From Sipunculus nudus (Eukaryota > Annelida > Sipuncula > Golfingiida > Sipunculidae), in contig CM049307.1 of the NCBI GenBank assembly GCA_026874595.1, positions 55,757,870-55,821,869 of the forward strand: a stretch of 64,000 nucleotides of DNA. Direction: 5' to 3'. The position numbers and the translations under genes were made by a program. The notes under the pieces are model-generated. The model searched no databases, was not told where the DNA came from, and saw only the letters and a list, made by a program, of their open reading frames with translations. Positions 1-64,000 of this stretch are shown piece after piece; the stretch's first letter is position 1, and every line of letters begins with the position of its first letter.

Positions 1-34
1 GTGTTTGTGTGTACGTGTGTGTTTGCGCGTGTAT
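1..34. repeat. GT-rich microsatellite, cut by window edge
   Basis: The window opens in a degenerate GT/GTGT tract. It lies just 3' of the first coding exon of the minus-strand GTPase gene, so it is probably intronic. Confidence 0.6.
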
Positions 35-149
35 GTGCCCGCGCTTGTCTTATAAATTTATTACACTGACCATGAAATTAAATGATTTGCCACGACACGG
101 TAAGTGCTCTAACGTGGAAGTTTTGAGATGTTGGATCACGTGTACTTAC

Positions 150-297
150 ATGGCAGGCCGGTAGGCGTCGCCTGTGTCAGGAGCCCTGTCTTCAGTTTGT
201 GCAGCAGGGTCGTTTTCCCGGCGTTATCCAGACCCAAGAACAGCAGGGTGGCGTTCTTCTTATACCAGAATGGTACTGTGAGCAGATGAGTGGACAT
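150..297 (-). CDS. Sar1/Arf-family small GTPase, first coding exon (partial gene)
   Basis: Read on the minus strand, an ATG at 297-295 opens 49 codons plus one base and stops at a strong donor (exon...CCAT|GTAAGT, intron beginning at 149). The peptide begins [15 protein letters not shown] and has the P-loop GLDNAGKTT at residues 22-30, followed by LLHKLK. This is the Walker A signature of Sar1/Arf GTPases, which switch vesicle-coat or membrane-trafficking steps through GTP binding; [10 protein letters not shown] is closest to Sar1. The downstream TQATPT matches the switch I region, where the family has a conserved PT. The N-terminus is about 10-15 residues shorter than in classical Sar1 and lacks an obvious amphipathic helix, so an Arf-like or lineage-specific Sar1 paralogue is possible. 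An alternative acceptor (CTCACAG at 282-276) could instead join an upstream exon in the same frame. It is transcribed divergently from Axin, about 14 kb away. Remaining exons lie left of the window. Family assignment is firm; subfamily is not. Confidence 0.82.
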
Positions 298-550
298 TTT
301 ATTATGACTTGCATTGTAATTGACAAATTAAATACCGTGATGTGATGATCCCGCGAACTTGTTTTTTTTTGTCTAAGTACATTTACGCAGAGCGGTTAAT
401 TATTTCCCTGTTAACGTTTAAACACACGGTTAAGAGATAATTTTATCTACCGATTGACCAAGTGAAAGACAAACAGAACAAACAAGAAACGTTTGATGCA
501 CAATAAACAGGCCTTCAGTATGAAAGTCTGAGTGTGCGCGCGTGTATGTC

Positions 551-664
<114 letters not shown>

Positions 665-2119
665 ACTGTTAATAAACAAAGAGACAGGGTATACAGACAG
701 AGAGACAGAATGACACAGACAACGATAGTATTAAACAGAGGATGGACTTGCTGAGAGACGGACGGACAGACAATAATATTATTAGCTTCTATGTACGTCA
801 AATGTACAGATGCAATAAGATACAAAGATTTGTGTTACATAGATAAATAATTAATTTTTATCAGTCTTGATTAATTGTACTCTTCTAAAAATAATTTTTT
901 TTTAACATAAAGAAAAATAATTAAACACATCTGACGCCACACTCACGTAAATAGCTGATTGCACTCGATAACCAGTCCCACAGAAACATTTTAGGACTAG
1001 CAGAGGTCCCGTGTTCCTTCAGTAAGTTATTTTCGTTTCTGAATGTAAAATAATGGCACGTTGGGGTTATATACCCATTACGTGTACATGAAAATGCTGT
1101 GTCGTGGACATGGTTGGCAGGGCACACTGATGTCAACAAATACACGTGGAGGAAAACACGTCCATTGACTATGTCGCCCTCTAGTGGCACTTAGGGGAAC
1201 GATAACACAATACTCCGTACCTCCTGTTCAACCCTCTGTCAACTTGTCAACTGCATTTCACTGGCCTCAAGAAGTATGTCCCGGTAAATAGTTTGACATG
1301 AGTGAACGGCACATATATAGATCTGTTCTCAGGTCAAATATTGCACCAGCATATAATCTGTGTATTATTTTGTGTTGTGTCCTGCATGTCGCTAGTGTCG
1401 CCAGTCTGACTAGAGGAACCCGAATTATATGATTAGCCCTAAATTCTTCACTCACACGAAAGGCTAAACTCATTACTGTATATCAAAATTTACAAAATTT
1501 ATACTGTGGTTGGCTTTTTGGGTGTTCCTCCGTGAATATAATTACAGTTCAACAGTCGTTCATATATACTGTGGCCGCACTGGTGTGTCATGTACGTTAT
1601 ATGTATGTTTATATCGACGCAAGTCAAAAGGTAGCCCATAAGAATGAACTCCTCAATTGCTTTTTTTTTTCAGTGACTGACGCATTGTGGAGTCCATAGA
1701 TTGCACCTGCAGTTAACTGTGATTAAAACACTCCATACACAACTGTGAGATTTAACATATATCCATTGATTAATGTTCAGTACATCTATGTGTATTGTAT
1801 ATTTGACCACTAGAAAACATTACTGTTCTCTTCTCAGCCCTATTTTGCACCAAGGAAGTTAAAATATGAACATAATAGTACACAGGCCTAAAGCCTTATA
1901 CAGGACTGCCACCAAATGCAAGATGTCTACCGGGGCTGTTAATGCTTCAATTCTCTCTGGACAAATACTATCAGTTGTTGATGTTACAGGTGCTTCATGC
2001 TTTCCAGAATTGTTATTTTTTATTACAGGCCTTTCGACATACAACATTATGTGAACTTAAAAACCATAGGAAATATTTTTATTTAATTTTCTTTCTAAGA
2101 GTAACAGATCGTATCGTGC
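665..2119. other. Intergenic, no gene seen
   Basis: AT-rich sequence upstream (on the minus strand) of the GTPase exon. I see no convincing coding potential. Its only recognisable content is a fragment of a MITE terminus at 1504-1516. Confidence 0.6.
1504..1516 (+). repeat. Solo MITE terminus fragment
   Basis: CTGTGGTTGGCTT preceded by TA. It matches the first 13 bases of the terminal inverted repeat of the complete element at 17419-17849. No matching right end is visible nearby, so this is a truncated copy or a chance match. Confidence 0.4.
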
Positions 2120-2216
2120 TATAACCCCAGTTAGCCCTTTGATGGGCCGGCGACGCAACAGAAACCTGAAACCTGTTGCGTCGACGTCGGCGGCTAGTCA
2201 AAAGGCTGATGTTATA
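2120..2216. repeat. Short foldback (inverted-repeat) element
   Basis: A perfect 11-bp stem, CGACGCAACAG (2151-2161) and CTGTTGCGTCG (2173-2183), sits inside a longer imperfect inverted repeat. It starts with TATAAC at 2120 and ends with GTTATA at 2216. The arms also share AGCC-TTTGA. Length about 97 bp. It looks like a tiny MITE or a structured RNA hairpin, and no function is assigned. Confidence 0.65.
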
Positions 2217-2544
2217 AATAACACGGGATCCTTTTTATTACCCGTCTGTAATGGACAATACTTTCCAGTTACTGTGCAGTTTACTTTATGGTGAGATCAC
2301 GAAAATTAAACCTTTGCGAAATATTGAAGAAAATAAAACCGCGATAAAATAACCTCGCAAATATGAAGTCAGACACAGAAAGTGGTACATGGTCTGTATC
2401 AAGCGGTTTGTTTTCATTATATATAAGGACATAAAAAGGCACTTTATCTGTGTTTTTTTTTCGGTTACCAGCACAATATGTCCATTTTATTCTCCATTTC
2501 TGTCATCTGCTCATTAAATTGTGATAACCAGTGATGAGTTCACA

Positions 2545-2625
2545 TTTTTAAGGACTCGGACTCGAGAAAGTCCAGGACTCGGGCTCGGAGGTTAGGACTC
2601 GAGAAATCAGGGTAAGTCCATCACG
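2545..2625 (+). repeat. Degenerate GGACTC hexamer repeat, copy 1
   Basis: Repeated GGACTC/GGGCTC units interspersed with CGAG and AAAG. A second block of the same repeat lies at 3215-3345, on the far side of a microsatellite and an inverted repeat. This suggests one element interrupted by later insertions. Confidence 0.6.
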
Positions 2626-2710
2626 AGTCCTGTAAATTAACTATATACTATAGTCACATACTATAAGATGCTTGTGCTTGTGCGAAATACTTAAAGAGTA
2701 CTACAAAAAA

Positions 2711-2921
<211 letters not shown>

Positions 2922-2984
2922 AGGTGGAGTTACCCTCCGGTGTAAAGTGCTCTATGGCCTTCAGTTAAGGTCACAACACTGAAG

Positions 2985-3164
2985 AAAAACAACACTGTAA
3001 ATTCACTTTACAGACTGACGGGATGCGACCTGATCATCAGGTGAATGTTGTTAGAATCCTATCAAATATTCTATAACAACATCCACTTGTAGGATTCTAA
3101 CAACATTGAGTTGATGATCAGGTCGCATCCCGTCAGTCTGTAGTGAATTTACAGTGTTGTTTTT
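2985..3164. repeat. Foldback element, ~75-bp inverted arms, 30-bp loop
   Basis: The left arm (2985-3060) and right arm (3091-3164) are near-perfect reverse complements, differing by small indels such as CACTTTACAG against CACTACAG. The loop is 3061-3090. There is no coding capacity. It looks like a foldback or MITE-type element next to a microsatellite. Confidence 0.9.
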
Positions 3165-3214
3165 CACGTGATAATCTCAAATTTTCATTTTTGATTTCAC
3201 TTGAATAGGAGATT

Positions 3215-3345
3215 TGTATCAGACTCGGATTTGGACTCAGGTTCAAAAGGACTCGGACTCGAAAAGGTGGATTTGGAATCGAATCTCGAGGACATGGACT
3301 TGGACTTGGACTCGAGCAGCCTGTACTCGGACTGGCGCTCGGACT
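3215..3345 (+). repeat. Degenerate GGACTC/GGACTT hexamer repeat, copy 2
   Basis: A run of GGACTC, GGACTT and GGATTT hexamers. It gives an open frame of acidic Asp/Ser/Leu repeats in one strand and Ser/Glu/Lys in the other. This is a by-product of the hexamer and not evidence of a gene. Confidence 0.7.
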
Positions 3346-3543
3346 CAGATGGTGTGGATTGGACTACATCGCCGATAATAACATTGGTTGCCTGTTTCCA
3401 CAAATTTTATATTGTTAATGCTTTGATTAAAATATATTTTATGAATTAATTTTATTTTATTGTGCGAAAATGCTGTTACATTGAGCATTTATAACCGTTT
3501 TTAATATATTTAATTAATGTATGCTATGTTAAAAAAGACTATA

Positions 3544-3600
3544 CTTCAGTTAGGCCCTACGAATAATTGAATTTAAATTCATAAAACTCGGGCATTGCAG
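3544..3600 (+). repeat. Dispersed short repeat, copy 1
   Basis: The segment beginning CTTCAGTTAGGCCCTACGAA is repeated 320 bp downstream with few changes, including the later CGGGCA...CAGAGT. The two are direct copies of an unidentified element. Confidence 0.7.
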
Positions 3601-3866
3601 AGTCCTAAGCGATGGATGGTATACAGGAAAAACACATGAACGGACGCACACCCTGCTGGCGAAGGCTATAAATACACTCTCATTAAAAGAGTAGTATTCA
3701 GTTTGAAATTAAAGGAAAATGAAAGATTAATTACGTGAACATATGTAAATGAGACTAACATTTATTACCTCGTCTTATTCTGCACTGTACTTGAAGAATG
3801 CTCTGAGAATGTGGCGAGTAATACAAAAAAAATCGATAAAACTATAAATATATACCTTTAACTGCG

Positions 3867-3925
3867 ACTTCAGTTAGGTCCTACGAATAATTGAACTTAA
3901 ATACTTCCACCCCGGGCACGTCAGA
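3867..3925 (+). repeat. Dispersed short repeat, copy 2
   Basis: Direct copy of 3544-3600: CTTCAGTTAGGTCCTACGAA, then an AT-rich stretch and CGGGCA-GTCAGAGT. The DNA between the two copies shows nothing recognisable. Confidence 0.7.
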
Positions 3926-4122
3926 GTGGTTGGCCCAGAAGAAATTTAAAAAAAAATACGATAAAAGGAACATACAATACAAGGCGTGCACCTTGCAGTT
4001 GTGCCTTAGGCTGTACCAGGAACATATCGCAGTGTCGCCACCTGATGGGTAATTACTAAACTAAACACCAATGCCAAGGTACTTTTTTATGTGTAAAATT
4101 ACGTGCAATGTTTTCCCAGCCA

Positions 4123-4125
<3 letters not shown>

Positions 4126-4154
<29 letters not shown>
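4126..4154. repeat. (CA)n microsatellite
   Basis: Uninterrupted CA dinucleotides, about 14 units. Confidence 0.97.
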
Positions 4155-4156
<2 letters not shown>

Positions 4157-4603
4157 TAAAACACCGCTGCCATAGAAATTCTACAGTAAGATGGCCTTAT
4201 ACAGTCCTGCTGACGTAGTAACAGGTCCACATAGGCGAGTTGGTCATGGGGAACGCCATATAGTTACAAAGGTGAATCAAATGTCAGATGTACCAGTACT
4301 TTATAGTACATTTTAGTCACCACCTCACATATGCACTTGATGAGACTGTAAGCTCCAAACAATATGTATTTGTAAAAGAAAGATACCTCATAATAATCTG
4401 GGGTATCTCATATTTTTTAGACATGGTTCAGTTATGTGCAAGTGAGGCAAAAAGACTAAATTTAGTATTCCCTCCGACCTGCATGTCCCTAAAAATACAG
4501 GAATAATAGAAAACAAAGCCATTCACTGCCAAAACGCTCACATGGATTACGTCATGGCGGTTGAAGAAGTATGGCCTGTTTTTTTTTAACCAAACTACTC
4601 CAT

Positions 4604-4624
4604 CCCCCCACCCCCCACCCCCCC
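4604..4624. repeat. C-rich tract with G-quadruplex potential on minus strand
   Basis: Three runs of six or seven C separated by single A. The complementary strand could form a G-quadruplex. No gene context is apparent. Confidence 0.6.
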
Positions 4625-6615
4625 AAAAAAACAAAAACAAAAACAAAAAGAATTATATCCAAAAAGCACTTCCTATTTCCAATATGTTTTTGTTGGGTTA
4701 AAAATGAGATATATACTGAGAACATTTGCTTATAGAACATGTACTTATATAACCTGTACTTAATACCATAGAATATTTACTTATAGAACATGTACTTATA
4801 GAACTTGTGCACCATGGTGCTAAAGATTTAATGGCCTAGTATCTGACGACTGTTTACTTAAGATTATCCCTTGGACCCCTATAGTGAAAACAGTCCAGAA
4901 ACCGACGATCCCACCGCACACAGACTGTTGGCTTTCTTAATATCTACGTGTTTTAAACACGTGAAAAAGGGCGCCAAAATTCTCCAAACGCATTTAACAA
5001 GGACAACTGGCAACAATTTAGAGTTTTTGCAAAGCGTCTTTTGCAACGACTGACTTTTCAACGTTCTCGCATATGCACGGGCATCAATACAGGGGGTGAG
5101 GGTGGGTGGTATATAAACCCCTACTTTTTAGGTAAATAAACACCTACTTTTTAGCGGGGGGGGGGGGGTCAATGTAATCATCCTCCCAAAATGATATTCA
5201 GAACATAATATTTATATTTTGGAAATGAAATATATGAAAAATTATAATTATAGACTTTGGTTAACAATGAAATATTGAATATCTAAAACTGGTTTCGAAT
5301 AAACATATACTTGAATCTATACCTTATTTTTTAAAACCATATACTTAATTGTAATATATTTTTTAAACGTGTCACAGAAAATAATAAAAGGTATATTATA
5401 AATATATACTATGCATGCGTGTGTGTGTGTTTATAAAAAGGTTGCCCCAACTTTCATTACCCTCCCACGCCTGTTTGCCCCCCCCCCCACTTGAAGATAA
5501 ATTGACGCCACTGAGTATATGCAACCAACCACCTTAGGTTTCGTGGTTTTTCAGTTTGTCAACATGTACCGAGTTTCAAAACATCTTGTTGATAAACATG
5601 GACCTACATCCCTCAAAGAGCCTTAAAAAGAACTTATCTTAATAGGAATCACCTGTGGCTCATTAATATGAACAGAGAGTAAGCCACATAAATTCTACAG
5701 AAAGGTTAGCTGCCACAATGTCCGTAATAACGATAGCAAGTTTCTTTTTAAGGGTTAAGCGATTGTATCTTGTTATATAATGGCACTTAACTTAATGCAT
5801 GGGCAGGCGATGAAACGCCCGCCCATCATAGGTCATAAGGCTTTGAGAACGCCCGAAGGTAGGCGCCCCCTGTTGAGCACCTTCCATCTAACGCTCTTAA
5901 CTGAATCATTCGTGTGTTGTAGCAACCGCTTTGCTTTTATGACATAATAATTACAGAGCTTCACGAGACAATTGTCTTAACTTGCCCTTTCTTCATCTAT
6001 AGCTCGGTTGAAAATACACTAAAACATGTCATTTATTTTTCCTGAAGACAGGTGTACCGGGACCTGTGTTGGTGGCTCGCCCACGGTTTCTTATTTCAGG
6101 ATCTTAAGTATACTGCCTTTGAGCTAGTTTGGATATTTAAAATCCTCTTACCATTCTTCTTTTGACACTCACGCTTGCCTAGCAAAGCCTGTCTATAGAG
6201 TAAATCGTCAAGAAACCAATGACTCTGGTATTCTTATTTGGTATATTAGATATATAGTTTGAGCCTGCAAGTACACCTCCGCCAGATTTATAATGAAACT
6301 TTTTTTGTGCTCTACAAAGAATATATGTGTCACGATTCGCCAACCACATGGCTGGATTAAAGCTGGGTCAGCTCTATAGAACAAAACTTCTCTAAAATCA
6401 GTAAATCACTGAATAACAGTGGTCCTTGGCAGGGTTAAAGAATTTGCCCTCATATTGCCCTCAAATTGAAAAGGAAGCCTTAAAATTAAAGTATATTTTG
6501 GTTACCCAGGTTACCTCCAAAATTTAATGGACTATTAATCTAACATTCCGTATAATTTAGTGAACATCTGTTTATAATTTTATAATAACCAATCAAATAC
6601 CCAATAACCAATCTC

Positions 6616-6631
6616 GGGGGGGGGGGGGGGG
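6616..6631. repeat. Poly-G run (16)
   Basis: Uninterrupted G homopolymer. It is one of about a dozen G/C homopolymers of at least 11 bases in the first 39 kb. Confidence 0.95.
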
Positions 6632-6974
6632 AACATAACACCTTCGGCAATTGGCGGAAGTTCAATAACGGACCGTTGATTGGTAAGGGATGGGATTTCT
6701 CCACGTTGGGAATTTCGAATATAACACTTATTTACACTATCCTGATGTGGACCTTGGGACCGGGGAAGTGGGATGACCGACCATTTTTATAGAAGACTTG
6801 AGAGTTTAATTCTTTATCAAGTCTCCCCCGTAGGCTTACATGGGTTGATGAGTTTATTTCTATATCCACATTTGGGTTGTTGTTTTTGTGGGTGGACTTC
6901 CTTAGGCCTCCCTGGGTGCACCGATTTAAATTTAAAAAAAAAATTTTTTTTCCTTCCGCTTTTTTATGTTTCCT

Positions 6975-7258
6975 CTAGATCTCCAATATGTCTGATTTTC
7001 AAAAGCTTAAATTGACGCAAAATTTAAGTCATAGGTCACAGATTTGCACTTGATATATTTTTTTTTATTTTGACCGTATCACCAAGGCCGTACACTATAT
7101 ACCGTATTTTCTTTTATAGCCTACCTCTGTCCGTGTGTGCACTAGATCTCCAACAGTAGTTGAAACTGGGCACAATATTAGTGTTCGGCGACTGATTTGC
7201 ACCTGTTATTTATTTATTAAACCATAATTTTATTTCCAAAGCCGTACACTCCATAGTG
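6975..7258 (+). repeat. Tandem duplication, ~160-bp unit, two diverged copies
   Basis: Both halves contain CTAGATCTCCAA, then GATTTGCAC(T/C)TG, then CCAA(G/A)GCCGTACACT in the same order (first unit from about 6975, second from about 7140). The spacing is about 160 bp. Non-coding. Confidence 0.75.
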
Positions 7259-7789
7259 GGGTGTGGTGATGGGATTGGGGGTGGGGTAGGGGGTCTTCTC
7301 TTGCGATGGCTCTGCGATTGCATACAATTTCTATGACTTTTGTCCAATAATTTATGACCGCGAGGGTTGAACTCCCGTGTATAACCACTGAAACTCCTAC
7401 CTGCGGAAGATTTTTAAAATGGAAATTCTATGTCTGTAGACCAATAGGCCTACCACTTGATCATTTAATGACGTTCCTGCGACTCTACATTAGTGGTGGC
7501 GACATCTAGTGTCTGTTTCTTGGACTATAATTTCGAAAGGTTTATGTTGCAGTTGTAACAGTCGACCACGAATTTCATTTCATTAACTGGCAGATTTAAT
7601 TTGTCACATCTAGTTCCTTCTCAGCATTATTGGATGCACACCAGGTATAATATGCTTCCATGCTGGACCATTAGTTATCAAGTACACGTGTAACACTAAT
7701 ATGTACAATGCAAGTACTACACATTTCGAACCCAAGGATAAGCACCAATTACACAAACGTCACTCCTGAAATACTAGCATGGATGTAAA

Positions 7790-8165
7790 CAACAAAAAAA
7801 CAATTATAGTTGGCGCCACAAGTCTTGTATGCAACAAAACTATCCGCGATATATAGATATGCATAATTTCAGGCTGATATGTCATTATTGTAGGTGGTGC
7901 CACCAGTTTTGTATACAACGAAGCTATCCATGAGGTATTTATATGCCAAATTTCAGGCTGATATATCAAATCCCTCCTGAGAAATAAGCAGGGACATACA
8001 ATGTCCAAACATTATTGAAGACTGCGCCGCCAGTCTTGTATACGAAGAAGCTGTCCAATATGTATAGATATGCACAATTTCAGGCTGGTTTATCAAATCC
8101 CTCCTGAGAAATAAGCAGGTGCACACACTGTGCAAAAATTATTTTAGGTAGCGACACCAGTCTTA
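7790..8165 (+). repeat. Degenerate tandem array, ~110-130-bp unit
   Basis: Three to four units, each starting with a palindromic GGTGG(C/T)GCCACC-like box, then CAGTCTTGTATAC, AAGCTATCCA, ATATGCA-AATTTCAGGCTG and, in two units, ATCAAATCCCTCCTGAGAAA. The minus-strand open frames across it share the same repeated peptide and are not genes. Confidence 0.85.
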
Positions 8166-8169
8166 TGTA

Positions 8170-9060
8170 GGAGAATTTCATAAAAGAGGGATGGACAGGC
8201 CAACATTTTAGGCAGATACATCAAAGTTATCTTGAGTCAGGTGAACTGGGCTGACCAAGCTCAGCTCAGGCAGGCAGTTGCCCGAAGTCAAGCAAAGCTA
8301 ATTTTAAGCTGTAGCTACTGCACTCAGTGAACTCTTGACCTGTTCCTGGCTGTACTGAGTGAACTCTTGACCTGTTGGAAAATCTGATACAGTTGACAGT
8401 CTGCCAGGCTATTTATAGATACAGCCAAAATGTAGGCAAGTTGCCAATCTGTTTATACATACTGAAAGTATGACTACAATGCTTCTATCAAGCTACATAT
8501 TCATAAGATTTTTTTTTATCAAAATAACAGATAATAACAGATGCCTATTGAAAGCAAAATTAGAATAAAGATATATTTTATTCATGGATTTATCTTACAT
8601 GTAAGCTGGATATGGAACCAGTTATTTTTGTTGTCTGTACAGCTCTGCTTATATACCCAAAGAGCTCAGTTTTTAATACAATAAATCTACAAGCTTAGTT
8701 TACCAAGTATATCACAGTTCTTTCATTGATATAGTCCAATAATTCTGAAAAAAAAATCATTTAAGCAAACTTGAACACCTTAGAATAATTTTGTGTAATG
8801 TAACAGCAGTTGAAACAACAGTTTTGCAGAAGAAGACTCAATTGAAGCCCTCTGTTCGAAATGGGCTTACTAATGGCCACAAGACCAACTTAAGCTTTCT
8901 ATGACGCTACCAAAAATCAAGGAACCCAATCTATTCTTATACAATTAAAGAACCCTACCCTAGGACAATCATGTGAAAAATTAAACCATTCAGCTTGATA
9001 GTCTTATCATAAAACATATTTTATCTGAGAAAAAGGCTAAAATTACAAAATTTTTGTTCG
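8170..9060. other. Intergenic, no gene seen
   Basis: AT-rich linker between the two related arrays. A small direct duplication of CAGTGAACTCTTGACCTGTT lies near 8324-8376. Nothing else was recognised. Confidence 0.5.
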
Positions 9061-9070
9061 TAAAAAAAAT

Positions 9071-10005
9071 GCAGATGGCGCCACAAAACCTCAGTTTCAA
9101 ATATGAGTCATGTGACCAACATTTGAACAAAACTTGGTAATGTTATAGCTCCTACCGTTTCTGAGGTAGTTATGTTAGTATATGCTTACTAGTCCAAATG
9201 ACTAAGTTCAAATTCCTGTAACTCTGTCGAAATCCATCGAACCAAAACAATTTGAACAAACTTGAGGGAGCTTGTCTTTTGGATAATTTCTGTGAAATAT
9301 TGAACGATTTCGCTGAATGATTTCGGAGGAGATTTTCACAGGTTTTCTTGCTTTTTCTCCGTAAAATATAAGTTGCAAGTGGCGATAAAAAAAAGCTCAA
9401 TCCCACAACATTTGATGTGTGACTGATTTCTGCGTAAAATTTGGGGATGCTAGCTTCTGCTATTACTGAGAAATTATGGTATAATGGACTGGTGACCGAT
9501 GACCCTCGTACAAAAAGGTCGATGCAGGTGGCGCTACCAATACCTCAATTTAAATATAACTTATGTGACCAACATTTGCATAAAATTTGGCGATGATAGC
9601 TCCAGCTGTTTCTGATATTGTAATTTTTTAGTATGCTTTTTCGCAAAATGACTAAGTGCAGCTTCCTTTAGCTAAAAATCACCAAAGTGGAACCTTTCGA
9701 ACAAACTTTAGAGAGATTGTTCCTGGGATCATGTTTGTGAAATATTGGACAATTTGGCTGAACAGTTTCGGAGAAGAAGATTTTTAAATTTTATTTTTTT
9801 AGCTTTTCCGTTATAAAATCTTAGTAAATGCGAATAGTAAAAAAATAAAATCCGATAGAGTTTTTTTAGATGACTGATTTTTTTCATAAAATTTGGTATT
9901 GCTAGCTCCTGCCGTTTTGAGAACGTATAGGTTAACGTACAGACAACCGCCATCGCATAAGCTCACAGGTTCGCTAAATATGCGGACGGCGCCGCCACTC
10001 CGATG
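9071..10005 (+). repeat. Tandem array, ~463-bp unit, two copies plus a partial third
   Basis: The units begin near 9071, 9534 and 9982 with GCAG(A/G)TGGCGC-like boxes. They share ATGTGACCAACATTTG, ATGATAGCTCC, GTGAAATATTG and GCTGAA-GTTTCGGA. Each unit contains an internal half-repeat (TAAAATTTGG...GCTAGCT). The GGTGGCGCCACC-like start is shared with the array at 7790-8165, so the two arrays probably descend from one repeat family. A poorly matching interval separates them. Confidence 0.85.
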
Positions 10006-10299
10006 TATAAAAAATTAAGCTGTACACGATGTTCGGTCATACTGTTATTCAGAACATTCCTTACATGTCCTTGTCCTTAACATTATTGAGATATTATATA
10101 TATATAATTTTTTGCTATTTCAAAAATAGACCAGCTCAAAGTGCAGGTCACTCTCGTAGTAATGATCATGAGGTCAATTTAAACAGGTCTCGGCCTGTGA
10201 CCTTCGTTAGTCTCTCTCGTCTTGGGATCGAAAAATTTATCGTTTGAACATTTTAACTAGAGCTGCAATCTGAGGAATAAAAACCTCCGCCATAAATAG

Positions 10300-10545
10300 G
10301 GTCCGTATTGTGGGATGCTCCGAACACCCTGTTTGCATGCATTCTCTCATTTGGTCCATATTACCTGCAGGTTCATTCGTGCATAAGTAAATGTACATTA
10401 ATATGCCTTGATAAAATTCCTGAATCTTGATGAAGTGCCGGATCCGCACCAAAAAAATCTAATCAGTTCGTTCCCGCAATACCCTACATGAAATTATCAT
10501 GAGATTCCGTTCATGATGCGGTGAGTCATGTTGTTTACAATTTAA
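10300..10545. repeat. Dispersed (SINE-like) repeat, copy 1
   Basis: Shares an ordered set of words with three other copies in the window: TGTTTGCAT-CATTC, CAGGTTCATTCGTGCA, CCTGAATC, ATCTAAT, CATGAGATTC-GTTCATGAT and GTGAGT-ATGTTGT. No RNA polymerase III boxes or poly-A tail could be established, so the class is uncertain. Confidence 0.75.
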
Positions 10546-10944
10546 GAAAAGGAGGGTTCAAGGGTGATTAATGGCAAAACTTTAAGGCCCCCGCATCCGG
10601 AAAAGGAGGGTCCATGCAGGCCGCAAAAAAATGGTCTGAATTCTTTAAAAAAAAGGGCGGTGGTGATATAAATGTGTTCGTGCTTATTACAATGTCAGCA
10701 AAAGTGTCAGATTTGCAAGCATGGGCAGGCGCGCTTTTACCATGCATTTATATATACATGTTCCAATGACTGTATGCATGACATGTATATGACAGTTTGC
10801 CCAATAAGTAATAAGAAGATATTATGTTGCTGTTTCATCTATATCATTTTCAATCAATACCTTGTTCACTTAAGCACTCAATTGTACACTTTCACTTTTG
10901 CAGTACGTCATAATTTTACAATCCGTATCTGAAACTATAGAAAT

Positions 10945-11190
10945 CTGCTCCCGAAACCTTGTTTGCATTCACTAATTCTCAAATTCTCAGGTTCATTCGT
11001 GCACAAGTGACTCTACAATTGTGAAGATTACATGATCACGTTTATGAACCCGGACCATGTGCCGGTCCACGTCCCCTAATCTAATTGCCATTCCCGAAAT
11101 TCCATGAAAATTTCATAAAATTCCAATCAAAATTGCTAGAGTTATATTGTTAACAAATACGCAAACACGTATATACACATTTACGAACAT
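10945..11190. repeat. Dispersed (SINE-like) repeat, copy 2
   Basis: Same family as copy 1: TTGTTTGCATTCACT, CTCAGGTTCATTCGTGCACAAG, CTAATCTAATTGCCATTCCC, CATGAAAATTTCATAAAATTC and GTTAACAAATACGCAAACAC. Ends are not sharply defined. Confidence 0.7.
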
Positions 11191-11199
11191 GATCGGGGA

Positions 11200-13500
11200 C
11201 CAAAGCAAGTCTTTCTGACTGGCGGAGGCAATAAATTTGTATGCTATAAAACAACATGTTTTACACATGCATGTATATATATTGTTGAATGTCTTCTTCA
11301 TTTAGATATGCTAATTGACATATCAACATCACATGACCCTTGTAGTGTATATTAAGGAGACCCCCCCCCCCCCTCCCCGCGCTTAACAAGATAAACCAAT
11401 ATATATATATATTCATGTTCATCTCAAACCATGCACACAATTATTTCAGGATATAGAGTTTTGGTTCAATATTTTTTATACTTGTATTCATTCAGTGATT
11501 TTATGTATTAATGTATTAAAGCTTTTATTTTTAATTTGAACATATTTTCAATAATATACATTGCAAATGAAGCTTTTTGTTCTGCACTTTGCATTTTCAG
11601 GGATGGTGTTATTTAATTATAATATATATTATTTACAGAGCACCAACTCTCCATGCAATGATCGGACTCACGGCGCAATTCACACACACTCACATACCCA
11701 CATACAATTTCATGGAAATATGCCACCTGCATGTGCCTGACCCAAGAAAACAAATTATGCCCGCGTGTGTTAGGATAAAGTTTTGATCGGGCGTTTTTCA
11801 CAACAATGTTTTCACTTGAGTCTCGCAGGCATGCATAATCACCATTGTTACAATGATGATGTCATCATGCACATAACCATATAGACATAAACATGCATAC
11901 ATATATACCATATACACACATATATATATACCATACACACACACATATAGTTTGAATATAACCAACAGCGGGTTTCCATAAATGCATTGATTCATTTCCA
12001 GCTGGATTTACATAATATAACGTACGCGGTATTATATTTTTTTAAAAGATATATGTGATGTATAAGCAATAATTGATTAACATATATTAATAAGATTTAT
12101 TTCAATTATACATTAATTTGTATTAAAATATATATCCGCGGCTGACGACAGAAAGGGACATTGCTGTGAAAGCAGGTTCTATAGATATTTCACAACCAAA
12201 CCAAACCTTATGGTATACATGCACCTGCAATAGAGCAAGTCTATTAATCTACTTTCGACTGCAGCTACCTTCCTTTGACCGCAAATGGCCCTCGCATATT
12301 AAGCCTTCATGTACATGAAACCGTCCTTGAACAAACGACGCTAGTTAGTAGCTGCAGTACGGCGGGCGACGACTCGGCACGGATTCGCGAAAAGTGTTCA
12401 CCCCATTTTTCATTGAGCGCTATAAAGTGTGAAGTTTGTGAAACCATTAGTTTTATTTTATTAGGATATGTAAAAGCTTGGTTGATTTGACGGGGTGTCA
12501 GAGTTGTTAGATCGGCAGATAAGATCTCTACGATGAAACAAGCCTACACGATTGCCCACTTAGCCCGTATAGAGCGATCATGTCAACTTTGTGTTTGTTC
12601 TGCGCGGCCCAAATGATTGTCGCTGCTTTGAAGTTTACCGCTGCCCGCAGGCTATCCACACGGATTATTGACCACAGCCCTTATGTCAGATGGGAACTTT
12701 TAAACTAACGGCCACTTCACCATTGCTATATTCCTTTGCCTCATGTAAAATCCTTTGCCATGCATTAATAAAAGCCACGTTTTGGCACCGCCACCATCAG
12801 TTCTAAAGTTAGCCGACAGGCGGCACTTCTTGCAGCTGGCAGGTGAATTTATCAACAAGAGTTTTAATCAAGGTATACGAGTACGTATTTTGTTTTATAA
12901 TTTAGTAGATGGAACAAAATATTCTACCACATATAATGGAAGTTATAAATAAAAGTAATAAAAAAAGGAGCAACAATTTATTTCATTCTTTAATTAAAAA
13001 ATGGTCAATGATTCATGCATCATTAATTGGCGTTATTCTTTACATTTTAAAAATAAAAATACTGGCACTTGTGTGTCTCATAGGGACTGGAATAAATCAA
13101 CTTTTATGAAGAAACTTCTTTAAATTTCTGCAACAGCTGATTAAAATTTGATTTATAATTTAAGCACATCTGAAAAAAGAATATTTAGTCAAAGGCAATT
13201 CAAAGAACGAAATAATAAAGTAATGAATTTACAAATAATTGTGAAATAACCAATATTTTTTCATCCAACAAATTCAAGGTATAATCCGGGTATTTGACCA
13301 TCCTGTTAAAGTTTTCATGAACATCCACATGTTTATATTATATTCTTGATGGAAGAGAAAAGTATGATCTTTCAAGATAAATCATTCATACTATTTTCAC
13401 CATCATTCCTTTGAGGAACAATAATAAAAACAATTCAAAGAAAAACTCATAATAACAACAATAACTGAGATGGGCGTTAATCAATTCATGTTTATTTAAG
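11200..13500. other. Intergenic, no gene seen
   Basis: AT-rich DNA with a poly-C run (11361-11373) and short AT/AC microsatellite patches (11880-11950). A modestly GC-richer patch at 12270-12850 has no coding signature and could be regulatory. Confidence 0.5.
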
Positions 13501-13579
13501 TGCATTAATTATGGTTACCGTAAATTGCTTCATGCATGTTTCAAAATGTTGACTACATTTAAATTGAAGTGGATCGTAA

Positions 13580-14519
13580 ACAAATGCCATAACCGAAATC
13601 TTGGCCGGTTCTGGGATTTACTGGCTGTGGTCCACCCTGGGTGGTTATTAGGGGGCAATCGATGCACCCATACACAGATCATAATATTCAGTTTTCAAAC
13701 AAATTCAAATATAACGATGTTGCACTAGACCAGATTTAATTGGGTGCATTTATGGGGCCTGCGCTTGGCGTGAACTCCCCGTCCCAATCGTAAAGCCAGG
13801 TGGCGTAGCGATTTCCCCACGTAAAGTACAATAACTCCACGATAAGACAATAAACTGTCACGCGTAGCTTCAAAGGAAAAGCTGTGCTGAGGCCAGGCAA
13901 AACCACAAAGGAATATTTCCCCCAACAAAAGCAAGATTTGAGTCCGGGAGAAAAAGGCCGCACGTACAAGGAGATCCATCCATCATCTAATTAAAATTTC
14001 AAGCAAACCACACCGGGTTCAAGATCAAAGGGACCGCCTGCAAACATGTGTAATTTATAAGGCCGTGGCCCCGCAGCGCAGAACGCCCAGGAATTCGTAC
14101 AAATTTCAAGGGAAAAGTAAGATGTTTTGTTGATAAATCCACAATATAAGTTTAGTGCACGCAAACTTATGCTCATCTTGTGGTTGGATACAAAATTTGT
14201 TCCCTAGATAGTGTTTTTGCGGTCACAATCACACACAGTTGCCTATAAAGAATCTAATTCTCCTTACCCGATTTTGTTTGTGCATAAGCTGTGATTAATC
14301 ATGGGTAGGCCGGCCATTATCAACGCGCCGAAAAGTATTTTTATTTAGTAGTGCGAGTTTATACTGATTGTTTATTATAATAAACAGTACAGGCATGTTT
14401 AATATTGATTACATCTATTAGCAGAAGGTGAAAAAACGTGTATATTGTCATATATATAAAGGTATGTACCCCTTCGAAAATAGACTCGACCGACATATTT
14501 TGCTTCCATGTCAATTGCT
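13580..14519 (+). other. GC-richer region upstream of the Axin promoter
   Basis: Composition shifts from the AT-rich flank to a mixed, CpG-containing sequence without a coding signature. It holds a canonical TCF/LEF-type site (GATCAAAGG, 14023-14031), with ACCGCC a few bases downstream, and a CTTATAAGG-like AT/GC patch. This is probably the distal Axin promoter or an enhancer; inferred from position. Confidence 0.4.
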
Positions 14520-14665
14520 GCTCGACTATGATTGGCGCGGGCACTTCAGAGGCAGTGACGTCACGGTGTGTAGGGGTTGTCGGCGGCTGGCATGTGGCTT
14601 TGATGTTGGATTCAAACTTTTCAAATTTGTTAATACAAACCGACCCTTGAAGTGGAATCAAAGGG
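14520..14665 (+). promoter_or_regulatory. Putative Axin promoter: CCAAT box, CRE, TCF-like sites
   Basis: Seen in order: an inverted CCAAT box (ATTGG, 14531-14535) followed by GCGCGGGC; a perfect CRE (TGACGTCA, 14556-14563); GCTTTGATG (TCF/LEF-type, core 14598-14604); and AATCAAAGG (core 14657-14663). CpG density is locally higher than in the flanks. A promoter here suits a non-coding first exon ending at a GTAAGT donor 35-240 bp downstream. No TATA box or initiator could be fixed. The TCF-type sites would let Wnt signalling act on Axin transcription, as known for vertebrate Axin2. Confidence 0.45.
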
Positions 14666-14900
14666 CAAGATAAAGACCAATGATATGATATTGGTAAGTT
14701 TCACTTGCTGGATATACTGTGCATTGGATTTACCGAACGCCAAGTGTGGGGAAACCGCCGTGCCCAGGTACCCGTTTGTAAGTTACTTTGTTGCAACTAT
14801 GTGTACATTTCAGCGACGCTGTAAACTGTTTGGCAACATGAATGAGATGGAGTTCTCGTAGCACGTTGTGTTTAAAGCTGAAAATATTCGTGGTGTTAAG
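14666..14900 (+). other. Candidate 5' non-coding exon of Axin
   Basis: Two good donors follow the putative promoter: ATTG|GTAAGT (intron from 14694) and TTAAG|GTAAGT (intron from 14901). Either could join the acceptor at 19721-19723 and supply the Axin leader. The longer version contains several upstream ATGs. RNA evidence is absent; this is inference from position and donor quality. Confidence 0.35.
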
Positions 14901-16727
14901 GTAAGTACATATGGAATACCAACCCAGAGGTAATCAGAGGGGTTTATTCAAAAAGTTGGGAGCTCTCTTGAGCTCTCGGTTGTCGCTTTCTGTGTGAAGC
15001 GAGGGCTAAGGGCAATTTTCACGGTCAGCGAGTCTAAATATTTCAGAAGAAGAACTGTGTCGGGTCACAAGTTGTGAATGGCATACATACTCGTGTTTGA
15101 CTAGGTCCGGAATACCCAGCGACTAGCTGAATAAACAGCCAGGCATACATGAGATTTCACTTGGAACAACCAAGGACGATTTTGATGCAAGAAAACCTGC
15201 AAGGAAAAAAAAAAATTTAGGATGAAAGGCACAGTCACTACAGACCCGCATTAATGGTTGCCTTTTTTATTTATATTGAAGCTCGCCCGGCTAGGACCCT
15301 GAGGCAATGCCAGTCCATCTGTATTTGATTGTAGTTCCCCTCAGTCTAGGGAATGCATGCATCCAGTAGGCCGTAAAAGCGGCTATAAAATGCTGTATGG
15401 AACAAAGTTTGAGGTGGTTGGTACCGTTTATGTGTATTATATTGTTTTACGGCCCGGTGTATGGTTCATGAGCTGGCCATAATTTTCTGTATGAACATAG
15501 GAAATTCCTTTCACTACATTCTTGTATGGAGGGACAGTTGAGACTGTTTCTGCTCCATTCACTTTTTATATTACCCCATCTGAGATGAAAGCTTGCATTG
15601 ACATAACCCATCAAGCCTTAAACCAGTAGCCTGTTACTGAAAACCCACTAATGGCTTTTATTGTATAGAGTCATGAAAATTTGCATCGCAGCCATTATTT
15701 TTGTTCATTTATGGTTCTGTTCTGTCCCTGAATTTGTTTGATGTATTTTTACTTATAACATCATAGGAATGCAAACCACTGATCCAGACGCGCAGATTCG
15801 CTTGATTTTCGAGGCAGGTGATTGCTGTCCTAATTGAATAGTTATAGTCAGCTGCTATACTTGTTCAGTGCTGGAAAAACCCTTTCTACAGGACACATAA
15901 GGTTCTCATTTTAATCAATCTACTGTTTTAGAAAGGCAGAGATTATAAATTACCTCCCTGAATGGACTTAAAAACCCTGATAAATAAATAAGATGTCCAT
16001 ATCATTTGCAGTGAAAAGTAAGAGTCATGACAAATTACCTTGTAGAACCCACCTTGCTTTGTAAAATGTCATTTGCATTGAAAATATAATGGCAAACTGC
16101 TTAGCTGCTCCTTAGAGAGTACAAAATAATCAGTATATAACCAGAATTACTTCATAGGCCATATATCTAGAGTTCAAGTCAAAAGGATAGGTGTAGCATG
16201 TTTATAGTACCTTCAGTTTAAAAACAGTAGAGTGATGAAATACAACCCCAGTAACTATCAGTGATTTGTTTATCAACAGATAATATATATGACACGTGCT
16301 TCAAAGAAATGATATTTACATCAAGCATCTCTTGAACTGAACAAGGTTGTAAATATCTGAGTTAACCTGACTGCTGCTGATTTATAAAGCAGATCCAAGG
16401 GAAAAAAGTAAAAAGCCTTCATTGATATTTCAATATTTCATTGATAATTTTGAATCAAAATTTTATAACTTCTGTTTGCTAATAACCTCCCCAGATTAAT
16501 AATTGTGACAAGGGGTCCTTCTTATAGTGCAATGGCCAGAATTTTTTTTATATTTGTTAATTTGACAATTAACATATGAATTCCCATGAAGTACCACTTA
16601 ACCTTAAAATCATAACCTTAACCTTAGAATCCTGTTATACTTGTAACCTTGTATCCTTTTTTCATCTGCTCCTGTTTTCAGCAGAAAAAGCACATTATGA
16701 AAATAAAAGTTGCAAAAAAACTTAGTA

Positions 16728-16900
16728 CAGTCTTGTTTATAAGGTACAACAACAAAGTACCTATTATTAACAGTATTGAAGAAGCCCAGTCTTGTTTATA
16801 AGGTACAACAACAAAGTACCTATTATTAACAGTATTGAAGAAGTCCAGTCTTGTTTATAAGGTACAACAACAAAGTACCTATTATTATAAGTATTTAAGA
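16728..16900 (+). repeat. 59-bp tandem repeat, three copies
   Basis: Three head-to-tail units starting near 16728, 16787 and 16846. The first two are almost identical and the third decays at its end. Each contains an internal palindrome, AGGTAC-(AACAACAAA)-GTACCT, so each unit can form a small hairpin. Confidence 0.92.
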
Positions 16901-17418
16901 AATGTAGATGATCTGATTGAAAATCTGATAGTGATAAAATGATCCATTTCACTAAATTTTAAACTTACTGATGACAGTCAATTGGTGTCAAAGGTCACAG
17001 GGAAAAACCAACAAATTTGACAGCTGTTATTTGATGTAAACAAACTTAAAATATTTTCAATGATAACTAAGTTGGATGCTTATTAAGTTTACATGTTTCA
17101 ACATATTTATGTATCAGTTCACTGGTGTTACGGCGGTGTATTACAGCAATCGTCGTCAAACTCCAGTGTTCAGAAGTTTGACTATTAAGCAAACTTCAGA
17201 CTGTTGGATACAAAAAAGATGTATTAATATATCTTGTTATGATATTGTTATGTGCCCACTTATAATAAATATGGGAAGTTTCTGGGCATGTTCATAACAA
17301 ATATTTCAAGTCTGACCATAATCTGTGACATACTGATATACATGTCTGTTAATGGGGTATGAGACAACCAAAATAACCCTACATGTATATATCAGTGTTT
17401 CATATTTTGACCTGAATA

Positions 17419-17849
17419 CTGTGGTTGGCTTCATATTCGCGAGGCTGAAATTTCGTGATTTCTCCATTTTTAATGTTTCGCAAGGGTTTCATTTTCGCGA
17501 TCTTACCAGAACCTAAATCAGTTCTTTGGTAAAGCCATGTCTATTTTTATTATAAAATGAGAGTAAGTCATGAGTTTGTGATATTCTACTCATATAATGA
17601 TGGTCCAGTATACACAGCACAGATAGTTTAGTTAAAATTTAAGGAAACGTTTTTTCCAATACCTGCATAATGGAATTTATTATAAAATTTCTCACTGTAC
17701 CAACCCATTCACATACAAGTATTGGTTTCACTGAATAAGAAGGACATTCTCAATTGGCAAATTATTCCTGAGGGTTTCATTTTCGCGATTATTTCCAATT
17801 CGTGAATATCGCGAAATTAAAACCCTCCCGAATATGAAGCCAACCACAG
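17419..17849. mobile_element. MITE with 21-bp perfect TIRs and TA target site
   Basis: The left TIR (17419-17439, starting CTGTGGTTGGCTT) is the exact reverse complement of the right TIR (17829-17849). Both are flanked by TA (17417-17418 and 17850-17851), as for Tc1/mariner-type insertion. Subterminal segments repeat TTTCATTTTCGCGAT and TTCGCGA-type words in both orientations. Length 431 bp with no transposase frame, so it is non-autonomous. Confidence 0.9.
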
Positions 17850-18559
17850 TACTTACCAAACTAACATGCTGATGTAATAACAGCAGACATAATTATTATA
17901 CATTGGTCGTTAATAAATAATGATACAGAACTAATGAATGACCATCTTTTTATTTTTTGTGATATTACATTTTCACTTTCGAGTTGATATTTCAAAATAT
18001 GCAATTGTATATTTGCAAAGAATATGTCATCAGCATCCATTTTATACTGTGCCTTTGAAGTTGTGTGTGTTATTTTTCCATGTGAAGATTGTTCATATCA
18101 GTGTTTTTGATACAAAGGGATCCGGCATAGCATTATTTACTTTATGTGGAAATGTAACCAGGTTAGATAAAATAAACAAGACGTTCCACACTGGGAGCTG
18201 CTATCACCAAGGAGAGACCTGTTATCCTTGTGAAAATACACTGTGTAATACTGTGTGTTCTCAGAATGAGCGCAAGCAAATATTGGTTGTTAATTTTTTC
18301 ACAAAGCCCTTTGAGATGAAAGGGCTCAGCTTCAGGGGAAAGGAAACGCCTAGCATCCGCCTCCTAGGGGTGTTTATTTGAGGAGGGGTGTTAATTTAAG
18401 CCTCTTCACAAGTCTTGTATTGTGGAGTTTTCTTTGTTTACCACTGTGGAACAGATACTTGTGTTGTAAATCTGACTTTGCCTGTAATATAAAGCATGCA
18501 CTGAAAATTGGGCTGTGACCTTGTTGGAGTTGGGTATTGATTTTAGCTGGGAATAGATG

Positions 18560-18740
18560 GGTAGATAATATTTTCTTAGCTGTACCAGTGGTTTGCGTGG
18601 CCTGCTTTCTGATACCCCAAAGGAGCCCCAGATATTTGCATAAAATCATGGCCGCCTCCTGGTCTGAAATTGATATGGGTCTTTGATCTTGGAAGAGCTC
18701 TTTGAATGACCAGGTCGCAACAGTTTTGTGGCTCCATGGC
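18560..18740 (+). promoter_or_regulatory. Candidate intron-1 regulatory island with TCF-like site
   Basis: GC-richer non-coding patch containing CTTTGATC (18681-18688), with GCCGCC 24 bases upstream of it (18651-18656). The second motif resembles the C-clamp helper element of invertebrate TCF, although its seventh base is T rather than a purine. Activity is inferred from motifs only. Confidence 0.3.
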
Positions 18741-19748
18741 CGGGCCTGGTGAGTGATCACATGTAGAAGTCATTTGGGTGTATTTGTGGGCTATAACCCT
18801 AGCTCTAAGGCTGATTGCGGGCCAGCTCGGCCTTCAATTGATTCTGTTTTAGGACACAGCACATTGTGGATTGACCGGCCTGGCTTATTTGAATTTCAGT
18901 TGGGTTCGTGCTTTAGGCTGAGATATGTGTGTTTATTCGGCCTGCCCTCCCTTCACATGTTAGTCAAGATCAAGGAACACCACAGCAGGCTATGTATTTA
19001 CTGGCCCAAGCTTCACGATCAGGCTTTTAATTGCTGTGGAGGGAGACCCTCCAAATTTTATTATGTCTGTTTGTCAAATGACGCTGAAACTGAAAGACAC
19101 CCATTGAATTTCTTTGCAAATGTGGAATGTTCTGTGCAATCTGTGAGGTGAACAGGTCCCAGTTAATCTGAAAATTGCGGTTTTTGTGGATTTACCAGGA
19201 AAATTGGTTCGTGCATACGCCATTATGGCCTCATGGTAGGGTTTATGTGTGAGGTACCAGAGGTGAGTGATAATAGAGGATGTTTGCCTTATTGAAGCTT
19301 TATCATTCAATATTAATGTTATCTTTGTTCTCAGGTTATTTCCTATATTGAAGGAGTATTCTTGGTCTTTTTGATTCTTTACTTATTAAACACATTTCCC
19401 AGATGCAATATTATACATGTATTATTTGGCAAGGGGTATCTTTTTGTATTTTCAAAGTTTTATTCCTTAGTGCCTCAGTGCAAATAGGTGATCACAGACT
19501 TTTATAATAGCTCCCCCCCCCCCCTTCCATAATTTTAATCAAACTTGTCTGTGTTTTAGCTGATAAGTCATTTGTTAAAAACATTTACTAATTTATATAC
19601 TGACATTTATGATTTTATGCATTGATTTATGATTCGCTTGTGGTTATAAAATTGAGGTTATTATTTTATGTTGATACAAGATTATAACCTGAACCTTTGT
19701 ACATATAAATTTGCATATTTCAGGTTTCCTCTACACATCAAAGCCAAC

Positions 19749-19754
19749 ATGTGA
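19749..19754 (+). other. Minimal start-stop uORF in Axin leader
   Basis: ATG immediately followed by TGA, 46 bases upstream of the Axin start codon and within the same exon if the acceptor at 19723 is used. Start-stop elements are known to stall or divert ribosomes. It overlaps by one base the next upstream ATG (19754). Confidence 0.5.
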
Positions 19755-19810
19755 TGCTAGGCCAACAGAGCATAAGACTTGGGTGCACCACAGGAGAAAA
19801 TGAGTATTGA
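19754..19810 (+). other. uORF overlapping the Axin start codon
   Basis: ATG at 19754 opens 18 codons ending in TGA at 19808-19810. It is out of frame with, and reads past, the Axin ATG at 19800. A ribosome translating it could not reinitiate upstream at the Axin start, so it is expected to lower Axin output. Whether it is transcribed depends on the leader exon structure. Confidence 0.5.
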
Positions 19811-20776
19811 AGTACACCAGTTCTTGAATGACGCCTCGGGAAACTTCACAGAAACCGCACCGCGTCCTCCCGTGCCAGGGGAGGAGAACGAACTCCAGTC
19901 CAATGGCGGCGCTTCCACGCGCAGTAGTGGATCTCACAAGAGCCACATTTCAGGAAAAAGTCATTCATCTGGGAAAAGCGGGGGCTCACATCGTACGGAC
20001 CTCAGCCATTCCCCGGCGGCTACACCCAGGCGCTCAAACCTGGATAAAACGAGCACTTCACTCAGTGGCTCCCTCAAGGGGCTCGATGAGGACGCTATGG
20101 TGGCGCCACTGGGCTTTGAGCCCGAGGGGAGTGCGGCTAGCTCTCCCCCATTTACAGAAAACACAACACCAGCCTACCTAAAGTGGGCTGAAAATCTCAA
20201 TAACCTCTTGGAGGATAGCGATGGGGTAAAATTATTTCGCCAGTTCCTTGACCAGGAGGCTTGTGCTAATGTTTTGGATTTCTGGTTTGCTTGCCGTGGA
20301 TTAAAAATGGTGGGGCCAAATGATAAGGCCAAAATTCAGCATCTCATTAAACTAATCTATAGGAAATACATCAGGGACCAGTTGAATCTCAAACCAGAGA
20401 TTAAGAAAGCCATTGCAGAGAAAATGAGTCGAAAAGAGGGTGTGGACCAGCACATTTTCGATGAAGCTCATGCTGAGGTGGAGAGGACTTTGCGGAATGA
20501 TTCATACCCGTTGTTTATTAAATGTGAGCTGTATGTGCAATATGTTGAAGCAGGTGGTGAGAGTCCTAAGACAAGTCACTCCTCTAGTGGGTCCAATAGT
20601 GTACGACCTGTAACAGGGCAGTTGCCTCCTTTAATTGAAGGAGAGGAATTAAAATCGGAGGATATACACTTTGCAAAGCCTCAGCCACCTACGCTGGCAC
20701 TAACAAAATCGGCTTTAGCAGCAACATCCGCATCCAGGGCACAAATGAGTATACGGCGGCCTGAGTCATGTGCTGG
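19800..20776 (+). CDS. Axin: Axin, first coding exon: tankyrase-binding motif and RGS domain
   Basis: Encodes residues 1-325 plus two bases. The start is ATG at 19800 (MSIEVHQFLND), because this N-terminus aligns with the vertebrate Axin start and has A at -3; an in-frame TTG lies seven codons upstream. Visible in order: a tankyrase-binding segment RPPVPGEE (22-29), a Ser/Gly/His-rich linker (about 37-95), a second conserved segment LGFEPEGSA (104-112), and an RGS domain (about 124-251) with LKWAENL, LFRQFL, LDFWFACRG, YRKYI, FDEAH and YPLFIK. In Axin the RGS fold binds APC SAMP repeats rather than acting mainly on G-alpha. GESPK follows. The exon ends TGT GCT GG|GTAGGT; its phase fits the next exon. 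Axin is the cytoplasmic scaffold that brings GSK3, CK1, APC and beta-catenin together. The linker is longer than in human AXIN1. Confidence 0.97.
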
Positions 20777-23700
20777 GTAGGTATCACAGTGTATATACAT
20801 ATATATATCCGTATATCTAGTGTATAACATAGGAATGATCAACAAATGTGTTGTCAAACTGTTATTTTCTATAATTGTATGTAACAGGGAACTGGTGCTT
20901 TGCTAAAGGTAAGTGTCAGTCTGTTTCAGCTTTCAACCATGTGCATCCAAATTACTGGTTAGTATATGTGTATTATTTTATTTCAGGTACATACATGTGT
21001 ATCCAAACCTCACTTCGAGGTGTTCACAGTGAAATGTTTCATGGGTAGTGGAAATGTGTAGAATTCAGAACCAAGATTGAGGCTGCAACCAAACCACAAA
21101 AAGCCCCCTTTGATGTATGAAATGTGGAAATAGCTCAAGTTAACACATTGGTAACATATGTTAGTGTTCAGTGGTTACATGAATCAGTAAATTTAGGAAT
21201 GGAATTTGGGACTGGGATCTATATATGGTTGCTTTTAGTGTCTTTAGAATGATGCATCCGCAGGGTTGCCATAAGAACAACATATATAATATAGTTTGTC
21301 TTCTGGTGTCTTCTCAACAAGTTGTTGTTTTGCGGTACAGGTAGTAATTGATTGTTCAGTTCTGTTTGTAGATCCAAAATGCAGAAAGCAAGGTCAAGTT
21401 ATTTCAGTTCAGGAGTCCTAGTGGACTACAACATGGCTGCTTCGTGGTACTGCTAGTACCAAAGGCTGGTGAAATTCTAATATTCTGTGCTGATTAACAT
21501 TGGGAATAAATAAAAACAAGAAACCAAATGACAACTCAACCATGCACTTATGCTTATTAATATGAATAGATTTATGTAGTTTATTTTATGAAGGCACAAA
21601 GTCCCTAATAAAGTGTCTAGGACATAAACACGGCTTCCATCATTATTATTATTGCAGTATTAGTATTATTAATATTATCAGCTGATAAATTACTGAAACC
21701 AAGGAGTAGAGGTTTTTTCACATCTTAATTGTTTTGTTCTTTCTTGAGGTAGCTTTTTGGATCTGTTTGCTTGCGTATTGCTGGTAGCAGTGTTTTGGGA
21801 TACATTTTTGAGCTATCTCTGTCACTAATGTTGTGTCCAGAACATTGTTTATCATCAGAAATAGGATTTGGCCTGAAGGATTTGGCAGAAGTTAAAAAAC
21901 CTTCAGTACCAATGAAAGAAATTTTGAATGTTTGACAAGCAGGTTGGTTGGTAGAAGCAAATGAGATAAAAACAATAGATCACATGGGGGAAACAAGCTC
22001 AGTTCCATCACATCATATCAGGACATTACTGTCATTATGGACTAGAGTCAAAACAGAATTATTAATTAAGCCATTACAGGTTTTATTTTCCACATAATTT
22101 AACAATTTGGCATCCATTGCCATGTTTTATGAGTGCATTAACCATTGAAAACAATGAGCAATTAAATGATGTGGTCAGACCGCTCCCTTTGAACTTCACG
22201 AGAAACACTGCAGATCATCCATCCCATATTTTATGCATGTAGCACATCAGGCTCGGCTTCTAGTGGATGCACATAAAACTGCGTCAGTTCACATGCCTTG
22301 GAGGGCATGTTGTAACAGATTATATCAATTTTGAAGCAATGACATAATTGTTTGTGGAGACATGACAGTTCTATATGATTAAGGGGGCTCTATTTCTGAG
22401 ATTGCACCATGAGATTCCAGGTGGGCATATACAGCGTTTTTATGTTATTTCGCTGTTTTTCAGTCACCTTGACAGAGCTACTCCTGTTAAACTGACCTTG
22501 GTTTTGGACACTAGGTGAGAAGAAACAGGCAAAGACCCCCCACCATCCACAATCAGATAACACGTTACTTGTGAATCCAGCTGAACTTTTTGTGTTTGCC
22601 ATAGTACTGAAGTACAGACATGTTCTGTGGCCTGGGGCACGAAGGACAAACAAATGCTTGATGGGAAATATGTGATATGGAACTCGTAACTCATTGAATG
22701 TTTACCTTGCATTGTTCCAAGGTCAGCCTAAAAGCAGATGAGACCAATCACACATACACTATAACATGACAAGCATTTTAGCTGATACCATAGATCATCA
22801 AGAACATCACATGGTGTCCATGTTCCCCGTACAGAGAGGGTATAGTTGCTATTATTATATTTTGTGTCCACTCCAAGGCTTGTAATGCCGGGCCCGAACA
22901 CTGATTATCATTTTATGTGATGGGTTAGGACCCCAACCCTTAAATTAGGGTTGAAATGGGAACCAAATTTAGAACTTGGGCACTATAGGCATTACCTGAC
23001 TGGACTCTAATTCTCATTGGCATCGTAGCCATGGGAACACTGTTAAGTCTTTACAAAAGCTTTAAATGGACATCTTTTTACTAACGTGATATGTGTGTAA
23101 AGTTTAATAGGTGATGGCTTTACTTGGATATGAACAGAATTAAAAAATCCACCCTGAAAGCATTAATTCCTTGAACTAAGCCCCTTCAGTTCAAAACCAG
23201 GTGTATAAATATATAAGGTATAACATAAACTCAGTTAGTTTCCATAAATAATCAGGTATTTGTGCATGCACACAAAAGTTAAAACCCCCTTCACCAGCAC
23301 CACCAACCTGACCTCCAATATCGGCCCCTGTAGTGATATTCATCGCAAAGCATATAGCCTATTTAAAGCCTTATAACTGTAATCATCAATATAACCACAT
23401 GTATGATAGTTTATACATGTATAATGGATTTACTAGAAATTATACCAGAACCAGTGAAGCTGTTAGCTTTTAGGAGTCAAAACTAAAAGCAGTGCATAGT
23501 AAAAGCTTTTCAGTTTAATCATGAAAATGATTTAGGTGAACAGAATAATCATTTGTGGGTTCTAGTAATCATCCAATGTGCACTAGAATTAAGGAAAAGT
23601 GGCATTTTAGTGATATATTTTTATATGGAATCTCATATTTTATTTAGCGTCTAGATATATGTCACATGTCAATCTGAGTTTTAAAAATATATATAATTTT

Positions 23701-26700
23701 TGAGGAAACATCTGTACTTGAACATTCAAACTCAAGCATCCAGGTTCACATTTCATATCAGTGTCTTTGGGTTTAAAATTTTCACACACAACCCAGACCT
23801 GCTCATGTTCATGTTATACTAACATTATGGGCAAGCCAACTCCAGAAGGGGCAATGTGTGGGCTATACATTAACAAGCTGAGGTGATACTGCAAGACTGT
23901 ACCAGCTGTGAAGAAATAGTTGACCTGACCGCAGGGTGTAGTGGAGGGAATGGACTCCCTGACAAGTCCTGCTGGGATTTTGCCAAGTCTGATAATACAG
24001 TCTAGTAACCAGTTCTCCAGTGGGTGTGTTTTTATTTAATGGTAATATTTACTGTGCTGTCTCCTTTGATATTACAGATTCTGGTCGCTTTGCATTATTC
24101 AGGATCAGCTATGTAGTGCTTTGTTGATCTGTAGCGGCCTGACAAATCCACAGAGCTCTCCTTTATTATTGATACATGTAATGTCTTTTACAGTTCCATA
24201 GGGTTATTTGTAGTCTAAAGGCATAGAAAAGCTTTCATATAAGAAGTGCAGTTCAAAATGAATTCCTGTACTTGCAAGTCTGACAGTTCCATTTATCAGC
24301 CCAACATAACTTGCATAGCAATAGTCAGTAAAAAGACCAAGCCCAGGATTAACTGTTGGTCAAAAGCTAGGGTGGCTCCAGTGACAGCAGTGTTTCAGCC
24401 TGTGAAGTGCACACAGAGAGGGCAACATTTGCTATTCTTTGTGTTCAGAAAATTGATATAATCCATGGAGACAGCGACTCCTTGATTCCTTGTTTGGCTC
24501 CCTAACTTTGTTTTCCTAATGAGGAACAATAAATCATTTAATTCTAAACACAGCTTTATCTCTTCTGACTGTTGCCCACGGAAACAGACTTTGGCTAATA
24601 GCATGAGACAAATGATGGCGACTTTGATTTTCGAAGGTTTAACAATAGATCAAGGAAATCGGCTGAGCTGCACGTAATGCCATCCTTTAATTTTCAAAGA
24701 TTGGAATTTGATTAATTGACCATTATTTCACCATGTGGATTTATAAATTTATGAGTGTGACTGATCTTGAGAAAAAAAACAGGATCAGATAATCATGCAA
24801 CTATGGATTTGAATGAAAAATTACACAGTTATGTCATGGCAGAACTGTAGAAGCTTTTTAATCAGTTCTTGTATTTATGGAAAGAATGTATTTTGTAAAA
24901 GCCATGTTTACTTGATAACAGACCTGTATTTCAGCAATTCAATGCTAAGGTCATTCACCAATAAGGTTAGGCCACAGAAGGTCTATGTTTATTAAATAAT
25001 ATTAAATAAAATCTCTGAATTTAGCTAAATTTTACATACTTAATAGCACAGTTCAGTCAAATATAGCAAATATGATCATCTGTTGGGATAGGAAAAAGAT
25101 TATTTCAGCCACAGAGAGGCACTGGTGTCATGCAGATACTTGCAACAAGAAAAACATCGCAAGGATAGCATAAGAAATAACAGCAGAAATATGGTACTTA
25201 GGTTACTAAGGTAGTTGACTAGTTGTCATAAATGGATGGTCAACAGAGGATTTTATTCTTTGCACCTAGAGAGAGCCCAAGTCACCAAGCATACTGAACA
25301 AAAATTTGCTATGCATTATGAAGTGTCACCCCTCTAATGTTGGAGAAAACTTAATTTTTCTCTTCAAAGGATTAGTTTCATTGTATTTGACAGCTTCTAT
25401 GAATTCTCAAAAAAAGGTATGAATAAAATCAAAGGGAATGTGTTTTAAGTATATATTATGCAAGAAAGTGAGCCCATGCATTCACAATTTATGATAGAAA
25501 AAAAAATATAAAAATGTAGGCAGGTCTGTACCATGAAAGTGTTCAATACACGTTTAGACAAATTCTGAGTGTGCTTGGAGAGGGGTCTGTTCATAGGTAC
25601 TGAAGCATAAGCCCACACGGGATTGGGTGTAAAAATCAATCCTCAGGTATTCATTGTTCAGTAACAGTTGGTATTTACATGCAGCTAGGAGGGGCAGTGT
25701 ATTCATCAACCCGCTAGTGTGTATTGTCAAGTGCTCCACCAGCTGTATTTTCCTTAGCCTGTGGGTGATTTCACATTAACATTAATGCTGACAAAACATG
25801 CATGGACAGTCAAATTTCATGCCTCAAATGGATAATTCTGTCAAACTATTCCAGAAATACTCCTTCATCTGTGACAAAACATTCACTTTGATTTAAGTGA
25901 TAAATTATAAAACTTAATATTATGTCAAGATTATGTAAAAGTGTGCAAACATTGGGGGAAAAAGTTGATTTTGCTTGCATATATAGCACATATATAGATT
26001 TGTAATTATTGAAATGATTTTTTTTATAAATTGTCAATGGATAATACTGAGAATATAGAATTGAGAAAGTAATTTGTTTATTAAGATAATTGAAAATAAG
26101 TGAATAATTAATCTTCCCTTAAGAGTCTCTTGAAACAGGATTATGAGATTTAGCACAGGGAGGGTGACTCGAGCTTAATCAGTCCGTGGCATTGTCGAAT
26201 AAAATTCAGCCCCGAACTTGCATTCACCACCAGGGAATAAAACTAAAGAATAGATTCTTTGAAATACCCTTCATCAAATAGAACTAGTACAAGCATTTAC
26301 AGGAACTGTGATGGATATTAAACATGGGATCCATTTCACGTCTCTCAAGTCTTGGATGGTTAATTGTGCACTGGGATCATAATCCAGTTTATGTTGAGAT
26401 GAGGCAGTCCATATTTTGAATCAGTGTTTGATCAGGCGTCTGCAGTGTGATTTATACAGGAGTTGTTGAAAGATCTGTAATCATTTATACCAATCCCTGT
26501 GTCATGGGAGTTCATTTAACAAGGGCTTAATACTCTGGAGTGCCTGGAAATAGAGGAGTTTCATGTGGTGCATGTTTGTCGTTACATGGATGATGATGAG
26601 GTTTTATGTCTCAGGGTTTTGTTTTCACTGGCTCCACAAGTCTGTGTGGAACACTTGAATTTAGGGTGTAAACTGCACAGTGCCAGGGGAAGCAAAACCG

Positions 26701-26918
26701 GTGAGCAGGGATTGTGGGTATTTGCAGGAAGTATCAAGAGCCTCAAATGTTGATGTTTGTGATACATTTTGGAGCCTTCTTGTTGCCTTTGTAGTTGAGA
26801 ATACTTCAATGTGTGGAGAGGAAAACCCTGCAGTTGGGTCACGTACTGCACTCGACCACCTTTGCTTTTTGAACTGGTGGTTTTTTTGGGTTGCCTGGCT
26901 CGTTTGATCGCACTGCAA

Positions 26919-27479
26919 GATCAAAGGACATGGAGTGTCGTAAATGGGAAACATGCATTCCGCAAATTGTCATTGTGTTATGTTGCACTGATCTTAAAGG
27001 GTAAGCTAGTGTTCCTGGCCCTCAGAGCTTTCCCTTGTTTAGCATTGTTCTGCTTATGGCAGTTGGCCTATCTTCACAGCTGCCTACCACTTTGGGCCCA
27101 CTGGTCTGTAATTACGGGGATATTTTAACTGTGTAATTGTTGGTTTTTCGCAGTGGGGCCATGTGAAGCCGATAGTCGCACACCAACAGACTAGAAGAGC
27201 GCCATTTGTTTTGCAAGATCCTATCATTTTCCTTCCACCAATGGTATTTAACATCAAACGAGGGTTCCGCCACAGTTGGGTAGTTTTTATCAAAGGGGCC
27301 TGTGTTGCTTTGTGAGCCCTTTGCAGAAAGACTCTACATGTGAATAGGGGGCCCTTTGGTGACTGCCGCCAATTGCTGGCTTCTTTGATCCCGTGGTACT
27401 TGTTGCCTACTTTACATCTGATTGTTATTACAGCATGAGTTGGCGGACTCAAAGAGACCGGCTGGGGCTGTGCTTTGAT
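26919..27479 (+). promoter_or_regulatory. Candidate Wnt-responsive enhancer: four TCF cores plus a helper site
   Basis: Four CTTTGAT/ATCAAAG cores in 560 bp: 26920-26926 (canonical GATCAAAGG), 27289-27295, 27383-27389 (CTTTGATCCC) and 27473-27479. A full helper-type motif GCCGCCA (27365-27371) lies 11 bases before the third core. The DNA is GC-richer than its flanks and not coding. Position in Axin and the motif pairing suggest a TCF-driven feedback element; not tested. Confidence 0.5.
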
Positions 27480-28795
27480 AAGAAGCCAGTTGGCCATGTC
27501 CCTGGCCTCAACCTGTGTACTTTATCATCAGGCTGGACCATATTATACATTCACATTCATAGCCGCTGTCTGCAGGCATCTACTGTGGACCCTTTGTTGC
27601 GTTCTTAAGAAGTTTTGTCATGTGTTTATGTTCAAACCGTTAAGGTTCAGTTCAGATTATATAGCCGCATCAGCCGGTCCGTTGGTGGTGTCACTGGTCC
27701 TTTTTTTCTTACCCCCAGCTTGTTTCTGACAGAATGCTAGATTTCCCTGTGTTGATCTCTGGCAACCTCTGGTATCTCTTTAAGATAACCCCGGACCAGA
27801 AGCCTCTTTTCATGTCGAGGTGATTGATGGGATATGATCACGATGGGTGTGTATTTAGATGCGTACATGTATGAATCTAAGTGGCCCTGCCTAGTGGTGC
27901 AGTCATTTCAATAACAAATCAATGGCGCTATATAAAGATGTGTGTATGCCACTGATAATAGAAAAGGGCTTGGATCAAAAGAGCTCCTGGCCAGCTAGGT
28001 CGGCTTTTTCAGTGGTGTAGCCTATATCAAAAGGAATGTGATCTGTCATATTATGGGAATAACTGGTCCGTTGGCTCGCCTTCAAAGGCTATGAAAAATA
28101 GTCCCTTCTTATTTCACCACTGCATATTAAGTGTCAGCTTTGAGGAGTTTTAATTAATAGTGAGTCTGTTATACATGGTTTGTACTTTTGCCAGTAATTA
28201 GTATGTGTGATCCCACCACTTCCACTGACTGTACTGTTCTCAAAGACGAATGGTCATTTTATGATAAACTTGAAAGGAAGTAATCCCCAGGAGCCGGGGT
28301 CAAGCTTGGTGCACTATGGTGTGGCTTGGTGCTTTAGGGATAAAAAAAATAGCAGAATTAGAACTGATTCTGAGAGAAAAAAGGATCAATAACTATGCAA
28401 TGGGAAAATTAAAAGAAATACTGTTATTGTATGGATTACCAAGTGATGCTATGAAATAAATTTGGAAAACTGGAAACTAAGGAGATTTTGAACAGGTTTT
28501 AAAATTAATGATGTGTGAAATGTGTAATTGTATGTATGATTTATATCAACAAATGTCCTTATAAAGAAAAACAATAAATTAATTTTCCTACTTAATCATT
28601 TAATTTAATGACAGTTAAAAGACTGGCATTGTACTGTGGTCCTGTGGGTATTGAAAATAAATCTTTGTCACAGTGAACTAGAAAACTCGCCAAAGTATAC
28701 ATGATTATTCATAAATCAATGTTTATCATAATTATTTATGTTATTATTATTTGTGATTTGTATAATAATAATTATTATTTCATGCATGTGGAGTT

Positions 28796-28808
28796 GGGGG
28801 GGGGGGGG
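28796..28808. repeat. Poly-G run (13)
   Basis: Uninterrupted G homopolymer in Axin intron 2. Confidence 0.95.
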
Positions 28809-29256
28809 TTGCTCATATGGCCAGTATATTTGCTTCCCACAATAAATCCTATTGAAGTGACCAGCATTCTTTGCATAGTTAATAAGTATCAAAACACTAG
28901 CACAATGCCATCCACATACAGTATATATAATCTACTTTTTTGCAAAGTAAATAATGCACATTGGTAACCAGGTCTATGGTCCTTGGTAATGGAGTTAAGT
29001 TGTTTCCTGGTTTGTTCAAGTAACTGTTTTAACAAGCTCACATTACATAACAATCAATGAATACATGTATGATATACTGTGGTCCAATTATTGAAAGAGG
29101 ACTCTGAAAGGGAACTGCAAATATTATGTATGCATATCAAGAATTGATTTGTGACAATTTTTAGGTGAAATAAATGATAAATAAAAATATAAATAAAGTA
29201 GAAATCTGCATTCTAATGAACACAAGCATCCACCATGGCAAAGGGGATGGGAGTCA

Positions 29257-29526
29257 CTATTGTGGGATGCTGTGTTTGCATTCACCTATTTGTCCCATAT
29301 TCCCAGGTTCATTCGTTCATTAGTACATGTCTGAATATTCCTTGATTTCATTCCTGAATCCAGATCAAGTGCTTGATTCACACAAAAATCTAATCTTTTT
29401 TTAATTGGCCTATTCCTGAAATTCCCTGAAAATTTCTTGAGATTCTGTTCAAAAATAGTATTCATGATTGGTGTTGTTAACACACACACAAACACACAAA
29501 AGGGGATGAAAACTTGTATACCTTCC
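29257..29526. repeat. Dispersed (SINE-like) repeat, copy 3
   Basis: Same ordered words as the copies at 10.3, 10.9 and 38.6 kb: TGTTTGCATTCACC, CCCAGGTTCATTCGTTCA, CTGAATCCAGATCAAGTG, GAAATTCCCTGAAAATTTC and GTTGTTAACACACACACAAA. Its end (ACCTTCC) runs into a 22-base poly-G at the place where copy 4 has TGGTGGAGG. Confidence 0.8.
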
Positions 29527-29548
29527 GGGGGGGGGGGGGGGGGGGGGG
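29527..29548. repeat. Poly-G run (22)
   Basis: Longest homopolymer in the window. It replaces the expected end of the adjacent dispersed repeat. Confidence 0.95.
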
Positions 29549-29677
29549 CAATAATTATCATTGTTGGATGAAATAGTCAAGAAAAGGTTCCAGGAGATTT
29601 GTAAATATTCCAGTAACAACTTCATAAATAAAATAGTGCACATGGTTTTTGGGTAATCTTTGTATAACAGTATTTTT

Positions 29678-31038
29678 ATGCCCCCGCCACAAAGTGGCCG
29701 GGGCATATAGTTTTACCCATGTCCGTCATTCCGTCCTTCCATCATTCCGAAATCAAACAGTTGTACCGACTTTTTTTCGCAATGCCTGCAGATATTGGCC
29801 TGATTTTTGGTGTGTGGGCAGATATAGACCAGTTACAGATCGAGTTCACGTTTCGTCCCGATTGTCCTACTTTTGACTGTTTTACGGCTCCTAAACTTAG
29901 AAAATTTCATGAAAAATAGAAATATTCATGACAAATACACATGTACGGACTTTTTTTCGCAATGCCTGCAGATATTGGCCTGATTTTTAGTGTGTAGGCA
30001 GATTATGACCAGTAACAGATTGAGTTCGCGTTTTGTCCCAGTTGATCTACTTTTGACTGTTTTACGGCTCCTAAACTTAGAAAATTTCATGAAAAATAGA
30101 AATATTCATGACAGATACACATGTACGGACCTTTTTTCGCAATGCCTTCAGATATTGGCCTAATTTTTGGTGTGTTGGCAGATATAGACCAGTTACAGAT
30201 CAAGTTCGCGTTTCGTCCCGGTTGACTTACTTTTGAACGTTTTACGCCTCCTTAACTTAGAAAATTTCATGAAAAATAGAAATATTCATGACAGATACAC
30301 ATGTACAGACTTTTTTTCCCAATGCCAGCAGATATTGGCCTGATTTTTGGTGTTTGGGCAGATATAGACCAGTTACAGATCGAGTTCACGTTTTTTCCCG
30401 GTTGACCTACTTTTGACCGGTTTACGGCTCCTGAACATAGAAAATTTCATGGAAAATATGAAATTTCATGACAAATACACTTGTACAGACTTTTCTTCGC
30501 AATACCTGCAGATGTTGACTTGATTTTTGGTGTGTGGGCAGATAATGACCAGTTACAGATCGAGTTCAAGTTTTGTCCCAGTTGACCTACTTTTGACTGT
30601 TTGACTTTGACGGTGCTCTAACATAGAAAATTTCATAAAAAAGTGCACATGTATGGACTTTTTTTCGCAGTGCCTGCAGAAGGGGGCCTGATTTTTGGTG
30701 TGTGGGCAGATAATGACCAGTTACAGATCGAGTTTTTGTTTTGTCCCAGTTGACCTACTTTTGACCATTTGACTGCTCCTGAACATAGAAAGTTTCATGA
30801 AAAATAGAAATTTTCATAACAAATGCATATGTACTGACTTTTTTTCCTCAATGCCTGCAGATACCACCCTGATTTTTTATGTGTGGGCAGATAATGACAG
30901 TTACAGATCGAGTTCGCGTTTTGCCCTTGTTGACCTACTTTTGACCATACGACACCTCCTGAACTTAAACAATTTTTCAAAACAAATGTTTGTTATTTGC
31001 CCCAGGCGGGGGCATTCATGTCGTTCCGACACATCTAG
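29678..31038 (+). mobile_element. Non-autonomous element with seven ~180-bp internal monomers; Helitron-like ends
   Basis: The left end ATGCCCCCGCC (29678-29688) is the exact inverse of GGCGGGGGCAT (31005-31015). Between them are seven head-to-tail monomers whose anchor (GCAATGCCTGCAGATATTGG or a variant) recurs at about 29779, 29959, 30139, 30319, 30499, 30668 and 30849. The first five are spaced exactly 180 bp apart. The right end has a hairpin TGTCG-TTC-CGACA, then CATCTAG followed by T. A 3' hairpin and CTRR|T end plus internal tandem monomers is the architecture of Helitron-derived HINE elements described in bivalves. No Rep/helicase frame is present. The repeat is certain; the class is inference. 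Confidence 0.6.
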
Positions 31039-33259
31039 TCTTATAATATATTTCAAGAAAATGTTTCCATGCATTGATCTGAAAATTTTTATGATCATTA
31101 TAGCTGTTAAACTAAAAAATAGCAGTCATCTGTAGAGTACTATTATTTAATTAGAAAAGCAATAATGAATTGTGCTTTTGACCATAAAATTTGAATGTCA
31201 AATTATCCCAAATTATCCATATTCTTGCAAATTTTTAACAAGATTTGTCCAGAGATTTCAAGAATATATATATTAAAAAAAATTCAGTGCAGATGGTCCA
31301 TTTTAAATGTTTTTACATTAATTTCCTCCTGCTTTTAATGCTGATTTTTATGTAGTTTGTTTGCATGTGCTCCTGTATAAAGATAGCTCAGTATGTTATA
31401 ATCTTTTAATGACCTTTAAAACCTTGAAATCCTTGTTCAGGTATTTTTAATGGAACATATTTACACAAGTGGGAGGGTCAAATCTTCAGGTTTCAACCAA
31501 TACAGCCATCAAAACCAGCTAGCTTTTTAATTTTGCTTAACTGTGTGCTTAACAGCTTTAATGTATAATATATTCAAAGTCAGCAGTTGAGAATGTGTTT
31601 ATTAAGAAATTATACGCATAAGATAATCACAGCAACATTTGAAAATGGTAGCATAGTGTATATTATTATATTATATTTGTATTAATATAAAGGTATGATA
31701 AAGGTTATAACGTCACTGTCAATGAGACTGTCACAGTAAATTTACAACAATGACAGGTGAGAAAGAGATATATAGGTAGCATAAAATATATCTCCCTGTT
31801 CAGATGAGCCAAAGGAAAACCACGGCCAGGACCTATGGACTTGTTAAATGCACTAGGTGTACAAATAGGCCTGCAGAAACTATCGCAAAGAAACCTTCAA
31901 CATGGCGCCCTCTTAATTCCAATCGTGGCTTGCTACAATGGCTGTAGGGGATAATGCTGCTGTACGAGGAGCATCATACATCTTGCTCCAGTGGAACGCC
32001 AACAGATGTTGGTCTAAGGATGAGGTGTAGGCAGTGGCCAGTCCCTCGTGGGTTCTAACTTGTGTTTTGCCTGCATCACAGACTGCCGGCTTTTTGTGCA
32101 GAAGTCCTTGCTATGGTAGAAAGAGACCCAATGGGAGAGGCGGTATGACCTAAAACCTAAAGTGTGCCCGGGTCTCATGGCCCTTTATGGAACCTATTTA
32201 TAGTGGGGCCATTGATATTTCATGTTTACACTTGGTACTTAAGAGCTGTGCAAAAGGGGCCTCATTTCCAAGCCTACAGGGAAAGAGGGCTGGTACCGGG
32301 ATCTTAATGCACTTGGTCGGATTAGATTGTTCCATGTTATCATGGGAACCTATTGTAACCCAGGCATGAATAGGCAGCCAATGATGCAGTTAAGGATGTC
32401 CGGGTCACTCATCAATACAGGACTATCCAGAAATGTACTGTTGGCAAGGTCTCGGACAGACACACCATGTGTCTACATGACCAGCAACATGTACTCTAAC
32501 ATAATGTCAACAAACATGCCGCATGAAGGTCTGCCGCTAGGTCATGATACCAAGATAATCCACAGTCTGTCATGTGTTCATTTTGTAGTTTTTCCCCCAG
32601 CCTGCTGCTACACAGAATTGTGGTTGGGCTGCAGGTGTTAACTGCTCCAAATTGGTCTCACGTGGACACTAACATTCAAGTCATACACACATAAGCAAAA
32701 TGGAGAGGCCAGTTCCCCTGTTGTATGGTGTTGAAAATAAACATTTCCCCATAGAGCAGCTTCCAATATACATGAACTATATTAAATATGCAATATATAA
32801 AAATCAAATGTTAATTTTATCCTCAGCAAAGAAATGTTGATCAAACTTCATTAGTCAGTCTAGAGTGAGTTGAATATGTAATGCTATATAGATTTATAGA
32901 GCGGTTGCAAAGCTTAAATATATTGGATTTTAATTGTAGTAATCGGACCAAATAAGCACAACTTCTTTTAAATTACTCAAGTTATATGCATGTTACATTT
33001 GAAATATCAAACTTAATATGTAAATTTGTCATGAAAATTTTGCATTGGAATTTTTCACATAGCCAGCCTTTTACATGTAGTATACTTGGACAAGCTACCA
33101 TTGAGCAGACCTTTCAAAGGGGATTGATACTGTATTTTATCTGGATCATTCATTGGGTGAGGTTTGGTAATACCTATATATACCTATCATATAATGGCTG
33201 TGGCATTTTGCTGTATATGTGATCAATTCCACCTGATATTTCCCACTTAGATAAGGTTA

Positions 33260-34110
33260 AAGAATGATATCCTGATCTTTGTCAGGTGCTCTTCCTTTCA
33301 GCAGGAGGAAATGAAACCATCTCAGTCAAAGAACTTGGTGGTAAGCTTCACAAAATAGGTACCAGCTGCCAGGTATTGCTGGTACCCAGTCCACCCTCTG
33401 TTCTTGCGCTCTAGATGGCCCCATATTACAGGAAGGGGAAATGCCTTTTGGCCTAGATGGCTTTGGATATTGCTTCTCTGCTAGAGCAAGGGTTTTTGCC
33501 AGCATGCCCAATCAGTGATTTGATCACAGGTGACAGCAGCTTTGCATGATGAATGGGGCTTGGTCACCTTAGAAGCAAACCTGTCCAATACGGGCAGCCA
33601 TCATGGGCAGCCATCATGGTCAGATCGGCTGATGTTGTCACAAACGAATATGTTTTTTTGACTTCATCAGTATGGATGGGGGACGGGCCAAAGAGGGTGG
33701 AGAAAAGTTTGGTGACTTGTTAGAGGCTCTGGAGGCTAGTGTTAGCTTGTGGTCATATCTTGCGTAGCTGTAGCTATTGTGAACATTCTGTGTTCTTGAG
33801 ACAGATAGGTTTGTGCTACATCAAAGGGTCTGGCAAATGCGTGTGTTGAGTAACCAAGAATAATACAAGGCATGTAAGGCCAGAAAAACAGACTAATCTA
33901 AATTCTTGTCTTTCATGCCAAGTGAGGACAGAAGAAGTACATTTAAGAGGAGCCTAACTGCTCCGTGGAGAGGCTTTATCAGTTTGGGGAGTTGGGGACA
34001 TTAGTGGTTCTTGGCGGCGTAATAAGTAAATGCCAAGCAAAATCCCATGTAACCAGCTCTGAAGACTTGGTTCTGTTCCACTGCTCTTATGCTCATCATC
34101 GGTTCTTCTT
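33260..34110 (+). other. GC-richer intronic island
   Basis: Non-coding patch in intron 2 with a canonical CATCAAAGG (33819-33827). It ends at C-homopolymers. No other recognised content. Confidence 0.3.
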
Positions 34111-34117
34111 TCTACCA

Positions 34118-34167
34118 CCCCCCCCCCCCTCTCCACCAAACCCCCTGCCCCCCCCCCCCCCCCCCCC
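34118..34167. repeat. Paired poly-C runs (12 and 20)
   Basis: C12 (34118-34129) and C20 (34148-34167), separated by CT/CCA-rich sequence including C5. Strong G-quadruplex/i-motif potential. The proline-rich open frame here is an artefact. Confidence 0.9.
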
Positions 34168-34952
34168 AAATCCATATCCATCCATGAATCTTACCTTATC
34201 AGATCCCAAACACAAACACAATCATACATGTTCATAATAAATTTTTAGAATCAAGACAGTTACACAGCAGGGATTGAAATTGCTCAATGACTCACTGGCC
34301 TAATGCTGCATATTTTGGAAAAGGACATGATATTTTGATGAGTTGTTGACTTGTAAACCTGTGTCAGTTTGTTAAAACAATTCACACACCAAGCAACAAA
34401 ACCACAAGCCAATCTATGTCAAGCTTCCATAATGATTTTCATTATATAAATTCTACTTTTTTCTTAAAATACACAATCATAACCAAAAAATAGTTATTAA
34501 AATAAATACTGTGGACTTAATCAGCTCGCTACACAAGTATTGACTGGCCCAGCTGGCCTGTAAAATTGATTTATTTTCATCCCCTGTAATAAAATACATC
34601 CTGTTTTGAATTTCACCTAAAAAAAAAAGTCTGTGAAGAGATTAATCTGTAATTAACCCGAGGTCTGTGCCCTGTTTATGTAAATCTATAAAACCATTTC
34701 ACAGCTGTTGAATGTCATTGACATTACTTGCCTTGTTTATATAGATAATGAAACTGTGGCTCTGGAATCCCCCAAGTTTGCAGTTTTACATCTGAAGCCA
34801 GCCCTGTGTACATATATTGCATCTGTGATGCAGAGTACCAGATGTCGATACAGTATTTTATGTCACTTGTGGATTTGGAATACTTCCTGCACAAGACAAG
34901 CTATTTCACAAATACAGATGTAGCAAAGGTACATTTCACAAACGGCTCCCTG

Positions 34953-34969
34953 CCCCCCCCCCCCCCCCC
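34953..34969. repeat. Poly-C run (17)
   Basis: Uninterrupted C homopolymer in Axin intron 2. Confidence 0.95.
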
Positions 34970-37900
34970 TTTCCCTGTAGTGTTTGTATGTTTAAGTAAC
35001 ATACTTCGTGTTTATTTATTATATATATATGTAATGTGATTGTTAACATATCTAGGTCTATCTGAACACTGCTGGAATTCAAACTTGATCAGTGTTGCAA
35101 AGCCTGGTATTTTATTTGTTTGGCCAAGTTGGTTTAAATATCCGAGTTGGTTGTTTTGTATTATGATAAAACTAGCCAATTTATAATAAGACTTAATTGT
35201 TGAATACTCATTCCCAATTTCAGTAAATTACCAAGTTGCATCATTAAATAATCTCAGGATTAAGATTATTTATGTATTTGTTTATTGTTAATCCTGCTAT
35301 TAAATTTGTTGTGAGATGAAGCAATTTACAGGCAGTGATTCAGTGTTGTCTATATTCTGGGCTAGTGTAGATCTGTTTTATAAATCTTCAGCCTTATGGA
35401 TAGTCCTGAAATAAATGTTTTCTTTCATATCTACAATATAACAGCTTAGATTTCTTACACACAGGAAATATTTGACTGTTTGCAATGAAATGTTGAGAGA
35501 GGAAGCTGTCAATGAAAAAGCATTGATTAATTTGGTCTCCTTTTGATGACTGTCCTTCGAAGCTCCATTTTGTATATTGATTTGTACTACAATAAGACCA
35601 GGGTTACCCGTTTTAAAGAACCAATATGTAGTTTCCCATGTAAGAGTCATTCTACCCATGTGTGAGAGAAATTTGTGGGGTTTTGGTGAAGAAGGATTTT
35701 GTAGAATACTCGAGACTGCCAAATAAGCTTGTAGTGCAATGTGACCTGTGGCCGACTGACTGTCCCAGGATGAGGACCCAATATAAGGGGATGGTGCATG
35801 GATCCATGGCCTCCGAGATGGATCGCTGCCGTTCATCTATTATTCAGCATCTTTTACATGGCAGGTGTAAACAGGCAGATGGAGATCAGGTTGGACGTGC
35901 AAGGCCCAAGTTTCAAGACTACTTAATTTCAATTAACGGATGAACTGTCGATGCTCTAGAAAATATAACCATTGCTTGTATCTGTGCAAAACTTGATGGA
36001 TGGCAAGTTGGCTCACCCACAGCGGTATCTGCATTATTCATCCGCTGTTTAAGGTTACTAAAGAACTGGCTTCTTGCTCTTATGTTGGCTTCTTAGGACT
36101 TAAGATAATATTATGCATATTTCACAGGGAATATTATTTCCCACAATAAATGTTAAACCTGATAACGTTTCGTGGCCTCTCTAAAGAACTGTGTAGCGTT
36201 CAGTGATAAATAGATACAAGTCATGACGGTGATATTAATCTTGTCATATTATATACACTGACAGCATTGTTATATAAATATCTCAAAATCTATCAGAATA
36301 GGTGCAAATAAAAACTAAAATGGACTTGTCTTGCCTTTTCAGAAGAAAATGCCCCAAATTGATTACATTGGTGACTCGTGAGCCAGATATTAATATTTTC
36401 ATCAGCTAACAGATTAAAAAAATAAATTGGATTATTTGTTGTATGATTTCAAGTGACATTGTTGCCACTTGCATGGAATCCAAAAACTGCCTTTTATTTG
36501 TGTTTATTATTATCAATGTATTTTTCTGTAACCTGCTGAAACATGGAGAAAAAATTCAAGGAAGGCAATATATAATGGTTTCTGTACATACATACCAAAA
36601 GTACATGCTGCTCTTGGTTGAAAGCTTGGCTGAAGTGTTTTCTGTCTTGCACGATGTGCTTGGCTGCTGAAAACAGGAAGGCTGGTTGTATAAAACACGA
36701 GACAAGACCATTCAACCCCCTGTCTGCTTATCATAGATTGATGGCGGGAAAAAGTTGGCTGGTATCAGGAATGAATTTATATTGTGTCAACTAATGCCAC
36801 TTCCATCTTCTGCTGCTCGTGTGGTATTGAATGCGCTCTGTAGCCATTTTTCTTCCCTTATGATTGATCAGACATCCCAGAAAGCTGTTTTGCAGGATTA
36901 TTATTTTTAGTCGCAGGTAGTAGCTAGGCAGCTCCTCCGTTAAGTACGTAATGCCTGGCTGGTGTCGTGTGGAAATTGTCCCCCTCCCTCCTAAATATAT
37001 CAGGGCGATTTTATGCCAAGGGCTTATTAGATAAGCATTGCTTGAATTAGAGGTAGGAAGGATATTCACCAAATTATCATGACAATTTTGACATAATAAG
37101 TAAGTAGGGAGGTATTATATTTCATATACAGATTGAAGGATATGTATAAAATTTGACAGGCTGTTTTAACAGTTAATGAGATTTAAAATTAATTTTTTTT
37201 GTGAAATTGATATAAACTTAATTTTATTTATAAAATGGATAAGCCCATGTTTTTGAAAAACTTTGACTGGCTTTTGTTTGATTATTCTATTACTGCCCTT
37301 GTTGCATTTGTAGATTTATGGGTTTGTAAGAAATTGTGACATCGGCAACTTATTAAAATGCATCCATCATCCCAACCTATTTCACCAAGTTAATTTATGG
37401 ACTTCTCAAGCAAGGTGTAAAAAAAATTTATGTTGAATGAGCTTTTGGTTGAATTTGTAGCAGAGGGGTCCCAATGAAATGTTGACATGAAGGGTTAATT
37501 ACTTTGGTCTGCTATTTATAGCATCATCTATAAACTACATATGAAAAGTACACAAAAGAAATTTGATGTTTCAAAAGCTTGTGTTTGATTGTATTATTGG
37601 GGTTTTATTGGAAATTCAATTTGAAGAGGTTTTACACTTCTATGAATGAATGAGTGACCTGAATGTACCATGACAGGAATTAGTAAGAAATGTAAGATTA
37701 ATTAACACTTGGTTTAATTAATATTGTGATATATATGGCATGAAATTGGGTTAATGATGACAGATGAAAAGAATTTGTCAAAGATGGTGATTTGGCATTA
37801 GATGAAATGAGTTTCTGTATATCAGAAAGTAATTTATGAATTTATAAAATTTTACGTTAACATACATATAATATACATATTCAAAGTGCCTTTAACCATT

Positions 37901-38396
37901 TTGAGTCAAATGTGCCATTCAGAGCATTTTGAGTGGGATTCTTGCATTCACTTGAGAAAAAATGAGATACAAATTAAAGGTTGATCATATATAGGTCATT
38001 TCCATATGACCTTTGACCCATGATTCTCCTGATTTGCTGATGCCAGTTTACTTTGGAGCATTCACACAGCACTTGCACAAACTGATACAACACATAAAGA
38101 AATTTCACCAGGGTTATGACAAGGTAACATAATAAAAAGGCCTATTTCAGTTTTGATTCCAAGCCAATGTTCTGGAAAAATCCTCTGATAAAATTTGCAA
38201 AAAAAAATATTCATTATTTGCTATGCCATTGCCCTTACATTTATGAATAATTAATGAAAAGTGGGAGTGAAAAAGATCCTTCTGTTTGTTTAATGGATAT
38301 AAGCAGTATACCCATAACTTCAGCATGCGACCTGTGACATCCAGGTTTTAGTGTGTACACAAAATGGCAGCCCCCAACAGTGGTTTTGAGAAACTT

Positions 38397-38611
38397 GGGG
38401 GGGGGGGGGGAATAAAACCTGTGAGGGTTCTGTAAGGGTGAGAATCTATCTTTTGATAGTTTAAGGGCAGAGGGGACGAGTATGGGCAAAGTTTAGAGTG
38501 GGAAAAGGATAATTTTACCACACCAAAATCCCTAAATTATAGTAGGATACAACATCTTTAAAAAAAGATTTCCCATCAGTTAATCATATAATGGGATGGG
38601 GGGGGGGGGGG
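38397..38611. repeat. Two poly-G runs (14 and 14)
   Basis: G14 at 38397-38410 and G14 at 38598-38611. The second directly precedes dispersed repeat copy 4. Confidence 0.9.
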
Positions 38612-38613
38612 TG

Positions 38614-38915
38614 GTCCTATTCAGGAATGCTCCCAAAACTGTTTGCATTCACTTGTCCAGCCCATATTTCCAGGTTCATTCATGCAGAAATATATGTATA
38701 TTTGTAAATATTTCTTGATGATGTGCCTGAATCCAGATCATTCTCTAGATCAACACTAAAATCTCCAATTCTTCATCGGCCCATTTCCAAAATGGCCTGA
38801 AAATTTCATGAGATTCAGTTCATGATTGTGTGAGTTATGTTGTGAACAAAAACACAAACACACCAACACACATGAACAGGGATGAACACGTACCCTCCTG
38901 GTGGAGGAAGTGAAC
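38614..38915. repeat. Dispersed (SINE-like) repeat, copy 4
   Basis: Contains CTGTTTGCATTCACTTG, CCAGGTTCATTCATGCA, CTGAATCCAGATCA, CATGAGATTCAGTTCATGAT, GTGAGTTATGTTGTGAAC, ACACAAACACACC and an end CCCTCCTGGTGGAGG. It is the most complete copy seen. Confidence 0.8.
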
Positions 38916-39989
38916 TACTTCAAATATTCTTCTTTGCATAAGAGGTACCGGTATGTATTTTAATCAATTACCATACGGGCCAATGATGATATGGCACTCC
39001 TTTAAACTATGGGTGTGTACTGGATGAAGTGCACAATATACATTCAGTTTGACTTGTAACTGCAGGTGTCCTGGAATCAGTGATTGGTGCGTGCATCTGT
39101 TTCAGTCAGTTGATAACTATTCTGCTCTCTGACATGAAGTAAAATCAAATTCATACTACAGCGTGTTCAAGTTTATTTGAAAAAAATCAAAGCAGATTTC
39201 CTTTTGAAATACAGAGAATGAGAGAGATATCAGTCTGACACACTGTGCAGTTGTTTAATATGGTATGTGGTTGTATCTTTGATGATTTGATTTATTGGTG
39301 AGCGTTCGATGCGTTCCGTTTGAAGTTCCAGCAAAACATGTGCTGTATTCTGTTATCATGCAATAAGCAAGTTAGGCAGATGATACCAAGCTATTCGTTT
39401 GTCAGGGGAGCTTGAAATATCACTCCTGTGCAGGCCTGTGTTTTTTCGCACACTGGAGCGTGAATAGTGAACAACAAACAACGATTACAACCACATTTGG
39501 ACCAGGTAAGCATACGGGTGCAACAGATTGCCTCTTTGATGTTTAACAAATAACTTGACTGATTCAGAGTTAATCACAGAGTGGAAATTTATGTCAGTGA
39601 GGCTGCAACTAGTGCAAGATGAGCTTCAGTTTATGGCTGCTTCATGTGACATAATAGGGCCTTTGACCTGCGAAGTATGGGCTAATTAGTAGTTGTCAAC
39701 TGAATCAGGGTAGTTTCAGTGATCTGTGTGGTTACAAAAAAATCTCCGAGTGATTTTCAAGGGTGATGCACAAAAATGAACATCCTGATGAAAATAAGAG
39801 TGGTCAGGTAAGATCATTTTCCCATATGTATTTTAGTAATTGTCATGTCTTATTTGATGTGTTTTCCTATGCATTAATGTGACGATATAACAGGACAGGT
39901 AGCGGAAGTCTTATATATGGAGGAAGCCTCATGTTTTTGGAAAATGTCATGCTTTAATTGAAATGTTTTAAAATGTTATGTGAACGATA

Positions 39990-40411
39990 GTATTTTTCAG
40001 CAACAGTGTGATCTGATAGGATGTGAGTGGCCAGGTACAAAATGGTTTCTCTCTGAAGTTTTCGAACTGTCACTGAGTGTTTAAGTGATTAATTTAAGAA
40101 TTAATTTGATTTGATTGTATGTAGGAAGCTAGGTGACACATTTTTTTCTGTTGTACTTTTGTGACTGTTATATGGTAACTGAAACAATCACTTGTTGGTT
40201 ATGATTTGATGGTTGGTATGTAAATAGTTGGTATGTAAACAAGAATTTTTCTGTTGTAAATTGCTGATCGCTTGTTGTGGTTGAAATGTTTTCTCCAGCA
40301 ATAATGTGATTTGATAGGATACAAGCACTGAGGCAACATATTTGTTAAACAGTTGTGGGTTAGTTGAAAATGTTTTTTCTTCAACATTAATGTGATGTGA
40401 TAGGATGTAAT
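39990..40411 (+). repeat. Three spaced copies of a GTGAT-TGATAGGAT motif
   Basis: TTTTC-CA(G/A)CA-(A/C)A-TGTGAT(C/T/G)TGATAGGAT occurs at about 39993, 40290 and 40376 within 420 bp. Either a decayed tandem repeat or a homotypic binding-site cluster. Confidence 0.6.
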
Positions 40412-42407
40412 TTTTCATCGTTTTATTTGACTGGATTGTGACAGATTGGGACTCGCTGGTGAAATAACATCATGCAGTCCAATAACCCGGCGAGGGACAG
40501 GTGTGAATTGATAGATACATTTTGACCTGCAGACTTGTCCACAATGACACAATCGTGGCTTCTACACAATGAGTCTGACACTAAGCTGAAAGCCAATATT
40601 GGGACAAGTATACACAGATATTTGGCAATTAAGACTATGGCAGTTGTGTTTTGTGAGGGACTTCCCTTCCTACCATCGGAGTGGTATTATAAGTACACAT
40701 CAGTATGAATTTACCAAAGTTGTCCGGTCTTAGCCCTTGAAGGACCAGACTTGTCAAGATGGCTTAACAGCATCTGTTGACGAGGGAATCAAAATGATGA
40801 ACAGAGGACAAAGGATGGCAAGATAAGTCTTGATGACTTGTATAATTTAATAGTATATCATTTGATTAATGAAGTGAGTGTAAAAGGATTTAGATTAGTT
40901 CATTATATAAAGGATTGCAGAAGAGGGAAGATTTGAAAAATTTATTAATTTGTTACCAAGCCCTTTGAGGAATTCTGGTTTTAATTTAGGGTCTGCCTAT
41001 ACATTTTATCCATTTACATAAGTTGGTAATATTGTACCTGGCAAATCTTACCTCCATGTAAATGAACTTACAATCAGTTAATTTTAGGAATTCTTAAATT
41101 AATTTCTTATTCAGGGCTTTGAAGGAAAATAAAATTATAAACATAGACTTTGGAGGAATTTTTCTTTATTAAATTTAGGTTAAGATTTATTTGTTAGTGG
41201 CACTAACAGTTTAGTGTTTGAGGTTTTGCTGGGAACAATTTAGAGCTCTGTTTATAGGATATAACTTGATTCGAACTTGGGCTTGGTTCAGAATTGCCGC
41301 GTGAAATCATCAAGGTTGCAATCCAGACAGGTGCTGGGCTGTCTTCTATTTGTATCTGTACTACAAAGGTGTTTTCAGTGGTTTGGAATCATCGTGTGTG
41401 GTTAGGAACAGAGGCACAGGATCTCACACATGCGTAACACAAGTGGATAGAGCTTGTGAACAGTTATCAAGAGAAAATTGAGTCATTTTCTTGTCTGACA
41501 GAGCAATAATTGGTTAAGCATTATAAATTGTCTCTGTGTATGTATTGACTTCAAAATGTTGAACACTCCTCCAGCGTGGGTTGACAGTCATTGGGCATGA
41601 TGGTGACTTTTGCAAATCGCTAACCGACTGATTTATTTGTATTGTTAATTTGGAGACATGATGAGGCCTTCTAGGTATTATGTGTCATTAAACAACTAGA
41701 GTCTCATTCTGGGTGTCTGCTAAGTGTGATATGTAGGCTTATTGTATCCTCATTATGGCGAATCATCCAGCATAAGGTCCAGTAGGGGCACATTAATTTG
41801 TATTATTTGTTACCATGCTTAAAGCAGGATTGAACATTAGGTGTGCCAGACCCATTTGTCATTAGGTTGTGCCAAGCATGCTACTGGTGCTCCACTGTTG
41901 ATTTGTAATGACTTAATGTAAATAAACATGTTAGTCATAATGATGTTAATCATCTGAGACTGTGATGCACACGGTATAAAAGTATTGATGAACTTGTAGA
42001 TGAAATAATTCAAAATGTTTTGGTTTCAGTAAATATGAAATTTATCAAAATGTAGAAAATCATAGTAAAATTAAACCATAGTATCCCGACTTTGTCTTGG
42101 GATACAATAATTGTTTATAAGGGTTCTTATGACATTAGTAACCAGGTTTATCTTGTGTGCATGTGTGTGTGTTAATGCTGTGTGTGTGTATTTGTGGATG
42201 ATCTTGGGATATAAAAAAAATTGCTCAAGGGATGAAACTGAAAACTGAATATGAGAAAATCCATATAGAACATTTACCAGTATATAAACTGACAAAAAGG
42301 TTGATTTTATTTGTATTGGAAATGTTCAGTTTTCATCTTTTGTTGATGTTATATCTACTTGTGGCATAAATTTGCTGCATTTTCACCATCTTGCCTTTCT
42401 TTTGCAG

Positions 42408-42551
42408 GTTGTACTTACAAGGTGGTGCTCGCAATTTAAACCCTTACCATGTTTCCTACGCACCCGTTTCAACGCAAGACACCACAGAAGTGCAGAGTTT
42501 GTCCAGCGACCAACTCACTGATGATACCATGTCCCTCACAGACAGCAGTGT
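42408..42551 (+). CDS. Axin: Axin coding exon: linker with conserved SLSSD...SLTDSS block
   Basis: The acceptor is CTTTTGCAG (ending 42407). The first base completes the Gly codon opened by the previous exon, and 47 codons follow (residues 327-373). The end is AGC AGT GT|GTAAGT, leaving two bases. The peptide includes NPYHVSYAP, then QSLSSDQLTDD and MSLTDSSV. This matches the vertebrate Axin segment between the RGS domain and the GSK3-binding region (NPYYV...QSLSSD...SLTDSSV). It is a Ser/Thr-rich, presumably phosphorylated, flexible linker; no enzymatic role. The length of 144 bp and both phases agree with the neighbouring exons. Confidence 0.95.
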
Positions 42552-45055
42552 GTAAGTACTTCACATTTCTTGCTGGTGCTTTTCTGTTCCAGCGGGGGAG
42601 CCAGCAACTACTGGGCTGTCAAGAGTGTTGAGATTTACAGCGAGCAAACAAATTGAGTAATTACTTGTACTTGCTTTGGTCTCTGTGGTGTTATCATAGT
42701 TAAAGTTTTACTGAGGGCAATTACAGAATGCCAAAGCCTGTGTTCTCTCAGATGCCTTTTTTTTACGTTCTCTCCGTTAGGCATTCCAGCATCGGAGCAT
42801 CCGCTGTCTTTCAGGCTTTGAGAGAGAAAAATGACAGGTGAATTATTTAGGTCAGGGTGAATACAGGTTTTTGGATCACTCTTACAGCTAGAATGCAGCT
42901 AAATGTCAATGGTCTGCCCAAGTTGTTTTGTAGTAGTATTATAGAGTTTTTTATTAATAAATAAGTATGTTTTATGTTAAAGATTGCTTCTTCTTCAGAC
43001 ATGATATTGAATTTGTCATAAACAGAAATTTGTTATCAAAATTACAGTAGAGCTGCCTTATTCAGATCTCTTTTTGGATTCTTATTTGAGGAGCTGTGTT
43101 ATTAACAAAAGAGGATAGGTAATCAATAGGGGAAGCTCTACCATTATAGAGATGATACCATCTATTCAGGAGTTACTATAAGCATGAGTTCTGTTATTAT
43201 TTTGAATCTGTTAAAGTATGAGAGCCATTTTCAACAAAATGGAATTCACACCAAGTGAGATTATTTATTGTTTCCCATCAACAGTGAAATTGACATTGAG
43301 TTTATTATCTTAATAATCCTTAATAATCAAATTAACATTTATGAAGCAAATTAGATTAAACATTTACTGAGTTCCAGAGAATAATAATTGAGTTCAGTAG
43401 AAATTGATGCATATATAATACTTGAATGTTTAACTATTTGTATTCTTGAATGGCAATATGATATTAAATTAAGGTCATTTCAGATCAGGATACAGTAGAA
43501 ATGATATCACATTTTGCGGATGTGGTGTTATGTCATGAAAGAACTTAATTTGATTTAAGTAGGAAAAACCACTTAATGCAAACCGCATGTTAAGATAGAA
43601 AAGAGCACATCCTCAGATATAACCCAGTTCCCTGATAATAACAGTGTGGTTCAGTGTCATGTGCAGAAGGGGGTTATCTTCAAGTTCAGTGGCCCAGCAC
43701 ACCTGCTGAAATGTATGTGATTTTACACAGTGTTGGGGGAAAGAAACCAGTCTGCTGATATCCAAACATATCATCATAAACTGCCCACAGGAATTAGTGT
43801 CACATGTCTCATGACTCCTAGTCTGAGGTAATAAAACCAAATTCATGGTTTCTGACAAAGAACACTGCCATCTCAGTTGTGGTTATCAGGGAGATGCACA
43901 GCAAGAGCAACTTTTTTGGTCCGGCAGTTGCTAACTTTGATGTTTTATGGACCTCCCTGCATGTGTGTAGATCTCCTGGAATACGGATGTTGAGTTTTGG
44001 CAGATGCAACAGACATAAAAGAATGGCTTGACATCCTGGTATTAGTGGCATATCTATGACCGTTTTTAGCTGTGACACTTTGAATTATCTGTATCTGTTT
44101 ATGGATCTTTCATAGTATGACATATGTCACGTACTATTTTGAAATAGCAGATATTTTTTTTTATGATTTCTCCCTTATGCATACCTGGATATATCAAACC
44201 TTTCTTAAAACTGACAGGATTCATACAAAAATATTAGCTGAAGTTTTTTTTAGATATTTTATTGTATTATAACTTAATTTTCAGCTTGCTTGGAATTAGA
44301 TTAAGCTTTGAGTGTCATCACAACTTTGTCTTCCCTTGTATATTATGCATGTACAACAGAACCGTGTAACAAATCAGACCTCCAAAATATCTTTTGTTTT
44401 CAGGGAGCATATACATAATATATCTAGGACACTGATTTTTGTTTCCATTTTGTTGGTTTATAGTATGAGGTTTTTCGGTGATGCTCAGTCTTTCAGGGCT
44501 GTGTTGGTGATTTTTGCGTTACTTTTAGTGGTCTGACTTTCCATACAGCCTGCTATCTGGTAAGATTGTGTATCCGAGGTTTCTGTAACTAGCAGTCTTG
44601 CAGGCAAGCAATGTTTATGTTGATGGCGAGTGCTAAGGATATTGGCTAACTGCACAAACCTGGGCACTGTGTCTGTGAGCTATTGAAACACAGGACTGGG
44701 GCCAAGTAGCAAGAACAGTACCACTGTTTAGGAGTAGCTAGCTTGATTTGTAGGTATAAGCGAATCCAAACACATGCTGACCATCACAGCGGGGATGGCT
44801 ACATCGTTTCCAACCAACACCCGTTCCCTTAAGTCCAGTTATGTGTGCACATCATTCCTTGTATTCTCAATTCTCTTGGCATTGTGGCAACTGGGTTAAT
44901 TCAGAAAACTGGCTACCCATGGCCAGTTTGGTAAAATGGTACGGAACCCACATCAGTAGGTTTGGGGTACTTGGGATGTCAGAATGCCTGGTGGTTTACT
45001 TCACAGGTTTACCAGCCTGCCCCTACATCTTAGCACCAGGGCCCTCATACCCCAT

Positions 45056-45064
45056 GATCAAAGG
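45056..45064 (-). promoter_or_regulatory. Canonical TCF/LEF-type site
   Basis: GATCAAAGG (CCTTTGATC on the minus strand) in a GC-richer, non-coding island of intron 3. Confidence 0.3.
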
Positions 45065-46018
45065 GAGGATCCGGTTTCGTTAGCGGGGCACTCCGGCAGT
45101 GTATTTGTGGGCATAAATCCTTTTGGTACTCCTTAGAAAAGGCCATCAACAGTTGTTGCAGGCCTAGAGTTGGGAGGTTGAGCTTCCATGCTGGCTGGGC
45201 CTTGAGGGCTGTGCTGGTTTTGTGGTGGTGTTGCTTGCTGGTCTTGCTGCTGCTTGTACAGTGCAGGAACCTTCAACACAGTGCTGGACAGTCAATACTC
45301 TGACAGCCATCCTTTGTGAAGCCACCTTACCGCTGGCACTTACAGGACTGCTTGATAGCAGGTGTACCAGTAGCACCCACAGCCAATGGAAACCCTATAT
45401 GTTTTCACAGCTTTACTCCAGAGGATTGTTTTATGCACTGTCCAAAGCAATCATTCATCGCGAGCTCATTGTAGCTATAGGGTCTTTAACAGCTGAAGGC
45501 GCACAGGCTGCTGAACTGGATATTAGTTAACAGTTACAAAGGTGTCTTGTAATAAAAATAATAATTATAATGCAGGAAGAAATGTTTTCAGGAAAAGCTA
45601 GTAATTAGATTGTAACAACGAGCTAAATATAAGATATTACCTTGTACTACAAAAAAATTACAAAAATGTATCATTGACATAATGGAAGAGGTGTGAGAAA
45701 TCTTTTGAAATGTTTTGGATTTTTTAAGGAACTTCTTTAACAAGAACCAGACATAAAATACAGGATTCGCCAATGTCATTATAGCAGGGAGATCAGTTTA
45801 GGGGAGTTCAGAATTAAAAAAAAAGTATATATATTTATTTCTTTGAAGGTGTGTTGTGACTTTCACATAAATATTAAATTTTTATCAGGTCCATCCTAAT
45901 TTTTTTCTAAATTACGGTGATCAAGTTTTCAGTGAGATTAAGGGAAATGAGTTTAGAATTAAAATAACATTTGAGTTCTATTTAGGAAATGTTGTAGGGT
46001 AGGTGAGTAAAATATATA

Positions 46019-47337
46019 CTGTAGATTCAGATATTATCGTGGGCTTAAAATTTCGTCGATTTTGCGCAAAACGCATATCGTGGGGTATTTGAATTCGTGG
46101 AAAGACAATGAAAATTTTAGGAAATCATGGTTTATAAACATCTCCATAGAAGTAACGCAAGGAAGACGAGAGCTGGTAATACAGACGGTTGTTCGACTGA
46201 GATGTTTATCACTCGGTTGTGCCTGTACCGCGGTCAGTCTGGTCAATGTTGCGCAAACAAGCTTCGCCCGGCCAGAGCTTAACAAAGGAATTAATCAGCC
46301 GTGATTTACCCGCGGCACACGATACATCGCCTTTAAGTTATAACAAACGATCACATCACGTACACAGAAAACGTAATCCCTCACTTGATCGGAGGAAAAT
46401 GAAACGGGGCCCGTCCGTTTTTAACTTTATGTTCATCATGGCGGTTGTCACATGTGGCGCCTGTAAATCCCGAAGGCAGCCCTAGGACAAGAGGTTCGTT
46501 CGTTATTCGACGTATCAACTATTTGGATATTATAAAACAAATAGAAATCGGTTTAACGTGTCGACTAGACAGAGATCGACTTATCTGAAAATTAGCGGGA
46601 CATAATTTGCTCACTTATATTCTGCGACACTTAGGCCTACTTACGCGAACATTTATGCACAGCTATCGGCAATATTTGGAAGAAGTACCTCTTGTCTTAT
46701 TAATGGCTCACATTTATGCACCAAGCTGTAGTTGGCAATATTCGGAATATGTGTTTTTTAACACTTTACATTCGCATCCCGCGGTAATGCAAATGAGATT
46801 ACATGGACGAGCCTCGGTAACCGTGGTAACGAACATTAGCTCATGTGTCGTTCTTGGCGTGTCAGTACTGTACCGCTTTCCGTGATAGAAATGTCCTATT
46901 GTTCTGGAATATTTCACCCGAAATGTTGACAAAAAGGAAATGTGGGGATATGTTTTCAGTTCAAAGTAAAGTTTGATATTGTTTTAATGTAAACATTTCA
47001 GGAAGACGTGTTCGTGCGATATTAATGGAAATTAGGGAATTGACAACTGAATATTTATAAAACACGTATTGTTTATAGTAGTTTGCAGAAAAAAAAGATT
47101 CAACAAATTTATTATATGCATCAATGACAATCATAAAATAGTAATAATCATTTTTGTTTTACCTTTATTGAAAACTCAGCCAGTGATAATAAATGTAGAT
47201 GAAATTTGCTACCAGCTGCCGTTTAGATGTTCTCTGACCGTGTGATTTTTTTATCGTTTGGATCATGAATTCGTGGATAACCTTGATCCACGAAAACCAC
47301 GAAAATAAAATCCCAACTAATATTTCTGAATCTACAG
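46019..47337. mobile_element. 1.3-kb TIR element flanked by TA
   Basis: CTGTAGATTCAGA (46019-46031) and its exact inverse (47325-47337) are each flanked by TA. The similarity extends inward in weaker form, with CGTGG/TTTCGTGG-type words as seen in other mollusc MITEs. The interior is GC-richer than the intron and has no transposase frame that I can recognise. Probably a non-autonomous Tc1/mariner-type element carrying unrelated internal DNA. Confidence 0.75.
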
Positions 47338-48608
47338 TATTGGATTTTCGCCATGTTGTTAGTCATTATATAAATCCTTCCTTGCATTCCTAACCAATCC
47401 CCACATTTATCTGTACCATTGTTATACAGTGGCATGAATGCCTTTACAAGGTTTGTGACAGTTTGTCTCCAGTTTGTCCAGTGATCTTTGATTAGAACTG
47501 CAGCATTTGGTCCGGTCTACTATTCATACAAGGCTTCGTAGCCATAATAACATGCCTTGGTATGGCTTCATTTTAATTTGTATACTCATATAGGGCTTCC
47601 TTGTTGATCGTGGGACAATACACTGGTGCACGGCAAATACAGGCACAAGTTGCCGCTGGCTGTATGGCAGGATCTAATAGCGGCAAGATGAAAGAGCACA
47701 AATCCAGTGGTGGTTTGTGGGACTGATTTAGGGGCCTCGATCCATGAATGCTGGCTATTGTTCATGCTAGCTCTCTCAGGCATGATTTTTGGCACCCATG
47801 TTAGAGTCACCTCTAGTCCTGTTTTGATTTTGTGTTAACACAGAGGTCATACATTTTCGGTGTCTCCTATCTTTGCAGAGACAGCCTCAGTTATTGTTCA
47901 TCTGTGCTGACCCTGAGGGCCTTGTTGTAGTTTACATTATGTTGATTCAAATTGTATTTCCACATATGGGTGCAAACATACAGAAATATTTCCCAGCTCT
48001 CCCTGCGGATACTTGTATTGAATCTGTGTCTTTTTTATTTTTATTGATACCACATTTTCAGTACCCAAACCCAGCTGTGTGTACATTTTGGGTATTTTTT
48101 TCTCATACATGTATCAAACAATTCACATGTTATTTGGTGAAAGTGTGGGAAAACCTGACAGTTCACATGTTCCTGTATAGGATGGTAAAACAGGAGAAAT
48201 TTGGACAAAAACTGCAGAATTATGTTGTTACCATGCTAACATCTGTTATCACTGGCCCTTCAAGTACAGCTAAGTGCTTATGCAAATCTGTTCATTCAGA
48301 GATCGTCAGCTATAATCTGACGTGACTTCAAAGAGTTACCCCGCTCCAGCGATGATAACACAGCGTTGAAGGGTTCCTAATATCTTGATGAAGGGGGATA
48401 TCCACAGTAAGAGTAGCTTTTGAGAGATATTTTCCTGGCTGCTTGTGCATGTGGTGGCCGCTCTGTTGTGCATGGGTACCAGGCATGTTAAACCAGAAGG
48501 AAACTGGCATCCCCCACACCAGTCAAAAGGCTACACAGCCAAGGCCCATCAAAGAACCAGGTTTTGTTATGCAAAAAAAGGCACACACACAGGGAAAAGA
48601 GATAGAGC

Positions 48609-48711
48609 CCTTTGATTTGCTGTATCAATAGATACAGACTGATTGAGTGAACAGATGGGCCACAACATAGAGGTGACATCTTGCCCCATGCGATCCCCGC
48701 AGCTCTTTGAT
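48609..48711 (+). promoter_or_regulatory. Pair of TCF-like cores, 95 bp apart
   Basis: CCTTTGATT (48609-48617) and CTCTTTGATG (core 48705-48711), in the same orientation, in a GC-richer island of intron 3. Confidence 0.3.
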
Positions 48712-49855
48712 GTTGATTGGTTCTGTGGCCAGTGCAATGTCATGCCAGCCACATGGTGAAGAGGGTCTCCCACTTATCTCCCTCTCCATTCCCTGGCAAG
48801 ACTTCAAAGGCCTCTCCCTGTCCAAGGCTCCCTCTCTCATATCGTGTTTACTCCTGGCTGTGTTCTGCTGCTTGTTTGTAACTTGTGGCGCTATGGGGCC
48901 TCTCCTGGGTGTGTGCAAAACAAATGGCCCGAATGAAAGCTTGCATCATGAGACATGTCTTCAGTGTCAAGAGCCTGGTCATCAGCAAGATTTATTCTGG
49001 ATGCCTCACGGGGATGATCACAGATACATGTTCTCACTGGTCATCTAATATGCAAGGTATGCCTGATTTTTGTGATGTACGTCATTGATAAATACTAACA
49101 TGATAGGGTCTTCACTGCATCATTTATGTGTCTCGAATATGTCGAGTTTCACTGTGTAGTTTGTGTTGCGAATAAAAAAATGGCAAATGTAAGGTTATAA
49201 CTTCTCTTCAAAATTTCATTTTTCCTGAAAATCATTATGGTTAATTGGATAGCCTTATTGCTGGCCCAAATTGTTTTCTGTGTCATTGTGAATTAATGTG
49301 CAGTGCCATTTTTGGAGCTTGAGTACCCCCGAAAAATGGCCGAGTGGTGCATTTTGGAGTTCAAATATTCAAGCAGCCCCATATCAAGGCAGCATTAGTG
49401 GTGTTTTTTTGTGCCTCTGTGCCGACTGCACATTGGACGATATTTCAACACAATTTGGGAACGTCTGGTCACAGTGCCAGGAGTGGCCATTAAGGGTTGC
49501 CATGTCAACAAGGGGGATTTGGATAAGGTGCCGCACTGCTGTGCTTTAAATGTGAAGAGAATATTTAATCGCAAAGACCGGCAGCTGTACCGAAAATCTC
49601 TCCCAAGAAGGCCATCCACAGTAAACCTATTTTGGTATTCCGGGGATTGTGAATATTGTTTTACCTGGTCGGTGTAACAACTGCTCCGCCAAGTGCATGG
49701 TTGTATGAGCTTCTGGCCTCCTCAGTTTGACAGGAACTACCCCATACATCAACACAAATGAAGTTTACCCAACAATTACGGCTGGTGATTTTGTGTGGCA
49801 GAGGGCCAATATGGCTATGTTGATACAGCGGCTATCATTGTAAAGATGTGGCCCA

Positions 49856-49977
49856 CTTTGATGTGATTGGAAAGATCAAAGGGACCTCAGCCTCCGTGCC
49901 TGCTAAACTGCCCCATCCAAGCTAATGTGTTGGTGTGGGGCTGAAAGCTTGATTAACTCTCATTGGCAGACTTTGAT
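49856..49977 (+). promoter_or_regulatory. Three TCF-like cores in 122 bp
   Basis: CTTTGATG (core 49856-49862), GATCAAAGG (49874-49882, canonical) and CTTTGATC (core 49971-49977). The first two are in opposite orientation with starts 19 bp apart. Located in a 1-kb GC-richer non-coding island of intron 3. Confidence 0.45.
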
Positions 49978-50854
49978 CATATTCTAGAACCAACTGGCCA
50001 GGCCTACTCCTGGAAATCACAATAGAAGATGGATGGCTTTATGAAAGTTTAATATGGCCACATGGTCTGAAGTTTAATGCATCAGTGTGGACAGGCAGTG
50101 CTTCAGATCTCTCAATGGCAGCATTGTTTTATGGCCCTATGCTGTGTTACAACTTGGCAGGTTATATCGGCAAAGGATAACCCAGCCTTAAAAATCCCTG
50201 CCAGGCCATTGTGACAATCCACATCCAAGGAGTTAGTGGCGTTCCTCTCAGAGCCTTCTGGCGGACTTTTGTCAGATTTACATGAGCAGATTAGGACATA
50301 TATCACAGCATTTTGTGGACAGGTCTTTAACAAAGGCTGTTCTGGATGTTATTTCTTGGGAGTATTTACTATCTTATTTTCTAGGGTAAGTTTACATTTT
50401 TATTACCTGTTACAAAATATAAAACCGGATTCTATGAAATTTTTTTTTATTATGAAAAATTTTTCAAAATGTTGACCTTGCATTCAGGTGGTGATTGATA
50501 TTATTGAAATTCAAAATTTTTTTCTAGCTACCAGTACCTTCTTTCAAAAATATACAGTGATTTTTAGATATAAATTAAATTAATGGTGGAATAATTATAA
50601 GTGAAGGATTTTAAAGTTTTTTTTAACAGTTTTAGGATGAGCTGAGGGTGATAAATTTTTGTTTAGTGAAGAAGGGAACAGACCTGAATAATGTTTTTAA
50701 ATTGTACATGTAGATATGACACATTTAAAATAGGGAGTAAAATAAAATATAAAAGGACATACCACAGGCCCTCAGCACTGGAAAACAATAAATCCCTTTA
50801 ATGGTGTCGCCATCTGTTGGGTAGTATTTGAACTAAAGTCACAAATAACCTTAA

Positions 50855-51193
50855 GGCCAAAATAAAAAAAAAAGTATGGTTCTCAAGCACTTTTTTTCAC
50901 AAAATCAATGCGGGCGGGCTCTTTTTTTATTTTAAATTTTTTGGTATGTTTCGATAAAAATGTCAAATGATAAGGGAAAAGCATGAAAATAACAGTTTTA
51001 TTTTGCTAAATAAGTAAAATCACTACAAAATAAAGGAAATTGTATGAATTTATTTTCTTGAAAGAAATGTCAGAGCGGCAGCAGCTCAAAATTGGAAAGT
51101 TTTTATTGAAAATCAAAATAAAAATTTTTGATGCGGGGGTTTAAAATTGATGCGGGCGGTGCCTGAGAACCATGCCTTTAATTTTTTTTGGCC
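50855..51193. mobile_element. Harbinger-like MITE, copy A
   Basis: A 339-bp element starting GGCCAAAATAAA and ending TTTTTTGGCC. Its inverted ends extend about 35 bp, including GTATGGTTCTCAAGCA against TGCCTGAGAACCATGC. TAA flanks both sides (50852-50854 and 51194-51196), as for PIF/Harbinger TWA target duplications. A second copy lies at 62284-62621 with the same flanking trinucleotide. Confidence 0.85.
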
Positions 51194-51311
51194 TAAATCC
51201 TGTTTGGTGGACTTTAGATATTCTACCCAGGACACCAGTCAGTCATTATATCATTACAAGATTAATAAAAATATAAAATCAAAATTCATTTATTGAATTT
51301 ATACTTTCAAA

Positions 51312-51948
51312 ATCAAAGGTATTGATTCATAAGATGCAAGAATGTAAGACCACAGTTGTGATAGTTTGTCGATCAGTCACTAGATGGCAGCACTGGTTGC
51401 TGGCTGAGTATCTGCAGGCTGCCACATCAAAGACTTTTCCAGTGTGAGCGGTATCATATCATGCTAATTATGTGGTTATTCCTCCTCATCAGCAGTGCTG
51501 TGTGGTGCAGATATTCAACCCAGCCCTTGGGTGGCAGGTGCAGCAAAAACATAGTCAGAGGGGACTTTATGCTAGAAGAGACATGCAGGACTTTCTTGCT
51601 GGGCAGGGTTTTCCCTGTGTCATTTGTTCTACCTTGACACATGGCTTTAAATTACATAGGGAGCCTGGCTTTCTTTGATCCTCAGTGCAGCCCAGCAGTA
51701 ATTAATCAAAGAAATTAAAGGAACATGTAATCTTTTGTAAGGCAGTACAATAAGGCATTGAAGCTGCCCAGTCAGGCTGCAGCAGATACAGGCTGGCTTT
51801 GAAGCAGTAACTTTGTTGTTGCCAATAATATAATCTAGCGCATATTGGAATTATTAATGGTAATAACCCGCTGGAAATAGGGATTTTGTGTGTTGCCTTT
51901 TATGTTTTGAACAGGCTCATTAAAAGCTTTGTTGTGGAGACATCAAAG
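51312..51948 (+). promoter_or_regulatory. Five TCF-like cores in 640 bp
   Basis: Cores at 51312-51318, 51426-51432, 51673-51679 (CTTTGATCC), 51705-51711 and 51942-51948 (canonical CATCAAAGG), in both orientations. The last four sit in a GC-richer, non-coding island; the first is at its AT-rich edge. Candidate Wnt-responsive enhancer by motif content only. Confidence 0.4.
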
Positions 51949-52424
51949 GCTGAAATAGCTGATGTTCAAAAGAGTCCAAGTCACCTCGTTGTTTGTATGC
52001 CTCCATGTTGGGAGACTTTAATCTGGGGGGGACAGGGATGTCATTCCCTTGGTAGATTTGCATTTTTGCTGTCGGTTCTCTGGTGGAAAACTTGTGTAGT
52101 GCTCATTTTGCCTTGGGGCTCATCAAGTTTCACTCTTACTTTTGTTACTTGCTTGGCCTGGAGAAAGTAGCAGTATTTTCCTCTACTTTGAAAAGTTCTT
52201 TGCGAATGTATATCTGCAAGTCCTCCTTTTTGCGTCTTCTATGCTGATGATGGTATGCTATCACTCAACTAAGACTGCAGAACGTGGCCATCAGTAGTTG
52301 TGGATAGTGAACTTCACACAGCTGATATGGATTTTGTATTGAAAGTGTGAATGGCGTATAAGCACATGCCATGGACTAGTGCTGCCTGCCGATTGAGTGT
52401 ACATTTGGATTTTTCTGTACAATG

Positions 52425-52640
52425 TATATAATAGCCATATAGAACGCATCATTGATCCCTTTCATCTGTGACTTTCACTTTCTCTGAATGGAAATCTGCA
52501 TCCTGGACTTTTACATTGCTCTTCAGCAGTATATTTATAGCAATTTCCTTTAATTTAATTTTGTATGAATTTAGTTTAAGTATATTTTCCAGCCTCATGT
52601 TTTTAGCTTTAAAAATCATAGGCATTACAACAGTTATGTA
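52425..52640 (+). repeat. Diverged direct repeat, copy 1
   Basis: Shares CATTGATCCCT, a later CATCCT-TTTACATTG, TCTTCA-AGTATATT, and CATGTTTTTAGCTTTAAAAAT with 53475-53680 in the same order. Non-coding. Confidence 0.7.
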
Positions 52641-53474
52641 TGTGTAGTTTTGTTATTTTGGTTTAAAATTTGTTGTAATATATTATTCAGTTGAAGAAAA
52701 GTTATAAATTTTTTTTTGGGAAAGTCTTAATATAATTATCTCTCTCCCCCACACCCCTCCAGGGGAGACATGTTGTTTTCAGTGCATCTGTTTTTGCAAG
52801 TGTGTAAAAAGCCGTTCTAGTTTATAATACATAATAACTTTTATATATTAAATTTCATTTTCTGTATATTCAAGGAAAAAAATCAACTGGGGCCATTTTT
52901 GTCAATAATAATCTGTGTTTAGCCTCTGTGATAACTAATTTCAAGTTGTGTGGAGAAAAATCATGGTATAGATGATGAAAGATAGTAATGTCCTCAGCAG
53001 AACACTCTGAAACCTGGTTTGAGAAAAATATAAAATTGTTACTTAAAATTAAAATTCTTTAATGGTACCTATTACCTCTATTGAATAGCAGTGCCACTCT
53101 GTGGTAACAACTGTGTTTATATGTTATGTATTATAAGTAGTTAAATAAATTTACATGTGTAAGTGTAACTTAAAGTAAAGTATAAATAGACCTAAAAAGT
53201 AAACCATATATTTTAGTACTTTAATTAGATGTCAAATTTCCAGAAGGAACTATTATACTTGAAAGCATGTGCTTGTGAAAGCAAGACATGGGGGGAAATT
53301 CCATTGGTAAGCAGTTGCTATTAGTAATTGTTCTTCTGCTAATGTTATAGGCAGTAATTTATTATCCTGTATTGCACATGTATTCTGAGAAATGGTTACA
53401 CTTTTGTATACTTTTATTGTTACTTACAGTATTAAATCATAATGCTAAGTTTTATTTGGATTATATCGATACCT

Positions 53475-53680
53475 GTATTATAAAGCAGTATAAAGGGCCT
53501 CATTGATCCCTCTCAACTCTTAGAGGTGAATGGGATTCATCATCCTAGTCTTCTACATTGTTCTTCAATAGTATATTGAATTATTTTTAATTGAATTTCC
53601 ATGCATTTAATATTTGTATATTTTTCATGGCTTGCATGTTTTAGCTTTGAAAATTGAATTTTATAACAGTAAAAAAAAAT
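53475..53680 (+). repeat. Diverged direct repeat, copy 2
   Basis: Partner of 52425-52640, about 1.05 kb downstream, in the same orientation. The similarity is patchy over about 200 bp, so this is an old duplication or two copies of an unrecognised dispersed repeat. Confidence 0.7.
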
Positions 53681-53813
53681 GGTTTAAGTAACTCTGCTTT
53701 AAGTAACTTTGTTTAGGTTACTTTAAATCTAATAAATCTTGCGACTGCCATTGAGATTTTGTTTTGAAAAGTCAATAAAATGCAGGTTAGTATTGAGATG
53801 TAATCATCAGACT

Positions 53814-53871
53814 CTTTGATGCATGGCCTAGCCATTTAAAGCAAACAGCGGCGTCACTTTCAAGATCAAAG
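53814..53871 (+). promoter_or_regulatory. Pair of TCF-like cores
   Basis: CTCTTTGATG (core 53814-53820) and AGATCAAAGATG (core 53865-53871), 51 bp apart and inverted, at the edge of a GC-richer patch (53.8-54.0 kb). Confidence 0.3.
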
Positions 53872-54997
53872 ATGTGCAAATACAGAGCACAGATGAGTGG
53901 GAAGACAGGGAAATGTCATTGATAGGTCCTGCCCACAGATGAACTAGGCTGAGTTTCGCCTGATTGGACATTTGTTTGTTCAGTATTCGACCCGACCTGC
54001 CTCCAGCCAGCTTTCCGATATAATGGCTCACACTTCACTTAGATTTTATGATTTAAAGGTATATTATTCCTCATTATTTAATATTATAAACCTGAAAAAA
54101 TGTGTAAAACAGTGTTTTTCTAGCAGAAAATAAATATATGTTTATAATTTATAATAAAATGATAAAACCTGAAGTGGAAAAGTGTAATATGTATACTCGT
54201 GTTTATAATTTATTGGGCCAAAGGTGGGTTAGTAAATTGGTTTGTTCTTATATAGGTCAATCAATATACCTGCATATATTATAATCTTCAACAAAATCTA
54301 ATATTGATTTGCATACCCCCATCAGTTCTATCATATTTTGTTTATATATTTTTGAGCCAATAAAAAAACATAAGCTATAAGATAATGAACATAGGCATTC
54401 CAGTGTATGACCAATCACTTTGAAATGATCAGTGATATATTTATTATCCATTATGGTGATAAGGTAGCATATGTTTGTGATGATTGAGAACCAACCAAGC
54501 CCATTTGATAGAGGTGACCCCTCTCTTATCACTGAGAGCTGCCAGAGCCCGCCTGGCGAGTGTGCCAAGTGAGCGATTCCTTTGAAGTTTATTTAGTATG
54601 CGGACATGACAGTGGTCATAGCTGTCTTCATGAGTGAAGGCCAAAGTCTGCATGATCGGGAGTTTTTACTCTCGGGAGTGCCATTTTGCCAGTCAGTTGA
54701 GTCATGTGAGGAAAGCCCTTTAGAGGACTTGGCGAGGTAAACTTGGGTGATCATCCAGCCCGCAGGGAAACCAAAGGATCAGGGACCTGTCAGTAATGCA
54801 ATTTTCCTTTCAGCAGGGACCAGCCATGCAACTTAAACGAGGCAATCAAGTAGCAGTCATTTTAGCAAACCTTAGCTAGAGGGCAGCTCAGGCTGGCAAA
54901 CCAGGGAAAATTGTGGTCCGTCAAACCTGCACCATATTGTCTTATTAATTATGCATGTCATAGGAATGAAGGATTAATGCCAGGGCAGTAAGCAGGG

Positions 54998-55144
54998 CTT
55001 TGATGTGTTCAGCGCGGGGCCTTTGATCGTTCATGGGATCAACACACTTTGAAGTACACTGCATAAACAAAGGGCTAGACTCTATAGGCAGATTACCCTC
55101 GACTCTTTGATGAGCAGCGGTGGATAGCTGCTCCGCACTTTGAT
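54998..55144 (+). promoter_or_regulatory. Four same-orientation TCF-like cores just upstream of Axin exon 4
   Basis: CTTTGAT at 54998-55004 (GGCTTTGATG), 55021-55027 (GGCCTTTGATCG, canonical), 55105-55111 and 55138-55144. All four read in the same direction within 147 bp, and the last ends 153 bp before the exon at 55298. The surrounding 800 bp is GC-richer than the rest of the intron and non-coding. This is the densest cluster in the window and the best candidate for a Wnt-responsive element. Confidence 0.5.
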
Positions 55145-55297
55145 CACTTAAATTTTATTCAAGTTAATGCCATTAAAATGAGCCTGGTTTACTTTGGTTT
55201 GGATTAATGTCTTTGCTGAGACTGGCCTCAATTCGATTGCTGGTTATGCTATGTTGGGCCTGCCTCTGATCGGACTGTCTTTGACTGTTCATTCCAG

Positions 55298-55409
55298 TGA
55301 TGGTGTCCCAGCGTATGGTAGCAAGAAATGGAAGAAACAACAACAATCGCTCATGAAACGGAGCATGCAGAAAAATATAGACACCGCGTTGAACCACCCC
55401 TTTGTACCG
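55298..55409 (+). CDS. Axin: Axin coding exon preceding the GSK3-binding region
   Basis: The acceptor is TTCATTCCAG (ending 55297). The first T completes the Val codon (GT|T), and 37 codons follow (residues 375-411), ending in phase 0 at CCG|GTAAGT. The peptide starts DGVPAYGSKKWKKQQQ and ends HPFVP. It aligns with the vertebrate SVDGIPPYR...EMQESV...PHIPRTYRVP segment. The basic, Gln-rich middle is diverged while both ends are conserved. It is part of the disordered linker leading into the GSK3-binding helix; no catalytic function. A dense TCF-type cluster lies in the 300 bp upstream. Confidence 0.94.
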
Positions 55410-56620
55410 GTAAGTAGCTAGTTTCTCTTTTGACTTTTTCTGCCATACTATCATCCCCCCTTTCAGTTGAGGATGTCACTATTGTCTCTCAGCTGTGAGT
55501 GACCTGAAGGGTTTTGAGCAGATGGTCGTAGTCCCACTCGAGCTGGTGTGAGGTCATTATGGGATGTTAACCTCGCGCCCCCTTAATCCTCCCTAAATGG
55601 AAGATGTCAGTCACTGTCGGGGATTAGTGGGCGGGATGTCCTTTATAGTATCGTTTAGGGACAATATCATTACCAACTGACCATGAAAAATTATATTATA
55701 ATGCTAGTGCTCGTGGCATTTGCCAATTAACAGAGACTTAGCAATCTTGTTAATGGGTGAGTATCATTTTTGACTTTTTCTAATTGCAAGATCATTTTAA
55801 TTAATTTGAATTTTGAAAAAAAAAATCCATTTTTAAAAGGATTCTTTTATATAAATCAGTCATTTAATAAACTTAATTAGAGTTTTAAATATCACTTTGA
55901 ATTAATTGAAATACATGCTAATTTGGGACAAGTAAATGGATAGCTTAATTCTATGTATTATATGTATTTCCTGAATTGGGCTTTCATGACAAAAAAAACA
56001 AGTTCATCAGTTTTAAGGATTTATTATAAATGCAGATGTTTTGGTTTCAGTGCTATGTTGTGACTTTAATCTTATTGTTTCTTTAATGCCATTATACCAG
56101 CAAGACATCACCCATAAACACTGTACATAAGTGATGAAAAGCCAGGGCACAATATAATTGAGATAGATATTGACTTGATCAATCTTGAAATAATGTATCA
56201 TGTATCATTATAATCATTTTAGGTTGTCAGTCCTCTTGTACAAATTTTAAAATAGTGAAGTATTTAAGTAATTAGGTACTGCTGTTATTTTTATCACAAG
56301 GTTTATGCATATACTGTGGTGTGAAATTTATTGAAGAAATATAAATCCACTTACGACACATTCCAAATCCAGCTTGTGTAAGATTATGAGTTTTTATAAA
56401 AAGAGTATACTTCACACAGTATACAAGTGAGTTGAAAGTGATGTTGTACAAACCAGAACTGCTGTCACCTGGATGGATTTAACCCAAAATCATAATTTAC
56501 ATAATATCACCCAAAATTTAGTTCAAATATTAGCATGCCATCAGTGCTTAAAAAAAGCCCATTTTATTCTATGTTCTCTTTTTAAGGCATACATTGAAAA
56601 TGTACTTCATTTGTTTGCAG
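55410..56620 (+). other. Axin intron 4 (1.2 kb)
   Basis: GTAAGT to TTGTTTGCAG. A GC-richer first 270 bp is followed by AT-rich DNA. No repeats or genes were recognised. Confidence 0.85.
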
Positions 56621-56749
56621 CGCACTGATCGAGCTCCGAAAGATCGCAACATAGCCGAGACGGATCCCCCAAAGTTTGCGGAGATGTTGATAAAGAGGCT
56701 GGAGAAAGTGGTGGAGGACCAGCAGAGAACAGACAGGTTGAACGAAATG
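56621..56749 (+). CDS. Axin: Axin coding exon: GSK3-binding helix
   Basis: Exactly 43 codons (residues 412-454) between TTTGCAG|CGC and ATG|GTAGGC, with both boundaries in phase 0. Residues about 427-441, PPKFAEMLIKRLEKV, correspond to the GSK3-interaction helix of vertebrate Axin (PQKFAEELIHRLEAV). The helix packs into a hydrophobic groove on GSK3 and positions the kinase to phosphorylate beta-catenin and Axin itself. The hydrophobic face (F430, L434, L438) is kept. The preceding acidic/basic stretch RNIAETD aligns only loosely. The exon continues into a charged QQRTDRLNEM segment that resembles the coil following the helix in other Axins. Confidence 0.96.
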
Positions 56750-56959
56750 GTAGGCTACGTCACAACCCCTCTCTCCACACGTACCTTCACTCCCTCAAAC
56801 TCACCCACACATACACATTTAATGCAGGGGCAGTGGGGAACAGAATGATCATCTTCATAAAGGGGAACTGATGTAGACCTTGGTCTATAATAATATTATT
56901 TGCCACAAAAAATGAAAAATCCAAGTGCATTATAGAGCACCTAGAAATATAAGACAGTT

Positions 56960-57060
56960 GTTACCTCCACTGGGAAAACCATGTTTTCAACCATCTGTGT
57001 GTTTATCTGTTTGATTGTTAGCAGGGTTATGTAAAAATGATTCAGCTCATATCTACAAAA
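56960..57060 (+). repeat. Dispersed-repeat 5' segment leading into satellite
   Basis: TTACCTCCACTGGGAAAACC, then TGTTTTCA, TGTGTGTTTATCTGTTTG and TTAGCAGGGTTATGTAAAAA. This resembles a repeat family with a CCTCC-CC-GGAGG-like start that is common in marine invertebrate genomes (from memory, not searched). The satellite begins directly at its end. Confidence 0.5.
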
Positions 57061-57905
57061 TATTTTTGGGACAGACATGAACCATGGAAGGACTTTATAT
57101 TCACAAAACTCTTTGAGGGGCAGACATGATCCATGGAAGGACTTTATATCCACATAACTTTCTTGAGGGGCAGACATGATCCATGGAAGGACTTTATATC
57201 CACAAAACTTTCTTGAGTGGCAGACATGATCTATGGAAGGACTTTATATCCACAAAACTTTCTTGAGTGGCAGACATGATCCATGGAAGGACTTTATATC
57301 CACAAAACTTTCTTGACGGGCGAACATGATCCATTGAATAACTTCATCCACAAAATTTTCTTGAGGGGCAGACATGATCCATTGAAGGACTCTATCTACA
57401 AAACTTTCTTGAGGGGCAGACATGATCCATGGAAGGACTTTATATCCACAAAACATTCTTGTGGGGCAGACATGATCCATAGAAGGACTTTATATCCACT
57501 TAACTTTCTTGAGGGGCAGACATGATCCATGGAAGGACTTTATATCCACAAAACATTCTTGTGGGGCAGACATGATCCATGGAAGGACTTTATATCCACA
57601 AAACATTCTTGTGGGGCAGACATGATCCATGGAAGGACTTTATATCCACAAAACTTTCTTGAGTGGCAGACATGATCTATGGAAGGACTTTATATCCACA
57701 AAACTTTCTTGACGGGCGATCATGATCCATTGAATAACTTCATCCACAAAACTTTCTTGAGGGGCAGACATGATCCATTGAAGGACTCTATCTACAAAAC
57801 TTTCTTGAGGGGCAGACATGATCCATTGAAGGACTGTATCCACAAAACCTTTTTGAGGGGCAGACATGAGCTATGGAAGGACTATATCAACAAAACTTTT
57901 TTAAT
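57060..57905 (+). repeat. Minisatellite, 17 units of 48-50 bp, with higher-order period
   Basis: The anchor CAGACATGA (variants GCGAACATGA and CGATCATGA) recurs 17 times from 57072 to 57861, at intervals of 48, 49 or 50 bp. Each unit carries CCATGGAAGGACTTTATATC and ACAAAACTTTCTTGAGGGG. An atypical three-unit block (CGAACATGA, then ATTGAATAAC, then two 48-bp units) appears at 57321-57417 and again 396 bp later at 57717-57813, showing duplication of an eight-unit segment. Open frames across it on both strands are repeat artefacts. Confidence 0.95.
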
Positions 57906-59196
57906 GACAGCTTTGAGCCAGGGAAGGAATTGTTAAAGTTTTGTGCATCTCGAGAGAAAATGGCTGTTCCAACTGGGTCACTTGGCTTTCTACTGAATGC
58001 CCTATGGGTACTTTTATGGGTAGCTCAGTTTTAGTCTTTCAGTGTACAGTGAATACAAGATATCTCAGAATCAGAAGTGGTATTACCAGAAGGCAGGAAT
58101 TGAGTAAAAGGATGTTTACTTGACATTTATTTGCATAATTGTATGTAACAGAAGTTCTCAAGGATGGGTCACTTTACTATGGTTCCATAGCTGGTCATGG
58201 CTACCTCCTTGGGAAAGATGAGATCTAGTTTCTTACTGAAAAAGCACCATAGTTCAGCTAGGTTGTGACAGGGGCACTGTAGTTACTACCTGGCCGAAGT
58301 TTGTAAGATTTTCTGCCCTTAGTAAGATTTTATAGTGAAATCAAAAGGGTACCTATTGGTGTGCATTAACTTCCAGGTTTAATGAAAAAAATAGCTGTTG
58401 GAAAAATACCACGTTGAAAAATAAAATTAAAAAAAAAAAACTAAATTTGCTTTTAACTAGTTATACTGAATGGATAATGATTCATTATTATTTGCTTGAA
58501 TTACATTATCATTTGGCAGGTGATGCACGAAATCAGATAAGTTTCAAGGAAAACTTTATAAATTTCACAAAAAAGGTTAATACATTGAGAGTAAAATTGG
58601 CAATATTATGGAATTATTTTGACTCCCAAGTGTCATCTTCAGTGTGAACCTGTCACAAAGTGTGTTCATGAGAAAAATTAATATGTTAGTTATAGATGGT
58701 CAAATTGGGTAGGTCTGGTATGATCTGACAGACATCACCAACACCCATGTCTCCTGACATGGGGGCAGATTTTCAGCTCCGGCATTATGCTTTCAGCCCA
58801 TCAACTCTTCATATCACTTTTCCCAACTGTCCACCATATCTTAGGCAGGTCGAGGAGTTATCAAACTTTTCCCTTTTATGTATGCTATGTCATTAATTCC
58901 TATCAAGCGATTGATTGATCAGATTGTTCAAAGGCCCCAGGCGACTTGTTCATTCTGTGGTCCCAAACCTTGGGGAAGAACGTCAAAAGAAGAGGGCAGA
59001 GTGATTGCATTACCCAAGATTCAAGTCTTGATAGGTTTGGCTTGTTTGATTGTCATCTGCATGCCAAAACTGACACGTGAAATACGTCGCGTTTGAAAGG
59101 GGGATGAGGATCCTGAAGCCCCCTGTCAATTTGTCCTGCCACATTGGACTGTCTCTGCTGATGAAAAACTATTGCAGGGTAATGCTAGCCAGCCGT

Positions 59197-59319
59197 CTTT
59201 GATGCAGAGGGGCTTTATAAGCCTTTATGACATGTAGTATAATCATAACTGAAAGAACATCAAAGGGCATGCGATCAGGTGTTGACACGGATTGATTTTT
59301 CCATATCCCCACATCAAAG
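59197..59319 (+). promoter_or_regulatory. Three TCF-like cores in 123 bp
   Basis: CTTTGATG (core 59197-59203), CATCAAAGG (59258-59266) and CATCAAAGG (59312-59320). The last two are canonical and inverted relative to the first. They lie in a 1.3-kb GC-richer, non-coding island of intron 5. Confidence 0.45.
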
Positions 59320-60301
59320 GGCCAGCCTGTGTAGTCAGACCTCCAATTTAATTAGTAAATTGTCTGTGGCCATCGCTGGTCGTGCTGCTTGTGATCCCGT
59401 CACTTTGTGCCAGACAAAGTGAGGCCAAAACTTTTCCCAAGCGACCCGCTCCCCTGATTAGGTTTTGATAGAAGGGGCCCCGGCTTTGTCACAGCGCTGC
59501 CACAGAATAAGCAGCGCTGCAGATCAAACACACATCAGTGTCGCTCGCTGCAGCATTTCAAGGAAGACATGCAGCCGTGAGTTTATCAGCAGAAATTGCT
59601 GGCCTGACAGTTTGAATATTGATGGGGTTAAGACATTGCGGCACCTTTTCGTTCTCTGATACCTTCTCATGTGAAGTGAAGGCAGAAGGTGACATGATCA
59701 CTGCAACAGCCAGCTATTGACTCCCGAGCAGATCAGCAAATTTATATTTTATCTGCCAACACGGTACTGACAAGACAGCTTGATTATTGACAAGGGACCT
59801 GGATCAACGGGCCAGCATGGTGGCTGCCACGGTCATAGCCAGCACCAATCCTGTTAACTGTGAACTTCACTAGGGGATTGTTAAGTTAATACACTTGTGC
59901 TTTAACTATGGGAGTAAAGCTGCATTGATTTAGCAGCATACCAGACGCAGCCCAGGTGTTGTAAGCGGACGGAACTGGGAAAAGAAGGGGAAACACCATC
60001 ACTGCTGCCACCTCAAGATATGATGGACACTGTCGACTGTTTTGCGTGCATGATGGTTTGTTTTATCTCGTTATGTGATCCAGTGTTTTATTTTGTTTGT
60101 TTTTTTGTTAAAAACTTGGGTATCACTTGTTAGGCTTCATTTAACTTGCCGAAAGACTTGATTGATTGAAACTAGGATCCCTTCCCTGAAAGGCAATTGT
60201 TAAATATCCATTGTCAGCCATGTTCTTGCCCAATGCAAAACCAAATCACTCGTTCTTTCATCCACGCCAGATCTACTAATGTTGTAGAAACATCTCCGGT
60301 A

Positions 60302-60310
60302 GATCAAAGG
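60302..60310 (-). promoter_or_regulatory. Canonical TCF/LEF-type site
   Basis: GATCAAAGG (CCTTTGATC on the minus strand), 650 bp upstream of the last Axin exon in the window. Confidence 0.3.
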
Positions 60311-60956
60311 CATTACTTGCTTTAATCTGTCCAACAGAATAGCTACATATGATAATTGTATTGTGCATTTGTAAGCATAGAAAGAGATAAAACTGATCAA
60401 ATTTGTGTGTCGCTTTAGCCATCATATTCTATGCGGGTAGTTAAAAACTTCTGCTGCTTAAAGTATACATATGAAGTTGTCATAGGTTCTAGTGAGAAAG
60501 GTTTTGAATGTCCCCATCTGGGACAGAATTCTCTTAAGCTTAGACATAACTGGTGTTGGTTTGAAGTGTTATTTTCATAGAAATCCTCTTTATTTTCCCC
60601 TTTTTTAGGGTCACATTATATCTTTCCTTAGCAGATATAATTACAATTAAACCATTTACATGTATTATGTCATCAGACTTGGAAATTGAATTGACCAATC
60701 AGATCAAAAGAGATAAGCAGTGTACTGGAGTCTGGTATCGTATTTTCACTCATCAACTAATTTACAGTACTTTTGAAGTATTTTTTTTCACCAGATAAGG
60801 GGGGACATTTAAGTTGCAGAGTTCTACACATTTTTTTCCCCGAGTGCAGCTGGCTTTTGGAACTAAAGATGCAAGTTTTCAACTCCCACAGTGTATGACT
60901 GATGTAAGATAGTGATTATGTAATACGCATATTAATGTATATTTTTTCCCCCACAG

Positions 60957-61723
60957 TTTGCCGAAGAAGAGGAACAAGTGGTGGTGAATAAGTCACATAT
61001 TTCGGCAAATACTTCAGCTGTTCACCACTCAAGGCCGACGCCGTCGTCCTCCTCCACGTCGTTGCCACTGGCACCAGTCTTGTGGGCCGCAGCTCAAATG
61101 GAGGAGAAAGACCGGAATGAAAGTGCACAGAGCATTTTAGAGGAGCATTGCTCGAGAATTTGGGACAATTCCGCGGGGCAAACACCCAGCAGGTCCCCTG
61201 GCCGCCATTCCCCCGGCTCAAAATCACCAGAACGTTTCCGTCGTGCACCTGCATCGGCTACTAGTTTGCCTGGTACTTTGTATCCTAAATCACACCACCA
61301 CAAAAGAAAGGACAGGGAATATACATCCACGCTTTCGTTTGATAGTGGGATGGGTGATGAGCGGTCGGGAGTGTTCTTTGACCATTACGAGAGCCGCCAT
61401 AAACATGTCCACCACCATCATCACCATCATCATGTGAGTAAAGATACAAAGACAAAACAACAAATTGAGATAGAAGCGCAGCGTAACACAATATATTACT
61501 TATCAAAAGATACTGTGTCTGGAAGGACGATGTTTGAAAGCCATAATACCTCAGGGAATCGCGAGGATGTGCGTGCGTGGCAAAGGGACAGCAAGCGCTC
61601 AGGTGGTCACCCCAAGCGGGGTTCGGACTCCAACAGCAGTGTTATTGACAGTGGGGTGAGCTTACCCTTTGACAGACCGTCTGCCTTGAATGTGCCAAAC
61701 CTGCAGGACCCTAACAACGAAAA
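60957..61723 (+). CDS. Axin: Axin coding exon: beta-catenin-binding helix, Ser/Pro cluster, polyHis
   Basis: The acceptor CCCCCACAG ends at 60956; reading starts in phase 0 with TTT and runs 255 codons plus two bases (residues 455-709) to GAA AA|GTGAGT. Residues about 508-524, ESAQSILEEHCSRIW, match the vertebrate beta-catenin-binding helix ENPESILDEHVQRVL, which docks on armadillo repeats 3-4. It is followed by TPSRSPGRHSPGSKSPE (529-545), corresponding to the SP-rich GSK3-phosphorylated stretch. A His-rich run including eight consecutive His (606-613) and QQIEIEAQRN matches the vertebrate HHHRHVHHH...EQVEAEA region. The remaining C-terminal 80 residues are Ser-rich and less conserved. An acidic run (AEEEEQ) opens the exon. 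Exons for the C-terminal KIMQWI-like block and the DIX polymerisation domain are expected to the right of the window. Confidence 0.96.
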
Positions 61724-62283
61724 GTGAGTAGTCATAATGATTTCTCCATTGTCACCAAAAAATGCTATGTTATTGGAATTTAATTTAAAATTACCAGAGA
61801 ATGATGAAGGTAAGTTTTCACATATGGGAATATCTAATTATTCATTAATGCAAAAATTAACACTTTGTTTACTGCCACCCAAGTAACAATGATTTATATT
61901 CTGAAACCTTGTGAAGACTAGTTTACAATACTGGCTCTGGGACCAAATCCACTTTTTGTAATAATGGGGTGGTCATGAAACAGGAGTGGTCATTAATCAG
62001 TGTTTCACTGGAGATATATTATGAAAACATACCTTGCATAATGGAATAAGTTTTTATTCTTGAACATTGCACTACACAAGTGATGTCAGTTGAACATTTA
62101 GTGCTTGGTAAACATTTACAAGCGGTCATTTGTTAGTTTTGTAAACCTCCTTGGGTCAGCTTATAGAACATGCCTGTGTAGGTTAAAGTGTTTTCCACCA
62201 TGTTGGTTTGGCTATTTGTCAAAGTATAGATAGAGAAGAGTGTGCATGAACTGAATATTTGTAGTGTTAAAGTAAAGTCTTAA

Positions 62284-62621
62284 GGCCAAAATAAAAAAAA
62301 GGTATGGTTCTCAGGCATTTTTTTTCAGAAATCAGTGCGGGCGGGCGGTTTTTTTATTCTTAATTTTTTTGTATGTTTCGATGAAAATGTCAAATAATAA
62401 GGGAAAAGCATGATAATAACAGAATTTTTTTGGCTAAACAAGTCAAAGCACTAAATGACAAAGGAAATTGTATGATTTTATCTACTTGAAAGAAATGTCC
62501 GAGCGGCTGCAGCTCAAATTTGGTAAGTTTCTATTGAAAATCAAAATAAAAATTTTTGATGTGGGGGTTTAAAATTAATGCGGGCGGTGCCTGAGAACCA
62601 TACCTTTTATTTTTTTTGGCC
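62284..62621. mobile_element. Harbinger-like MITE, copy B
   Basis: A 338-bp element, GGCC...GGCC, flanked by TAA (62281-62283 and 62622-62624). It is co-linear with copy A at 50855-51193 over its whole length, including TTTTTGTATGTTTCGAT, AGGGAAAAGCATGA and GATG(C/T)GGGGGTTTAAAATT. Non-autonomous; inserted 560 bp downstream of an Axin exon. Confidence 0.88.
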
Positions 62622-62995
62622 TAATAATTTCTTTGTATTTCACAAAAAAGGTTTTAACAGAAAAAAAAGTTGTGGTGGGTGGAAGGTACATCTTCATTGG
62701 CCTTCTAAAAAAAAACAAATATTTTAAACATTATATTTATTTATATTCTGAAATAAAATTACTCAGAAAAACACAAACATAAAAACAAAATTGCCAGTAA
62801 CAGAACTGGTGTTCGAATTTCCCACAATCTGGAAATGCCTAGCCCACTTACTTTTCACTAACCACATCAGCATTCCTTTTATTAAAAAAACATTTAAAGC
62901 TCTACTGGTCTTCAGCGCACAGTTAACACGAAACACTCAGAGGGTGTCGGGGTAGAGCACATCTCTTTGCCATCGCTGAACATTTTAGAGTCATG

Positions 62996-63268
62996 CTAAG
63001 GTCTTTTTTGAATGTCCTTAACAATGTGTATAATAGGATTCACCTCTTTCATAATGAACACATGCATTTCCATTTCACCATTAACACTAAAATGTTTAAA
63101 TATTGATCTGGGAATCCCCATGTCCATAGTCAACAATTTATAACTCGACCTTGGGCCAAGGGCCTCTGGATTTTCTCGTAATTTCAAATTATCTTTTAAT
63201 GTGAAAATGGGATCCTGAATATCTAAGCACCATTTCTTACGGATATTACTTTGAATAATCCTTTTATA
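62996..63268 (-). pseudogene. Unrecognised protein-like open frame (possible gene relic)
   Basis: On the minus strand, 90 codons stay open between a TAA (63271-63269) and a TAG (62998-62996). Peptide segments such as KLRENPEALGPRSSYKLL, GIPRSIFKHF and GEMEMHVFIMKEV have balanced, non-repetitive composition unlike other chance frames in this window. The first ATG (63187) leaves 63 residues. There is no splice acceptor that I trust, no recognised domain, and the surrounding DNA is intronic. It could be a decayed retrocopy or transposon fragment, an exon of an antisense gene, or chance. Confidence 0.25.
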
Positions 63269-64000
63269 TTAAATAAGTGTAGGACCACGCCCTTCTTCTG
63301 TGTTTGATCAAAAGACATTTTCCTCTAATCTGATGTTACTTCAAAGCATGTTACTTGTTTCATTTTACTGCAAAGGCTTGTTTCTGATGTAAAAAGTTTC
63401 CCTTTAATCTTGGGAGATCTTCATGTTGAGTAATTCATTCATTTTGGCTGTTGTCACTCCATGCAGAAGATTGTTTTTACATAGAAAGGGTTCTTGTCCT
63501 CGATTTTTTTTTTTAATTAAGAGATTTTCAAGGGTCACATATATATTAGGTTTATACTGTTTATGTCAAACAGATCATGCAAGTTATTTCATGAAAATCA
63601 ACCAGTTGTTCTTAGAAAATTTACAAAAATTTATTCAGAAAAGTTATTTGCTTAACCAAATGAATGACCTGACATTGATTTTGAGAACATTTGCTTTTGA
63701 TTTTTCAAATTTTTGAAATTTTCAATTTCTCAGGTCTTTTAAAACTCAATATACGAAATCATTTTGGCCTGAGTCTTTGAGGTGGTTAATGAAAAGCTAA
63801 ACAAATATGTCCACAAGAAATATCATGTATCTCTTCTCAACATAACAGTGAGCGTACCTTACACAACAGTGAACTGTAAAAAAAAATCTTGCGCAAGTCT
63901 TGGTGTACTTTAGATCATTGTATAATAAGTAATGAAACAAATATATAAATATTACAGCTCAGAACACTTCTACTAAATTGAGTTTACCATAGACAATTGA

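Follow-up and report, generated by a model that had tools for sequence, protein, structure and literature searches.

The window, the whole stretch of 64,000 nt analysed here, raises the question of whether the Wnt pathway of this animal acts directly, through TCF/LEF-type sites, on its own inhibitor Axin. The gene had been named Axin in an initial annotation, and the name is secured by Pfam domains and by a match to the PDB Axin structure 1dk8 (2e-35). Pfam matches place a tankyrase-binding motif, an RGS domain, a beta-catenin-binding motif and a DIX domain in the order of the Axin family; the DIX exons fall past the end of the window, at 70.9-73.05 kb on its coordinates, and the gene is single in the genome as far as detected. 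The exons within the window are as follows.

19724-20777, forward strand: first coding exon of the Axin gene; holds the start codon (ATG at 19800), the tankyrase-binding motif and the RGS domain
42370-42552, forward strand: candidate exon of Axin, an open frame containing NPYHVSYAPVST...
56663-56806, forward strand: candidate exon for GSK3 binding in Axin, DPPKFAEMLIKRLEKV..., weakly matched
60936-61724 (open-frame limits), forward strand: Axin exon with the beta-catenin binding motif, Pfam Axin_b-cat_bind 3.6e-14

A TTTCAG acceptor (19718-19723, located by eye) precedes the first coding exon, whose segment 19797-20777 gives the PDB match together with Pfam RGS (9.8e-24) and AXIN1_TNKS_BD (2.2e-8). 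The Pfam search returned no match for the frames 42370-42552 and 56663-56806; the former we take to belong to Axin from its resemblance to human Axin, and the latter is weakly matched by tblastn (E 0.045) with a fragment of human AXIN1 as the query. The start site is placed at about 14-15.5 kb from the CpG profile alone: in 250-bp bins, the observed/expected ratio is 0.4-1.4 between 12.0 and 15.5 kb and mostly 0-0.5 over the next stretch, up to 17 kb; it is noisy farther on and lies at about 0.3 from 20 kb (4-kb bins). The drop past 15.5 kb probably marks where a methylated gene body begins.

The motif excess noted at this locus is real. On both strands, the core CTTTGAT occurs 45 times in the window (25 forward, 20 reverse) and the strict site CCTTTGAT[C/G], or CCTTTGATS, 12 times. 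The window's own genome, of 1,426,538,692 bases (1.43 Gb), serves as background; it holds 322,846 and 31,166 of these words, equivalent to 14.5 and 1.40 per 64 kb, and the window therefore exceeds it 3.1-fold for the core and 8.6-fold for the strict site. The earlier estimates by eye, about 42 cores with about 14 expected and about one strict site expected, come close to these values; the twelve strict coordinates given are all exact, and 11 of them do fall between the Axin promoter and the last visible exon, at 14023-60310. Dinucleotide shuffling, a control proposed at the outset and run here as counts over 100 shuffles, yields a mean of 17.2 cores (sd 3.7, maximum 26) and 1.5 strict sites (sd 1.2, maximum 6). 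The reversed patterns remain at background, with 10 TAGTTTC in the window vs 9.9 per 64 kb of genome and one STAGTTTCC vs 0.61.

Such a count might reflect overdispersion, as the window is one of about 22,000 and may have been chosen beside a Wnt gene by a reader with a prior interest. Strict sites are indeed overdispersed: among the matches listed for the first 5.19 Mb of C1, one of 112 non-overlapping 46-kb windows reaches 11, equal to the strict count here. The sites of that window, however, are partly periodic, with pairs at 712, 718 and 718 bp, and we read them, from the intervals and not from its sequence, as a tandem duplication. The Poisson probability of 12 strict sites against 1.40 expected is 3e-8, or about 7e-4 when multiplied by the number of 64-kb windows, and the corresponding expectation for CTTTGAT over all windows is 2e-6; moreover, the entire base-by-base profile described below fits TCF. 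A chance origin is thus highly unlikely.

The excess is also local to the gene. It begins at about 14 kb and extends over Axin as far as the stop codon, which lies about 9 kb beyond the window end; outside these limits the density drops towards background. Between the inferred start and the stop codon (14.0-73.1 kb, tandem repeats masked) there are 52 CTTTGAT and 15 strict sites in 56.7 kb, compared with 33 and 3 in 106 kb of upstream flank and 19 and 4 in the 48.7 kb of flank beyond 100 kb. When words at 13-75 kb are ranked against the 155-kb flank, CTTTGAT (53 vs 52) is first of 8,153 7-mers and CCTTTGAT (23 vs 11) first of 29,354 8-mers, within limits picked after the density profile was known and with modest significance after correction (about 0.006 and 0.05, respectively). 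The GC content of this interval, 0.380, is slightly higher than that of the flanks, 0.360. The initial annotation had regarded equal density elsewhere as grounds for abandoning its reading; as a partial test, 60 kb around another DIX-domain match, the sole comparison locus of useful size and a stretch not fitted to gene borders, contains 5 CTTTGAT and no strict site.

The sites are clustered within the gene, 17 of 52 gaps being shorter than 200 bp vs 8.1 expected (maximum 16 in 2,000 simulations). Clustering was rejected as a mark unique to CTTTGAT: among 21 other similarly abundant 7-mers, one shows slightly stronger clustering and another about the same. The distribution is uneven, and the 28-44 kb segment is near background with 5 CTTTGAT and 1 strict site. 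A further core at 19737 (reverse strand) would fall in the 5' UTR part of the first coding exon. The candidate elements and sites are listed below.

13950-14720, no strand assigned: promoter-proximal candidate element with three CTTTGAT, at 14024 (reverse, within CCCTTTGATC, an ACCGCC Helper-type motif starting 2 bp beyond), 14598 (forward, GCCGCC 10 bp upstream on the other strand) and 14657 (reverse, CCCTTTGAT)
21107-21115, forward strand: CCTTTGATG (CCCTTTGAT), intronic
25428-25436, reverse strand: CCCTTTGAT site, intronic
26919-26927, reverse strand: CCTTTGATC, intronic
27239-27530, no strand assigned: island of three CTTTGAT (27289, 27383, 27473), GCCGCC at 27365
33819-33827, reverse strand: CCTTTGATG (CCCTTTGAT), sole strict site in the near-background 28-44 kb
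39136-39591, no strand assigned: island of three CTTTGAT (39186, 39277, 39534), none strict, within the same near-background segment
45056-45064, reverse strand: CCTTTGATC, intronic
48498-48762, no strand assigned: island of three CTTTGAT (48548, 48610, 48705), GC 0.48
49806-50028, no strand assigned: island of three CTTTGAT (49856, 49875 as CCTTTGATC, 49971), GC 0.46
51262-51999, no strand assigned: island of five CTTTGAT (51312, 51426, 51673, 51705, 51942 as CCTTTGATG)
53764-53922, no strand assigned: island of two CTTTGAT (53814, 53865)
54948-55195, no strand assigned: island of four CTTTGAT (54998, 55021 as CCTTTGATC, 55105, 55138), sole genome match itself
59147-59370, no strand assigned: island of three CTTTGAT (59197, and 59259 and 59313, both CCTTTGATG)
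60302-60310, reverse strand: CCTTTGATC, intronic, about 0.6 kb ahead of the beta-catenin-binding exon

An excess of this kind could be unrelated to Axin if it were genome-wide or repeat-borne, carried by a dispersed element with CCTTTGATC or produced by biased base composition. CCTTTGATS is 2.3 times commoner across the genome than its reversed form, and one cluster elsewhere, the C1 window above, resembles a tandem duplication; nonetheless, the genome background of 1.40 per 64 kb and the density of both flanks, far below that of the Axin interval, led us to reject this origin. Among the 53 sites of the masked interval, the surrounding ±150 bp shows similarity elsewhere for one, at its edge, in a comparison covering 284 kb, where families with no copy in that sequence would be missed, and one 351-bp island matches the genome once, at itself, in a search that skips very common words. 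A repeat or genome-wide source is accordingly largely refuted and very improbable.

The identity of the factor is indicated by the base preferences of the excess, measured against a 235-kb control (the flanks and 80 kb from elsewhere). CTTTGAT is enriched 3.4-fold, and among its 21 single substitutions CTTTGAA alone stays elevated, at 2.3-fold, the remaining 20 lying at 0-1.6-fold. A preceding C raises the enrichment to 6.3-fold and a preceding CC to 22-fold (14 vs 2), and C or G is favoured after the core. Against a TCF reading, the two remaining words covered by the broad TCF consensus CTTTGWW show no clear enrichment (CTTTGTT 0.7-fold, CTTTGTA 1.4-fold). The element CTTTG or CAAAGG is common to TCF, SOX and DR1 sites, and this sharing would allow the sites to be bound instead by SOX proteins or by nuclear receptors of the HNF4/RXR type. 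Words of these types are, however, not enriched (CTTTGTT 0.71-fold, ACAAAG 1.02-fold, AGGTCA 0.53-fold), CAAAGTCCA is found 0 times in the interval vs 8 in the control, and a last core base of T or A, together with C/G flanks, is TCF-type. Both identities were consequently rejected and have next to no likelihood; as judged from these words, the base-by-base excess fits the preference of TCF/LEF proteins, not that of SOX proteins or nuclear receptors.

A corresponding factor appears to be encoded in the genome, where one TCF locus was detected. Its C-clamp-type exon, at about C2:37803509-37803586, encodes 23 residues, is flanked by a TTGCAG acceptor and a GTGAGT donor, and supplies three of the four C-clamp cysteines; the rest of the C-clamp must lie on a next exon. 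The 10 kb at this locus contain 4 CTTTGAT and no strict site, too little to inform on TCF as its own target. Helper-type motifs are found near some Axin sites: RCCGCC lies within 30 bp of 5 of 53 sites vs 1.1 expected under a shift null (P 0.006), the P value being 0.04 within 50 bp, and GCCGCCR occurs near sites twice vs 0.4 expected (P 0.07). Among 24 GC-rich words of its type, RCCGCC ranks only third (4 of 20 occurrences near a site, mean 0.11), and this comparison removes the excess over shifted positions. Helper enrichment is therefore mixed, and a Helper-site code was rejected, as no clear bipartite arrangement emerges. Taken as a whole, the TCF/LEF reading of Axin is upheld by the identity of the gene, the local excess, the base profile, the clustering and the TCF locus; the uneven spread of the sites counts against it.

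The local excess of TCF-type sites suggests that the Wnt pathway may switch on its own brake. In the proposed mechanism, the candidate HMG-box sites clustered in the promoter region and introns would be occupied by the TCF with the C-clamp-type exon, which in the unsignalled state would repress or prime Axin. Under active Wnt signaling, this TCF would recruit beta-catenin and raise Axin transcription, and the additional Axin would rebuild the beta-catenin destruction complex, closing a direct negative feedback loop. Such direct TCF/beta-catenin control is, in our assessment, probable, although we infer binding, Wnt activation and feedback from the sequence; function would presumably be spread across many islands, not confined to one or two working elements.

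A negative feedback loop through vertebrate Axin2/Conductin was reportedly described in 2002 by Jho, Lustig and Leung. Vertebrate Axin2 carries TCF-type sites in its promoter region and introns, and the gene described here resembles it in family, in the placement of its sites and in presumed activation by beta-catenin, but differs in being the single Axin detected, in having sites over about 60 kb and in being known from sequence alone. Amphioxus Axin is unduplicated, comparable to the single detected gene here; its evidence is from expression, whereas ours is cis-regulatory sequence. It is raised by GSK3 inhibition with BIO or CHIR99021, according to the consulted parts of two reports, which describe no TCF sites of the gene (PMC3033397, PMC7292647). 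Excerpts of further studies present Nematostella Axin as a beta-catenin target (PMC11903683) and Hydra axin as TCF-dependent (PMC8049744), so that Axin is under Wnt/TCF control outside vertebrates, as proposed here, in another phylum and on expression evidence. In the annelid Platynereis dumerilii, as far as the consulted sections of PMC5996498 report, there are probably one Axin and one TCF, the numbers detected here, and SuperTOPFlash is active in the larva. Axin falls mildly under Wnt inhibition at 5-7 days, with a stronger effect at another stage in an earlier study cited there, and an activator has no effect; the mild inhibitor response and the missing activator response count against the feedback reading, and Axin cis-elements are described only here, by comparison with those same sections. 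The W-CRMs of Drosophila, as outlined in the portion of PMC4154663 consulted, combine clustered HMG sites in HMG-Helper pairs with a C-clamp-type TCF. The present locus shares the clustered HMG sites, the C-clamp-type TCF exon and a few Helper-type motifs within 30 bp, but its Helper enrichment is indistinguishable from that of other GC-rich words.

A loop predating the Axin1/Axin2 split, the implication originally drawn from this locus, would not be a new conclusion, because a Wnt response of Axin outside vertebrates has already been published. Literature searches returned, among the matches listed, no study that addresses TCF sites in the Axin gene of a mollusc or an annelid. Controlled against the genome, the present data argue at the level of sequence for direct control by TCF of what is, as far as detected, the only Axin gene of this animal; they complement work on expression in cnidarians, amphioxus and an annelid and name concrete elements for reporter tests. 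They also illustrate that a motif cluster spotted by eye can withstand a whole-genome control.

A genuine TCF cluster could still have another output: it could serve a gene nearby, or it could act on Axin through Wnt-dependent repression or tissue-restricted expression in place of general feedback. Beyond the stop codon, density is at background from 75 to 82.5 kb (1 CTTTGAT, 0 strict) and a partial excess returns at 87-100 kb (9 CTTTGAT, 3 strict), a tandem array sits between them at 83-86 kb, and TCF also represses targets, as partially consulted sources indicate. Most islands, however, lie in Axin introns or beside the inferred promoter, and Axin is a known Wnt-responsive gene in other animals; a different output retains a slim chance, and general feedback on Axin is the reading we prefer.

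The array lies outside the window, about 10 kb downstream of the Axin stop codon (about 83.1-86.2 kb on the window's coordinates), repeats a 44-bp period and holds 30 CCTTTGATS in 3.1 kb. That it acts on Axin as a naturally multimerised TCF enhancer is doubtful; if it did, Wnt feedback could be made stronger or weaker by the number of copies in the array. Tandem arrays with a period of at least 10 form 86 rows in 264 kb, with a summed unit length of 5.8 kb (some rows overlap), in which genome density predicts that about 0.13 units would carry a strict site and 1.3 units a CTTTGAT. The array contains 17 CATCAGAGG beside 29 CATCAAAGG, and C1:1391160-1391992 also shows a run of CTTTGAT recurring at multiples of 44 bp. 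Because of these expected numbers, this mixture of words and the run on C1, the array was toned down as strong evidence. A genome-wide search with the exact 22-base unit pattern, which would miss diverged copies, gives 14 matches in the 1.43 Gb, all of them within the array.

The looser TCF/LEF-type core CTTTGAT occurs 45 times on the two strands of the window, where the initial annotation had counted about 42, and all 12 coordinates proposed there for the strict site CCTTTGATS are exact. Shuffling the window yields means of 17.2 and 1.5 occurrences, respectively, and reversed motif patterns in the window stay at background level. The whole genome served as background (1.4265 Gb in 153 contigs, with the window at C2:55757870-55821869) and holds 322,846 CTTTGAT and 31,166 CCTTTGATS, or 14.5 and 1.40 per 64 kb; this background is independent of the choice of interval limits. 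The motif excess noted earlier is confirmed as real.

The Axin gene, which encodes a negative regulator of beta-catenin, is marked by the following features (window coordinates):
19718-19723: TTTCAG splice acceptor, found by eye
19797-20777: open frame encoding a tankyrase-binding motif plus RGS domain, closest PDB match Axin
19800: Axin ATG
60936-61724: region containing the beta-catenin-binding motif of Axin
~70.9-71.05 and 72.9-73.05 kb: two Axin DIX exons, past the window end

The acceptor places the Axin start site further upstream. Across 12-16 kb, CpG observed/expected is 0.82; from 20 kb on, the 4-kb bins have values of about 0.3, the fall occurring near 15.5 kb (from ~0.8 to ~0.3 within 15000-16000, with 17-18 kb noisy). 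This fall suggests that a methylated gene body begins near the start site, and the Axin promoter is therefore read as lying at ~14-15.5 kb; three CTTTGAT (14024, 14598 and 14657) fall in the region so defined. Genome-wide there are four DIX-family matches, the two Axin exons and one each on contigs C15 and C17, so that one Axin is detected. The latter two are taken to be putative Dishevelled- or DIXDC1-type genes, and the C15 match, having two in-frame stops, may extend into an intron or have degenerated. Upstream of Axin, open frames at 136-395 on the minus strand may represent a SAR1 GTPase-like neighbor. An element of ~346 bp is present in two copies, 89% identical, at 50850-51196 in an Axin intron and at 62279-62624, shortly after the beta-catenin-binding exon; minisatellites occupy 29762-30946 and 57068-57899, with units of 180 bp and 50 bp and a consensus without CTTTGAT in both.

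Across the 264 kb around the window, CTTTGAT density climbs at ~12-14 kb and is at background again past 100 kb. With tandem repeats masked, the Axin interval from inferred start to stop codon (14.0-73.1 kb; 56.7 kb) contains 52 CTTTGAT and 15 strict sites; the upstream flank (106 kb) contains 33 and 3, and the sequence past 100 kb (48.7 kb) contains 19 and 4. Density is uneven inside the gene, at 9.4 CTTTGAT per 10 kb in 13-28 kb, 3.4 in 28-44 kb, 14.7 in 44-60.5 kb and 7.6 in 60.5-75 kb. On the 3′ side, 75-82.5 kb is at background level (1 CTTTGAT, 0 strict), and 87-100 kb holds 9 and 3. Equal density at another locus, named in the initial annotation as evidence against its reading, was not seen in 60 kb around the C15 DIX match, whose gene borders are uncertain (5 CTTTGAT, 0 strict). 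Two other 10-kb stretches of C2 contain 3 CTTTGAT with 0 strict sites and 1 with 1, and a 10-kb part of the TCF gene contains 4 with 0.

Words in 13-75 kb were ranked against 155 kb of flank with tandem repeats masked, the interval being slightly GC-richer (0.380 vs 0.360). CTTTGAT ranks first of 8,153 7-mers (53 vs 52, P 7e-7), as does CCTTTGAT among 29,354 8-mers (23 vs 11, P 1.6e-6), with corrected P of ~0.006 and ~0.05, respectively, the limits having been chosen post hoc from the density profile. Among 6-mers, CTTTGA ranks second of 2,080, behind GCCAGC (39 vs 27 in 13000-75000, rank 1); AGCCAGC is third among 7-mers. A base-by-base profile of the Axin interval against a 235 kb control (the flanks plus 80 kb elsewhere, L021-L028) gives enrichments of 3.4x for CTTTGAT and 2.3x for CTTTGAA; the remaining 20 single substitutions range from 0 to 1.6x, and the other two CTTTGWW words show no clear enrichment over this control (CTTTGTA 1.4x, CTTTGTT 0.7x). 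The base 5′ of CTTTGAT is enriched as C 6.3x, T 3.4x, A 2.2x and G 1.7x, CC in this position reaches 22x (14 vs 2), and the 3′ base as G 5.7x, C 4.1x, T 3.5x and A 0.9x. This profile is close to the TCF/LEF preference, for which the TOPFlash site is a further reference. The published consensus is given as CTTTGWWS, and as SCTTTGWSWW in the passage cited (PMC4154663). SOX proteins and nuclear receptors are disfavored as the identity of the sites, since CTTTGTT, ACAAAG (1.0x), AGGTCA (0.5x) and CAAAGTCCA (0 vs 8) lack enrichment. On these word counts, the sites are well supported as putative TCF sites.

Direct negative feedback by TCF/beta-catenin on Axin is the most likely explanation, and a probable one. 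Amphioxus, like S. nudus as far as detected here, has one Axin. In the passages cited, Nematostella Axin is described as a conserved, highly sensitive beta-catenin target (PMC11903683), Axin depends on TCF while Hydra regenerates its head (PMC8049744), amphioxus Axin rises on GSK3 inhibition (PMC3033397, PMC7292647), and Platynereis Axin decreases mildly on Wnt inhibition, an activator having no effect (PMC5996498). Feedback predating the Axin1/Axin2 split, as initially proposed, is therefore already in print at the expression level and is not a new claim; beyond expression studies, the locus contributes a dense, locus-specific cis-regulatory layout.

A TCF query sequence has nine matches in the genome. 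Four lie on C2 at ~37.80-37.81 Mb and cover HMG exons and one further exon:
C2 TCF locus: C-clamp-type exon of TCF with TTGCAG acceptor and GTGAGT donor, partial C-clamp

This one TCF locus (C2:37803509-37813621) has two alternative first HMG exons, resembling Platynereis TCF, for which alternative HMG exons are also described. Five weaker matches of 31-44 bits, on C1, C4, C9 (two) and C17, are taken for putative SOX-like genes. The Helper-type motif RCCGCC accompanies 5 of 53 HMG sites at a distance of up to 30 bp, where shifted positions predict 1.1 (P 0.006), and none in the flanks at this distance; GCCGCCR lies near 2 (0.4 expected, P 0.07). RCCGCC is only third among 24 similar GC-rich words near the sites, so Helper motifs lend no support.

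CTTTGAT gaps below 200 bp number 17 of 52, where 8.1 are expected and 16 is the highest of 2,000 simulations, and GC is 0.43 within 100 bp of the sites vs 0.38 for the interval. Clustering by itself is no unique mark of CTTTGAT (score 0.32), because AAAATCA (0.33) clusters slightly more strongly and AAATGTT (0.32) to a similar degree; the mean of 21 other 7-mers of similar abundance is 0.18. Within 284 kb of sequence, only 1 of 53 sites has flanks with similarity elsewhere, at the edge of the flank, and the island at 54.9-55.25 kb has itself as sole genome match.

Outside the window, downstream of Axin, a 44-bp tandem array of ~72 units at ~83093-86230 (window coordinates; L012:9093-10000, L013:3-2206) carries 30 CCTTTGATS. 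An exact 22-base pattern taken from the repeat unit matches the genome at 14 places, all 14 of them in the array. From the summed array unit length in 264 kb, a strict site should fall in ~0.13 units, and the strict sites of the array may therefore have arisen by coincidence. Among the matches listed, a further CTTTGAT run in multiples of ~44 bp lies at C1:1391160-1391992.
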